From: Loxodes magnus
Taxonomy: Eukaryota; Ciliophora; Karyorelictea; Loxodida; Loxodidae
Length of the DNA stretch: 64,000 bases
Assembly: GCA_946699065.1 (NCBI GenBank)
Contig: CAMPDV010000365.1
Location: forward strand, 124,001 to 188,000
Direction: 5' to 3'
In this document: piece by piece, positions 1 through 64,000 of the stretch
Position numbering within the stretch: position 1 is the first letter of the stretch
How the letters are laid out: every line of letters starts with the position of its first letter
The notes under the pieces: model-generated
What the model saw: only the letters and a program-made list of their open reading frames with translations
The model's database searches: none
What the model was told of the DNA's origin: nothing
Made by a program: the position numbers and the translations under genes

Positions 1-1
1 T

Positions 2-355
2 GGATATGGACCAGATTATAGCAAAGATATGTGATAGTATGAATGCAACTTGGACAAATGAATATAGCATGATAATTTGTTTAGTCAATCACATGTTATA
101 ATGAGTTGCCATTTAAACTAGTTGAATGGCATTATAATTTTTGACGAATATTAGGTTTTAGATTATACAGCTATTTGAGATTTTAAGAGTTTATCTCTTC
201 ATGGACCTGTTTTTCCTGATTAAACAGGTTGATATCCAAATTTTCAGCCTCTATTGTATGATTTCCAAATTTTCACCTGGTATATGAGAGATTTATATAT
301 ACTTTATAAATATGAAGTTAAGAGTTAGAAATGGAGTACTATCTGCAATGACTGA
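2..355 (+). CDS. Kelch-like family protein, C-terminal part (copy a, cut by window edge)
   Basis: This is the last 117 codons of a kelch-like gene whose start lies before the window. Read with TAA/TAG as Gln and TGA as Trp, it begins inside the kelch motif (GYGPDYSKDMWQYECNLDKW) and continues through the family signature with YDF-like and HGPVFP segments to a TYR-rich end (YILYKYEVKSQKW). The reading stops at a TGA five or six codons after a conserved Trp; the copies at 3.6, 10.3 and 56.2 kb have TGA in the same alignment column, so it is taken as the true stop although TGA codes Trp upstream. Kelch modules usually form beta-propeller blades for protein binding; one motif alone does not show a full propeller. 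The precise partner is unknown. Confidence in family membership is high, in function low. Confidence 0.75.
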
Positions 356-3300
356 TAAACCCTTTTCCATAATAGATTTTTATAATTTAAATTTCATTAA
401 AAAAATATATTTTTGGAACCAAATAAATTTTAATTATTCTCAAGCATTAATACTTTCAAAGAAATATTTTATCCTCATAATGCTTGCAATAAACTTCAGG
501 ATATATGTTTTTAACCTCAAAAGTATTAAATTTATAAATCAATAAAACTAAAAAATCTTGATTTAAAATTTAAATAATTCCTCAAAAAAAATGAGTTTTT
601 TAAATTATTTAATGTCTAATATTATTCTACTGTAAATTTATTATTTAAAAAAATAAATCGCTTTATTTATAGACATCGAAATTAAAAAAATTCACTCTTA
701 AAATATTTTTTATTATTTGAATTTGAATTTGAAGTTAAACTTTATGCAATAAAAAAGCATAAAATATATTTATCAGTAATTGTTTTATTTTGTAAAATTT
801 TAATCAATTAGAAAATAAAATTGTTTTTGAATAAATTTTTGTAATAAAAAATAAAAATTCTTGCAAAAGGGTAAATTTTTGTATTATATTATTTATATAT
901 TTTTTTTAATTTTGGTAGTAAAAATAAAAATATTAAAAAAACAAAGAAATAATATTAAAATCAATTTTAAATAAATTATTAATTAATTTTTCATTTCGCT
1001 AAATTGTTTTAAGTTACTTTTTTTTAAATAAAAATTACTTGGACAGCGAAAAATACAATTAAAATTTATTTAAATAAATTAAATTTTTATCTTTAAACAT
1101 AATTATTAAAAAGATAAAAAAGAATTTTACTTTATTCTTTTTTTTAATATTTAAATGAAATTTAATTAATAAAAAAGATTTGCATTTTATAAAATTAAAA
1201 TCTTTAATTTTGAAAAAATCCGAAAAAAGCTGATAAAAATTAAATTCATTGATATTTATTAGGATTTTTTTAATTCATGTTTAATTTGTATATTTACTAT
1301 ATTTCTATAACTTAATTTTAATTTTTCTTATATTAATAAAATTAAAAAAAATTTAATTATAGTAAATATTTTTTAAGCTAATAAAATTTTATACCATAAT
1401 TTTTGGTAAAAATATTTTATAAATATGATTAAAGTTCAATAATTTTTTTCAAGTTTTAATTGTGAAAAAAATATTTTAATAATTTTATTAATTTAAATTA
1501 TAGATTTAACTCAGCAAGAGTAGTTAATTAAATGGAACTTAAAAAGTTCTTAATTTAAAATTTAAATATGGTTTATTATCGTTATAAATAAGATTTAAAT
1601 TTGTCTATTATTTAAATAAAATAATTAATTTTTACCATTTAAAAGTTTAAGTGACTTTTTCATTCATTTATTTTAATTTTCTTATTAAATACCCTAAAAT
1701 TTATCGACAAACATTTTTATTAAACATAATTTAAATTTTGTTTTTCAAAAATTTGAAGTTTTTGAAAAAATGATTTTTTTATTTATCAGATTTGACAAAA
1801 AAAATAATAATTATGCCATTTTTTCTATATTTATATTTCCTTAAATTTAACATTTAAATCTAATTATTTTCAAAAGAAAAAGAATTATTATATTTAATAG
1901 ATTTCGTAAGTTAAAAAATAAGTATAAATAAATTTATTTTATTAACTAAATCTTATTTAGTTGATAAAAGTTTAATTCTTAAAAACATAAAAAAAATTAT
2001 TTTTTTGTTATAATTGTTTATAAACTTTTAATTACTTTAATTTGATCATTTTATTATTCCATGTTTTATAGTTAATTTTCTTCAAGATTTATAAATGCAT
2101 TTTTATAGTATTTGAGATAATTCTTATTTAGATTAAATGATTTTTTATTTATTTTAATATATTAAAATTTTATTTTCATAATTACATTTCTTTAAGAATC
2201 TGGAAAGCTTTTTAAAAATATTGCTAATTTTTTATTGAATTAAACTAAAGATTTACAATTTTAAAATGAGACAATTATGATATTATACAATTCTGATTTT
2301 ATGGTGGTATATATGTATTATATAAACTTTCAACCTTAAAAATTTTTTATTGTCAATAAATTAAATCATATTTATAAATGGAATTAAAAAGAAAATTTGA
2401 ATATACTTGGAAAGATTAAAATAAAGTTAAAAAAATAGAAAAATTTAATAGATTAAAAGATTAAAAATTAAATAAAAAATCTTAGAAATTCTTTAATAAA
2501 TATAAATAATCGCGATATCATTAATTAAATTACCCAATAACTATAATATAGTTGATTCATATGATAGATGTTGTAAAAAATTTCTAAAAGATAAATAAAA
2601 AAAAATTTCATAAAAATCTAGAAAGTATTTTAAGTTTTAAAATCAAAATAATAAATAAGAAGAAATTATATTTATTATTTGTTTTTATTTTATAATTAAG
2701 CAATATCTTTTAAAGCTAATTGTTTTATTCTTTTTATTCTAAGACAAATTTTTGAAAAATATAGTAGAGATTAATTAAAAAACATCTTAATAAATTTACT
2801 TTTAATTATTTATATCATAAGTTTTTCTTTTTTACATAGATGTAATATGTATAGTATATAGTAGATAGTGATGAAAAGTAATAAATTTTGAAAATCCGTT
2901 TAAGCTTAATTAGAAAAAAATTTCCTTTCAAAGCATATCACAGATACGACTTTTATTCTGAAAGCTTTTTTTTAATTTTCTTAATTATTTATAACCAAAA
3001 AATTCTTCAATCCATCCTATTTATTTCCAAGAATTTAATTACAAAATTTATAAATTATGGATGAGAAATTCCACATTTTTAGATATTACCCAAAATTATC
3101 TAAAAATATATAAAAATTTTAACTTTCTAAATATCGATTAACTTTTAAATCATTTTTTTTATCTTTTTTCTTAAGTTTTAGTTGTGTGAAAAAATTAAAA
3201 AATTATAATTATCAATTTCAAACAAAAAATAAACTCATTAACTGTTTATTGTAAGTTGGGTCTTTATTTTAAAACGAGAGAGTAAAAAGTAAAAGGAGTG

Positions 3301-3600
3301 AATTGTAGAAAAAATCGACTGAGATAATAAGCTTAATTTTACATTTATAGTAGAATCAAGAAAGTATATCAAAATTAAATAATTTTCAAGGAATTTAATT
3401 GTTAAACATTTCATTTATTTCTATGAAAGGAAAGAGGGATAAGATAACTGGAAGTATTAGAAGGTAAATTAGGGATTTTATAAGTAAAAGCGAAATTAAA
3501 CATTTAATATTGTTGAAAATTTTAGCTTTGGAGCTTTAAACCAAAAAGAAATAACTAATGTTTATATATATAAATTTATAATTTTTAAAAAAGTACTTTG
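356..3600. other. AT-rich spacer, no supported gene
   Basis: Very AT-rich sequence full of A and T runs. I see no stretch resembling any gene family in the window, no repeat of families A-C and no structured block. Codons stay open by chance because only TGA can stop translation under the inferred code, so openness is not evidence here. Confidence 0.6.
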
Positions 3601-3621
3601 TTTTTATTTTGAGGCTTTGTC

Positions 3622-4545
3622 TCAATCCGTCCAAAGATAGCTCCAATTTTTATTCTTAATGTCAAATTTATATAATTGATATTTTTCTTAAATACATCAA
3701 GTATAGATTTGATAATTACTCAAAAATGGCACAAAATTCGGATATCATTCTGAATTATTTGGAAATACAGAACCATATCGAGTTATTTGCTTAAAGTCGT
3801 AAAAAGCTGTGAAATTTATTTTTTATCGTTCATCGAATATTATTAGTCCATTGAATTACTTTACGAAGCAACTCATTACAATAAATGATTTGTCAAAAAT
3901 ATTATCATGCTGAATTCATTTATCTTAATTGCATTCATATTATCATATATCCCTACTTAAAACTGTACCTAATCCACCTATATTATAAACACTGTTATTT
4001 GCATATGTACAACCATTTCCTGTTCTACTCACTGGACATGGCTAGATTTATTTCGATTGTTGAGTGATTAAATTCAGAACTTCGCATTTATGATGGACTA
4101 AATAACGTATCCTTGTACTTATTAAATATAAATCCTTATTTTTATCGTCTATTGTCAGTTTCATTCCTTAAGAATAAGGATTTAAGGTTTTGACTTCGTT
4201 TTATAACTCTTAATTTTTGTAAAAAGAGAGGCTATCTTCAGATGACATTATGTAATCATTTTTATTTAGTTACAATAAAAAGTGAAGTCATGAAATATTG
4301 GTCTGAAGCTTCGATATTTAATTCTTTTTATTAGAAACGTTATACTTTAGTATTTATTATTTATGTATTTAAAGTATGATGAAATTGCTTTTCTAATACT
4401 ATAAACTACTCAAAATTTCATACTTAACAGTCATCAAAGGAATTTTTGCTAGAAGACAAACTCCTTAAGATTAGGTTTGCTTTCTTAACCAGTTCCATAA
4501 GAAAATAATTTTTGACGTTTAATTTTCTTATTCCTTGCTGTCCAT
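3622..4545 (-). CDS. Kelch-like family protein (copy e), intact
   Basis: The gene has 307 codons plus a TGA stop and no frame break. It starts MDSKEQENQTSKIIFLWNWL, then carries the family N-terminal segment ending KIPLMTVKYEIL, a central segment (MKLTIDDKNKDLYLIS, KCEVLNL), the kelch motif (SRTGNGCTYANNSVYNIGG at about residue 180) and the C-terminal signature (FYDFKQITRYGSVFP, then a YTW motif and FDIKNKNW). The start is the first ATG that keeps the aligned N-terminus with copies b and d. TGA codes Trp in the kelch motif (DIWQYECNQDKW) and elsewhere, and ends the gene five codons after the last conserved Trp, as in copies a, b and c. It probably makes a small protein-binding domain. It resembles the C-terminal half of the RING-kelch protein at 51.5 kb but has no RING. 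Confidence 0.8.
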
Positions 4546-6281
4546 TTCAAATTAATTAAATCTAAAAATTTGAGAAAAAAACAATGAAAAATTCTAATGA
4601 AAATTGAAAAAAGCGATCAAACAATAAAAAAGCTAAATATGCAGTTTATTTTCAATATATTAAAAAAATGAAATACTTTGCATGTAATAAAATTAAAGAA
4701 AAAGAGTAAAATTAATTTAAATTAATGGACAAATAAAAGGAAAATTAATTATTTATTCTAGTAGGGTTATAAAACTTAATTTAATTTTAATTATATTAGT
4801 GATGAAAGTTAAATAAAAAAGGAAAACTAAAATTAAATATATTATATATAGAGATAATAATTTATCAGGTCTTAATCTAAAATCTTTTTATAATAAATAT
4901 CTAGATCTGAATTAAACTTTAATTATAGTTTTTTCAGGATTAATTAATAATCAACTAAAATGATTAAATTTAATTTTGCTTTTTATCTATTAATGTAATA
5001 ATACTAATCCTATATAAAATTCAGTGATTTAAATAATTTTTATGAGATATTATATTTTTCTATATTTTAAAGACTTCTATAACCATTTAAATTACACTCT
5101 CATTCAATCTATAAATAGTTAAATTTGAATGAGATTAAAAAGTTCATTAAACGCATGTTTTATTTAAATTTTTAAAGTAAAAGTATATAAAAAAATAAAA
5201 ATAGAAATATGATATCAATAGCTATTTTTTTGTTTTCGTAATTATTTTTCCATAGTATTTAAAAGGAAATTTAAAATATTAAAAATATAAAATTTATCTT
5301 AAAAAGAAAAAAATAAATTTTTTTCTATTAAATATTAACTTAAAAAAAGAAATATAAAACTATTATAGTTTATAATATATATAATAAATTCTATAAAGCA
5401 TGATTTGATTATCATTTGCATTAAAAGTTAGAAAGAGAATAATTAAAATTATTAGATTATATAAAATTAATTTTTTAATATTTAACTTTTATGCAAATTA
5501 AAATAACTTTTTTTAATCAATTAAAAAATAATTTTAGTGTTTTAAATGATTCTATTTTCGCTCATTTTTTAAGTTTTTTTTTTACTAAAATTTATTTCGA
5601 AATTTGCAAGGAAAAATAGCTTGAAAAGTGAATCTAACTTAATCAGAAAATATATATCATGGAAGTTTTATCTTTATTCATAAAATTTCTTATTAAATAA
5701 TTAATTTTTAAGGAATTTAGAACTGAAAATTCTAACAAGCTTTTTAATCTAACATCTTTAAAAAGAAATTCAATAAACTAAAAAATGAAACTAGAATCAA
5801 ATCTATAAAAGTTATAAAACTAAATCACTAAGAAAAAATTTCCAAAAAATAAGGCAATCCTTTAATTTTAAAATTATTCTATTTTTAAATGAATTTAAGT
5901 ATCAAAGAGTGTAAATTAGTAAATTGTATTAAATATAAAAAATGCAAATAAATGCTTTATAATTATTTTAATGAAAAAATAAGTTAAAAAAGATAAAAAG
6001 AATATTTTTCAGTTTTAAATTAAAAATTTTTTATTTATTATTTAAATTTATTATACTAGTTTATTTATTAAAAAGGAAATTAAAAAAACTTGTTAAATAG
6101 TATTAAAAATAATAATGACTTAAAAATAAAAATTTAAAAAATTATATTAATTTTATGGAAATAAAAATAAGATAAATACGCTTAAATTAATAAAAATTGC
6201 TGAATTTTAAATTTTTGTTCTTCTCTGATACAATTTGAAATAATAATAAGTTAGTTTATAATTTTATTAAATCTATAAAGA
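4546..6281. other. AT-rich spacer, no supported gene
   Basis: AT-rich sequence between two divergently placed kelch-like copies (minus-strand e and plus-strand f). No recognisable coding similarity, repeat terminus or structured element was seen. Confidence 0.6.
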
Positions 6282-7130
6282 ATGAAATGGAAATTCTAGG
6301 AGCTTAGTAAAAAATATTATTGTATTAAGAAGTTTTTGGAAGTAAAATAACTTTTTTAACTTGGACAACATTTCGTAAAAGTTCCTTTAATTATTCTTAA
6401 AACTTTTACTATCTTATTTGTAATTATATCTTCTTATAATTATTTCAAAAATGCAAGCAAAATCTTAATATCTCAAGCAATAAGATATTTATGTTTAACT
6501 TCCTTTTATTCTTTCATGAAAATTTTTCCTCTTTTGCTTTAGTATTTTAAATTATGCAATGTCTAATTAAAGTGGATTTATTTTCATGCAAACCATTTGA
6601 TCAAAGGATGGTGGTAGTTTTGAATGATTATTTAAAATGAAATTAATTAACTTCAGAAAATAAGAAAAATTATTTTATTTAAAGCGCATTCGAATTATAT
6701 TTGGTAACTATGATTGAGAAGTTTTAAGTTTATCTTTTTAAAATCCAAATAAATGCAACCATTTGAAGTTAGTAAATTAGGAAATTACCAAACATTTTTT
6801 ATATAGGTAGATATTGTTCCAAATATGCAAATATTGTATAATATTAATATAACTTAGATAAATGATTTCATCATGGTTATTTGTATAAAGAACCAGATAT
6901 TTTTATGAAAAAACTAAATAATAAACCAGTTTTTGACTAATAAAAAGGTATTGTTTGCAGCTATTTATGATTTTACAATGATATCAAATTCTAATTCTGT
7001 GCTTTAAGTAAAAACAGCATAATTTCCAAAATTTTTGTCTTACTCGAATAATTTTTAGGTGCATATCTCCTAGATGAAAAATAATTTAATTTCTTAAGTT
7101 AAAGATAAAAAATGAAATATTCTTGGATAG
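6282..7130 (+). pseudogene. Kelch-like family, decayed copy f
   Basis: Similarity to the kelch-like family runs the full length but in several frames. The N-terminus (MKWKFQELSKKYYCIKKFL, then QLGQHFVKVPLIILK) matches the QIGQIFARIPLMILK segment of the copy at 10.3 kb. Further on, YQYNLDKWFHHGYLYKEP matches the YECNLDKWIQHDN segment in another frame, and AIYDFTMISNSNS plus FLSYSNNFQV matches the C-terminal signature in a third frame. The central segment and the GNSC kelch core are barely recognisable, and the TGA column that ends the other copies is not conserved. The frameshifts do not coincide with GT-AG short introns that I can see. It is best read as a degrading relic; a sequencing problem cannot be excluded for individual shifts. 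Confidence 0.65.
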
Positions 7131-9866
7131 ACGCGAATTTCTTCGTAATTTAAAAATTATGAGCTTTCAAATCAATAAATTGATAGATCATCTTTAAACG
7201 AAATAAATAAAATTCGTTTTCTTAAGAAGAAATTCGCTAAGATAATTTGGCTTAAAATTATTCTAATTTTCTTAATTATTTTTCATACACCAATTTATTT
7301 TTATAATCAATAGCAATAGACAAAACTTTTATTCAAACATAGCTATAGACATAAATCTGAATTATAAAAGGAATCATGATATTTACCAAAATTATTGACC
7401 ATCAAATGTTAAGATGACTAAGTAGTTTTGATGTTTATATTAAGCTTTGGAAAATTTTTATTAAGTAAAGTGATTCTGCTAAGCTTTCATCCAAGGCTTC
7501 TTTTCAAAATACTATCAATCAGATAGTGCTTTTCAAAAAATTACGCCACTAAGTTTTGATAGATTTCTTTTATCGATATTACTAATATTAAGCTGAAAAA
7601 TGAGATATATTAAAGTTAGTGGTAGAATACATCTCTTTAACTACCATCCTAGATGAATTTTTATCTAAGCAATATAACTAATAAAAAGTCTCAAATTATC
7701 CTATTAAGTGATAGTTAAATTTAACTATTTTCTATCAAAATTTAGATGTTTATTTCTTAATAAAATATAAGGCAAAATAAAAAGTTATTAATTACACGTC
7801 TGCAAAATAAATAGCTTAGTTTTTGCTAATTTTAATGTCTAATTCAGGGAATAAAAAGATTCGATTTTAACAAAGTTTTAAAGAAAAAAGGGTTAAAAAA
7901 AGTAATTTTTCGTTAAAATTTTATTTTCTTCAGTATTATAAAAAATTTTCATAGTCTAATTTTCTCTTCAAAGTTAGAAATTTAATTTAAAGGTTTAAGT
8001 AGATTATAATCTTAAAACAAGTGGCAAGCAAATCATTTTATAGATTTATATTTTATGGAAATGTAATGAATTTTTATATCAGTAATTTTTCCTCGTATGC
8101 ACAAGAAAAATGTATTCATTGTATTTGTCTTTTAGGAAATGCAAACTTTAATAAAGGAATGAAATTTTTTGGCTTATTTATATATTTTCGAGCACCTTAG
8201 ATTTATTTCAGCTCTTTTACTCTAATTCTTTTTCTAAATTTCTTAGCTTTTTTATCTAGTTATTATGAATATAAGCAAGTCTTTATAATTTTAATACTTT
8301 TGAGTACAAATCAAAACAAATATTTTCGAAAATTAATAGAGATTCCATCATAATTATATAGCTGCTTTATTTTAGTAGACAATGAATTCAAGTTTGAACT
8401 AGTGTATTCAAATCTATAATGAGAGAGTAGCAAAAAGAAAATAAAGAGGAACATCTAGATTCAATTATTTTTTTAATAATAGATTTGAAGTATTTCTTAA
8501 TCACTACTATATGAATGAAACTAAATCTTTAGAAAAAAAGTATTTTTCATAGTATCATCTGAAAGATGTTTTAACGCAAATTTAATTACGAGTAAAGAGA
8601 CTAATGGTAATTTTTTTGGATTCAACTTCAGATAATAATTAGATTTTAGAAATTAAATAAAATTCTTTATAATTTTTAAAAATTTAACTAAAATTAACGT
8701 ATTTAAGCATTTTTATTTTAATAAAAATTTAACCAAAAAAGATTAAGAAATACTGTATTAAAAAAGATTTAATTAAGTGATATATTTGAATTAAGAAATC
8801 TAAAAGTTTTGTATTAAATAAGTAAATGCAAAAATATATAAAATAGAAATTAAAAAATTATTTGAAATTAATTTATTTGAAATATGAATATAATGAAAAA
8901 TATCTTATCTATCCTTTTTCTTTTTTTAATTTTAATTATATGATCTTTAAATAAAATTTTTTAATTTTAATTTTTCTAAAATAATTTGATTTATGACCAT
9001 TTGATTTTCGATTTTTAAATATTTTTAAAAACTTAATTTTTATATTAAATCTAATTAATTAATTTTAAGAGTATATGGGTATTATTAATTTTAAGAATTG
9101 CTTCTTTCAATCTAAGACATTTTCAAGTCTATAAAACACAGCTCAGCAATCTCTCTTCTTAAGTTTATTTGACTTTATTTTAGCTCTTCCAATTTCGGAG
9201 CTTTCTTTTAAAAATTTTATCAGAGATCTAAATATTTTAATTATTTTCTAGGGAATTAATTTATATATATCTAATAATATAGTATCAGTCTTCTAATAGC
9301 ATAATTCCCACCCTTCTTTCAAAATAAAAATTAAATCAAATATATGTTCTTTAAATAGACTTAAGTTATAATCTTATTATATTTTCCCTTTTCTTTAATT
9401 TTTTCAAGTCTCTTTAAGTTGCTTCTTATTTACACGACAGAAAGATATCTTGTTTCCAAACTAGCATTTTTGCAATAAAAAAAATGCAATTTTCATTCTC
9501 ATTTTTCAAATTATCTTGAATCAAAATTTTTTTTAAATTCTATTATTTCTTCACTTTTTGAAATTAAAAGCTACAAATATAAAAACTCATTTAGAAATTA
9601 AGAAAATTATGAAATTTATTCTAAAGAAATATTGAATTTGAAAAATATAAAAAAGAAAAAGAGAATAGCTTTTTATAAATTACCACTATTTTTAATATGA
9701 TTTTGCTTATAATAAGTTAGCTTTTAAAAGTTATTACAATTATTTAAAAATATAATAGTTAGAAGAAAATATTTAAGAGAAAGAAAAATATGTTTAAATT
9801 ATTAGTTAGGGAATAATTAAAAGGAGATAAACAGAAAGCAAGATCTAACAGGAATAAGAAGAAAAA
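7131..9866. other. AT-rich spacer, no supported gene
   Basis: Nearly 2.7 kb of AT-rich sequence. I compared it by eye with the kelch, USP and CCHC families and found no convincing match, and no repeat of families A-C. Confidence 0.55.
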
Positions 9867-9993
9867 ATGGATCAAGAATTTGAGGAAGTATGTGAAGAAT
9901 ATCTTATAACAAGAGGTTTATTGGAGGAAAATTAATTCTAGTAACATTCTAAAAAGAAATGCGGCCATTGTGGTGCTACGCACTCTATAATAT
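9867..9993 (+). other. Short ORF fragment running into a solo repeat terminus
   Basis: An ATG opens a short acidic peptide (MDQEFEEVCEEYLITRGLL) which then runs into the shared terminus of the A/B/C repeat families in reverse orientation (about 9950-9993, ending GTGCTACGCACTCTATAAT). No matching body of a repeat precedes the terminus, so this is a solo terminus or a very short remnant. It may mark the 5' end of a gene cut by an insertion. The peptide read through the terminus gives CGHCG, which I regard as coincidence because the same terminus sits in non-coding copies. Confidence 0.4.
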
Positions 9994-10320
9994 AATTTTT
10001 TTAGCAGGAAAAATAAATAAGCTAGTGAATAATTTATTTAGAAAATTTAAATATTAAAAAGCGGGAAAATTAATAAATATTCGATAAATTTGGAAAAATA
10101 AAAAAAAGAAGGAAAAAATTAAATGTAACTACGAAAAAATTTGAAATGAATATATTTAAAGTTCTTTATTTTAAATAAAATAAATCTAGAAAAAGTTAAC
10201 TTTTTAAGTCAAAAACTACTTTTATTCTCTTTTTATCTATTTTCGTTTATTTTCGAAATTACTTCGATTCTTTCATTTCAGTGTTATATAATTTTTTATT
10301 TGTATATTTTTATAATAATT

Positions 10321-11250
10321 ATGAAAAGTTTGGATTTAAGCAAGGAAAGCTAGTTTATTAAGATTAATTTTTTGAGAATTGTAACGAAATAAAAATTTTT
10401 ATCTTAAATAGGCCAAATTTTTGCTAGGATTCCTTTGATGATTCTTAAATATGAATTATTGCCTAATTTATGCTATCACAATCATATATTTATCGTTATT
10501 TAAGCCTTTAAAAACCAGATTCTAAACTATTATGCCCAAAAGAATCAGATTTTCCATCTAAAAAATAATTAAAATCCTTCACTAGAAGATTTTCTCTTTT
10601 AATTCAATGATCATAATTATATTATTTCGACCAAAGATAGTCTCTTACTGTATAGAAATCATATGAAGTTAAATGAATGAAAGACATTGAATAATTATAA
10701 ACGTGGAAATAAAATAACTTGGGATAAATAAGCAAGACAGTTGTATTTGATAAGCACAAAAATGCAAGAATTAGGTAATTATCGATGTGAAGTTCTAAAT
10801 TTAAATACTCTATAGTTTAAATAAATTTAGCCGTGTCCAGTGAGTAGAGTTGGAAATAGTTGTACGTGAGCAAATCAAAGCGTCTATAATATAGGAGGAT
10901 ATAAAGTGGATTTTTGTAAAGATATATGATAATTTGAATGTAACTTAGACAAATGAATATAACATGATAGCCTACTCTAACGTTCACATATAGTAATGAG
11001 CAGTTTGCTTAGTGATTTAAACAGCATTATTATTTTCGATGAATATTAATAAATAAATTTTACTGGTATGTACGATTTTAAAGACATATCTCAACATGGT
11101 CCAGTTTTTCCAGTCAAAACAAAACTATATCCTAATTTTTAGCCTTTTTTAAACGACTAAAAATTATTTACCTGGCAGATAAGAGATAATTATTCTCTTT
11201 ACAAGTATGATATAAAAATAGCAAGTTGGTCCTTTATTCTTAAAAATTGA
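10321..11250 (+). CDS. Kelch-like family protein (copy b), intact
   Basis: The gene has 309 codons and a TGA stop, uninterrupted under the TAR=Gln, TGA=Trp code. In order: N-terminus MKSLDLSKESQFIKINFLRI; the block QIGQIFARIPLMILKYELL; a central block (FLFQFNDHNYIIS, KITWDKQARQLYLIS, CEVLNL); the kelch motif (SRVGNSCTWANQSVYNIGGY near residue 178, followed by DIWQFECNLDKW); then MYDFKDISQHGPVFP, FTWQIRDNYSLYKYD and a final Trp before stop. Four internal TGA codons fall where relatives have Trp or another large residue (NEWKTL, CTWANQ, DIWQFE, DKWIQ). It aligns with copies d and e along its whole length, which fixes the ATG. No signal peptide or membrane segment is evident. The likely role is protein-protein binding, but the target is unknown. 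Confidence 0.82.
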
Positions 11251-13213
11251 AAAAAGAAATTTAAGATTTAAAAAATAAATATTTTAAGAATCATATTTTG
11301 AATATGAAAAATCAAAGCGAATACTATTAATGAAGCAACAATTTTATTATGCTTTTTTTTAAAGTGAATAAATCAAAAATTTTATAGATTATTATATTAC
11401 ATTTTAATTTTTTCATAGGTACTTTAGATAATTTATGAGTATCTTTTCAAATGCTTAGCTTGTAAAGTAAATGATATGCAAGCTAAATAAAATGATAAAG
11501 CTTTATCTATTTTTAGTCAAATTTACTACTCAGGAAAATTTCTTGTCTTATCTTCTGGATTTCAATCAACAATTTTAAGATAAAATTTAACTTCTGGTTT
11601 TTGTAGAGTTTTCACTAAATCTGTAGGTTTTTATTTATTGCTTTAAGAAGATTTGCAGGTGAAGAGTTCGCAAATTTTTGTTTTCTTTGTAATAAAAAAT
11701 TGATTAAAAGCATTTGACATTTAAGTATTCCCATAAAGATCTTAGCACCATTATTATACTTATGTGTTTTTATTTATTAATTCCAGTTAAGAATTTGTTT
11801 ATATGCTCTTTTATTATGCATTATCTTCTTTTCCCCATTCATGCAAGTTTCAATTCTCAAAGATATCCCTCTTGGAATTCTAGTTTTTTCTCACCAAACT
11901 TCCTCTTTATCTAAATAATTTCTGCTTTATCTTTATTTCCTTTCTAGCAGAGTATAAACACAAATTTTTTAATAGAAATACCCTCTCAATATATCGATAT
12001 TTTTATGGTTAAGTATTATAATAAAATATTTGGTTGCACTTACAATGATTAGCTGTTTAGAAGTGTCTATTAGAGTTCATCCTAATACCAAAATATTTTC
12101 TTAGATTCGGTATTTAAACAAGCAAAAAAGAGAAGGATTAAAATGGAGCAAAGATTAGGTTAAATTAAATTTTTCAGGTTGAAATTGAAAGTAAAAGTCA
12201 TATTAGGAATTGAGAGAAGTAAATATGGATTTATTTAAATAGTTAAGAGGGAAGGAAAGCTAGCTTATGTTAAATTTCAAACAGCAGAAACTAGGTTATT
12301 AGTATGCATAATCATTTAGGATTAAGGTACTAAAATTTGAAGTTGGTATATCTCGAGGTTAAATGAAAAGAATTTATTTGAGATACTATTTCAAGATAAA
12401 GATGGTTAAGAAGATGATTTGTGTGAAATCTTGAAAAATTTCCTGAAAAAAGAGCAATTATTAATTCGATGTGAACTACGGTAAGTCATTAAAAAATATG
12501 TGTTTGTCTTTGAATAGCACCTCATGATGGAATTCTGAAATGAAATCTTCTAAAAAAAATTTAAGAAAAAGCCTACTAGTAAATTAATATAATAAACTGC
12601 TAAAATCTAAGTATAAAGTACCTTTAGCTTATTTTATACAAGATCAATTACTTTTGATACTAAATAGAACCATCTATAGAAAATGATCAACATGAATATT
12701 GAAAATCCATAAAAGCAATGAAGTTTTGATTTTCGTTGATTATTAGCAATCTTAAGTTGTATAGAAAGTATAGACATAAATGAAAATTTTACTTCATCAA
12801 GATACAAAATCAAAATTAAGATGATAAAATCAGATTCTAATCATAAGAGATAGTGTAATAAGACCTTTCAATAGGTTTAAAAGAGAATCTTAAAATGGAA
12901 ATTATAAAAATCAGACTAGCAAGGATTTTATTTAATTAATGCTCAACTATTAAAAACGATGGTAATAAAAGAAGATTCAAAAAGATAATCTCTGAATAGA
13001 AACAGGCAACATGATTATGGTTAGAAGTATTTAATTTAATTTAATTAGATTGAGTAATACTTGATAAATCATTATAGTCGCTAATATATGAACTTAGACA
13101 AGAAAAAGCATTGATAAATTTTATAAAATAAGTATTAAATCTTCGAATTTAAGACGAAGAATAAAAAGATTGATAGTAGAATTATTAGAATTTTCTAATC
13201 TTTAAGCATTTAA
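11251..13213. other. AT-rich region, no firm gene
   Basis: The first 900 bases are AT-rich spacer; a pyrimidine-rich stretch near 11.7-11.95 kb could be minus-strand coding but matches nothing I know. From about 12.14 kb the plus strand becomes purine-rich, as in the real genes of this window, and an ATG frame starts MEQRLGQIKFFRLK. It contains many TGA codons and no motif I can confirm, so no product is assigned. Confidence 0.35.
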
Positions 13214-16200
13214 AAGAAAAAATAAAAATGGAAGCAAATGAAATAGATTTAGCTAAAAACAGGATAAATTTTATCGATAGAAATTATATAATCTAGTAAA
13301 TGAAGAAAATCAAGGATAGAAAAAAATAATAGAAATGGTTCAAAATTAAAGATTAATTGCAAGAAAAGGATTTAGAAAGGGTTAACTTCCTAAAAAAGAA
13401 CAAAAAGAAAAGAAATCCAAAAAAATAGCAAAGACATCAAAAGTAATTAGCCAGAAATTTAGAAAGTTTTTTCATTAAATTCTTCACAACTTAAACAAAT
13501 TAGATGCATAAAGTCATTGTAAAATAAGCAAGCAAAATAAATAAAAATTTAAAATTTTTGCTAGCAAAAGATAAAAGAAGAAATTATTTGAAGATAAATA
13601 AATTTCGTTTGAAAGAAATAAAACCAAATAACTTTGATTTAAAGTTAGAAGCATTAAATAGAAACTCAAAAATATAAAATTAAAATATCACTAAAAATGC
13701 TTATTTTCTTCTTTCCTGTTTAAAAACATTTTAAACTAATTGTATATTTAATGGTTACATAATCAAATTTAAAAAATCATCTTTAACTAAAATAAAAGAG
13801 ATTTGCAATTTAAGATAATTAAGAGAAGTGAATTATGTGATCAATCTATCCCAATCTTTCAGCTAGCGTAAAAGATAATTTTCATTTTTAAGGTCTATTT
13901 AAGAAGGGTTATAAAAATATGATGGCTTAGAAGAGTTAAAATCTAAAAATTAAAAAGAATATAATAGCCATACAAAAGTTCTTGCTTGAAAATGAGATAA
14001 TTTTTGAGACATAAAATTTTAATGAATATTGGAGGGCAAGAAGGCTAGAGAGAAAGATTGGTTAGCATTATTTCATATGAACTGAGTTACTATTTTTAAA
14101 GAGTTAAATTTTTTGAAAAAAAAAAGAAAATAGAAGACTGAAATAAATTAAAGATTTTAGGAGAAACTAGACTGAGGACTAGATATTAGGTTACAAAAAG
14201 AAAAATAGACAAAAAAAAGCAAAACATACATGATAAATATCTTAGAAAAAAGATGAATAAGTAGTCCCTTATATTTACTTAAATTAATTAAAAAATTTGA
14301 AGATAGAATCATACAAAGATTTGCTGAGGATTCAGATGCTAATAATTATGATTTATAATAAACTTTTACTACTTCTCATTTAACGAAAAGTAAAAAAATC
14401 ATAGTGAAAAAATAAAAAAATGATTTTAAATTAATGAACAAATATTTATCAAGAAGTATATCTTCTAGATAATAATACTTTAAGCGGGAAATAAAGTATT
14501 AGTAATTAAGTAAAATACCGAAAAAGCTTAGGAATTAATAATTTTAATTCGAAAAAAGCAAGCTAGGTAAGTGGAGAATAACTCCTTTATTATATAAAAT
14601 TATGATAATTTCAAGAGAAGGGGAAAAATTAAAGATGATAAAGATTTGAAAAAAAGCTTAGATAATTTGAGCTTAAGAAAGAGTACTCTAATTTAATAAA
14701 ATAGTTACATGATGCTACTTCATAAAAAATTAATTTTCTCCTATTTTTATTAAAAATCCCTCTTTCATCTTCCAATCCATAAAATATTTTTAAATGAGAT
14801 AATATATTCTTTGAATAAATAAACATTATATTAGAACAAAAGATTGAGCTTTAGCTTTAAAAAATTGAAAATTTTTCAAAGCAATTTTTATCCAGAAATC
14901 CTATGATTTATTTAGATATTTATAAAATAAAGGAACTTATTATTTTATTTAACCTAAAATAATTTCAGACCAATCAGTTTTAGAATCCAGAACTATTTAA
15001 GCATATTATCATCATATGAAAAAATTTTGGCTATTTTTAAAAATAATTGTGTTATTTTTTTAGTTTTAAAAACCTTTTTAAAATGATCCTTCATAATTAT
15101 TTATAGATACTTCATAAATCTTAAAATTTCTTAGATTAAGTCATTTATTATTATAAGTTCAAAGATTATAATTTTTTAACTATTTTTTGAACCAAATTAT
15201 GGGATCTTTCTATTTTCCTGAAATTTTAAAAGATAATTTTTTCTTATTAATAGTAATGCTAAAAAATTATTGGAGCTCTCGATTTATTAATACAATCCTA
15301 TGCTTCTTATTTCAGTTATAATTATTAGATACAAAAGCCTTACTAATATAAACTTTAGCATAATCAAGATTTATATTCAAGGATTTATCAAAAAATACAT
15401 CTGGGTCTTTATGCTATTAATGTTTTTCAAGGAAATTGCCTAGCTGTTTAAATATAAACATTATAAGACTTAGTTTCTATTACTTTTTTAATTCATTCAA
15501 CATCTTCTTTTTGAGATTTTATCATTTTATTCACTCTCATTATAAACATGGTTTCTTCTAAGGGGTCTAAGTTAAATCTTAAGGGAAATTTAAAATTTCT
15601 TCATTCGAACTTTTTTTTAAGGAAATGACACTAATTTTCCGTTTTTGATATCTACATAATTAAAATTTAATTCGATGCTTAATCTTTCTATTTCTATCTG
15701 TATTATATTAAAACTTACCAATAGCATTTTTGGTTTGGGTACTAAATAGTAAATATTTCAACAAGAGCTTATACAAAACTTCACTTCAAAAGGGACTCAG
15801 TTATTTCAAATAAGAACAGATCATAGGGATATATGGTGAAATGATTATTACGCTGATTAGAAAGGTAAAAAATATGAAAAAAGCAGATCACTTAATTGGA
15901 ACTAATACTGTAAATAAAACAAGGACTGCAGAACTGTGTCGAAAATGACAATCCCCATGAAGAATCATAAAACAAATAAGAGCAATTTTGGGAACATAAA
16001 GGATATATAGAAATTCTGGGATTACTGCAAGAAAAAGAATTTATAATGAGAAGAATCAAAAACAGAGGACCAAAGAATAGCACCTGTATTGAGGCAGTAG
16101 ATAAACTAGGATCTCGGTAATCAGATACTAGGGACAAAAAAGTAAAGAGCAATACTTTGTACTGTCATTCTCTAAAATATCTGCTTCTTAAATGCGCTTA

Positions 16201-16340
16201 ATTTTAGAAGAAAGAAAGCCTAGAAAACAAAGAAAATTAGCTGAAAAAATGTGGATTATACTGATTATACTAAGGTAATATGCAAAAGAAAGTTACAGGG
16301 CTAAAGAAATTGCTAGCCCCGTATTAAGAAACAGAGATAT
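13214..16340 (+). other. Purine-rich degenerate ORF region, possible reverse-transcriptase remnant
   Basis: One plus-strand frame is open for a very long way and holds almost no TGA between about 14.45 and 15.8 kb, which is unusual in DNA this AT-rich. It starts with a basic, coiled-coil-like stretch (MEANEIDLAKNRINFIDRN) and later has FYLTQNNFRPISF-like sequence near 14.97 kb, reminiscent of the RPIS block in non-LTR reverse transcriptases. I do not find a clear active-site YxDD or the QGxPLSP block in the same frame, so the identification is weak and several frames may be involved. The segment 15.7-16.35 kb is richer in GC and also open. This could be a decayed LINE-type element, fitting the Gag-like CCHC genes elsewhere, or an unrelated gene. 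Confidence 0.25.
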
Positions 16341-17041
16341 AATTTAATTAAGTAGAAGAGACAACATTTGCTATAATGATTAACGATTGTTTAAACATTA
16401 GTAAAATTTTCTTTCGCTATATAAACTACAAAAAAACTTTTAAGTTACTACTTATATTTCTAAGAAACATAGAGCATATCTTTCAGTCACGACTATGATG
16501 AAAAAATATAAAAAGGCAAAACAATTAAAAATAAAAAGATTCTCACTTTTAATTATAAAATATTATTACATACAATTATAGCTTCGAAATTAAAAAAATA
16601 GTCAATGTTGTCATATTTTTATCTTTTATTAATCAAATATTAGGATAAAACTATTTAAATTCTCCTTAATTTTTAATAATTTTTTTATGAACATTAAAAA
16701 ATAAAAGAATCATCAGTCTGATTCCGAAAAAAAAATTAAATATTAAACTAAAAAAAATGTTTAAAGGCAATTTTTAAATCGTTTTTATCAATATGATATA
16801 ATTATAATAATTTTTGGAAATTATAGATACTAAAAGAAGGTTTTAGAAAAGGTAACTCCCTTTTAATATTTAGCATAAGTTATTTATTTCATTTTTATCT
16901 TTTAATTAAATTTCATAAAAATAATTAATTTAAAAATTTAAAGTTCTTGTGAAGAAATATAAGTAATAGCCAGATTTTAAAATCATATCGAATATTATAA
17001 TTTTTTATGCTATAAATTAATATAAAGTAAAATTAAATATT

Positions 17042-17830
17042 ATGTCGAGACTAAGAAAAGATTCTTTTCCTCTCCAAGGAACTAGGAGTTTGGTATCAAA
17101 CTATAGAATCATGAAATAAGTAGATCTCTGAAAATCACTAGCACTACACTAACCCCAGCCTTGGAAGTAGGCAATGTCCGCCCTACATTAGGATATTTTG
17201 GAGTTTAATTCTTCTGGTCAGGTGAGTATGGAATAGCTCATCAAGATGGTGCTAAACCTCCAAGGAAGAGAAAAATAAACTTCGAAAGGAAAACGAGACT
17301 AACTGAATTAGTAACCAATAGGCTTGAAATTTCGAAGTACTTAAGACTGGATATATCAAAAAAGAGAAATTGATACACTATGGAACTACAAGCGAGACTA
17401 AATTCAGTTAAATAAATTTATAGATATAAAAGATTTAAGAGTAAAGTCATCAGATTGAAAACAACATACAGAGTTAGAAGAACTTCCAAAGTCGACTGAA
17501 TCTAATAGGGCACAATATGGACATAGAATTTAAAAAATCTTAGGAAATTATACAGAGTGAAAAAATATTCAGGAAAAAATGCTTTTTTGTAATAGTTCAT
17601 GACATTCGTATAAGAAATGCCAGAAATTTTTGAATTTTTAAAACGAAATCTAATCAAAGTAAGGAAGAAGAGAGAATAGCTTTATTGTATCAGAAATGGG
17701 GAAATCTATAAAAGGAAAAGAAACTAAATATGCATGAAAAAAAAGCAATTAGATTAGGAAAAAGAGTATATCAAGTTTTTAATGATAAAGAAATTTCGGA
17801 TTATAAAAACTTAAATTAAAATACAGTGAT
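17042..17830 (+). CDS. Coiled-coil CCHC zinc-knuckle protein (family D, copy D3)
   Basis: An ATG (MSRLRKDSFPLQGTRSLV) opens a frame that continues for over 200 codons to a degenerate zinc knuckle near 17.59 kb (FCNSSWHSYKKCQKF). This aligns without gaps to KCQHCKSRTHMWKRCKKF of the copy at 34.9 kb except that the first Cys is replaced by Met; one extra T in the adjacent T-run would restore it, so a one-base loss is likely. After the knuckle another frame gives LYCIRNGEIYKRK, matching the C-terminal LYCKKFGKIQKIK block of D1. The family layout (charged coiled coil, basic stretch, CCHC knuckle, short conserved tail) is that of retroelement Gag/ORF1 nucleic-acid-binding proteins. Frame changes suggest this copy is decaying. 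Its function is inferred from the knuckle only. Confidence 0.5.
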
Positions 17831-18499
17831 CCAACCGTTGTTAAACAATTCTAAATTTAAATTTAATTTTTAATGTTCTAATTATTATAAAAATAAACAT
17901 ATTGATTTACATAAAAATAATCTTTTTATATTTGAAGATAAAAGGTTTCATTGAAATAAAATAGAATAAAAAAGCAGAAATAAAATGTTTAAAAATTAAA
18001 TTGATCTTTTTATAAAAGTGAGAATGTAAAATGCTATTAAAAATTTACCTTTTAAATTAATAGGTTAATCAAAATACTTTTAGTGTTGAATTTATTTTAA
18101 CACAATTTTATTTTTTCTTCCAATTAATTTTTTAGAAATCAAGCCTCTTAAATTTTTAAATTATGATTATATTTCAATTAAATGTATAAAAAAAAATATT
18201 TTTTGAGAACAAAGAAAATTTAATAAAATATTACTTTAAATTCTAATTTCCTACAAATTGAGACTAAAACTGAATTAAGAGAAACGTAGTAAAAATTAAA
18301 AAATTTTCTTTTTAATTAATTTTTTAAATAAATAGAAAATAATAAATCCCTTATATTTTATCATAATAGTTTGAGTAAAATATTTATTTAATAAAATAAA
18401 GAATTCATGTTTTCATCAGATTTTAAAAGTAAAAATTTTTCGAAAAATAAAATAAAATATATCAATAAAATATACATTTAAAAAACTAAATAAATAAGA
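17831..18499. other. AT-rich spacer
   Basis: AT-rich, with no recognised gene or repeat before the family A element that follows. Confidence 0.6.
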
Positions 18500-18798
18500 T
18501 GAGAGAGCGCGCAGCTCTTTAATAAAGATCTTTAAAGTCAGTAAATTATTTTCTCAAGTCTTCCACAGTACTAGCATCCTTTGTGAGTCTTGTCTTCTAA
18601 AGGGCATGATCGGAATGCTTACTAAGAGACCTTAGTATCTGACATCTTTTATCAATAACATTACTGACACCTCTTTAGTCTTTATCTTCTCTTTGGCTCT
18701 TACCAAGATTCTTATTCGTTTCTTTGCCCATGTTTTTTCATGGCACCATTTTTTAAGTAAATCCCAGTTGACGGATTGCTCCTCCCTATTTATTTATA
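18500..18798 (+). mobile_element. Short repeat, family A (terminus internally shortened)
   Basis: The left end GAGAGCGCGCAGCTCTTTAA is the shared terminus with its middle missing; the body and the right end (GGATTGCTCCTCCCTATTTAT) match the other family A copies at 22.7, 24.2, 44.8, 48.0, 48.8 and 58.8 kb. In the antisense direction the body reads a conserved peptide starting GRSN and ending in a C-x2-C pair (HKGCQYCGRL), but it has no ATG. It is likely a non-autonomous element. Confidence 0.7.
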
Positions 18799-19170
18799 TT
18801 CTAAATAATAAAATTAATTAAAAGCAAATTTTAATTTAGATAAGTTGCAAAATAAAATAATAAATCCTTTTAGATTTAAAAATTGTTTAAACTAAATTTA
18901 ATTAAATAAACTAGGATTTACATTTTTTGCCTAAAATTAAATTCTTTAAGCATAATATAAGAGAAGCTCTTTATTTATCTTAATAATTTTTCAATTTATT
19001 AATGTATTAAAATTTAGTTCAAATTATAAATCAAATTTAAAGTAAAAAAATTAGATTAGATATTTGTTTTTTTTTAGACTTCATTCAAATAAAAATATTT
19101 ATTTATTTTTTATCTTTGGTTATTGTTTTTATACCTAATGTAATTAAAAAAATAATAAATAAAAAATTGG

Positions 19171-19510
19171 ATTATAAAGCACGTAGAACTCTCGTTGGTG
19201 TGTAGCTCTTTAAATTAATTTATTTAATGAAGAAAAAACATTTTATGGGTTTTCTATCCTTGTTTTCTCTTCCTGAAGTACGTCTCATTAATTTTTCCTT
19301 CCAAAGCATAGGATGCAATATGCAATTACGGGTACATTTCCCCGACCTATGATGAAGAAAGTTTCCTCCTAGCATTCAGAGTTCTTATCTTCCTTCTCTT
19401 GTTATTTGTTTCTCTTCCTCCGATTTATCCTCCGTCCGCACTTATTTTTTTAGTTGTCTTGCTGTGCCTCCAAGTAGCATCTAAAGAAAAGGGTTTTCCA
19501 CCCTATTTTT
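19171..19510 (+). mobile_element. Short repeat, family C
   Basis: It starts with the shared terminus (ATTATAAAGCACGTAG, then GTTGGTGTGTAGCTCTTTAAA). The body differs from families A and B but shares CCCGACCTATGATGAAGAAAG with the copy at 45.3 kb and a related copy without terminus at 50.5 kb. No coding capacity was recognised. It lies 420 bp upstream of USP1. Confidence 0.6.
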
Positions 19511-19933
19511 TTAATAATCTATAATAAAGCAAAAATATTATTTCTATCAAAAATAGAAAATTTAATGTGCTTTATTTTCAATTAAAAAATCGAGAATTAA
19601 AAAGGCAGAACATTTTTTTTATATTTTAAGCATCAAAAAATTTTTTTTTAAGTGGCTATATTTAAAAAAGTCTTAAAAGACTCTGATAAGTTTTTTAATT
19701 TTTTGTTTAAAATATTTCATTTTTTTAATTTAATGAGCTTAACTTTTTGTTGTAGGTAAACTAAAACTATATTTATAGGAATAAAAATTAGGAAGTGCCA
19801 CAACCTAAGTAAAAAAAATTTGAAGAATAACCTGTGAATGATTAGAATTTGAAGGATTAAAGAAATTCCTAGAACCAAGATTCGTTAAACTATAAATCTC
19901 AGTAAGATAGTAGAAAAAGTGTAAGTTTATTTC

Positions 19934-21826
19934 ATGTTTAAGAAGGATTATGAGATAAGTGAATCACTACAGATTTACTTAAATAAAGATCTTCATAAAT
20001 ATTAGAAAAGCAAAAGATATGCTACCACATAATATATTTTCGGTAACTTTTTTAATATAATAGGACTTGAAAACTAAGGAAACACTTGCTGAATGAATTC
20101 TGGTTTATAATGTCTAGTTCATACTGTCCCTCTTGCTTAATATTTTCAGTCTAAATAATGAAAAAAAGATTTAAATGAAGAAAATAAATTCGGAACTGGA
20201 GGCGTTTTGACAAGAAAATTTGCTAAAATTATAAAAATTACTAAGAAAGAAAGTTTTACAATTTTTTAACCTGTTGAATTCAGAAAATAGATCTCAGATT
20301 TTTCTACTTTGTTTACATAAGGAAAATAACATGATTCTCAGTAATTTATTAACTTCATTCTGGATTCTTTACACGAAGATCTAAATAAAATCACTTTGAA
20401 ACCATATTTAGAAGGACCATAAAGTAATGGGAGATCTGATGAAGAAGTTTCGTAATAATATTGAGAAAACTATCTAAAAAGGAATGATTCAAAAATAGTA
20501 GAGTTAATGCATGGGTAATTGAAATCTTCTATAAAGTGTGGTGAATGTAACGGAGAGTCAGTAATTTTCGATCCATTTTAATTATTTTGTGTAGAAATTC
20601 CTTAGAAAAGGGAAAATAAATATGAAGTAATATTTATTCCCTATAATTATTAAGAAGCAGTTAAGGAATTCGAATGTATAATGTCATCAGTCTAGCAGTT
20701 AGAAGATCTTAAAAAGGCAGTTTTAGAAAAGATCAGCTATTAGTAGCAAAATAGCATTGAATTCATATAAAATGATAAAAAGAACAAAAAAGATTCAATT
20801 TCACCTTTGAAGTAAGATTTAGGTGAAGGTACTATATATGCTTATGAAGTAAAGCAAATTACTTCAGACAGTTATAGAACAATTATTGAATTTAAGACTT
20901 TAAGTAAATAGAAGGAACTAGAAAATCAAATTTCGGTTCAAAGAAAGTTATTACCTTAATTAATAGATTTAAAGTTAGAAACTAAATTAAGTGAGCTATT
21001 CTATTTAATTTCCTAGAAATTTTTTAATAGATAAGAATAAGGCCAAGAACTGAATAAATAAGGTAACTAAGAAAATCAATTTATGATTGTATTAGTCATG
21101 GAAAAAGCTAAAGACTCAATATTAAAATGGTTGAATAAAGATAATGAAAGAGTAACCAATTTAATAAGCAATTAAAATACAAATTAGCAATTAGAAAGTT
21201 GTATGTTTTGCAATTCTAATAACTGTTTAGAAGAGCATTAAGTTTCTATGGATAATTAAGAAACAGTACAATAGCTACTTTAAACATGTAGATTCAAGAT
21301 AAAAGTTATTCTCACTAATTTTTTGATAAATAGCCTTGAGTTCAGGAAGTTTTAAAAAATCACCATTAACCTTATCAACTAATATTCTAGTGTAACACTA
21401 GAAGAATGCATAAAATTATTTTAATAGTAAGAATATCTACAAGGAGAGAATTAATTCTATTGTAAACAATGCAAAACCCATGTAAATGGAACTAAATAGT
21501 TAAGTCTTTATAAGTTACCAAAAATACTAATTATTTACTTAAAAAGGTTTAAATAAAATAATGTGCAGATTGAAAAAAACGATATGAATGTAATCTATAA
21601 ATCAGAATTAGATTTATAAGAATTTTTGCCTTTCGGATATAAAGAACATACAATATACGATTTATATGCTGTAAATATTCACTCAGGAAGTGCAAGGGGA
21701 GGACATTATTTAGCATATGCAAAAGACGGAGAAACTTGATGAGAGTTTAATGATTCACAGTTTAACTAGATAGATGACTTTTAAAGTAGTAAAGCCTATG
21801 CTCTTTTTTACCAAAGACGAGAATGA
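19934..21826 (+). CDS. Ubiquitin-specific protease (USP1), C19 family
   Basis: This is a cysteine deubiquitinase that should remove ubiquitin from proteins or chains. The ORF has 630 codons plus TGA and is unbroken under TAR=Gln, TGA=Trp. The Cys box is [20 protein letters not shown] with catalytic Cys52, and its Trp is encoded by TGA where USP2, USP3 and USP5 use TGG. Next come the GTGGVL segment, [39 protein letters not shown] (TGA Trp in a position that is usually Trp in USPs), two C-x2-C pairs of the fingers region (KCGECNGES, FYCKQCKTH), LPKILIIYLKRF, and the His box ending GGHYLAYAKDGETWWEFNDS with His591. A long, poorly conserved insert separates the two halves. The ATG chosen is the nearest in-frame one giving a short N-terminus (MFKKDYEISESL); it has no lipidation motif. 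All catalytic residues are present, so it is probably active. Confidence 0.9.
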
Positions 21827-21829
21827 TAA

Positions 21830-22671
21830 AGTTATAAATGCTATTAAACTAATAAAGATTATATTGCTGTTTAACAACTAAAATAGAATAATTTTAATAA
21901 TAAATAAGAGTATAAATACAATAAAAACTTGATAAAACAAATGTATTTTTTAAGGATGAATATAAGAATTAACCTACAAAAATATGTTTGAATGTATTTT
22001 AATGATTTAGATATTTAATTTTACTTTTCAAATTCTAAAAAATTTTCAACTGCTTTATCTATCATTTATGAAATAAAGCATTCTAACATTATAAATTTAT
22101 AATAATTGTGATGTTTAAAATAAAAATTCAATACCTTTGATGGTAAAAGTATAAAAGTGCTTTTCTTATATTTCATTTTTCTTTTTCTCCTTATAGTCTT
22201 AAAAGAAAATTTTGACTGAATTATTTTATAAAATAAATAGCGAAATTATTTTTTTATTTTATAAAGTTTTTATTTAAAAATTATGAGTAAATTACTGGTC
22301 AAAAAAAATATTATTGTAGATAAATAAAAAAAATTATTTCATAATATATAATAAGATACTAAATGTTTAACTCATATTTAAACATAAGAAATAAAAATTA
22401 AAAAAATGGTTAACTTTTTATTTTAATTTTGATTAAAATTATGGTTGAATTTAAGAAAAATTAAAAGTTTGTTAAATTTTGAAAGTCAGAACTAAAATAA
22501 ATTTTAACTATATTTTTTTATTTTCAATATAAATTGCTACTTAATCTCTAAACTATAGAAATTTATCTTGAGTTTTTTATATTTTATAATTGATTTCTTT
22601 TTTAAAACTTCTTCTATTTTTTATCTTTTTTAATTTAATTATTAGTTTTAAAATTTTTTCTATAAATAGAT
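21830..22671. other. AT-rich spacer
   Basis: AT-rich sequence downstream of USP1, up to a family A repeat. The frame of USP1 stays open past its TGA, but the reading becomes low-complexity and has no counterpart in the other USPs. Confidence 0.6.
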
Positions 22672-22992
22672 AAGATTAGAGAGCACGTATCACTTTAATG
22701 GTGAGCAGCTCTTTAATAAATATTTTAAAGTTAAATTTTTTTCGTAAATCTTCACAGTGCTAGCACTCCTTCGCCAGTCTTATCTTCTTTACCTTTTTTA
22801 TTGGAATACTCCCTAAGAGACCTTTGTATCTGCCATCTTTCATCAATAACATTACTGACACCTCTTCAATCTTTGTCTTCTCACTTGACTCTTACTAAAA
22901 TTCTTGCTAGGTTCTTCGCCAATAGATTCTTCCTGGCACCAAATCTTAAGTCAATCTCAGTTGGAAGATTGCTCCTCCCTATTTATTTATAT
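22672..22992 (+). mobile_element. Short repeat, family A
   Basis: A complete copy: left terminus AGAGAGCACGTATCAC and GAGCAGCTCTTTAA, body with TCTTCACAGTGCTAGCACTCC, right end GATTGCTCCTCCCTATTTAT. Flanks are AAATAGATAAGA on the left and ATTTATTTATATAATG on the right, which are weakly inverted rather than directly repeated, so no target-site duplication is evident. Confidence 0.75.
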
Positions 22993-24200
22993 AATGAAAA
23001 TGGTAATGAAATATAGTGATTCCAGCTTTCAATCAAGTTCAACACTATAAATTTTATATTTTTGCGAAATATTCCATTTCAAGCCTTCTTCCGCATTATC
23101 TTCTTTAATACATATCTAGCAGTATACTGCTAACCCATTTTATTAAAGGTATCACGCTTCAGTTAAGTTCCCAACCTAACATTTATTCGTTTCCTCTTGG
23201 TTGTGCTAATGCTATATCTCTTAAAATTTCACTCTCTATTCGTTTTCTTTCTGTATAATGTCCCATTTGGAGTGCATTATAGATTACTGAACAATTGCCA
23301 TAGATTTACGTTTTCTTATTATTATTTTCGTTTAAAATATATGCATTATCTTACTGTATGGCCAATTCTCCTACAATATCAGCGATACTTTATTATTCTA
23401 TAAAAAGAAAATTTTCCAGTTCATTTTTAGGTTCAATTTCCATAGGGTCGTTTATCGACATATTTCTAAGAATAAGTTTTCCGTCAAATCTCCAAATTAA
23501 ATTGAAATTTGTCCCTAATTACTCGATTCTCACATTGCTAAATATCTATTATCAATCTTTTATTCTTAGATATTAGAAATCAAGCCAGTAATTTTTCCTT
23601 CTAGCTCTCGTACGTATCGTAAAAGTTTAAATCTCTTCAATTGCATAATTTTGAGTTCCTAAAGTATAGTTTGCTAATCGTAATTTGATTGAGATGAATC
23701 CTATTTAGAAATATCTTTTGCAAGATATTTTCCATTTTTTCTAATAAAAATTATCAATCTTTTAAATGTGAAATACTATTTTATGTAATCTTTCTTCAGA
23801 AAAATAAAAAAAAGAAAATTTTTAGAAACTTAAAGTTTTTTGACGACTTTAATTTTAAGTATTGCTTCGCTTAAATAAAGACATTAATGATAGTTTTTAA
23901 TTTTTTTAAATCTCATACCGATCTCTTTATTACTCATAACTTTTAGTTTCCTTTATCTTTTTTCCCTTTTAAATTTTCTCAATTCTCAAACAATCAGAAC
24001 TTCTTAAATTAAAATCGAAAAAATATGTATTTTATTTGTATAGCTTATATTCCATTTAAGTACTTGTAAAAGTGCTTATATAGTTGCAATTATAGTGTAT
24101 GAAACATCTTATGTCTAAAATGCCATTCTTTTATGCTATTTCATTCTTTTAAATAGAATTGGTTTTACATTTTTTATATATAATTAAATAGAAAAACTCG
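22993..24200. other. Pyrimidine-rich spacer between two family A repeats
   Basis: Somewhat less AT-rich than most spacers, and pyrimidine-rich on the plus strand, which in this window often marks minus-strand coding. I found no match to the families present, and the frames carry several TGA codons. Confidence 0.45.
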
Positions 24201-24508
24201 ATTATAGAACGCGTAGCACTTTCGATGGTGCGCAGCTCTTTAAACTAATTTGATTTAAAGTTAATAAAATTTCTCCTTGGAAGTTTCCTCCAGTGCTCAT
24301 TCTTTTTGAAATTCTGTCTTCAAATATTGCATAGTTGGAATGCCCCAAGAGACCTAATCGTCTGGTATCTTTCAACAACCGTTACTCAATGCTTCCAGTT
24401 CTTTTCTTTTGGCTCCAGTCAATATTCTTGGTCAATTTGTCGCTTTTGAAGTATTTCCTAGAACTTGAGTTAAATTAATCTCAGTTAGAAAATTGCTCCT
24501 CCCTATTA
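24201..24508 (+). mobile_element. Short repeat, family A
   Basis: The left terminus is well preserved (ATTATAGAACGCGTAGCAC, then GATGGTGCGCAGCTCTTTAA) and can fold into a hairpin: AGAGC-type and GCACC-type arms pair with GGTGC and GCTCT. The right end is AAATTGCTCCTCCCTATTAAA. The body is divergent but alignable with the copies at 18.5 and 48.0 kb. Confidence 0.75.
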
Positions 24509-26350
24509 AAACATAAATAATAAAATGTTTCATAAACCTAAAATAAATTAGTCATTATCAATATAAACATGAATATTATGCCACAGAATTCTAAACAATT
24601 AAATATTGATATCTTCTCATTTTTTTTTCCAACTTAATGTGTTTTGAGGAATTAGTATAATTACCATATTATCCAGTATAATAATTAGTAGAGTTCGTTT
24701 ATTTTTAAATTAAATAGCTGAAATGTATAGGGAATTTTACATTTTCTTATTAAAGACATGCTAAATTTCTTAGACTGGAGTTGTTCTAGAATCTGTAGAT
24801 AAATATTAAAAAACAGCTAGCTTTAAGTTAATCATAGTATTGAAATGCTTTTTTCAGTTACTAATGTAAAGAAAACTTATTAATGATTGAAGAAAATCAA
24901 TGTTCTCTTATTTTACTTTGTAGTAGAACCTAAAGAATCCAGCAGACATAATGTGCTAGAAAGGTAATTACTTCAAATCTATTTAACATGATTCATTAGA
25001 AGTTGAAATAGTATCTAAAAGCCTGTCTTGGAATTATTCTATACCTGTTAATATTCTTTCAATGCTTTTTTTATTTTTTTACTAAAATTAAGAAATTTAA
25101 GGAATGAAGATTAAAAATTGTTTCATTAGAGTAAAATTACTCAAATTGGGTAAAATTATATAAAATAAAAACTGAAATAGCATTAGATATGCAAATGCAG
25201 TCTTTGTAAATAATAGTATATGTAAAATAAAGGATTCTAAAAATTATAGTTCCAAGATGATGGAATTATAGTAAATTATATATAATGGAAACTATGGGCT
25301 ACTAAACTTTTGGATTAAGACAAAAATCTTTAAATCAATGATTAATTATAAGACATGATTTTAAGTAATTATCTTAAACAAACTAACGAGCTATTTTTCT
25401 TTTATTTACAAAATAAAATGGAAATGCTATTTATAAATTTAAAAATTATAAAAAAGTATGATTAAGAATGTAATAAAAAGATTAAAAAAATAATCGAGAT
25501 AAATTACTTTATAAACTAAGATTAAAATAAGATAAAATCAAACTTTAATATTTTTTAATTTTGTTAAAACTTTATTTTTATATCAAAATATAAGAATTCG
25601 TCTCTCTTTAAAATAGTTTGATAGAAATAAAAACTTATAAAAGTGAATTAAAATTGATGATATATTGAAAAAAATAAACTCATTTATAATATTTAGACCA
25701 TATAGGATTTATATTTCATATGATTAATAATATTCGTTGAAATATTTAGTCTTTTATTACATTTCTTTTTTAAAGCATTTTTTTTATTTTCATAGAAAAA
25801 AAAAAGTTTTGAAATTAAATTTTTATGATTTTAGCATATTTTAGTTAAAAGCTATAAATAAATACTAAATGAACTTTTATAAAATTAAAATTTTTCCTAC
25901 TGAGTTTGATTAATTAACCTTGGATATTTTAGTTCGTTTTTTTCCATTTACTTGATTGATTTTTATTAACTAAATTTGATCATGAAAAGAGTAGAAGAAT
26001 TTAAATTAAAATTTTAAATAAGCTTAAAATGCTATTTTTTTGTATTTTTAATTTCAAAATTTTTAGAAACTCGATTGTATGTCTAAAAGGTATATTTTTT
26101 CAATTTATAATAAAGAAGAATATATTATATTATTTTGCTCAGTTCAAAAAATTTTGCTTTATCTTCAAATAATCATACTTTTTAATTCAGACCTAAATTT
26201 TATAAAATGTTATTTTTATACAAATAACGAAATTAATATAGCTAAATTTAAGAGATTTATTAAGGAAAATTAAAATAAATTTTTCTTTAGGATGTAAAAG
26301 TTTAATTTTTTAACTAGTAAATGTTAGAAATATTTTTAGGTTTAGCAAGA
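24509..26350. other. AT-rich spacer with one unassigned ORF
   Basis: Mostly AT-rich. From an ATG at 24569 a plus-strand frame reads MNIMPQNSKQLNIDIFSFFF and stays open for roughly 180 codons with a few TGA codons. I do not recognise it and it has no paralogue here, so it is not listed as a gene. Confidence 0.4.
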
Positions 26351-28254
26351 TCAGTTTTGCTTTTTCCTCTGATAATAAAGTGCGTAAGCATTAGAACTTT
26401 GAAAATTTTAGATACTACTTACCAAGTTATCATCAAAGCAATACCATTTTTAATCTACTTTTGCATAAGCCAAATAATGTCCTCCTCTTACTGTTCCTGT
26501 GTGAATATTCACTGCATATAATTCATATTTTGAGTCTGGATGATTCTTTGGCAGGAAATCTTTCAAATCCATTTCCTCTTCATATAATACTTCGGTATCA
26601 TTTTTTTCAATGATATAATCGTTATAATTACTATATTTAAATCTTTTGATATAAACTATAAATATTTCAGGTACTTTATAAATTTTTAAGCTTTTAAATC
26701 CATTCTAGTATATCTGGCATATCTTACATTTAAATGCATTTATCCCTTCTAAATACTCCTCTAATTATAAGCCTTTAAAGCAGTCATAAAGAGTAAATTT
26801 ATTATCATCTTTAAGTAGCTTAATTTTTTCAATACTTATGGTTTTTCTCTTTTCAAAATTCATATCTAGATTATATTAGTTTTACGAAATATAACTTTCA
26901 ATCTAAATATTCCTTTTTAGAGAAAATCCAGTATTGTTTCTGATGAATTTTACGTAATTTAATGGCCTTTCTCGCAGTTTTAAGAACTACAAAAAACGCA
27001 AAATTATGTTTTGTTTTATTATTAATTTAAAGGTAACTATTCTTTGTTAATCTAATAAATGATAGAATTTTGATCGTTTTCAGCAACTAAAAATATTTCA
27101 ATGTTCTCATTAATTAAACTTTCTTTTTCTTCTTCTTCTTCTTTTAGATAGGAAAAATATTAAGAATTAATAACTTAATCAAAAATGGGATATTAATCAA
27201 TTTATAGATCTATCATTTCATATCAATATAATAAATCTTTAAGATTGCAATAATCATTGCTCAGTAGGTCTGGCTAGTTTTGGAACTGAATGAAAGTTCT
27301 GAAAATTTTTTAATTTTAGGATTAAATTTCATAAGCTTAAATAAAGATTTATTTTTCATTACTTGGAAAATTTTTTAGAACTTAGTAAGTCTTAAAATCG
27401 TTTTTCTCATTTCTTCAAATGAATAAAATATTTTCTTTATTTTCAAACCGAATCTGTTCAAAAAATATTTCTTTTAAATTTTCTATATTTTAGTGAGTCA
27501 ACAAAGTTATTTTTAACTTATAAATAGAATCTTCAAATTTTTATGGGAAATATGTTATTTCAAAGTCTTAATCTCTCTCTTTAGGTATTTCTACACAGAA
27601 TAGTTAAAAAGGATCGAATATTACTGATTCTTTCTCGCATCCCTCACATTTCAAACTTGATTTTATTTGTCCGTGCATTAACTCTACTATTTTTGAATCG
27701 TTTCTCTTTAAATATCTGTCTCGACATTCTTAAGCAACTTTATCATCAGGCCTTCCTTCACTTTGCTATCTTTCTATATAAGGTTTTTCTGTTATTTTGT
27801 TAAGATCTTCATGTAAAGCATCGAGTAGGAAGTTAATAAATTGCTGAGAGTCATGCTAATTTCCTAAAGTGAATTAAGGAGCAAAATCTAAGAGTTTATA
27901 TCTGAAACTAGAGGGATTGAAAGGGGATTACTGTGAGTTAATAGTAGAGTGAATAATATTAGCGAACTCTTAAGTCAAAACTCCTCCAGTTCCAAATTTA
28001 TTTTTAGTGTTTAAATTATTTTCTCATTGAGTTGATAGAAAGTATTCAACAAGAGGAGTTGTATGTAAGAGGCATTGCAAGCCAGAATTCATCCAACAAG
28101 TATTTCCTAAATTCTAAAATCCTACTAATCTTGAAGTATTCATATAGTTTTTTTGGTTTTCATCTATTTAATTAACAATTTCTTTAGGTTTCTCTCTTTT
28201 TTAAGAAGCTTCTTACTCTTCTTAGCAGCATTATGAAATACATTGAGATCCCAT
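26351..28254 (-). CDS. Ubiquitin-specific protease (USP2), with one 20-nt intron and likely lipidated N-terminus
   Basis: This is a C19 deubiquitinase of 627 codons plus TGA once a 20-nt intron (26866-26885) is removed. The N-terminus MGSQCISQCCQEEQEASQKR has Gly2 and three nearby Cys, as in proteins anchored by myristate and palmitate, so it may sit on a membrane. The Cys box is [17 protein letters not shown] (Cys53), followed by [38 protein letters not shown], fingers Cys pairs (KCEGCEKES, FKCKICQIY), VPEIFIVYIKRF and the His box GGHYLAYAKVDQKWYCFDD (His586). The last codons are YYQRKKQN then TGA. TGA also codes Trp internally. From the Cys box to EIPK it is almost identical to USP3 and USP5 in DNA, while the rest differs. 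All catalytic residues are present. Confidence 0.88.
26866..26885 (-). other. Probable 20-nt spliceosomal intron in USP2
   Basis: On the minus strand the segment starts GTAAAA, contains CTAAT and ends TAG. Removing it joins the two reading frames of USP2 exactly (KVIF then HMNFEKRKTI) and makes the total coding length divisible by three. USP1 and USP4 have continuous sequence at the corresponding point after their KVI-like segment. The alternative is a frameshift. Confidence 0.65.
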
Positions 28255-28930
28255 ATTTATAAAAATAAAATATTTATTTTTTAAATTTAATATTAAAAAA
28301 ATGCATTGAAAGACATGATATTCATTTATATTTTAATAATTTATTTAGCCTTTTCGATTTGTTATATATATTAATAGCTATTTAGATAAATTAATTTTTT
28401 TATATTTAATTTCATCATTTTTAATTGATTATTAATTTATAAAGCAATAAAAATATTTTTTCCCTTAAAAGAACCATTTTGCAATTTTATTTTTAATCTA
28501 AAGCTATATACAATTTTTTCGACCAATCATATAAATCGATTTTTTTACTTTCGATATTTAATTTTTATGAATTTTTTAATTTAGTTTATTTTTATTTTAC
28601 CAATGAAGTAGTACCAAATTTGAGAATTTTGATTCCTTTTAATTAGATTCTGAAATAAGAAAATATAAGAAAAAAAATTTTCAGTTAATATGTTTTATTA
28701 AAGTGAAATTGCTTAAATTAAACCTTTAAAATTTTATAAAAAAGAGATTTTCCATTTTTAGTTAAGTTAGAAAATTATCACATTCTAATTTAGAAAAAAA
28801 AATGTTTTTTTTAATAATAAATCTAGGGTATAGATGCCGAAAAATTTAAAAGTTAAGCTAAAGATTCATTAATAAATACGAAACATTAAATTAAGTTTTT
28901 ATAAAATTTTTATTATTATTATGTTGAAAA
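28255..28930. other. AT-rich spacer
   Basis: AT-rich intergenic sequence between divergent genes: USP2 leaves leftward and the next ORF rightward. Promoters would be expected here, but I recognise no motif. Confidence 0.55.
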
Positions 28931-29752
28931 ATGTCGGATCTTGAACAGGACCTACAACAAAAATGCAGACTGGAACGAAGAGGCTGGGAAGTAAATCTAA
29001 CTTAAGCATAATGGCTTTCCAACTTCTTGAGATTCTAGGAGTCATCCAATCAACATCTGGAAGGTACTTGAAGGATATCGGGGAAAGTATGGAGTATCAC
29101 TTCTCCTGATTCATATGAAACATCTCAAGGTAGAATTGGGCCTTTGCAAAGTCTATGACTCATATAAGAGGATGAGCTATACCAAAAAAATAGAAGGCTC
29201 TCAATATTGAATTAGATTTAGTGAAGGGAAAAGTCGCACTGGATTTTTTCCAGAACTCTAAAGCTAATAAGCCTGGTTAGTGGTAAAAACTAAGACTTTG
29301 TCAGAAGAGAAGTAAAATTCTTACAGAGACTCTATGGCTTTAATAGAGAGAGTAGGAATGCTTTAATGTGATCGCCCACGACTCGCAAGAACAATCAAAG
29401 AACTAGGGCAGTAATAAATCAACGGAGGATCAACGTTACTCCGATTGATGTACAGGGATAGAATGCTAAAATACCCACAAACTGCTGAGAAAGCAATTTT
29501 TTGCATCATTCCGTCTCTTCACACATCCCTTCCAAGAAGAGAAAAATATTTAGACGAATATTAAGAACAAACAAAGGATGATGATCGCTCTGTTAAGAGG
29601 AATCAATACAGGATAAGACAAATCTGACAAAATGAAATTTAAGACTAAAAACATGAAACAACCACAATCCAAAAGAGGTTGTAATGGAAAGAGACCAAAG
29701 AAAAACTATATTAATAGTTAACCAGACAGAAAATAGCTCAATAGCAAACTGA
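28931..29752 (+). CDS. Unidentified ORF (family E), 273 codons
   Basis: The block is clearly richer in GC than its surroundings. An ATG frame (MSDLEQDLQQKCRLERRGWE) runs 273 codons to a TGA at 29750 in ENSSIAN-stop. The same closing sequence, AGCAAACTGATTAAC, recurs at 55.23 kb next to an alignable stretch, so this end is shared by two loci. The predicted protein is rich in Arg, Ser, Gln and Trp, with no domain I recognise. Because only TGA can stop translation, all three plus frames are fairly open, and I cannot prove that this frame is the real one. It might instead be a structured RNA or a non-coding repeat. Confidence 0.3.
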
Positions 29753-29844
29753 TTAACCTTTCATTTCGTATCTAATTAATTTATAAAATTCGAAAAAAAA
29801 TTGAAAAATAATTTTTTTACCAAATAATTTTACTAATACAAAAA

Positions 29845-30380
29845 ATGGCACCTAAAAAAATCACTTTAATTTGATCTCCTAATTAACAATAAAAGGCCTT
29901 GATTAAGATTACTCGTTATAGACTGAGAAGAAAAAACTATAAGATGAAGTACAACTAATCCAGCAAATAGGCGGCTTAGAAATAAAAATTAACTAACTCA
30001 AAAATGATAGTAAAAATTTAATAAAGAAAAACAATAGTTGAAAAGATGGTGGGAGCTGAGAATGACCTTCGTGACAACATTTTCTGGCTAAGAACAAATT
30101 TCTTTCCTGTCGCTGAGAAAGTCCCTGGTCAGAGTCATTTTCTGAAGGGAACACTGTCTTTGAGATTATCCGCTCTTGGTAGGGGCTTGAAGCCTGGCTG
30201 CTCATAGCGATGGAGCTCCCTAGAAGCTGTGCCTGGAGCACAACAGGATATCCCCATTATTCCATAAAAAGAGAGCGTCGGGTCGTACAATCGGAAAGGA
30301 GTTTCCGGTCCAAAAACTTTTTTAGTTGAAATTAATTAATTAATTAATTAATTTTTTAGTTTTAAAAGTATTTTATTATG
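29845..30380 (+). other. ORF region with a GC-rich island overlapping ORFs on both strands
   Basis: From ATG 29845 one frame reads MAPKKITLIWSPN and continues to MVGAENDLRDNIFWLRTNFF and beyond. Another plus frame gives a good coiled coil (LQTEKKKLQDEVQLIQQIGG) but has no ATG. On the minus strand a frame from about 30265 down to 29993 reads MEQWGYPVVLQAQLLGSS. The island at about 30040-30310 is close to half GC, far above the average. No family was recognised. The sequence does not recur elsewhere in the window. It may be a coiled-coil gene with a frameshift or an inserted foreign segment. Confidence 0.3.
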
Positions 30381-30420
30381 TTATGAAAGGTTATAAATAA
30401 ATAAATAATAAACAAATGTG

Positions 30421-30837
30421 AATATAGAGCGCGTAGTACCTCGATGACGAGCAGCTCTTTCAGTATTAATATTTATTTAAAAAAAAATGTTTTCAGAAGC
30501 TTGATTTCATTCTTTTCGTCCATAGAGTTCTCTGCAGCTTCTCCTAATGGAGAATCTTCTTATTAAAAATTAGTTTTGAATCTTGAGTCAAATGCTTCAG
30601 TCTTCTTGAATAAAGTCCAAATAAGAATTAGTTATTAAGCTACTAGATAGAAGGTCCGTCAGTCAAACTTTCATAATGCTAGAGAGAATCCTCGGGGTAA
30701 GTTAGGCATGTCTAAACAGAGCTTATCCACCCTTCCCCATGGTGGCATCTAGTACGAGATTACTTGCAATGCAGTATACACTGCATCAGATTACCTACTT
30801 GTTTTTCTGACAACAGCCGACATCCATTTTATATTAT
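30421..30837 (+). mobile_element. Short repeat, family B
   Basis: A full copy: left terminus AATATAGAGCGCGTAGTACC with GACGAGCAGCTCTTTC, about 417 bp, right end CAGCCGACATCCAT. Copies of the same body lie at 40.2, 41.4, 45.7 and 58.4 kb. Read antisense it begins ATGGATGTCGGC, as do the other copies, but the frame is not preserved between copies. Confidence 0.8.
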
Positions 30838-32562
30838 ATATAATAAAATATTATGCAAATTCAGATTCATCTCAATTCAAATAGGTTCTTCTTTCGGTTA
30901 TATCAAACACACATAAGATTCAATTTTCTGTTTCTCTGTACAATACCATCTATATAATACTTACCAAAGACTTGAAAGGATTAGATCAGAATAGAATGAT
31001 TTCACCCTCAAAATTAAAAGTTTCATAATCTCGTTAATATTCAGTATTAAATGTGCATCTCCGCTTACTTGAATACGAACTACCAGAGTCCACAATCAAT
31101 TCCCAGTCAAATTCCATTTTTATAATGTAAATTAAAAAAAATTATTTTTTTGGAGTTGAAAACGTTCCATAAATTAAGTATCCTGCTTAAGCGAAAATTT
31201 TTTAAGTATATCATAAATAATTTATATTAAAATATTTAATTTTGATTTCTTAAAAAAAAAGCAAAAAAAGTTTTCAGTTAGAAATAAAAAATGTTTATAA
31301 AGTATAAAAAAAGTACAAAATAGAAAAGAAATTGATTTTGATTTAAAATATTATAAAAGAAAATATAAACAGAGACAAAAAATAAAATTCCTTTTATTTA
31401 ATATTTTTAATAAATATTTCAATCAAATTTTCTTTTTTAATGATATTCAAATTATTAAGAAACTAGTTTAATAAACGTTAAAAGTTTTAAGGGGCTCGAT
31501 TGAACTGGATAAAAATTTATAATCAATAAATTCATTTAATTTCAAATAAAATTTAGCCTGAACATTTATATTTTAACTAAACGTATCTAATTATGAAAGT
31601 AATCATATAAAGATGATTTCACAATAAGTAAAAGAGATTGATTATAAAAGTTAATTTATATACTTATTTGGATTTTGATAATTTTATGAATTTAATCATA
31701 GTTAAGATTTTAGATGGTAATAGTACTGGAAAAATATTTATTATTACAGAGTATAAAACTTGGCTATTGTGGAAGCGAAAAAAGTAATTAAGAAAATCTT
31801 AAAACAGTAGAGTGCTTATTCAAGGAGGTCTACTTAAAATTTTTAAGCACAAAACGAATTTAATAAAACGAAAATTAAATTGGAGTTTATAAGAAACTTT
31901 GGAAATCTAAAATTTAAAATAAGCAGGACTCATTTAAAATTCCTTTTCTTGCTATCCCTACTATAACTGTTAATCAAAATCGAGAGTCCACATAAAAGCC
32001 ATCATAATTTTACAAAATTGAGATAAAAAAGAGTTGTAGTAAAATAATTTAATATATATGAAGCATTAAATAAGTATTTAACCATATATTTATAGTGTTA
32101 CAAAGGATGCAATATTCCTGATATTTTACTATGATAATTGAAAAAAATAAAAAGCATTTTCAATAAATATTTTTTCTTTCAATAAAAGCAAACAAAAAAT
32201 CAGAAAACTTGCAGAAAGAAGGAAATAGAAATTTATTAAACTAATTTTTAAATCACAAAAACGCAAAATTTGATATTAATGATATTCCTCAATTCCGAGA
32301 GAATGAAATTCATGAAAATGAATCTTGCTATTTCATGAAAGATATAGTGCTAATAATTATTATTCGTAGTATAATTTATAAAATAATCTAATTATAATTT
32401 CTACTTAATCTAAACATTAAATGTAGACTGTATAGAAGCTTTGATTATTTTTATTATATAAATTATAAAATAATTTTATTATTTTACACTTTTAGTTGAT
32501 TTATTTTGTAATTTTATATTAAATGCATTTAAGGAAAAAATTTATAATTGTTTAAATCATAG
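30838..32562. other. AT-rich spacer with one weak short ORF
   Basis: AT-rich sequence upstream of USP3. A plus frame from ATG 31714 to TGA 32059 gives 115 codons (MVIVLEKYLLLQSIKLGYCG) with no recognised family. No repeats were seen. Confidence 0.45.
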
Positions 32563-34524
32563 ATGCACACAGAAGAGCATAAAAGAAAAGAATAAAAAGA
32601 TGGATAATAGAAGAAATAGAGTGAAGATTGAAAAAAGGATATTTAAACATGTTAGAAAGATTCAAGAGATAAAAGCTAAAATTATTTAAGTGACTAAAAT
32701 ATTATTTCTAGTCAATTAAGTCAACTTGGAATGAAAAATTTAGGAAATACTTGTTGGATGAATTCTGGCTTGTAATGCCTCTTACATACAACTCCTCTTG
32801 TTGAATACTTTCTATCAACTCAATGAGAAAATAATTTAAACACTAAAAATAAATTTGGAACTGGAGGAGTTTTGACTTAAGAGTTCGCTAATATTATTCA
32901 CTCTACTATTAACTCACAGTAATCCCCTTTCAATCCCTCTAGTTTCAGATATAAACTCTTAGATTTTGCTCCTTAATTCACTTTAGGAAATTAGCATGAC
33001 TCTCAGCAATTTATTAACTTCCTACTCGATGCTTTACATGAAGATCTTAACAAAATAACAGAAAAACCTTATATAGAAGGATAGCCAAGTGAAGGAAGGC
33101 CTGATGATAAAGTTGCTTAAGAATGTCGAGACAGATATTTAAAGAGAAACGATTCAAAAATAGTAGAGTTAATGCACGGACAAATAAAATCAAGTTTGAA
33201 ATGTGATTAATGCAAGAAAGAATCAGTAATATTCGATCCTTTTTAACTATTTTGTGTAGAAATACCTAAAAAAAGTGATAAAATAGAAGAAAAATGAAGT
33301 GAAGTGACATATATTCCTTATGAGACCGGAGAACCAATATTAAAATTATAAAATGTACATAAAAATAGCAAAGATTAATTATAACAAACAATAGCCTTAT
33401 AAACGATAAACCAATGTAAAGAAAACATTACAATAATCGAACCCATGGAGGGAAATAGTTTAGAAAAATTTAAACCTTAAAATTCTTAGCAAATTAATTT
33501 AAATTAAGATGTAGCATATGCTTTTCAAGAAAATACAATCTAAATACATTATAGAACTGTTATATATATTGAAAAAATTAGAGAAAACTAAAATTTATTT
33601 GCAAAAATTTTACGTTATTGTAAATGTAAAATCAGGAAATAATTACAAGAATCTTTAATAGTATTTGATTTTAAGAAATCTTGAAATATAAAGTGACTGC
33701 ATAAAAAAATATTTAAACACCTGTTTAGATGTAAAACTTAAAATGAACAAAATTTGAATAAGCTTTTTGAAATAAAATTCATAGCTGTAAAAAGTGCAGA
33801 TTATTCAGTTTAGTAATCAAGCTAAAAATTAAGTTCGAAACAATAAAATATAAAAATGACTGATCAAAATTAAGCTTATTAAAACTGTGTTTTCTGTAAA
33901 AATAAATGTATAGATGGGCATATAGAGCAAAGAAATATAAAAATAGAAAAGCTTCTTAAGTCGAGTCTATTTGCAATAAAAGTAAATTTTCAGAATTTAC
34001 AAAACGAATTATAAACTTTTTTATCTAGATAAATTATCCGAGAAGATTATAAATAATAATAATAAAGCATCAATAATAATCTACATTAGTAAACTGAACT
34101 TTATGATTGCTTCGAATATTTATAATAGGAAGAATTGTTGGAAGGATTGAATTAGTTTTACTGTAAATCTTGCAAAACTCATGTAAAAGGAAAGAAATAA
34201 TTAAACCTTTACAGAGTGCCTTAGATATTAATAGTTTATTTAAAAAGATTTATATAAAATGGTTATCAAATCTAAAAAAATGACTAAAATGTTTTATTTC
34301 CTTAATAGTTAGATCTTAAAAAATTTGTACCTGAAAACTATAAAGGTTCTACAAAGTACTAGCTCTATGCAGTTAATAATCACTCAGGAAGTGTATGAGG
34401 AGGTCACTATTGAGCCTACGCAAAAGTTGGAGAGATTTGGTATGAGTTTAATGATTCACATGTGAGTGAAATAAAAGATGTTCAAACTAAGAATGCTTAT
34501 GTACTTTTCTATCAAAGAATCTGA
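32563..34524 (+). CDS. Ubiquitin-specific protease (USP3), intact
   Basis: This C19 deubiquitinase has 653 codons plus TGA in one frame. The N-terminus is charged and Gln-rich (MHTEEHKRKEQKDGQQKKQS) without lipidation signals. The Cys box is [20 protein letters not shown] with Cys64 and a TGG Trp. It is followed by [53 protein letters not shown], finger Cys pairs (KCDQCKKES, FYCKSCKTH), [12 protein letters not shown], and the His box GGHYWAYAKVGEIWYEFNDS (His615), where the Trp after Tyr is TGA. The residue just before GGHY is Trp (TGA) where other copies have Arg (AGA), a likely one-base change. Nucleotides about 32733-33272 are nearly identical to USP2 and USP5. An extra C-x2-C plus His pair (NCVFCKNKCIDGH) lies before the second half. 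It is probably catalytically active. Confidence 0.9.
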
Positions 34525-34885
34525 GAAAAGACATTATTAACTTTAAAATTAAAAAAATAAAATTAAAATATATTTGCAATTTTATTAAATTCATCTGAGA
34601 AATTCTTTTTCCTATCTAAATAAATAAAATAATATAAAATCAAAATTAAAGTGAATAAATTTCTTTCTTCGAAAACAAAAAATTTTATTTCTTAAAATAA
34701 AAAATGTATATTTATATAAATACTTATTTGATAAAAACTAGATTTGAAAAATAATTAATATAGAGAAAATAAAAGAAATTAAAATGGAAAAATTAACAAT
34801 TTATAGTTTAAGTAATAATCAAAATCTATTTATAATGAAATACTAAAAATTTATATTTTATATTATATGTAAAGAAAAGAAAAGA
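34525..34885. other. AT-rich spacer
   Basis: Short AT-rich intergenic stretch between USP3 and the CCHC gene; nothing recognised. Confidence 0.6.
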
Positions 34886-35760
34886 ATGAGAGGATTCAAA
34901 GCGGGATTCTTAGCGGCTTCAAAAAGGCAGGAGTTAATGACATCGGAGAGAGACTAGGACCAGGAAAGGGTACCAAAAAAATCATCCATCAGGATGAGTT
35001 ATCATTTCTGAAGAAAAGCTTAGGATATAGGCTAAAAATATAATGTGCTCAGAAGTCTTCAATCTAACCACATAATAGTAAATAATCTACGATTAGCTGA
35101 TTAAAGTGGTGCTGGACCTTCAGGAAGAGATCAAAAAGTTGAAGAAAGAAATAAGAAGTTAAATGAAAAACTGTAACTTGCAGAGGAAATAGAATCAAGA
35201 CTCATAACCTAAGAAGAGACCTATACTCATTTTGAAATATTTCAAAAGATCAGAACAATTAATCATAATACTAACAATAGAAGCAGAAAGAACTAGTCAA
35301 CAAAATTAGAAAAAGTAGAAGAAAACAAACAAAAATTGCAGCGCTAAATGGACCTACAAGTATAAGGAATTATCCAATGATAATCGAAGGAGAAAAAACT
35401 CAAGATTTAAACCTAAAAGAAAATCGAAAAAATGCTAACATTGCAAATCTCGAACACATATGTGGAAAAGATGTAAGAAATTTCAAAACTTTAAATAAGA
35501 ATACTGAAAGTACTAGAAGAAGTCAGAAAATAGAAAAAGATAAAAAAAACTAAAAAGAGAAAGAGAAAGATTATATTGCAAAAAATTTGGAAAAATATAA
35601 AAGATCAAAGATACCGATCGTTATCTAGGCGAATGGATATCTCAGTGATAATATACATAGCTAGGAGAAGAGATGTAGAGACATTTAGATTTTTATATTT
35701 AGCCTCCATAGCAATCTAGAGGTTGGTGGGAATGAGGCTGAAATACTCCAAGAACGCCAA
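34886..35760 (+). CDS. Coiled-coil CCHC zinc-knuckle protein (family D, copy D1)
   Basis: The gene starts MRGFKAGFLAASKRQELM and aligns along its length with the minus-strand copy at 60.6 kb. In order: a charged N-terminus; HFWRKAQDIGQKYNVLRSL, where the Trp is TGA but TGG in the other copy; SGAGPSGRDQKVEERN; a coiled coil (KLNEKLQLAEEIESRL); then, in a second frame, a basic run and a classical C-x2-C-x4-H-x4-C knuckle, KCQHCKSRTHMWKRCKKF, near 35.45 kb; and a conserved tail LYCKKFGKIQKIKD...YLGE ending near IQPPQQSRGWW. One frame change between coil and knuckle is needed; it may be a frameshift or an unrecognised short intron. The layout is that of Gag/ORF1 nucleic-acid-binding proteins of retroelements, but no polymerase is attached. 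Confidence 0.55.
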
Positions 35761-36383
35761 AAATTTAATTTTAATTTTAATTTATATTTTATGTACCAAA
35801 TTATTTTCGAAAAAAAAAAGTGAAAGAAAAAAAATGATTTATAATTTATATTATAAATATTTTGCATCTTATAAACAAAGATTGAAATAACGTTCCTAAA
35901 TTTTTGTTAGTTACTAAATAAATAAAATATAAAAATCGAAAAATATGAAATAATTTACCTTTCGCAGTTAAATAATATTTTTTTATATATTTTAATCCTT
36001 CTTTTTATATAGAAAAGCTAAAAATATATAGTAAATAATACGAAATATCTGTAATAAAAAAGAGATAATTTTTATCTTGAACAGAATCTGAAATAAGTTT
36101 GATTTATCTTAAAATTTAGTCTAGAAATATGAGAATTAAATCTTAATTAATTTCATTTTTTAATTTAAGAAAAAAGATTTAATTAATTTAGCGAAACGTT
36201 TTGCTAATAATTTTACTATGTTAATCTTAAATAGTTTCTAATTTTATATGCTTAACTATTTTGTGTTAATACTTAGGAATATTGATTTTAAAAATTTAAG
36301 GCTTTTGATTAAAATATTTATATTTATATATGAAGATTTAATAATTAAAGTCATTTTTTTTTATTATAAGTTGATAATAAAAA
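35761..36383. other. AT-rich spacer
   Basis: AT-rich, no recognised feature. Confidence 0.6.
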
Positions 36384-36720
36384 ATGGATGATGAATCTTT
36401 GGATATCCTAGTAGGTAATTTGGAGCAGTGTATGTTGTATTATGAGTAGTCTTGGAGAAGATGAAACTAGAGGAGAGTTGACGAGTACTTGAGAGATAAA
36501 TCTAACTCCCAATGAGATTCTCTTGGTGGTATAAAGACTGTACAATGATTCGGTATCAGTACATGAAAGCTGCAGTTCAAGTCTCAAAATTTTCCAGTCT
36601 TTATATCTCTCCCAACTGGGGTGAGATTTGGACAAATATCAAGAGATATGACTATGACATTTTAATTCAGATGTGAAATATCATAAGAACTGGAATTTCC
36701 TCTATTTCCTTCTCACTCTA
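36384..36720 (-). mobile_element. Family B-related segment lacking the hairpin terminus
   Basis: The left edge (ATGGATGATGAATC) and the next 100 bases align with the ATGGAT end of family B: GTAGGTAATTTGGAGCAGTG, then GAGTAGTCTTGG. Further in, GAGAGATAAATCTAACTC matches the family B middle. The rest diverges and no shared terminus follows. Read forward it gives MDDESLDILVGNLEQCMLYY, comparable with ILVGNLVQC-like readings of other B copies, so family B may descend from the 5' end of a protein-coding gene. In-frame TGA codons are frequent, which argues against present coding. Confidence 0.45.
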
Positions 36721-36735
36721 ATCTTCAAAAAAAAA

Positions 36736-37230
36736 ATGTAAAATATAATAAAAAGAGGTAATCAAATTTCTGATTTAAAAAATGAAGAAAGAAAGAGCAA
36801 TCATTTCTAATCTTGGTGTTCCTATCATATATGCAAGAGTTACGATAAACTTGAAGCAACTTAATTAGAGGGAAAGCAAATAAAAATACCTCCACATTAA
36901 TATATTATACCACATTACAAGTTGATAGTTAAAAATAGAACAAATAACAATTATTTTCCTTTATATTTTTACTATGAAAGTTTATAAAATTAACAAACTA
37001 ATTCTAGCAAAAATTTTAAAATTAATCTGAATTATAAAAACTAAAAAGTAATCAAAGAGAAACCTAAAATTATGGAATGTACAGGTAATCATAGATAATA
37101 ATATAAATAAAAATTAAGAATTTGAAATATAAAAATGGATACATATTCGTATGGCTATTTCTCATAAAACTTTGATTAAGATAAAAAATTTAAAATCTTT
37201 AAATTAAATGATTTAAAACGATAAATGTTC
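36736..37230 (+). CDS. Unidentified ORF upstream of USP4
   Basis: An ATG frame reads MQNIIKRGNQISDLKNEERK and goes on with Lys-, Asn- and Tyr-rich sequence (IKIPPHQYIIPHYKLIVKN). It has almost no TGA until the AT-rich leader of USP4. I do not recognise the protein, it has no paralogue in the window, and its true end is unclear. It is kept only because its composition resembles that of the confirmed genes more than the spacers. Confidence 0.25.
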
Positions 37231-37493
37231 AATATATAAAAATTTTATAAATGGAGTAAAAGTAAAATTTCATAGATGTAGTATCCTAAATAGATAGCAT
37301 AGAAGAAAAAAATAAAATTTATTAGAAACATAATTCATGCACTTGAAAATAAATTTCTCAGAAGAGTGGAAAATAAGAAGATTATAGTGTTGCATATTAA
37401 TAAATAGATAATGCAAATCAAGAGAAAAAGAGTATAAAAATAGAATAAGTAAAGTAAAAAGAAACACAAAAGTTGGAAGAGACTCATATAAAC

Positions 37494-39428
37494 ATGGAAA
37501 TATAAAAGAAAGATTTATAAAATAAAAAACCAAGTGAAATATCAAAAATAAATAAGTAATTATCTAAAAAGAAAGAAAATAAAGCTAAAGCCTAAGTTAA
37601 ATTATAGAAAGAAAGTTAAAATAAAAATACTTCAACCAATTAATAGAATAAAATAAATGCCACTACTGAGTTTAGTTAGTTTAATATATAAACTAACCAT
37701 TTAAGTTTAGTAGGGTTATAAAACTTGGGAAACACCTGCTATATTAACTCTTCTTTATAATGTCTCCTTCATACTTCTCCTCTAGTAAAATACTTCCTTA
37801 CAAATCAATGAAAATAAGATATAAATATTCACAATATTAATGGAACAAAAGGAATTCTCACCAAAGAGTTTGCTAATTTAGTCTAGCAAACATTCAATCT
37901 AAAATAGACTATTTATCATCCTATCAATTTCTATAAAAAGCTATTAAAAATCGCTTCTTAATTCACTGTTGAAGGTAAACATGATTCCCAGTAATTTTAA
38001 ACTTATTTACTCGATATTCTGCACGAAGATTTAAATAAAGCAACAATTAAAACTTTTGAAGAGAAAGAAGAGAGTGAAGGAAGGGCTGATGAAGTAGTTT
38101 CATAAGAAAGTTGAGAAAAATATCTTAAGAGGAATAATTCGAAGATAGTAGATCTAATGCATGGGTAATTAAAGTCATCTCTGAAATGTCAGTAATGCAA
38201 CTATAACTCAGTTACTTTTGATCCTTTTTAACTCTTTTGTCTCGAAATTCCTAATAAAGTTATGAAAAAGTTCCAAGTGATTTTCATACCTTAAAAGTTT
38301 GAAAATTAAATTCAGTAGTTAGAACTAGAAATGCAAGTAATTTCTAGAACCGATAAATTATCAGAAATAGTGGCTTAATGTTATGGAGTGGAAAAATAGA
38401 ACCTTTTACTTTTACAGGGAGATAGTGAAAATAATATTTAATATTTTGAAGATTTAGGAGAATATTTAACAGAAATAAGATCAAATAATATTTATGCATA
38501 CGAAGTAGAATCATATGAATAGAAAAAATATAGAACCTTCATAGAGTTTTAGCAAGAACTGAAACAGTATAGATTACAGTGTAAATAATACTATCGCAAG
38601 TAAGGAATGAGTGAAATAATTGATATAGACAAAGATATGTCTACAGAAGATTTTTAAAAGTGAATAAATTAAAAATACTTACAGCAATTTTAACTTCAAT
38701 AGATTGAATAAATTTAATAGGTAATGTAAATAAAAATAATCGAAGAATAAAACTCAATTATTGGAGTATTTAATAACTAAAAAAATAAAAATAGTCAAAG
38801 TGAGAAAGATGCTTAGTCTTCAGATAGTAAATAAGAATATATGCTAGATATGAACTTAGCATTATAGTACTTTATGCAAAGATGAAATTTTACAGTAAAA
38901 GTGATTTTTAATAAAAATGTATAGAACATAGAAAACATTTTTAGTAGGAGGAAATATCCATAACCAAAACAAAATATTTCTTTCATGGAAAAGAAAGAAA
39001 TAAATATATATGATTGTATAAGATATTTATAGATGTAAGAAGATTTAGGAAATGAGTTTTATTGCTAAAGATGTAAACAATATGTTAATTGTATAAAATA
39101 AGTCTAGATATTTAAGGTAGCTGAAATTTTAATAGTCTATTTAAAGAGATTCAAATTTAAAAATAGTTATATTGAAAAGAAGAAAAGGAATGTTGATTAT
39201 CCACTAGTTTTAGACTTGAAATAATATTTACCTGAGAACTATAAAGAATCAACGATATATGAACTATATGGAGTGAATATACATTCAGGAAATTCAAGAG
39301 AAGGACATTACTGAGCAAGTGTGAAAGTAGGCGAAGATTGGTTTAATATAAATGATTCTTGGATAGAAAAATGTAAGCAAATATAGAATGGAAATGCCTA
39401 TGCATTATATTATGAAAGAAGAAAATGA
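37494..39428 (+). CDS. Ubiquitin-specific protease (USP4), most divergent copy
   Basis: This C19 deubiquitinase has 644 codons plus TGA in one frame. The N-terminus is basic (MEIQKKDLQNKKPSEISKIN). The Cys box is LVGLQNLGNTCYINSSLQCL with Cys82 and the commoner Tyr after Cys. Then come GTKGILTKEFANLVQ, KHDSQQFQTYLLDILHEDLN, SQESWEKYLKRNNSKIVDLM (TGA encodes the Trp of the family's conserved Trp-Glu/Tyr-Leu motif), fingers Cys pairs (KCQQCNYNS, FYCQRCKQY), [12 protein letters not shown] and the His box REGHYWASVKVGEDWFNIND with His605. The Trp in GHYW is TGA. The gene ends ALYYERRK-stop. Unlike USP2, 3 and 5 it does not share the near-identical catalytic tract, so it is an older relative. Catalytic residues are complete. 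Confidence 0.9.
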
Positions 39429-39576
39429 ACAATTTGTTAAAAAACAATAACTTTAGTTAATAGAAAATTATATTGTAATTTAAATAATAATATTTAAATA
39501 AATAGATAAAAGAATAAAATATTTAACTCTAACAGAATAATAATTTATTAGCGTGATTCCTCACTTAATAGAATCA

Positions 39577-40226
39577 TCACTGTTTAGTTAGATATAATTG
39601 AATAATGTTTATCAAATTTTAATTGCTACTTCCAAAATTTTTGATAGCTTTCTATTTTTTAGATTAAGATTCTTTTTTTCTTCCTCTGCTAATAGTCCTG
39701 TCCTTGCTCTTTAAGAATTATCCGTTATTTATTTCCTCATTATTTTGTTTTTTGCTTCCATTATTAATTATTTAATTACATTCTTTAATATAATTTTCTG
39801 CTATAAATTTTATCTTCTCGATAGCAATACATTTGGATCAGCTTACTCAAAAGCTTTTTCCCCTATATTCTTTACATTTATTAAACTATTAATATTTTCT
39901 TACTAATTCCACACCGATTTATTCTTATTGGATTACTAAATGCTTATATAAGATAAACTGAATGATCTTCTCTCATTTTTGTTTGGCTTGCATACTTACC
40001 TCTAATGCTTCAGATTTGTTGTAATTTCCTTCTTAGTTGATTATTCTCTTGCTGTATTTTTTCTGCAGTTTACAGTAAGTTCCTAATTTATCATTTAATT
40101 ATATTATTTAAATTTATAGAATTTGATTCTCCGAAAGCAGTTATTAAATCTCCTTTTGCTTTTTCAAATTTACGGCTATTAAATTTTTTCCTATAGAAAG
40201 GTATAATCAACTTTTTATTATAAATA
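39577..40226 (-). CDS. Coiled-coil protein, 5' end lost at a family B repeat
   Basis: Reading leftward from about 40226 the frame gives NLIAVNLKKQKEIQQLLSEN, a regular Leu/Ile heptad coiled coil, then YSKRIINQEGNYNKSEALEV, KWEKIIQFILYKHLVIQQEQ and a basic Ser/Lys tail ending before two consecutive TGA codons (39574-39579). The sequence is unbroken for about 215 codons and has a natural protein composition. No ATG fits at its start: the family B element that begins ATGGATCTCG at 40232 abuts the coding sequence, so the 5' end was probably removed or displaced by that insertion. It lies tail to tail with USP4. Function unknown; it may belong with the Gag-like coiled-coil proteins, but no zinc knuckle is present. 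Confidence 0.5.
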
Positions 40227-40231
40227 AAAAT

Positions 40232-40621
40232 ATGGATCTCGACAGTGGTGGGGAGAACTAGTTCGTAATTGGTACATTGTATACAGTATTGCGAGTAGTC
40301 TCGGCACTTGATACCACTATGGCGAAGAGAGGACCAACTTGGAAGAGCCTAACTTGTCGAGAGTTCTCGCCAGCATTATGAACGTTTGATTTATCTGCCA
40401 GCTATTAATTTATTTACTAATTCTTTTTTGGATCTTATTCAAGAAGACTGGAGCATTTAATTCAAGAATTAAAAATAATTTTCATTAAATAGATTCCTCA
40501 TTTGGAGTAGTTAATATAAATAATTGGAAGGCTAGAATGATAACAAGAAGTATGAGAACACTTTTTTAATATTAATATTGAAAGAACCGCACGCCAACGA
40601 GATGCTAATCTCTCTATAATC
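40232..40621 (-). mobile_element. Short repeat, family B
   Basis: The copy begins ATGGATCTCGACAGTGG and ends with the shared terminus in reverse (GAACCGCACGCCAACGAGAT, CTCTCTATAAT). The body matches the copies at 30.4, 41.4, 45.7 and 58.4 kb, including CAAGAAGACTGGAGCATTTA. It interrupts the coiled-coil gene on its left. Confidence 0.8.
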
Positions 40622-41172
40622 TTATTCCTTTATTACTCATTTACAGAAAAAAGTAATCATAATAAAAAACGAAGATGGATAAATATAGTTTTTTAAAATT
40701 TTTAGAAAATAGAGAAAATAAATTAATATGCTAGCCTCATAACATAAAATAGTTTAAAATATCTAATTAAAAATTTAGATTGAAAAAGTGAAAAAATAAT
40801 TATTTAATCATCCTTTTTGTTTTCTTTAAGAAAATTTAGTTTAGTCTTACTTTCTTTAATTTTTTAATTAGAACTCATAAAAAATATTTTTTTATAAATT
40901 AAGCAAGATATTTTAAGGTGATCTAGTAAAGATAAATTTGTTCAGGCGATAAAAATATATCTAAAAGTTGTTTATATATATATTTAATAAAAGGCTGTAG
41001 TTTTTTTAAAGTTTAAGAATGTTAAAATTAGTATAATAATTAAAAATAAAAAAGTAAAATATTAGTATATTCAACTATTTAATGTGAAACAAACTTATGA
41101 TAACTAAATTTCGGTAATTATATTTTGAGTGCTCTTTTAAAATTTAGATTGGTTTGATTTTATATTAATAAA

Positions 41173-41350
41173 GGATGATGTAAACAATGCAGAGAGAACT
41201 TTAGGTAATTTAGTGTAGTATTTATTGTATTGAGGGTGATCTCGCACTAAAAGCCGTCATGGATAAGGATGGATAAACTTGGAAGAAAGGAATTTAACTT
41301 GACCGAGAGTTTTCGCTAGCGGTACAAAGATTTGACTGAGGAACCACTCA
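41173..41350 (-). mobile_element. Family B partial copy (ATGGAT half only)
   Basis: GGTAATTTAGTGTAGTATTT, then GATCTCGCACTAAAAGCC and GAGAGTTTTCGCTAGCGGTA align with the outer half of the complete family B copy that follows 90 bp later. The hairpin-side half is missing. It may result from an aborted or nested insertion. Confidence 0.6.
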
Positions 41351-41441
41351 ATTTTTTAAACTTTTTATTTTTATTTGAAGGCTACTTGAGGATATTGCGT
41401 AATTTACAACAATCTTCGAGAATATATTATTAATATAAAAT

Positions 41442-41833
41442 ATGGATGTCGGCCGAGGTCGGGAGATTTAGTAGATAATCTGGTGCAGTGTATACTTCTT
41501 CGTGAATTATCTCGCACTTGATGTAACCACGGAAATGGCAAGCAACCTTGTAAGAGACAAGTCTAACTTTCCCAAGGGTTCTCGCTAGCAGTTTGAACGT
41601 TTGACTGAAGGGTCAGTTCATAACTCAATTACTAATTCTTTTTTGGATCAAGATGAATGAAGCATTTAGTTCAAGAATAAAGATAATTTTTAATAAGTAG
41701 ATTCTTCATTTGGAGAAATTATGTGATTCATTGGATGGCTAGAATGACAACAAGAAGTACGAGAACATTTTTTAAATATTATCTTTGAAATCTAAAGAGC
41801 TGCACACCAACGAGGCGCTACGATCTCTTTAAT
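41442..41833 (-). mobile_element. Short repeat, family B
   Basis: A complete copy from ATGGATGTCGGCCGAGG to the reversed shared terminus AAAGAGCTGCACACCAACGA, GGCGCTACGATCTCTTTAAT. It is in the same orientation as the two B segments just upstream. Confidence 0.8.
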
Positions 41834-42184
41834 CATATTTATTTATTATTTAATTAAAAAAAATTGCCATTTTAAAAACTGATTTTCACATTTGGTAGCT
41901 AGATCCAAATATCATAATTTATGAGAACACTTTTATTAACGTTTACATCCAATCGTGACAAACCTTTGAATGATGACATCACTTTGATTAATTAATTTAT
42001 AAATAAATAATTAAAAATGCAATAATTCATCTTTTTTGATATTTATATCTAATTCATTTTCTTCCATTTTTTTATTTAACTATTTTCCATCAACATTTTT
42101 ACTAGTTAAATATTATAAAACTAGGAGAATGGAATATTGAACAATTATACCAAATAATTATTTCGAATTTCATTTTTTCAACTT
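41834..42184. other. AT-rich spacer
   Basis: AT-rich sequence between a family B repeat and the 3' end of USP5; nothing recognised. Confidence 0.6.
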
Positions 42185-44466
42185 TCAATTAGTTTAAACT
42201 AATTTTTTCTTAAATTATATTTAAATTTTTTTTAATATTTCAGTAAATAAATTAAATAAGCAGAGTTATAAAATAAATTTTTCAGCTTTAGAAGAAATAG
42301 ATTTAATCGATGCTAGAACACTTTAATAAGTTTCAAAGGCATCTTTTAAAAGTTTTTTCTTAGTTAGTTATCTAGCTAACTACTTTATGAACTTTAGTTT
42401 AAAATATTTTAGATATAAAAATGCTAATATCGCATTTTAGTACTTTTGCTTCAATCTATATATTATATTATTAATGCAATAAAAAAGCTGTTAATTGATA
42501 AAATTTGTCTTTTAAATGTCAATTCTTTCATAGTAAAGTGCGTATGCATTTTTGCTTTAAAATTACTAGCATTTTTAAGCTATTGAATCATCAAACTTAT
42601 ATCAATCCTCTTTAACTTTTGCATAAGCTCGATAATGCCCTCCTCTTGAACTTTCTGAATGAACATTCACTGCGTATAAGTTATAATATATAGGTTTTTC
42701 ATTTTTCTTGAGTAAAAAGTCATTTAAATCTATTTTCAATGGATATTATACATCTATTTTATTCTTTTAGATTTCTTATCCTACTTACTTAAATCTCTTC
42801 AAGTAAACTATTAATATTTATGGTATTTTGTAAAGGCTTACTTATTTACTTCCATTCACATACATTTTACAATTCTTACAATAAAACTTATTTTCTCCCT
42901 CTAAGTATTCTGTTTTCTGGAAAAATGAGAAGCAATCTTATAGTGTAACCTATGAACTTAATTGTGAAAAATTCTATAGTTAAACATTTTACGTTTCTCT
43001 AAAATTAAAAATATCTTTGTTACTATCAAAAGAATCACATAAAATGATTCTTATCTTGAAGCTTCTAGATTCTTATTAAATTTCTTTTATTTTTTTATTT
43101 TCATCTTCGATTTCCACTATTTTACTGTTTTCCTCTTCTTAAAATTCTCAGAATCTAACATTTTCTTATTGGATATATTTATTTTTTTTCTCCGTTTGAT
43201 TTTTATTTCCTTTCTAATCTCTTTAGTTTAAGCTTAAAATTATAGAATTTTCAGATTAATCAGTAACTATAGATATTTAAAAAGGATAGTATTTTTTCTT
43301 TTAGTTTTTTATTTAATTTCTAAAATATCGAGATTGGATATCTTCCTTCAATTATTTTATTGTCATTTTTAAATTTAAATCTATTATTTAAGGTTCTTAT
43401 TTTTATTTTCCCTACATTCTATCAAATTCATTTGATTTTAATTAAAATTAAAATTCTAGAAATGTTCTATAGCTGTCTTTACTAAGAGGTGGTATTTCAT
43501 AAGCATATATTTTATTTTGATTTATATCATATTATTCTTGATTTCTTGCTTTTATAGAATGTTCTTATAACTTTCTGCTTCTTAAAATTAGAATTTAATT
43601 TTCTTTCTTTTTGCTTCTAAATTATTACTCTAATAGCTCTTGGAGAATTTTATCACTCTCTATCTAACATATTTATCCTTTTTAAATTGAATTTTCAAAC
43701 TTTCAAGGAATAAATGCTATTTCATAATTTTATTTTTACTTTTTAGGTATTTCTACACAAAATAGTTAAAAAGGATCGAATATTACTGATTCTTTCTTGC
43801 ATTCCTCACATTTCAAACTTGATTTTATTTGTCCGTGCATTAACTCTACTATTTTTGAATCGTTTCTCTTTAAATATCTGTCTCAACATTCTTAAGCAAC
43901 TTTATCATCAGGCCTTCCTTCACTTGGCTATCCTTCTATATAAGGTTTTTCTGTTATTTTGTTAAGATCTTCATGTAAAGCATCGAGTAGGAAGTTAATA
44001 AATTGCTGAGAGTCATGCTAATTTCCTAAAGTGAATTAAGGAGCAAAATCTAAGAGTTTATATCGGAAATTAGAGGGATTGAAAATGCCTTTCTTTTTAT
44101 TAATAGTACGTCTGATTATTTTAGCGAACTCTTAAGTCAAAACTCCTCCAGTTCCAAATTTATTTTTAGTGTTTAAATCATTTTCTCATTGAATTGATAG
44201 AAAGTATTCAACAAGAGGAGTTGTATGTAAGAGGCATTACAAGCCAGAATTCATCCAACAAGTATTTCCTAAATTCTAAATTCCTAAAATAAAATAAAAA
44301 ATTTACCTATTATGCTTAAAGAATTTTTTTCTGGGCTGGATAAACTAAATGAGCCTTATCTTCAGGGTTACCCTCCTCGTCTTTCTTTTTTATTCTATTT
44401 TGAACCAAGTAAAGGAGAATTCTCGCTACTAGATTTATAAACTTATGTTGTAGGGCAGCAACCCAT
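42185..44466 (-). CDS. Ubiquitin-specific protease (USP5), 23-nt intron, lipidation-type N-terminus, C-terminal extension
   Basis: This C19 deubiquitinase has 752 codons plus TGA after removal of a 23-nt intron (44284-44306). The N-terminus [17 protein letters not shown] fits myristoylation at Gly2 and palmitoylation at Cys3/Cys4, so membrane anchoring is likely. The Cys box [18 protein letters not shown] has Cys62. Then come [54 protein letters not shown] (Trp from TGA where USP2/USP3 have Arg from CGA), Cys pairs ([18 protein letters not shown]), [12 protein letters not shown] and [20 protein letters not shown] with His603. Where the other USPs stop (YYERI) the frame stays open for another 106 codons to TGA at 42187, which may be a real extension or stop loss. 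The catalytic tract is nearly identical to USP2 and USP3. Confidence 0.85.
44284..44306 (-). other. Probable 23-nt spliceosomal intron in USP5
   Basis: On the minus strand the segment starts GTAAAT, is T-rich and ends TTTTAG. Splicing gives LSIIGIQNLGNTCW, matching FNIIGLENQGNTCW of USP1 and LSLVGLQNLGNTCY of USP4, and makes the coding length a multiple of three. Unspliced, the upstream exon is out of frame with the Cys box. Confidence 0.7.
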
Positions 44467-44820
44467 TAATAGCTTTAATATATATTAAATTTAAATGATA
44501 AGCTTTCAAACTTTAAATTAAAGAAATTATACAATCATAGCAAAAAAGAGATTAATATATTAAGGATTATATTAATTTTTATTCTTTTGTTTAAAATCTT
44601 TTTTACTTAGAGTGTTAAAAAGCTATTTATAAATGATTAACTTCAAATTTGTCTATCTTTTAGATAAAATGTTTGTATTAGTAAAACATGGAGGATTTAT
44701 AGCATTATTGGAGATTTAAATTTGAAAAGTTGTCTAACTATTTTTTTTATTCATTAAGGCAAGTTTTACTTTCATCAATTGTAACGAGATTTTTTTCTTA
44801 GAAATTGAAATAAATAAATA
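44467..44820. other. AT-rich spacer
   Basis: AT-rich 5' flank of USP5; no motif recognised. Confidence 0.6.
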
Positions 44821-45036
44821 AGATTAGAGAGCGCTTAGCATCTCAAAGGCGCGCAGCTTTATAATAAAGATTTTTAAAGTCCAAAAAATAATTTTCTGAA
44901 GTCTTCCACAGTGGTAGCATCCTTTGTGAGTTTCATCTACCAAGATTCTTGTTCGGTGCTTCGTCCATGGGTACTTCCTGGTACCAGATCTTAAGTCAAT
45001 GTCAGTTGAAGAATTGTTCCTCCCTATTTATTTATA
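44821..45036 (+). mobile_element. Short repeat, family A, internally deleted
   Basis: Left terminus AGATTAGAGAGCGCTTAGCA and GGCGCGCAGCTTTATAATAA, right end GAATTGTTCCTCCCTATTTA. About 100 bp of the body present in other copies is missing between GCATCCTTTGTGAG and CTACCAAGATTCTTG. Confidence 0.75.
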
Positions 45037-45316
45037 TAATAATGGTTAGGACTAACCTTGAATTTCTCAGAAGCTAGGTCTTATCTGTATTTTTCTCGAC
45101 TACTTTTTAATAGATGTAATAGATGCTTTCTATCGAATAGTTTATCCAAATATTAAACACCATAAGTATTGAATATATACTTCATAATGAAAAACTTCAT
45201 CTAGCATCCAGGTAATCGACCAGTTGAAATTCCTTCTAAATCCTGAAACCTATTAGAGACATCTCTTTTATTTAGTGATATAATAAACAGAAAAAATCCT
45301 TTATAAAAAGTATGAT

Positions 45317-45525
45317 ATTAGAGAGCTCGTAGCACTATTATAATGCGCAGCTCTTTTTCTACTTAATACTGATAATAATAAATACAACTTGAAATCTTCA
45401 GGTCAATTGCAGGTTGCATCGTGGGGAAAAACCAAAATAGAGGGAGACAAAAATCTCGTATGGATATTTCCTTTTCCCGACCTCTGATGAAGATGCTCCT
45501 TTCCTCTTCACCTTAAGATTAAGTA
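45317..45525 (+). mobile_element. Short repeat, family C
   Basis: The left terminus ATTAGAGAGCTCGTAGCAC, AATGCGCAGCTCTTTTTC is followed by a body with GCAGGTTGCATCGTGG and CCCGACCTCTGATGAAGATG, shared with the copy at 19.2 kb and the related segment at 50.5 kb. The right boundary is approximate. Confidence 0.6.
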
Positions 45526-45678
45526 AGTTTTCCAAATTAAATTAATATAATAAAGTATTTTTATATTTAATTTATTATACAAATATACTACTTTTAATTT
45601 TAACTTCTGGTTCCTTTTTCCTTTCTTGATTGCAAATTTTCTATAACTTTTAGATATAATTTTAACATTTTTAGTAAA

Positions 45679-46070
45679 TTACACGTAGTACCTCGTTGAT
45701 GCGTAGCTCTTTCAATATTTATATTAAGATCAAAAAAAGTGTTCTCTTACTTCTTGTTTCATTCTAACCGTCCAATGAGTCATGTTACTTCTCCAAATGG
45801 GGAATCTATTTAATAAAAATTATTCTTACTTCTTGAACTAAATACTCCAGTCTTCTTGAATAAGATTCTAATAAGAATTAGTAAATAAGTTATTATCTTG
45901 CTGACCAATCAAACGTTCTTACTGTTTGTGAAAACTCTCGACAAGTTAGATTTGTCTCTTCCATTGTTTTTTCTCTCCTACTCGTAGTTGTATCTGATGC
46001 GAAATTAATCACAAAGAATTATACACTGCACTAATTACCTATAGTCCTCCTAATTGCTGCCAACATCCAT
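45679..46070 (+). mobile_element. Short repeat, family B
   Basis: Left terminus ACACGTAGTACCTCGTTGAT, GCGTAGCTCTTTCAATATTT; body alignable with the 30.4 kb copy over its full length; right end CTGCCAACATCCAT. Confidence 0.8.
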
Positions 46071-47950
46071 ATTTTTATATTTCTATATTATGCTTTTTTT
46101 TATCTTATCCTTTTTATATTTTACGAAATTTTAATTTTGATTCAGATGTTTTTCAATATTTAACCTAATTCAAATTTAATAAAATTCCTAGTAAGTTAAA
46201 ATTTAAATCTTTTTTATAAAAGAGAAGACTAACAAAAAAAGTATCTTAATTTGCTTTATTAGAGCACTTAGAAATAAATACTTATTAGAAGGGATTTTTT
46301 ATTCTATCGGATACTAGTAAATGACATGTCTATAAGATAGATATATTAATTTTAAATTGATTCCTTTCTTGGGAACAATTACAATTTGTACAACAATCCT
46401 TAAGGATATAATGGTCATATAAGTGCATCATTGGGATTATAGTGGTAAAAAATAAATGGGGTCTCATTTGCTGCTTAGAAGCTTAAGAGGAATATAATTT
46501 GGTTTAAATTAAACCTAAGACTAATAGCGTGCTGTTCGTTTACTTGGTGGTAGAATTACAGATTACTAGCCTTTAAGTTTAATTAATACTGAGTTCGATT
46601 CTCCTCTTTGGTGCAATTACAATTTTTACACCAATTCCTTAAAGATTTAATGGTCATAATGGTCATTTTCTTTTATTTCCTTATTTTCTACTCATGCTAG
46701 CATAGATTTTTCATTTATTATAATCTTAATTGAAATGCTTTGATAAACTGTTTTTTTTCTCAAACTCAACTTGAGTACAAATTTAAGTGAAGTTCGCAAA
46801 CTGTATTTTGAAATCAAAAAAATGCAACTTAAGGATTAAATATTGAATTGCTAATTAAAAATTACAGGAAGGAAATTTCTTGACTAGACATTTGTATGGA
46901 AAAACTAGAATTAAAGTAAAGGAGTAACCTTAACCTTAAATTACTCTAATTAGTCCTATAAAAAATGAAAATTAAATCAAACTTACATTAAAGAAAGTAA
47001 ATTAAGAGGTGCTGATACTGCAAGAAAATGAAGATTTTAAAATGAAATAAAGAATTGAAGGAAAGAAGTAAATTGATTTTCTATGTAGAATTCATTTTAA
47101 GATTGGTGGAAAATTTTGTAGAAGAAAGGAAATTAAAGCGTTGAATTGATTTAAGTAGTGATAGAGCAAACGAAAGACATAAGAAAATTATACTATCTAA
47201 ATAACTGGATTTAAGTCTGATAATATATAAGATGAGTAAGATAAAAAACAAATAGATGTCTTCAAGTGATAACTGCAAAAACGAATATTTCAAAGAAAAG
47301 GAAAAATACTGAAATTTAGACTCAACTTTAAAATGGTTAACCTATTTATGTGTAAAATCACTCTAATCAATCATTATTGATATACTTTCTTCACTATCAA
47401 GTTTAATTATCACTTTTTGAGATAACATAATTAAGTATCTTGTAAATAAGAAGAGAAAGAATAAAAAATTTAATATCAATCATAGATTTTATTTTAGGAT
47501 TTATAAATGAGAAGTGTCATAAAAATATCTTTAGAGAATCAAAAAAAATCATAAGAAATTAGATATTTTTTGCTTTAAGCATAAAAAGGAAATTAGAACT
47601 TTTTAATATTTTTAAAAGAATTTTATAATAGAATTCGAAAAAGACGAAGTTAGAGCTAATTTAAAAAAAAAATGAAGTAGATAAAAGAAATGAATTTAGT
47701 GTAGTTATTGAAGTACTTTTAAGTAAAACTTTAGAAAAACCAATTTAAATCTTAGAAATAAATTGACCGGATTAAAGAGACAAATATTATTTTAAAAGCA
47801 GAAATATTTCGAAATATAAAATAATAATAAAAAGGAAAAAAGTTTATAAGTTTAAATAAAATTTATGAATTAATATTAAATTGCTAAAATATATTATATT
47901 AAAATACCTCATCCAAAAATAAAGGAAAATGTTCATTAATGATAAATAAA
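46071..47950. other. AT-rich spacer with a duplicated tRNA-like 3' motif
   Basis: Two related stretches, about 46358-46420 and 46590-46655, share a ...TTGG..CAATTACAATTT..TACA.CAA..CCTTAA.GAT.TAATGGTCAT pattern. The second follows GGTGGTAGAATTACAG and GAGTTCGATTCTC, which look like D-loop and T-loop sequence, and can pair TTGGTG with CACCAA. A complete cloverleaf does not fold by eye, so this may be a tRNA-derived repeat. The remainder to 47.95 kb is AT-rich and carries no recognised gene. Confidence 0.35.
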
Positions 47951-48267
47951 TTAGACTATAGAGGGTGTAGCACTTCGTTGGTGTGTACATCTTTAAATTA
48001 AGTTTTTTAAGTTGTAAACATTTCTTATTGGAGGTTACCCCAGTGTTATCACTCCCTTGGAAATCCTGTCTTCTAGAGGGAAAAAGTTGGAGTGATGTCT
48101 CAAGAAGCCTAATCGTTTGGCACCTTTCTTCTAGTATTACTTGATTATTCCAGTTATTTTCTTCTTGGTTCCTGCCAAGATTATCGCTCATTTCGTCACT
48201 TTTGAGATACTTCCTGGCACCGGAGTTAAAGTTAATCTCAGCTAGAGAATTGTTCCTCCCTATTTAA
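47951..48267 (+). mobile_element. Short repeat, family A
   Basis: Left terminus ATAGAGGGTGTAGCACTTCG with GTGTGTACATCTTTAAATTA, right end GAATTGTTCCTCCCTATTTA. The body is closest to the copy at 24.2 kb (AGTTGGAGTGATGTCTC; GACCTAATCGT/GCCTAATCGTTTGG). Confidence 0.75.
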
Positions 48268-48818
48268 ATTATAATAGATTAAATGTATAAAAAAATATAA
48301 AATAGTTGGTATAAGTAATTTTCCATAAACTTAGGTAGATATTTAAGCTAAAATAAATAACATTTGCAAAAATAAAAATTTTTAGAATGAACAAAACAGA
48401 AAAAACCTCCTAACGATTCTAATTAAAGAAAAAGTATAATATTTTTTTCAAACTCAACAAGTAAAAAATGTGCATAAATTTAGTAAACGTGAAAATAAAT
48501 AAAAATATACAAGAGATAGAAAATATATTATATAATATAAAAATTAATAGCTGTTATAATTATATAAATATAACCATAAAAGGGTATTATATTAATAAGT
48601 TGTAGAATAAAATAGCAAATTGTAAGATAAATTTTAAAGTATTTAAAGAAATGTAATATTAATAGTTAATTTAAAATAATCAATTAATTTGGAAGAAATA
48701 AAAGAAATTATATAAAAATGTTGTTTAAAAAGAGTTAGTTAAGGAAATAAAAAGAATATTTTAAAAATAAAAATTACATTAACTATAATAAAAAATATAA
48801 TGTAGTTGATTTTAAAAA

Positions 48819-49118
48819 GGGAGGAGAAATCATTCCACTGTGTTTGATAGAAATTCTGGTACCAGAGTACCCCATGTGAAGACCTGAACAAGAATCTTGG
48901 CAGAAACCAAGGATATCAAGACCGAGGCATCAAGTAAAAATATGTTGAAAGATGTCTGAGATTAAGGTCTCTATAGGGAAGCCCTCCGACACTGGTCTTA
49001 TAGGAGACAAGAATTTCCAAGGGAATGCTAGCACTGTGTCAGAAAAGAATTTTTTCAAATTTAAAAATCTTTATTAAAGAGCTGCACGCTATCGTAGTGC
49101 TACACTCTCTATAATCTT
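48819..49118 (-). mobile_element. Short repeat, family A, reversed
   Basis: The only reversed family A copy: it begins GGGAGGAGAAATCATTCC and ends AAAGAGCTGCACGCTATCGT, AGTGCTACACTCTCTATAAT. Together with the forward copy at 47.95 kb it forms an inverted pair about 0.5 kb apart. Confidence 0.75.
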
Positions 49119-49691
49119 AGTTTTTTTAATTAAAAATTAAATGAATATATATATAAAAAAATTGGATCACTTATTTGAAAATTATAAAAGGCTCATATAT
49201 TAAGCAAAATTAAGAAAATGGTAAAATTAAAATAAAAAAATATAATTTTAATTAAGATTAAAATAATTAATTGAATACTTTAAATGAATAATAAAGTTTA
49301 AGTTTGAAGTAAATAAATTATTTTAATCATTTTAAAATCATATAAAATAGGCTATTTTAATCAATCTAACTATTATATTAATTTTAATTCATTATTTCAA
49401 ACTTTATTTAAACTTAAAAAATTTAAAATTGATAAAAAATCATTTTTGAGTGTATAATTATAATTCTTTTTAATAAAACTCATTTGAAGAAAATATCCAT
49501 ATTTATATTTTTTTGGCAGTCTCAATAGTATTATTTTAACAATAAAGCTTTAATAAATTCTAATTTTTGTCTGAATGAAGTATAGTATCATAATAATAAT
49601 TTTGATATACTATTTTTGAAATAAAAAAAAGATTATTAACATGAAAATAATTTTTTAATTATAAGAAAAAGTTTAAATTAAATTAAATTAA
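49119..49691. other. AT-rich spacer
   Basis: AT-rich; nothing recognised. Confidence 0.6.
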
Positions 49692-50135
49692 GTGTTAAGG
49701 AAGGGACTGTTATCTTAATAGATGCCTACCTGATGTGTGTTAAGTGCACATCATCACTAATCTTTTCTTCTTGTTTATGTCTTTTTGGGCTTTCCTATCG
49801 TCTCGCCTGGACCCATTTCTCGGCTTTATAGGCGAATATCGCCATCCAGTCCGTCTTCAACTGGCAGAAACCGTCGATCTGCCTAGGTAGCTCCTAAGAG
49901 GTGGAGAGATCACTCCAAGGCGGCACCTTGGTCTGAGTTAGTAGGAGGTGTAATTGAGTCCCTTAGTTGGGAAGTCCAAGAATGAATGCACCACAGAGTG
50001 CACAAGTTATTGAGGGAAGGTATTTAAGCCTTTCTGTGGCTTATTTCTCAGCACGGGGGATTGCATCTTCATCGCAAGTCCCTTTAAACCTGCTGAAGGT
50101 CCCTTGTGCATCTCAGGTCCCATTTCCACCCTCTT
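49692..50135 (+). ncRNA. GC-rich block with at least eight perfect hairpins, candidate structured RNA
   Basis: This block stands far above the surrounding AT content. Perfect stems, left to right: GATGTG/CACATC (49732/49747), GGCGA/TCGCC (49831/49839), GGCAG/CTGCC (49863/49879), GGAG/CTCC (49903/49913), CCAAGG/CCTTGG (49915/49926), TGCAC/GTGCA (49987/49998), TAAGCC/GGCTTA (50025/50038), and an outer TCAGCA/TGCTGA (50048/50091) enclosing GGGATTGC paired with GCAAGTCCC around one bulge. Two of the stems overlap by two bases and would be alternatives. So many local stems suggest a folded RNA such as a long non-coding RNA gene, an SRP- or RNase P-like RNA, or a structured repeat. I could not match it to a known class. 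The minus strand is also open (MGPEMHKGPSAGLKGLAMKM), which is weak evidence in a code with one stop. Strand is a guess. Confidence 0.45.
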
Positions 50136-50530
50136 TAATTTAAATTATAAGAAAAAGTTAATCTTATAAATTACTTTTATTTCATATAAACTAAATTAAT
50201 TTTTTTCTTTTTCGTTATAAAATATCAAAGTTTCTAAATAAAGAAGATATAGTCAGAGCGTACAATAGAATTCCTTATATGGATAAGATTAAAAATTTTA
50301 TTTGTATTTATAAATATTATTTTGAAGTAGTCATTAGCATCTTTCTTATTACATAAGCTCTTTCTGGTTATTTAAAAACGCAAAGTATAAAGGTTAGCAG
50401 AAAAATTCCTTTTCATTATAAGAAGTTTTAATTTGAGAGAATTATGGAAGTTTGTTTCAATCTTTTTTACTTTATAAATTAAACTAACGTGGCTTAACCA
50501 TTATTAGGTAAATAGGATACTTTTTGAAAA
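50136..50530. other. AT-rich spacer
   Basis: AT-rich; no recognised feature. Confidence 0.6.
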
Positions 50531-50800
50531 TGGATTCATGGCAGGTTGCGTCTCTTACAACTACAAGAACAGTGGTCACATATCACCCCTTTTCAGATCC
50601 AAGGCAAAATAACTGCCACAACTGAAGATTATTCCGTTTCAGGTTCATAAACCAAAACATTAGAAGACATAGTCAATTATGGATTCTTAACATCTCAACC
50701 TATGATGAAGTTATTCTTCTCTTCATCCCTCGATTGATGGCTTAAATTTCTTCGTAGGTTCCACCCACAAAAACAATCTAGCATGGGAATCTCCATCTTA
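50531..50800 (+). repeat. Family C-related segment without terminus
   Basis: GGCAGGTTGCGTCTC and CAACCTATGATGAAGTTATT align with the family C bodies at 19.2 and 45.3 kb (GCAGGTTGCATC; CGACCTATGATGAAG). The shared hairpin terminus is missing, so this is a truncated or ancestral copy. Boundaries are approximate. Confidence 0.45.
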
Positions 50801-51485
50801 ATTTTTTAAATATATTTAATTAGAAACATTTTAAATAATTTTAAAATTTTAATTTTTATATTTTGTTTGTGCTTTTACTTATTTATAAATAAGTCTAAAC
50901 ATCTACATTAAAAAAATAATATCTCAAAAAGCTTGAAAAAAGTAAACTTAGTTTTTAAACTTTTTAAGTATATTTCTTTATAATTGTTTACATAATTATT
51001 AATTTAAATTTTAGTGTTTTACTTAATATTTTTAACTTTAGATAGAAAATAGCTGTAATAGTTTTCAGTATAATATTATAATTTAATTTATTTATTTTCT
51101 AAAGTTTTTTAAAATTATATTTCCAGACAAAAAATTCATTTTCTTTTGCATTTAAATTATTTTTTTCCACATTCTTTATTTTTTTAATTTCCTTTATATT
51201 ATCAAAGCAGCAAGATAAATTAAAGTCATCACTAAAATTGCTATTATCTTAATTCTTATCCTTAATTTATAAACTTAGATCTCCTTAGTCTTAAATTCTT
51301 TAAAATTTAGCTATCAATTAATTTTATTTTTCTTCGTGCGTAAGTTTATTTATTTACTCCAGTCTATCATCACTTCTTTACTTAAGGTATATCATGATTT
51401 TTTAAAGTCATTTCGATACTTTATTTATGGCATTTATTTATTAATTTTAAGTTTATAAAGAAAAAGGTATAATTATCTTTGTAAA
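50801..51485. other. AT-rich spacer
   Basis: AT-rich upstream region of the RING-kelch gene; no promoter motif recognised. Confidence 0.6.
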
Positions 51486-53006
51486 ATGGAGGTTTAAGGA
51501 ATTCCTTCATGCAAAAAATGCTAAAATCCATTTAATAAAATCCGTCGCGTTCCCATTAAGCTCCTCTGTTCGCATACTTACTGTAAAAATTGTATTTTTG
51601 ATTATTTCGAAAAAAACTAGCAATATTAGTGCTTCGATTCGTAGTGCAATAAAGTGTGATTCGATCATCCATCTAATTTATAAAAAGATGAGCGAATAGA
51701 GCAGATGTTAGCCTAAAAATAAAACTAGCCTTAATAGATTCAAAATCCTGCAATGGACTATGAAAATTTTAAGTAAGGAAACAGGAAATTGATTCAAAAC
51801 ATAAGCAAGATTTAGTCATCTATTATCGCTAACTAGTTCAAAATGATTAACAAAATACTATTTAATGAAAGCATTACTTTTATTCAATAACTAGAGAGAT
51901 CTTTCAAAAAAGTTTAAGAAAATACTCAGAAATTTTAATTTTTATCTAACTCATCCTAATAAGCACCAAGACGAGATATTTAAGATTAAATAAATCAAAT
52001 TTATTTGAGTGCTATGAAAGAAATGCAAGAATTTGAAGTTCAAGGAAAGTTCTAGCTTAAAAAGCTAACTAATTTAAGAGATCATTTGGAGTAAAATCTG
52101 GAAGTATTTCTTTAGACAATGGGTAGTTAAAGTAATATATTAATGAATAATGTTTAAGAAAATAGAATCTTAAGTGAATAATAGCAACCTCAAGTAAGAG
52201 TTAAGTAAGAATAGCAAAAATCTAGATACCATAATATTGCAAGTATTTCCACATTTATAACTAACTCTGTTAATAAAAAAGATTATATAATATAGGAAAG
52301 AAAATTCAAAAAATCTTAAGTCAATATCTTGAAAATGGGAGATAATGAAACTTAAATAGAGTAGATAGGTGAATAAAAAATCCTGACATCAGGAGGTTAA
52401 GATGCAACAAGTAAAAGGTTTAGTCTGTTTGATAACGGAAATGTAAAGGAAAACAACATGAAAATAAGTAGAGGAGATCACAAAACAGTATGGAATCATG
52501 ACAACATAGTATATATTATATCAGGTAGATTTAGTTACCAGGATGTTAAAGAATGTGAATCATTTAATTTGCAAAATTCTACTTTTTAGTATATAAATAC
52601 CATTCCAAACCCTGTCGCTGTATTTGGAGCTTTTTTAGATGATAAGTAAAGTATTTATGTTTTTGGTGGTAACTATAATTCATAAGATATAAACAAAATT
52701 TAAGTTTACGACTGCTCAACTAATAAATGAAGTTTATCCAGTTGTATTTTGCCTGAAAATACAAGAAGTGCTGCTAGTTTCGTACATATGTGCAACGCAG
52801 GACTAGTTTACCAAAATGGGAGCGAAGAAATAGATACTTGGATATTTGATTTTAAGTAAATCACAAAGCATGGAAAAATGTTTGAAGGTGAAACTTATGT
52901 ATACACCTAACCAATAGCAAAAGAGAAAAATATTTATTAGTATGACTGTAATTCTGATTTATATCTATACGAACTAAATCAAGCGGACTGGCAGAAGATA
53001 GCTTGA
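51486..53006 (+). CDS. RING finger-coiled coil-kelch protein, likely E3 ubiquitin ligase
   Basis: The gene has 506 codons plus TGA, unbroken under the inferred code. Residues 9-54 form a RING finger of C3HC4 type: C9-x2-C12, C28-x-H30-x2-C33-x2-C36, C49-x4-C54 (LLCSHTYCKNC is the centre); the last pair is spaced wider than the usual x2. Residues about 80-250 are Gln/Lys-rich and helical, consistent with coiled coil as in TRIM-type ligases. From about 330 to the end there is a kelch part: IVYIISGRFS, IYVFGGNYNSQDINKIQVYD followed by NKW (Trp = TGA), FDFKQITKHGKMF and ELNQADWQKIA-stop. The kelch part is homologous to the RING-less kelch-like family in this window, including the distance from the last Trp to the TGA stop. 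RING domains usually recruit ubiquitin-charged E2 enzymes, with the kelch part binding substrate; that role is inferred. Confidence 0.8.
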
Positions 53007-53291
53007 GACTAAAAAATAAAATACTTCAAACTTCATTTTATTAAACTTTATATTCAAAACTTTAAAATTTTTCAGTTTGATACTAAATTTGATTTCAAAG
53101 AAACTATTTAATTATTATTCATAAAAGTTCCTTTAGATATTATAAATTTATTTTGAGTTGATGACATAACTGAGATGTCAAGTTGTTAATATAAAAAATT
53201 ATTTTTCTTTTTATGATAGAAAATAAAAATAAAATTAGTTATGTTTTAAAAATCTAATGAAATGTTATTTTTTTACATAAAGTAAAAAAAA
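53007..53291. other. Short AT-rich spacer
   Basis: AT-rich gap between the RING-kelch gene and the CCHC gene; nothing recognised. Confidence 0.6.
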
Positions 53292-53908
53292 ATGGAGAGT
53301 TGGAACAAAGGTTTTCTTATCGAAAAGATTACTCGTAATACTACTGATCAATCTTTCTAAAATTAACAAGCACCAACTAAGATTTAAAAGAAAAAATATT
53401 GCTAAATATCAGAAGAAAAATAACTACCTGCAAAAATTCCTAAAAAGAGACATACATTTAATCAACTAATGAATTTAGACAAGGAATAACTCATGGAGAT
53501 TATTTTGACTACAGTGATAAAGTCGAGAATCTCGAGCATTATGTTATCAGTTTATAACAAGATTTATAAGATCATGTGGACGATGAGAAGCCACACACTG
53601 AATTTGTTACAAAATAGGATATTAATAACAGATATCAAGAAATAGAATGCGATAGTGCTAGACTAGATGAATAAATGGGAATAGATTTTTAAAAATATGA
53701 AAATGCCTTTTACCAAGTTAAAGAATTTAAGCAAATGTTAGAGAAATTAGAGAGATAATAGCCATAAAAAAATCAAGATTCAATGATAATAGAAGAACAA
53801 CCCATGACTTAAGAAAAATACTTCAAAAAAAAGTGCTACATATGTGGCAGTCAATATCATCTTTGAAGAAGATGCTAGGGAAATAAGGAAATTAGAAAAA
53901 AGATTTGA
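53292..53908 (+). CDS. CCHC zinc-knuckle protein (Z1), one frame change
   Basis: The ATG frame gives MESWNKGFLIEKITRNTTDQ and a Lys-rich stretch (PAKIPKKRHTF). From about 53460 another frame reads TNEFRQGITHGDYFDYSDKV, an acidic helical segment (NLEHYVISLQQDLQDHVDD; VKEFKQMLEKLERQ) and a C-x2-C-x4-H-x4-C knuckle KKCYICGSQYHLWRRCQGNK near 53.84 kb, then stop TGA at 53906. The Trp in HLWRRC is TGA; D1 has TGG in HMWKRC. Start and stop differ by two bases modulo three, so one frameshift or a short intron of 17/20/23 nt is required; a 17-nt GT...AG segment right after codon 6 would fix the frame, but its 5' site is poor. It is likely a nucleic-acid-binding Gag-like protein. Confidence 0.5.
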
Positions 53909-53912
53909 AATG

Positions 53913-54088
53913 AATTAACCATGTTTTATCCTTCCTCGGATGGTTAATTATGACGTAAGAAGATAACTCCAAACCGTTCGGAAAGCTCAAAAGTGAACTT
54001 GGGTGGAGACACTGGGGAGTCTGAGACCCTGTAAAAGGTAATACAGGGGTTTATGGATCTTTTAAGGAACACTCCATTAACCTTAAAA
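53913..54088 (+). ncRNA. Second structured block, candidate RNA or 3' regulatory structure
   Basis: Three perfect stems occur in 176 bases: AATTAACCAT/ATGGTTAATT (10 bp, 53913/53940), CCCTGT/ACAGGG (54027/54043) and TTTTAAGG/CCTTAAAA (8 bp, 54060/54081). Between them is a GC-richer stretch (CGTTCGGAAAGC; GGTGGAGACACTGGGGAGTC). It starts four bases after the TGA of the CCHC gene, so it could be that gene's 3' UTR or a separate small RNA. The class is not recognised. Confidence 0.4.
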
Positions 54089-54095
54089 TTTTTAA

Positions 54096-55129
54096 TTTAA
54101 TTTAATTAAGTAATTTTTATAAATATTTCGTATGGCACTTCGAAAAATAATTTGATTGAATATATATTTTTCTATATATTTGGAGATATGAAATTGTTAA
54201 ATGATTTTTATGGTAAATAAATATTTACAAAATGGTAGAAAATTTAAGAAAGGTTTAAAACACCAAACTTAATTTTATTTAAAGAAGTTAATTAATTTTA
54301 TAGAATTCTGATATAAATTGTTCAGAATTTGTTTATCTTTATTTTAGAATAAAATGTTTAATTTAACAATAAAAGTGAGAATGTTTAAAAATGGCGAAAA
54401 AGAATGATATTCTAAATGAAATATTGATCATAATACTCTAAATATTTACTTATTTTAAAATAATGCAAATTATTTAATTCTTTTTATTTTAAATGTAAGC
54501 ATTTTTAAATTGATTTCTTAGTTTAATTATTTTTATTATAAATCAGCTTTTTTTTAATTTGGTAATGTATCAAAATTTTTGTCTAGCACTTTAAAATGTT
54601 TTTTTCTTCTAAAATGATATTTAGAGTGAAACTTTTCTTGATGAATGATATTTAAATTATTGATAATTATAAAATAAAGATATACCTAATCCATTAAAAA
54701 AGCATTACATTATTGATTTTTTCTCGAGTTATAATTTTTATTAATTTATCTAGACAACATTTCCAACCCTCTGCTCATATTTGTAAATATCTTCTACCAG
54801 AGTAAGCAAATGAGCCTTTTACTAAAAAATATATTAAATTAAGCATTACAATTTCTACTATTATAAACAAGCCTATTTTACACAATTAGAAAAAGTATAA
54901 TTAATGACTTATAAACAAAAAATAAAGGAACAGTCTAATTTAATTACTATTTTACTTCCTTCATTTAATAAACCCATTTTAATATTACTTATTCCTATAA
55001 GCTTCTCTAACTATATCAAATACACGCTTTCAAATCAAATGGAATATAGTTTAATTCTAATTATATTCTTTATTATCCAAATTTTATCGCCCCATTTAAA
55101 CCAAAAATCTATCTAAAATATTATAAATA
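54096..55129. other. AT-rich spacer
   Basis: AT-rich; no recognised gene or repeat. Confidence 0.6.
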
Positions 55130-55262
55130 ACCATATTAGTATCAGATGAACTCGGGTAGTATCAGATTATGCCGGAAGCTAACCGAAGAAAAATTCTACT
55201 GATTGGTATTTAACACTAAATAGTTCGTCAGCAAACTGATTAACTTTAAATTTCCTCTTTTA
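55130..55262 (+). repeat. 3' fragment related to the 28.9 kb ORF (family E)
   Basis: AACCGAAGAAAAATTCTACT and TCAGCAAACTGATTAACTTT align with GACCAAAGAAAAACTATATT and ATAGCAAACTGATTAACCTT at 29.69-29.77 kb. In both, AGCAAAC is followed by TGA. Only the last 100 bases or so are shared. Confidence 0.4.
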
Positions 55263-55435
55263 ATTTAAATAAGCAAAGTCAATGCTATCTCATAGCAAGC
55301 TTAAATAAAGGATAAAGGGATAAAATTAAGTTTATAGTTAAGAACATAACTTCGTAGCTAATTTTCATTTGGAAATACTCTCTCCTAAACTAAAGGATTG
55401 TGTAGGAGTTCGTTAGTCCGCCATCCCCTATAATC
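55263..55435. other. GC-richer spacer, no feature assigned
   Basis: The reading frame of the next minus-strand gene stays open into this stretch, so its real 3' end may lie here. Nothing else was recognised. Confidence 0.4.
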
Positions 55436-56116
55436 CATTTGTCTTTCTTGTTTCTTTTTCAATTGTTATTCTATTCTTATATTTTTAAATAATAAAATTT
55501 CTTCTTACAAATCAGTTCTGTCCTTGTTGGCCCCAAAGGCAGAAAAGTTCGTCTAATTTTTCTTCTTATTAATTCCTTCGATTTTAGTTTTCTTCCAACA
55601 TATTTTTCAGCAATGATTCTTCTAACATATATAACATTTTCTAGGATAGAAATTCTTCTTATTTACATCTTACAATTATTATTCAGATCCAATTTCCATT
55701 GGAATGCTCGATTACTAATCTTATGATTTTTAAATTGCTGCTTGCTATTATTCTTACTTTCTTAAAGTTGTTTAATTTGATATTAAAATTAAGAAAATTG
55801 GAACTAAAACATTTAAGGAGCCTCATTAAATTATTTATCCATCTATGCCAATTTAATTTCAAATTACAATTAAATTTTATTTAACATTTCTTCTATCGAT
55901 GGGAATTATAGCTCTAGGTCTAGTCATTCAATCAATTTTTCTAGCTTGTTTTCTAGTTTTTCTTTCCTAGTCTTTATTATTTTAATTCGCTTCAGCTTTG
56001 ATTATGCATAAGCTTCCAGAAAATAATTGTTCTTAAGCTACTTGTTCTGATAGGTTAGACTATGCTACTTGTTTTTTAATAAATGAGCCAAGAGCGGAGC
56101 ATTTCTTAGAAGCCAT
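55436..56116 (-). CDS. CCHC-like zinc-knuckle protein (Z2); 3' end uncertain
   Basis: The minus-strand ATG gives MASKKCSALGSFIKKQVAQS, then a helical Lys/Gln-rich segment, a Gln-rich stretch (TTLRKQEQQQAAIQKSQDQQ), IPMEIGSEQQLQDVN and a knuckle YPRKCYICQKNHCWKICWKK, C-x2-C-x3-H-x4-C, one residue shorter than the classical spacing; KCYIC is shared with the protein at 53.3 kb. After it comes a basic tail (KIEGINKKKNQTNF). The frame is unbroken from 56116 to at least 55436. TGA codes several Trp, including one in the knuckle. It starts 97 bp from the divergent kelch-like copy at 56214. A Gag-like nucleic-acid-binding role is inferred from the layout. Confidence 0.5.
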
Positions 56117-56213
56117 TTTTTAATATATAGAATAATTTTATTTTAACCATCTAATTAATTTTAAAGCTCTTATTTTATTTATTTTAGAAAACTTTGAAGA
56201 CAAAAGAAATAAA

Positions 56214-57229
56214 ATGGATTTTATAAGGTAAAATAAAGAAAAATAGCTAATAAAATCTCTTTTCCTAAGAAACTCCATAAAGCATTAAAAATAGTCCTAA
56301 CTAGCTTTCAACTTTTTACGTATTCCTTTAATGGTCCTGAAATACGAAATACTACCTAAGTTATCTCAAAAATAGGTTCATATTCTTATAAATATTTAAG
56401 AAATAGCTTCTGATTTAAAATGTTGCTAGCAATAATAATAAAGCGCTAGAAATTAATATAAAAGCTTCATGTGAACATTTTTTGGCTTAGTTTAATAATC
56501 AGGTTTATGCAATATCATTTACATATCGAAGTTTACAGAAATAGTTAGTAAATTAATAAACTCAAGACTTTAAATTTGTATCCGTAGGGAATTAAAATTG
56601 TATTAGACTGATAGAATAAACTTTTGTATTGTATTCATTCAAGAAAAATCTAACTTGGCAGATATAAATGTGAAGCTATTAATTTAACTAACAAGAAATC
56701 GAAATAAATATAATGATGTCCAATAAGTCGAGAAGGAAATAGTTGTATCTATGCGAAAGAAAGTATTTATAATATAGGAGGATATGGTCCTAATATGAGT
56801 TAAGATATGTATTAATATGAAAGTAATCTTAATAAATGGTTACATCATAAAAATTTGTTCAAACAATCTCATATAGTGATGAGTAGTTATATTGAAGATC
56901 TAAACAGTATTATAATATTTGATTAATTTAGCTACATAGATCATACAATCATCTACGATTTTACTAAAATGTCATAACATGGTCCTAAAATTCCAGTTTG
57001 CTCAACTTAGTACCCATATTTTCAGCCTTTTTTGTACAATCTTAAAATTTATACTTGAAATATAAGAGAAAGGTATAATTTACTTGAGTACGATATTTAA
57101 TCTAAGGATTGGAGAGAAATATGTAAAATTTGATAGCAATTGACATACGCTTTAACATTAAGCTAAAATTAAGACTTTCGTATTTATCTTTTGTATTTTG
57201 ATTCAAAAAGAGTTAATTTCAAGCCTTGA
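56214..57229 (+). pseudogene. Kelch-like family, frameshifted copy c
   Basis: It starts MDFIRQNKEKQLIKSLFLRN and reads RIPLMVLKYEILP in the first frame, then FLAQFNNQVYAISF in another, and INKLKTLNLYPQGIKIVLDW onward in the final frame. That last frame carries an excellent C-terminal half: CEAINL, SREGNSCIYAKESIYNIGGY, HGPKIPV and YTWNIRERYNLLEYDI with the conserved last Trp. At least two frameshifts lie between about 56410 and 56560; none matches a GT...AG short intron. The TGA column that ends copies a, b and e is present near 57129 (KI-TGA), followed by an open frame to a second TGA at 57227. The intact second half suggests recent decay or an expressed C-terminal fragment. Confidence 0.65.
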
Positions 57230-57770
57230 AAATGGATTAACTTAATCATTATAAAACTTATTTTTTAGATATTTAAATCATTATACTTAGAAATGAAAAT
57301 TAGAATAACCAATAATTACACTTAAAACTTTTTTCTATCTTTTTCCTTTTAAACTTTTAATTCTTAACCTCTAATTGCAAATTAAATTTTAATCCCCATT
57401 TTTTATTAAATTATTAAAATGATAACCAAAGTAATTATAAAAAAGGTATTGTCTGCTATCATAAAATTTAGTTTGAAAATAAAAAAAGTGAGTTTAAGTG
57501 AAAAAGTTCATCCTTAATTATTATAATTTAAACATCCTAATTTATAAGTTTGTTTTTAGATCCTTAAACGAGTAAAATAATTTACTTTTTAGAGTTTACA
57601 GAATATAAATTTTTATTTTTTGATTCGTTTTATCAAAATTTATTTTGCGCTTTTTTAGTTAACTTTTTTTAGTCATTTTTATTATTATTTTTAGTTGCTT
57701 ATTTAAGTAAAAAATAGTTATAAAAATAATATTTTATTCTATCTGTCAATTTAGTATTAAATAACTGGCT
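57230..57770. other. AT-rich spacer
   Basis: AT-rich; nothing recognised. Confidence 0.6.
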
Positions 57771-58357
57771 TCAAGGAGGCATTTTTACCACCTCTTCAGA
57801 AAAGGAGAGAAAACCGGAAGTATCTTCCCTTACCATGTCTCAGCTTCAACATTCTTCTTAAGATCAACAAATGACCAACAGGAAGGATAAAGTGAAAAAT
57901 AAGCGCTGAAGAAAAAATTTAAGAAACGAGAAGTAGCACAGCCCCTCCACTAAAAACTGACAAAAGAGACCACTCAAGTGAATCTCTGAAAGTGATAAAT
58001 AAAAAAGAAGGCAAAGTATGATAATTCCATATAGATCCTAATACTTTTGATTTTGATAGTAATGAAATAGAACAAATTTACTCTTAATAGATGATAAATT
58101 AATTAATTAATTTATAAAAAATAAAACAATTCGAGGAGGACTTAAACTCATAGAAGCAAGAAATATTTGAAAAAAGTCAGAACATCATTGTGCATGCAGG
58201 CAATAATGAAGTTCATATGATAGACCGAAGAGCTAAAATGGGAGTCTAAGATCGAATGACAGATTAGAGAATGATATTTAAATAATGAGAGAGCAGGACG
58301 AGAAAAACTAAGTATAATAGATTCAAAACTAAAATTAATAGATGAAAATTTGCAGTA
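57771..58357 (+). pseudogene. Coiled-coil ORF fragment cut by a family B repeat
   Basis: The sequence is GC-richer than its flanks. One frame reads TSSEKERKPEVSSLTMSQLQ (ATG at 57839) and a second frame, from about 57900, reads KISAEEKIQETRSSTAPPLK, then WQFHIDPNTFDFDSNEIEQI, a helical stretch (IKQFEEDLNSQKQEIFEKSQ) and VHMIDRRAKMGVQDRMTDQR before running into a family B element at about 58359. The composition resembles the N-terminal parts of the CCHC proteins, but no zinc knuckle remains; the insertion probably removed the 3' half. Confidence 0.4.
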
Positions 58358-58358
58358 G

Positions 58359-58609
58359 TAGACAGTCTAACTTGCCTGAGGTTCTCGCTAGTAGTATGTT
58401 TGATTTATTTACTAATTCTTATTTGATCTTATTCAAGATGAGCATTTGGTTCAAAAATGAAGATAATTTTTAATAAATAGATTCCCCATTTGAGAAGTTG
58501 ACGTGACTCATTAGACAGCTAGAATGATAATATGAAGTATGAGAACACTTTTTTTAATATTAATATTGAAAAAGCTGCATTCCAACGAGGCGTTACCCAC
58601 TCTATAATA
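58359..58609 (-). mobile_element. Short repeat, family B, truncated at the ATGGAT end
   Basis: The body starts at GTCTAACTTGCCTGAGGTTC, about 150 bp into the family B consensus, and ends with the reversed shared terminus AAAGCTGCATTCCAACGAGG, CGTTACCCACTCTATAATAA. Confidence 0.75.
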
Positions 58610-58780
58610 AATTTATTTATTATTATTATTTATCTGTGAATTATCATAAATTTTTGTTTACTGATTAATAAAATTTAGCATTATATGAATTAAAAAATAT
58701 TAAAAAGCTTAAAAATCAAATTAAACTCAATTATAAAAGTAATCTATTTTTAATTCATTATTCTAAGATAAATAAATGAG

Positions 58781-59076
58781 ATTATAGAGCACGTAGCACC
58801 TAAATCAGCTTTTTAATAAAGATCTCTTAAAGTTTAAAAAATTCTTTTCTGACACAGTGCTAGCATTCCTTTGTGAATTTGTCTTCTATAGGACCGCGAT
58901 TGGAATGCTGCCCTAAGAGACCTTAGTATCTGGTATCTTTCATCATTAATACTACTTGATGCCTCTTCGATCTTGTCTTCTCTTCTCTTGGCTGGTTTTT
59001 GTCCTTAGGGTACTTCCTGGTACCAGAGTTTAAGTCAGTTTCAGTTGGAGGATTGCTCCTCTCTATTTATTTATAT
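58781..59076 (+). mobile_element. Short repeat, family A
   Basis: Left terminus ATTATAGAGCACGTAGCACC with part of the second hairpin arm lost, body with ACACAGTGCTAGCATTCC, right end GATTGCTCCTCTCTATTTAT. It lies 170 bp from the family B copy; their hairpin termini face each other. Confidence 0.75.
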
Positions 59077-59799
59077 AATAAATTAGTTATATTAATTTTA
59101 TCTGATTCATTTATATTTTTTAATCTCTAGAACTAAAATGTAAACTAAACTAAGTTGAAATAACTTTTAATTCTTATTTGACTATAAATAAAATGAAATT
59201 GATAGCAAATTAGAATATAACGTTAAAATTTATTTACTCAGATGAAGTTGAGAAATGTAAAACGGGAAAATTTAATAAAATAGTAATTTCTTAAGTTTTA
59301 ATTATGTGACTTTAATTATGACACTATAATTTAAAAATTATGATATAATAGTAAAAATATTTGCATTATGTTTGAATATAACTGCTTAAGAGGTTTTATT
59401 TTTGTAAAATAGCTTTTTTAATTAAAAATTTTAAAATATGCTGTTATCTTCTGTTTTTCAATATAATTTGTAATATAAAAGCTTCAAAATCAAAATTCGA
59501 CCTTGATTTAGGATGTCTTAAATATTTTAACTAAAAGAAATAAAAAAGTTTTAAAATTTGCATATTTAATATTATTAATTTCTACATTCTATTTTATTAA
59601 TAGTCGAAATATGAAATTTATTCTAATATCGTCTTCATTTATATTGCTGTAATAAAATCCATTTTTTCTTTAAAATTATAATAATTTTGTACTCTAGTTG
59701 TTAATTAATATAGTAATTTTCTTTTTTAATTAATAATACAAATTTATTAGTTTCGCGCTCTTGGAAGATTTTAATTTCTTTCCGCCAACCTATAGATTG
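59077..59799. other. AT-rich spacer
   Basis: AT-rich; no recognised feature. Confidence 0.6.
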
Positions 59800-60614
59800 C
59801 TCAAGAGGTTAAATGTGAGAGTTAGAAAATCTCTCAATCTCTTCTCCTTGTAATGCATATGTTCCTTAATTAACTCTTTCACCTAGATATTACTTTATAT
59901 CTTTTTTCTTGTATATTTTTCCGAATTAATTGCAATATAATTTTTTTCTTGATAGTTTTAGTTGCTACTGTCGTTTCTTTTTGCTCTCTAAGTTCTTTTA
60001 TAAGTTTCAGTATTCTTATTTAATAAAATTTAAAACATCTTTTCCAAAAAGCATTTCAGAGTTGTAGTATCTTTCCGCTCCCCTTTTAGATTTAAATCTC
60101 GAATTTTTTCTCCCTCAATTTCATTGGATCATTCCCTTAATCTTTTAGTTCCATTTAATGCTCTAATTTTTGTTTATTTTCTTCTATTTTTCTATTATTT
60201 TATCTATCTCTTTCTGCTTTTATTGCTGGTTCTATGAATTACAGTTCTGGTCTTGTGAAATATTTATAAATGTATTAAGGTCTCTTTCTTAGGTCATGAA
60301 TCTCGATTCAATTTTCTCTGCAATATACAGGTTTTTTCATCGTATCTCCTTATCTTTATTCAACTTTTTTATCTCTTCCTGGAGATTCAGCACCACTTTT
60401 TTTTATAATAATAGTTTATTTACTTTTTTATGGCTTAATTTGAGACTTTCGAGTACATTTTAATTTTTACCTATTTCCTAGATTTTTCTCCAGAGGTGAG
60501 AGACTTGCTTTATTGAACAACCTTTTCGTACCTTTTCCTGGTTCTAGCTCTCGAAAATGTTTCTGACTCTTGTCTTCTTAGATCCACGAAAAATTTTAAT
60601 CTGAATCCTGGCAT
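59800..60614 (-). pseudogene. Coiled-coil CCHC protein, decaying copy D2
   Basis: The copy aligns with D1 (34.9 kb) from end to end. It starts MPGFRLKFFVDLRRQESETF; in a second frame it has SHLWRKIQEIGKNQNVLESL (TGG where D1 has TGA) and SGAESPGRDKKVEQR; then further frame changes; and finally the tail LYCNQFGKIYKKKDIKQYLG with EEIERFSNSHIQPLEQSIGW, matching the D1 tail. The zinc knuckle is eroded: only one Cys and part of the basic flank remain near 60.05 kb. Several frameshifts relative to D1 indicate a pseudogene. The conserved ATG and tail define the gene borders for this family. Confidence 0.6.
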
Positions 60615-61023
60615 TTTTTTAATTCATATAGATAAATAAGTAATTGTCAGTTTCTTTGAACCTTTCATTTAAAATGAGTGTTGATTTATTCTAAATACTA
60701 AAGATTAAAAAAGCTTCAATTATATTTTAATTTGTATTCCTCTATAAAATAAATGAAACTAATTCCCTTCTTTTATAGTTCTATTTACTGGATTAATCCT
60801 CTAAATTTTAATTTAAATAGCTTCTTTATAATTGAGTTTTTGTCTTAATAAACCATGAATTTTTGAGTTCTCAATAAATAGAAAAATCTTTCAATTAAGC
60901 AATAATTTTAGAAATGGTGAAAATGCTTCTTGAAGTAAAACCCTCAGAGAATAATGCATGAAAGCTATATAAAACAAGTTGCTAAGCATTTTACTTATTT
61001 AGAATAAGGTAAAAGTTGATATA
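60615..61023. other. AT-rich spacer
   Basis: AT-rich gap between two minus-strand genes; nothing recognised. Confidence 0.55.
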
Positions 61024-61992
61024 TCAAGAAACTTAATTATAAGTGTAATGTCTTTATGTCTTCTCTTTGTTCTTAACAGCAGTCCAAAGCCTTTCTTTAA
61101 TATCATATTTATAAAGAAAATAGTTGCCTCTTATATGCCAGGTATATACTTATAGATTCTATTAAAACGCTTAAAAATTTGGACACCATTAAGCTTGTTA
61201 GGGAAAGACAGGTCCATGTTTGAGCATCTCTTTGAAATCGTAAAAAGCTGTATAGCCTATGTTTTAGTATTAGTCAAAAATAATAATTCCATTTAGTTCT
61301 CTTATAGAACAACTCATTACGATATAAGATTATTCAAACATATTTTAGTGATGAATCCATCTATCCATAGCACATTCATATTAATACATATCACTACTCA
61401 TACTTTATCCAAAACCACCTATACTTCATACACTTTAATTTGCAAAAGTACAACCATTTCCTGTTCTACCTACTGGACAAGGCTACATTTATTTTGATTG
61501 ATGATTTCTCAAATTCAAAACTTCACACTTATGTATCTCTTTAGGTCCAATTCTATTACTGATTAAATAAAGAAACCTATTTCTTTAATCCAAAGTTATC
61601 TTCATTCCACTCTAATACCAATTTAAGTGTTGGAGTTCTCCTTTTTGAATATGGTTTCTAAAGAATCTTAGGCTATTTGCAAAAGATATTACATAATTTT
61701 GATCATTGAACTGGAATAAAAAATTTAACCAGTTTAACTTTTAAGGAGATTAGATTTGCTTGCTTCTGTTTTTAGAAATGTCATAGTTTAATATGAGTTG
61801 ATTATCTATATGTGGTACAATATAGTTGTTTCTTATATAGCATAGATTTGGTAAAATCTCATATTTAAGAATCATCAACGGAATTTTTCCCAATAGCTGA
61901 CCTGTCTGAGATTAGCTGTATTTCTTTGAAGTGTTTCTACATCAAATAACCATAAGAAATAAATTTTCTTTGTCTAAGACGTTATTATTCAT
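61024..61992 (-). CDS. Kelch-like family protein (copy d), intact
   Basis: The gene has 322 codons plus TGA, unbroken. The order is MNNNVLDKENLFLMVIWCRN, TGQLLGKIPLMILKYEILPN, FLFQFNDQNYVISFANSLRF, MKITLDQRNRFLYLIS, CEVLNLRNHQSKQMQPCPV, the kelch motif GRTGNGCTFANQSVWSIGGF (Trp = TGA) with DMYQYECAMDRWIHH, then FYDFKEMLKHGPVFP, YTWHIRGNYFLYKYDI and a final Trp. The TGA seen shortly after that Trp in copies a, b, c and e is absent here, and the frame continues about 15 codons to the next TGA, giving a slightly longer protein. Domains and likely role are as in copy b. Confidence 0.8.
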
Positions 61993-64000
61993 TTCTTTTA
62001 TATTTTAAGCTAAGTAAAACAAATTTTAAAAACAAACCATATTAAAGAAATGCTTCCACAAAGACTATCTTAATCTAGCTTTTTCTATTTTATAAGCAAT
62101 CCAATTCCATGCTATGATTCAATTATATGGGATAATATAAATGTCCTTACTTATAATTTATATCTTCCTTTTTAGATGAATAACGAATTCAAAATTTGAA
62201 TGTTTCAATTTTATTCAGTTAGCCTTAATATTCATATCGCTTATTGAATTTAGATAGTCAATAACTAATTCTAGTGGCTTGATTAGCAGACATAAAGCAT
62301 AAAAAGGGAAATTATTACTTTTTTCCCGCTCGTTATGGATTTAAATTTCCTTTTCCTAAATTTTATTAATTTTAGCATTTCGAAACTCCCTTAGAGAATC
62401 ACTATTTTTGGAAGATACAAAGAAACTTAATTAAAGCAAAAATATTAAAGTTGATGATTATTTTAGCTAAAAGCATGCTAGGAAGATAGAACTTAAAAAA
62501 TAGAATTAATAAGTAAAGAAAAAAACGTAAATTGAACTTGTTAAGTCATTTTCCACATTAAAGTAAGAAAGAGAGACTTAAAAAAGCTAAGAGCAATATA
62601 TAAAACTTCAGTTTTCCTTTATAATGTTTATTATCGAGAAGTGTAGCTTCAAACTTTTGCTTTATTTTATTAAAAAGCTTTAAATTACTAAACTTAAAAG
62701 AAGTTTTAAATCTAGGGAAAGTTCATAAATTTGATTCTACATAATTGATAGATAATTGCTATGCTTTAAATACATTCTTAGTTTAAAAGAGTATAAGGAA
62801 AATAAAGATATTTGATTGAAAGGCTTTATAGCCTTCAATGTAATAATACAGTCAAGTTTATAATCTCTTAATTTGATTGGCTTTTTAGTTTATTCTATCA
62901 GATACTTTAGAAGAGACACAACGCATTATAAGATAGAGTGTATCTGGTACATTTTAACTAAACAATTATGATTTCAGTTCGATCTCCTTTCAGTCTTAAA
63001 AACTTTCTTCGCCAATCGTATCATATTCGCTTTTCTTGGCCTTACTTTTAGTAAATTACATTAATAATTAAATAAAAAGCAAAGACAACAATTTTGGTTT
63101 TAAGTTATCTTCATACAATCAACTACATTCTAAATATCTTTATTGATTCGTTAGTTTTAAATAATAGTAATTTTTGGTATAAGAGTAAATAAATAAATTC
63201 CTATCTTTTATAAATGACTGAAGCAAAATCTTGAAAGGTTTATTTTATAAACTGACTATTTAATTTTACGAAGCTTTTAGATAAGAATGGTACAGTTATA
63301 TTTGAGAGAGGATATTATAAGTAGAATTATGATTTTTATTGATAACTGATTTTATATTTTTCTGGTTAAAATACGAAATTAATTTAATAGTCAAATTAAT
63401 GGTAGTTGAATAAACTTAGGTTTCATGCTTTAAAGCTATAAAGGATTTTTATATCCTTATCTTGTAGAATTGTTTGCAATATTCCTAGGTGTTTTATATA
63501 CTTTTTTCAGCATCTCTTTCTATTTAAAATTCGATCTTTCTTTTCAATCATTCTCTTTGATTCTTTAATATAGAATTCACTTAAATGTATTAAAAAGATT
63601 CTCACTAGCTTATTAGATAAGCAACGATAAAATAAAATTTAGGCATTTCCTATTTAAGCAAAAGACATTCCCTATATTTTGTTATATAATGAGTATTTCT
63701 TAATTCTAGTACCTGCTTAACATTTTAATTTGCAAATTAAATTTATTTTACTAAATCGCTCATTTATTCATTTAAGTAATTATCTTAAAGCTCTAATAAA
63801 TTTAGCTTTCTAACATCATAGATACTTGTTTATTTTTCACTCACATATTGGCTAGCATAGTTAATTCTCTTTCTGACTCTATAATGATGATTATCAATAT
63901 TGTTAAATAAATATTCTGAACATAGTGTTTGATTAAGTTTGATATACTCTCTAATCAACTATCATTTCAATAGCTATTAAACTAGATCTTAGATTGATAG
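61993..64000. other. AT-rich region, no supported gene
   Basis: About 2 kb upstream of copy d to the window edge. The plus strand is pyrimidine-rich in places, which could indicate minus-strand coding, but I find no similarity to the window's gene families and no repeat. Confidence 0.5.

Follow-up and report, generated by a model that had tools for sequence, protein, structure and literature searches.

Which codons end genes in a ciliate where TAA, TAG, and TGA all lie inside them? We investigated this question in a 64,000-nucleotide stretch of a Loxodes magnus contig (hereafter, the window) and in related genes of the genome. According to the accessible portions of Swart 2016 (PMC4967479) and Seah 2024 (PMC11441545), the karyorelict nuclear code, NCBI table 27, applies to Parduczia and Loxodes; the latter text gives the published Loxodes code as UAR for Gln and UGA for Trp or stop. 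Decoding of the usual stop codons as amino acids within genes of this ciliate is thus already published for the group, and the published code was re-derived here from 64 kb of raw sequence. The present results are known biology plus a quantified refinement, namely UAA as a minority stop: in L. magnus, UGA probably means Trp and, as the main terminator, stop, UAA means Gln and, as a minor one, stop, and UAG is fully sense. A 2022 abstract by Seah reportedly raises the possibility that UAA serves as the stop in a small minority of the transcripts.

The following genes and frames of the window bear on the question:

19748..21826, plus strand: USP (PF00443) gene with in-frame TAA, TAG, and TGA; Cys-box Trp codon TGA at 20090; end TGA at 21824-21826; the left boundary marks a coding-potential segment and not an initiation codon
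26351..28254, minus strand: USP copy; end TGA at 26351-26353; frame break near 26.9-27.0 kb, a putative intron or lesion
32557..34524, plus strand: USP gene; Cys-box Trp codon TGG at 32755; end TGA at 34522-34524
34916..35726, plus strand: family D, similarity in two frames; CCHC knuckle at 35433; TGA at 35009 in HF-TGA-RK
37359..39428, plus strand: USP gene; end TGA at 39426-39428
42512..44269, minus strand: USP gene with in-frame TGA, TAA, and TAG; TAA at 42512-42514 after the alignable C-terminus
51600..53006, plus strand: Kelch-domain gene with read-through TAR codons; end TGA at 53004-53006
53294..54076, plus strand: frame with a CCHC knuckle, in which TGA at 53864 takes the place of the TGG in the knuckle at 35.4 kb
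59912..60585, minus strand: second copy of family D, in two frames; TGG in HL-TGG-RK (H at 60498)

The N-terminus of the Kelch-domain gene is Cys-rich and, judged by eye, RING-like. A Pfam search with family D found no family, only weak matches below the cut-off, and Rfam and ARAGORN gave no match in the window. An unsupervised hidden Markov model run on the window alone did not learn the end codon and collected GC-richer codons, none of them a stop.

The original prediction placed TAA and TAG throughout conserved domains, and this was borne out: on read-through, four window USPs matched PF00443 with E-values of 1e-45 to 3e-57, and the copy at 26351..28254 matched at 1.5e-27. Codon meanings were determined by aligning 32 USP genes from the genome and expressing the support of each residue for each codon in bits. 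The best residue was Trp for TGA (+259 bits; next, Phe, −6.5), Gln for TAA (+137 bits; next, −19), and Gln for TAG (+110 bits; next, Lys, +47), so that all three codons are sense within genes, as had been claimed, and the alignment yields the table 27 meanings of UAA and UAG as Gln and of UGA as Trp. Because the column profiles drop codons identical to the one under test, the rows for sense codons (TGG, CAA, AAA, and others) are invalid as controls. Two near-invariant Trp columns contained TGA and TGG in 13 and 17 genes and in 8 and 24 genes, respectively, and TAA or TAG made up 25/32, 22/30, and 14/30 of the Gln codons in three conserved Gln columns, the third being mixed and the other two mostly TAA or TAG. 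The direct TGA/TGG pairs of the window were also confirmed in place, namely the USP Cys box (TGA at 20090, TGG at 32755), family D (TGA at 35009 in HF-TGA-RK, TGG in HL-TGG-RK on the minus strand at about 60.49 kb), and the CCHC knuckles (TGG at 35463, TGA at 53864).

At gene ends, TGA prevailed. It stood at the expected end in 18/20 dynein light chains (20 of 21 matches examined, two identical), 18/20 histones (20 of 31 matches), 19/20 E2s (20 of 150 matches; in L165 it came only past a longer tail), 48/50 actin-family loci (of 96 matches, many being array copies of one gene), and 35/47 USPs, and UGA thus acts as a stop in these families, as in table 27. The assertion that every alignable end is TGA, never TAA or TAG, failed within the window itself: four of the five USPs end in TGA, and the fifth, at 42.5-44.3 kb, has TAA at its alignable end, with the following in-frame TGA 109 codons past it, at 42185-42187. 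Among the 47 USPs, 12 had no TGA within 13 codons, and 9 of these 12 had TAA within 8 codons, compared with 7 of the 35 TGA-ended genes (Fisher p = 0.001; here, as in the other tests, the non-independence of USP paralogs makes the p-value too small); measured by how often TAA occurs in the downstream DNA of those same USPs, the excess reached only p = 0.05. Some USPs without a nearby TGA may have longer tails or unspotted 3' introns, and L019/L026 and L108 are possibly degenerate array copies.

TAA also appeared at ends outside the USPs. In two ARP1-like genes (L074 and L075), TAA directly follows the expected last residue, and the next in-frame TGA lies 23 and 40 codons farther on, respectively. 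An H3 variant (L129) carries TAA-TAA-TAA at the codon where its paralogs L127 and L130 have TGA. Amino acid identity fell across the TAA from 71% to 17% in the USP pair L008/L104 and from 60% to 6% in L074/L075; across the end of TGA-ended control pairs, it fell from 74 to 17, 97 to 3, and 94 to 20%. The pair L001/L002, not alignable without gaps and at 6% on both sides, is uninformative on a conservation break. No TAG-only end was found among the 157 ends read (20 dynein, 20 histone, 20 E2, 50 actin-family, and 47 USP).

Codon choice just before the end pointed in the same direction. For 24 USPs with a TGA end, the final 20 codons had TAA:CAA at 3:25, compared with 425:164 in the gene bodies, whereas TAG:CAG was 7:1 compared with 174:70 (p = 0.45). 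The Gln codon directly past the LFY motif was CAA in 20 cases, CAG in 3, TAG in 2, and TAA in none. Seven TAA-ended USPs showed a weaker shift (TAA 4 : CAA 7 vs 140:45, p = 0.009). Since a conserved motif fills this stretch, the codon usage of USP ends is also different in other respects, and GAA was likewise rarer there (7/480 vs 474/9000). The last 17 codons of 53 genes from the dynein, histone, and E2 families held TAA:CAA at 4:11 and TAG:CAG at 14:12; the latter lies below the 174:70 of USP bodies (p = 0.07), and weak TAG avoidance is therefore possible. Depletion of in-frame TGA ahead of the terminal TGA, which the original prediction had proposed as a check, was found in these 53 genes, whose last 17 codons contained TGA and TGG at 0:23 vs 62:54 (p = 2e-7, the reference being USP bodies rather than their own). 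In the last 20 codons of the 24 USPs, TGA was likewise 0/480 (p = 0.08), but TGG was also 0/480.

UAA looks like a minority second stop because TAA ends occur in USPs, ARP1-like genes, and an H3 gene and because CAA is preferred over TAA before TGA. The explanation that we favor, and regard as likely, is the karyorelict code with UGA plus, in a minority of genes, UAA as stops near the mRNA 3' end and UAG lacking a clear stop role. The window would be ordinary macronuclear DNA of L. magnus or a very close strain. UAA and UAG would be decoded as Gln, and UGA within genes would be decoded as Trp by a tRNA-Trp(CCA) with an ordinary anticodon and an anticodon stem of only 4 bp. Close to the mRNA 3' end, UGA would be read as stop; UAA near that end would also be stop, hence avoided there as a Gln codon, and would terminate a minority of genes, with no clear sign of stop use for UAG. 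The TAA ends would then be true terminations in vivo, eRF1 would recognize UGA as well as UAA while passing over UAG, and nearness to the transcript end would select stop over sense. At the sequence level, this explanation is supported by codon meanings, TGA and TAA at ends, TAA avoidance before the end, tRNA structure, eRF1 substitutions, and, in the non-USP families, TGA avoidance before the end. Of the predicted karyorelict code, UAR as Gln and UGA as Trp or stop proved right, but a strictly UGA-only stop did not, given a minority of apparent TAA ends, one of them in the window. If UAA also terminates, gene models built on UGA alone overrun the true ends of a measurable minority of the genes, and in NCBI table 27 UAA would have to be listed as Gln or stop.

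Under strict table 27, UGA would be the sole stop, and TAA-ended genes would be pseudogenes, have longer C-termini, or reach UGA via a 3' intron. We consider this unlikely, although TGA ends dominate in all five families, the L. magnus gene finder modelled a UGA-only stop with a reported BUSCO completeness of 94% (in the accessible text of its paper), some USPs without TGA are array copies, and their TAA excess over the downstream rate reaches only p = 0.05. The TAA-ended L001, L002, and L008 rank within the eight best-scoring USPs found, TAA stands where the H3 paralogs have TGA, conservation drops at TAA in two informative pairs, and UGA-only termination does not require avoidance of UAA before TGA stops. 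A UAA that never terminates is therefore hard to reconcile with L074, L075, L129, and several USPs, with the conservation break, and with TAA avoidance.

Still less probable is a Condylostoma-like code in which all three codons, including UAG, are dual, and we give it very little weight. UAA does behave as dual, TAG directly precedes TAA at one end (L001), and TAG:CAG is somewhat low before the TGA ends of the 53 non-USP genes; yet TAG alone ended none of the genes read, the published transcript data, as far as accessible, are without UAG depletion, and TAG avoidance, on which UAG as a further stop (table 28) would bear, was absent in USPs and weak and uncertain in the 53 other genes. The Tetrahymena code (table 6), with UGA only a stop and in-frame TGAs as pseudogenes or assembly errors, is the least credible of all: it accommodates TGA ends as the rule, but is refuted by TGA as Trp in the USP alignment (13/32 and 8/32 genes in near-invariant Trp columns), and the stem of the tRNA-Trp is of the 4-bp kind linked with read-through of UGA (PMC13092985, accessible portion). 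The Blepharisma code, with UAR as stops, was ruled out, as TAR occupies Gln columns and most ends are TGA.

The tRNA and release factor genes bear on the favored explanation, termination at UGA and, in a minority, UAA. Genes for tRNA-Trp(CCA) lie in arrays, with 125 pattern places vs 0 for the reversed pattern, and all 24 distinct genes read among these places have a 4-bp anticodon stem, 27-43 being unpaired (A27.C43 or T27.C43). One exact pattern for a tRNA-Trp with a UCA anticodon gave 3 places vs 2 in the control, which is chance level. A tRNA family search returned 63 matches, mostly of one score, and when ARAGORN was applied to 47 loci, its sole finding was a tRNA-His, which lay in five actin loci. 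The eRF1 is altered at E55, T58, S60, S70, and Y125, with substitutions in stop-reading motifs. If UAA also terminates, L. magnus would be a natural case of a possible difference between UAG and UAA, normally a coupled pair, in whether they are still recognized by the release factor.

Like the karyorelict code, the code of L. magnus has UAR as Gln, UGA as Trp or stop, and TAA avoided before the stop; unlike it, a minority of genes appear UAA-ended, whereas the 2024 gene finder, in the accessible text of PMC11441545, used UGA only. It shares with the Condylostoma magnum code (table 28) a dual UGA with a 4-bp-stem tRNA-Trp(CCA), context-dependent termination, and a dual UAA, and differs in that UAG shows no clear sign of stop use and UGA is the dominant stop. 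With two dual-meaning stops and a sense UAG, it would therefore lie between the two. The nonstop code of Blastocrithidia likewise comes with a 4-bp-stem tRNA-Trp(CCA), but there UAR is Glu and UAA the stop, whereas here UAR is Gln and UGA the main stop. In both, eRF1 is changed at the Ser70 position, to Ala here and to Gly in Blastocrithidia (PMC12153298, accessible portion).

The window is bases 124,001-188,000 of one contig in an assembly of 705,730,643 bp and 7,843 contigs, from which codon meaning inside genes was read in USPs. The window encodes five USP deubiquitinases (PF00443) and contains one Kelch gene and CCHC-bearing frames; on re-reading, the TGA and TGG codons that the original prediction had paired at homologous residues were correctly placed. 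In an alignment of 32 USPs with TGA, TAA and TAG masked (4 from the window and 28 from elsewhere, out of 111 genome matches listed), TGA scored +259 bits for Trp, with the runner-up residue at −6.5, and TAA and TAG scored +137 and +110 bits, both for Gln. Two nearly invariant Trp columns held TGA 13/TGG 17 and TGA 8/TGG 24, and 2/3 of the conserved Gln columns were mostly TAA or TAG. The predicted karyorelict code (TGA as Trp and TAR as Gln inside genes) is thus borne out; PMC11441545 assigns Loxodes to NCBI table 27, and describes short 3' UTRs (median 41 bp) and short introns (93% ≤25 bp).

A tRNA-Trp(CCA) pattern occurred at 125 places in the genome (reversed pattern, 0); among the 100 places listed, contigs C67 and C148 account for 48 and 51, and the remaining one, on C12, looks like a chance match. 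ARAGORN calls the C67 copies tRNA-Trp(cca). Pair 27–43 is broken (A·C or T·C), and the anticodon stem (ATCGA/TCGAC on C67, TTCGA/TCGAC on C148) is therefore of 4 bp in every copy read (13 distinct genes on C67 and 11 on C148). According to PMC13092985 and PMC12005148, citing Swart et al., tRNA-Trp with a 4-bp stem promotes read-through of UGA and has been described for Loxodes. The corresponding UCA-anticodon pattern, searched as one exact pattern, was found at 3 places versus 2 for its control. The tRNA-Trp(CCA) genes form long head-to-tail arrays (C67:482323-491198, units of ~187 bp; C148:155464-169180, units of ~241 bp).

End codons were read in five families with fixed C-termini. TGA stood at the expected place in 18 of the 20 dynein light chains retrieved (of 21 matches; two of the 20, L094 and L095, are identical in reading), the exceptions being L087, where a TAA is followed two codons later by TGA, and L097, whose frame continues beyond the expected end. 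Histones likewise gave 18/20 (of 31 matches); L126 has TAA followed five codons later by TGA, and L129 has TAA-TAA-TAA with no TGA in the retrieved stretch. E2 enzymes ended in TGA in 19/20 retrieved (of 150 matches; the end of L163 is ambiguous), counting L165 only with a longer tail, where TGA is also internal. In the actin family, the figure was 48 of 50 loci (of 96 matches); many of these loci are copies of a single gene in arrays, and ten were assigned by eye. We read 53 USPs, of which 5 are window genes and 48 come from other parts of the genome, and excluded 6 with long C-terminal extensions; among the remaining 47, TGA lay 4–10 codons past the LFY motif in 35, and 12 had none within 13 codons, including the window USP at 42.5-44.3 kb. 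The original prediction that all gene ends are TGA, never TAA, therefore holds for the dominance of TGA, but not for its exclusiveness: apparent TAA ends occur in that window USP and in the actin-family genes L074 and L075, which resemble ARP1.

Judged from sequence, TAA at those gene ends seems to be a stop, with four lines of result in favour, although the p-values given here are too small because paralogs have common ancestry. TAA occurred within 8 codons in 9/12 USPs without TGA versus 7/35 with TGA (Fisher p=0.001); against the TAA rate of AT-rich DNA farther downstream, the excess was weaker (p=0.05). Paralog identity fell at the TAA from 71 to 17% and from 60 to 6% in two pairs, and at the end of TGA-ended control pairs from 74 to 17, 97 to 3 and 94 to 20%; a third TAA pair (L001/L002) had no gap-free alignment and was hence uninformative. 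Among H3 variants, L129 and L126 carry TAA at the codon position that holds TGA in L127 and L130. In 24 TGA-ended USPs, the final 20 codons had CAA 25 and TAA 3 for Gln, whereas the gene bodies had CAA 164 and TAA 425 (p=6e-11); TAG:CAG was 7:1 near the end versus 174:70 in the body (p=0.45). Directly past the LFY motif, Gln was CAA 20, CAG 3, TAG 2 and TAA 0, and seven TAA-ended USPs showed a weaker TAA:CAA shift (4:7 vs 140:45, p=0.009).

GAA was also scarcer near USP ends (7/480 vs 474/9000), because a conserved motif occupies the stretch. Neither TGA (p=0.08) nor TGG appeared there (each 0/480). The original prediction had proposed looking for depletion of TGA before the terminal TGA, and this was found in the last 17 codons of 53 dynein, histone and E2 genes (TGA 0, TGG 23, TAA 4, CAA 11, TAG 14, CAG 12), with p=2e-7 for TGA, 4e-4 for TAA and 0.07 for TAG relative to USP bodies, which are different genes. 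PMC11441545 reports UGA and UAA, but not UAG, as depleted over the ~20 codons that precede Loxodes stops. In that 2024 paper, UAA appears three times, solely as depleted before UGA stops. A passage of PMC12153298 describes reassigned stops of karyorelicts and Condylostoma as simultaneously genuine stops and does not single out UAA in Loxodes. A literature search over partial texts found no publication on UAA-ended Loxodes genes. The karyorelict code and its tRNA are already published, and the Seah 2022 abstract reportedly mentions a minor UAA stop in karyorelicts.

The eRF1 we read (L120) has a second copy of near-equal score on the same contig. Aligned to a solved eRF1 chain, L120 carries, in human numbering, E55A, T58R, S60Q, S70A and Y125F; TASNIKS has become RAQNIKS, and GTS and NIKS are retained. 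This numbering is consistent with motif names in PMC12153298, which gives Ser70 to Gly for Blastocrithidia eRF1, so that Ser70 is altered in both (Ala in L120). Sense would be the default reading and termination a context override near the transcript end, as PMC4967479 proposes for Condylostoma and Parduczia. Such an override seems to act on UGA and, less often, on UAA, and the altered eRF1 would recognise UGA and UAA but not UAG.

Family D is dispersed, and its copies are as follows.
Window 34.9-35.7 kb, family D copy with a CCHC knuckle
Window 59.9-60.6 kb, family D copy
L119:13-320, third family D copy, adjoining a Dom34-like gene
No Pfam family was found for it; it may be ORF1 of a retrotransposon, a reading we set beside the LINE richness of Loxodes described in PMC11441545. 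A GC-richer, palindrome-like repeat of ~67 bp, containing AGAGAGCGCG...GCAGCTCTTT, has ten listed window copies in both orientations.
Window 18486, 22662, 30408, 44810, 45304 and 47942, ~67 bp repeat
Window 40565, 41778, 49060 and 58553, ~67 bp repeat
Positions 1-10000 of the window have 16-21% G+C, versus 22-29% in the remainder, and slight coding signal.

USP genes are clustered on several contigs (window 20-44 kb; C365:7486-76930; C1431, C1234, C4067 and C3033), and a second type of ~335 aa lies elsewhere on the window's contig. Near the window USPs are a Kelch gene whose N-terminus is Cys-rich and RING-like, and fragments of weaker Kelch similarity (3592-4257, 10630-11103 and 61042-61944); the region is possibly a fast-evolving ubiquitin-related gene cluster. 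Other genes are also arrayed: C32:80272-102824 contains 31 head-to-tail repeats of an E2 (UQ_con) gene and a further partial copy (unit 716 bp), and about forty near-identical actin genes (L029-L058) lie on C266, C711, C707, C524, C1162 and other contigs, with a tRNA-His gene ~1.1 kb from actin in five of the scanned copies. A 73-nt tRNA match of a single score recurs many times on C78, C103, C158 and others, partly in tandem (units of ~527 and 1,753 bp).
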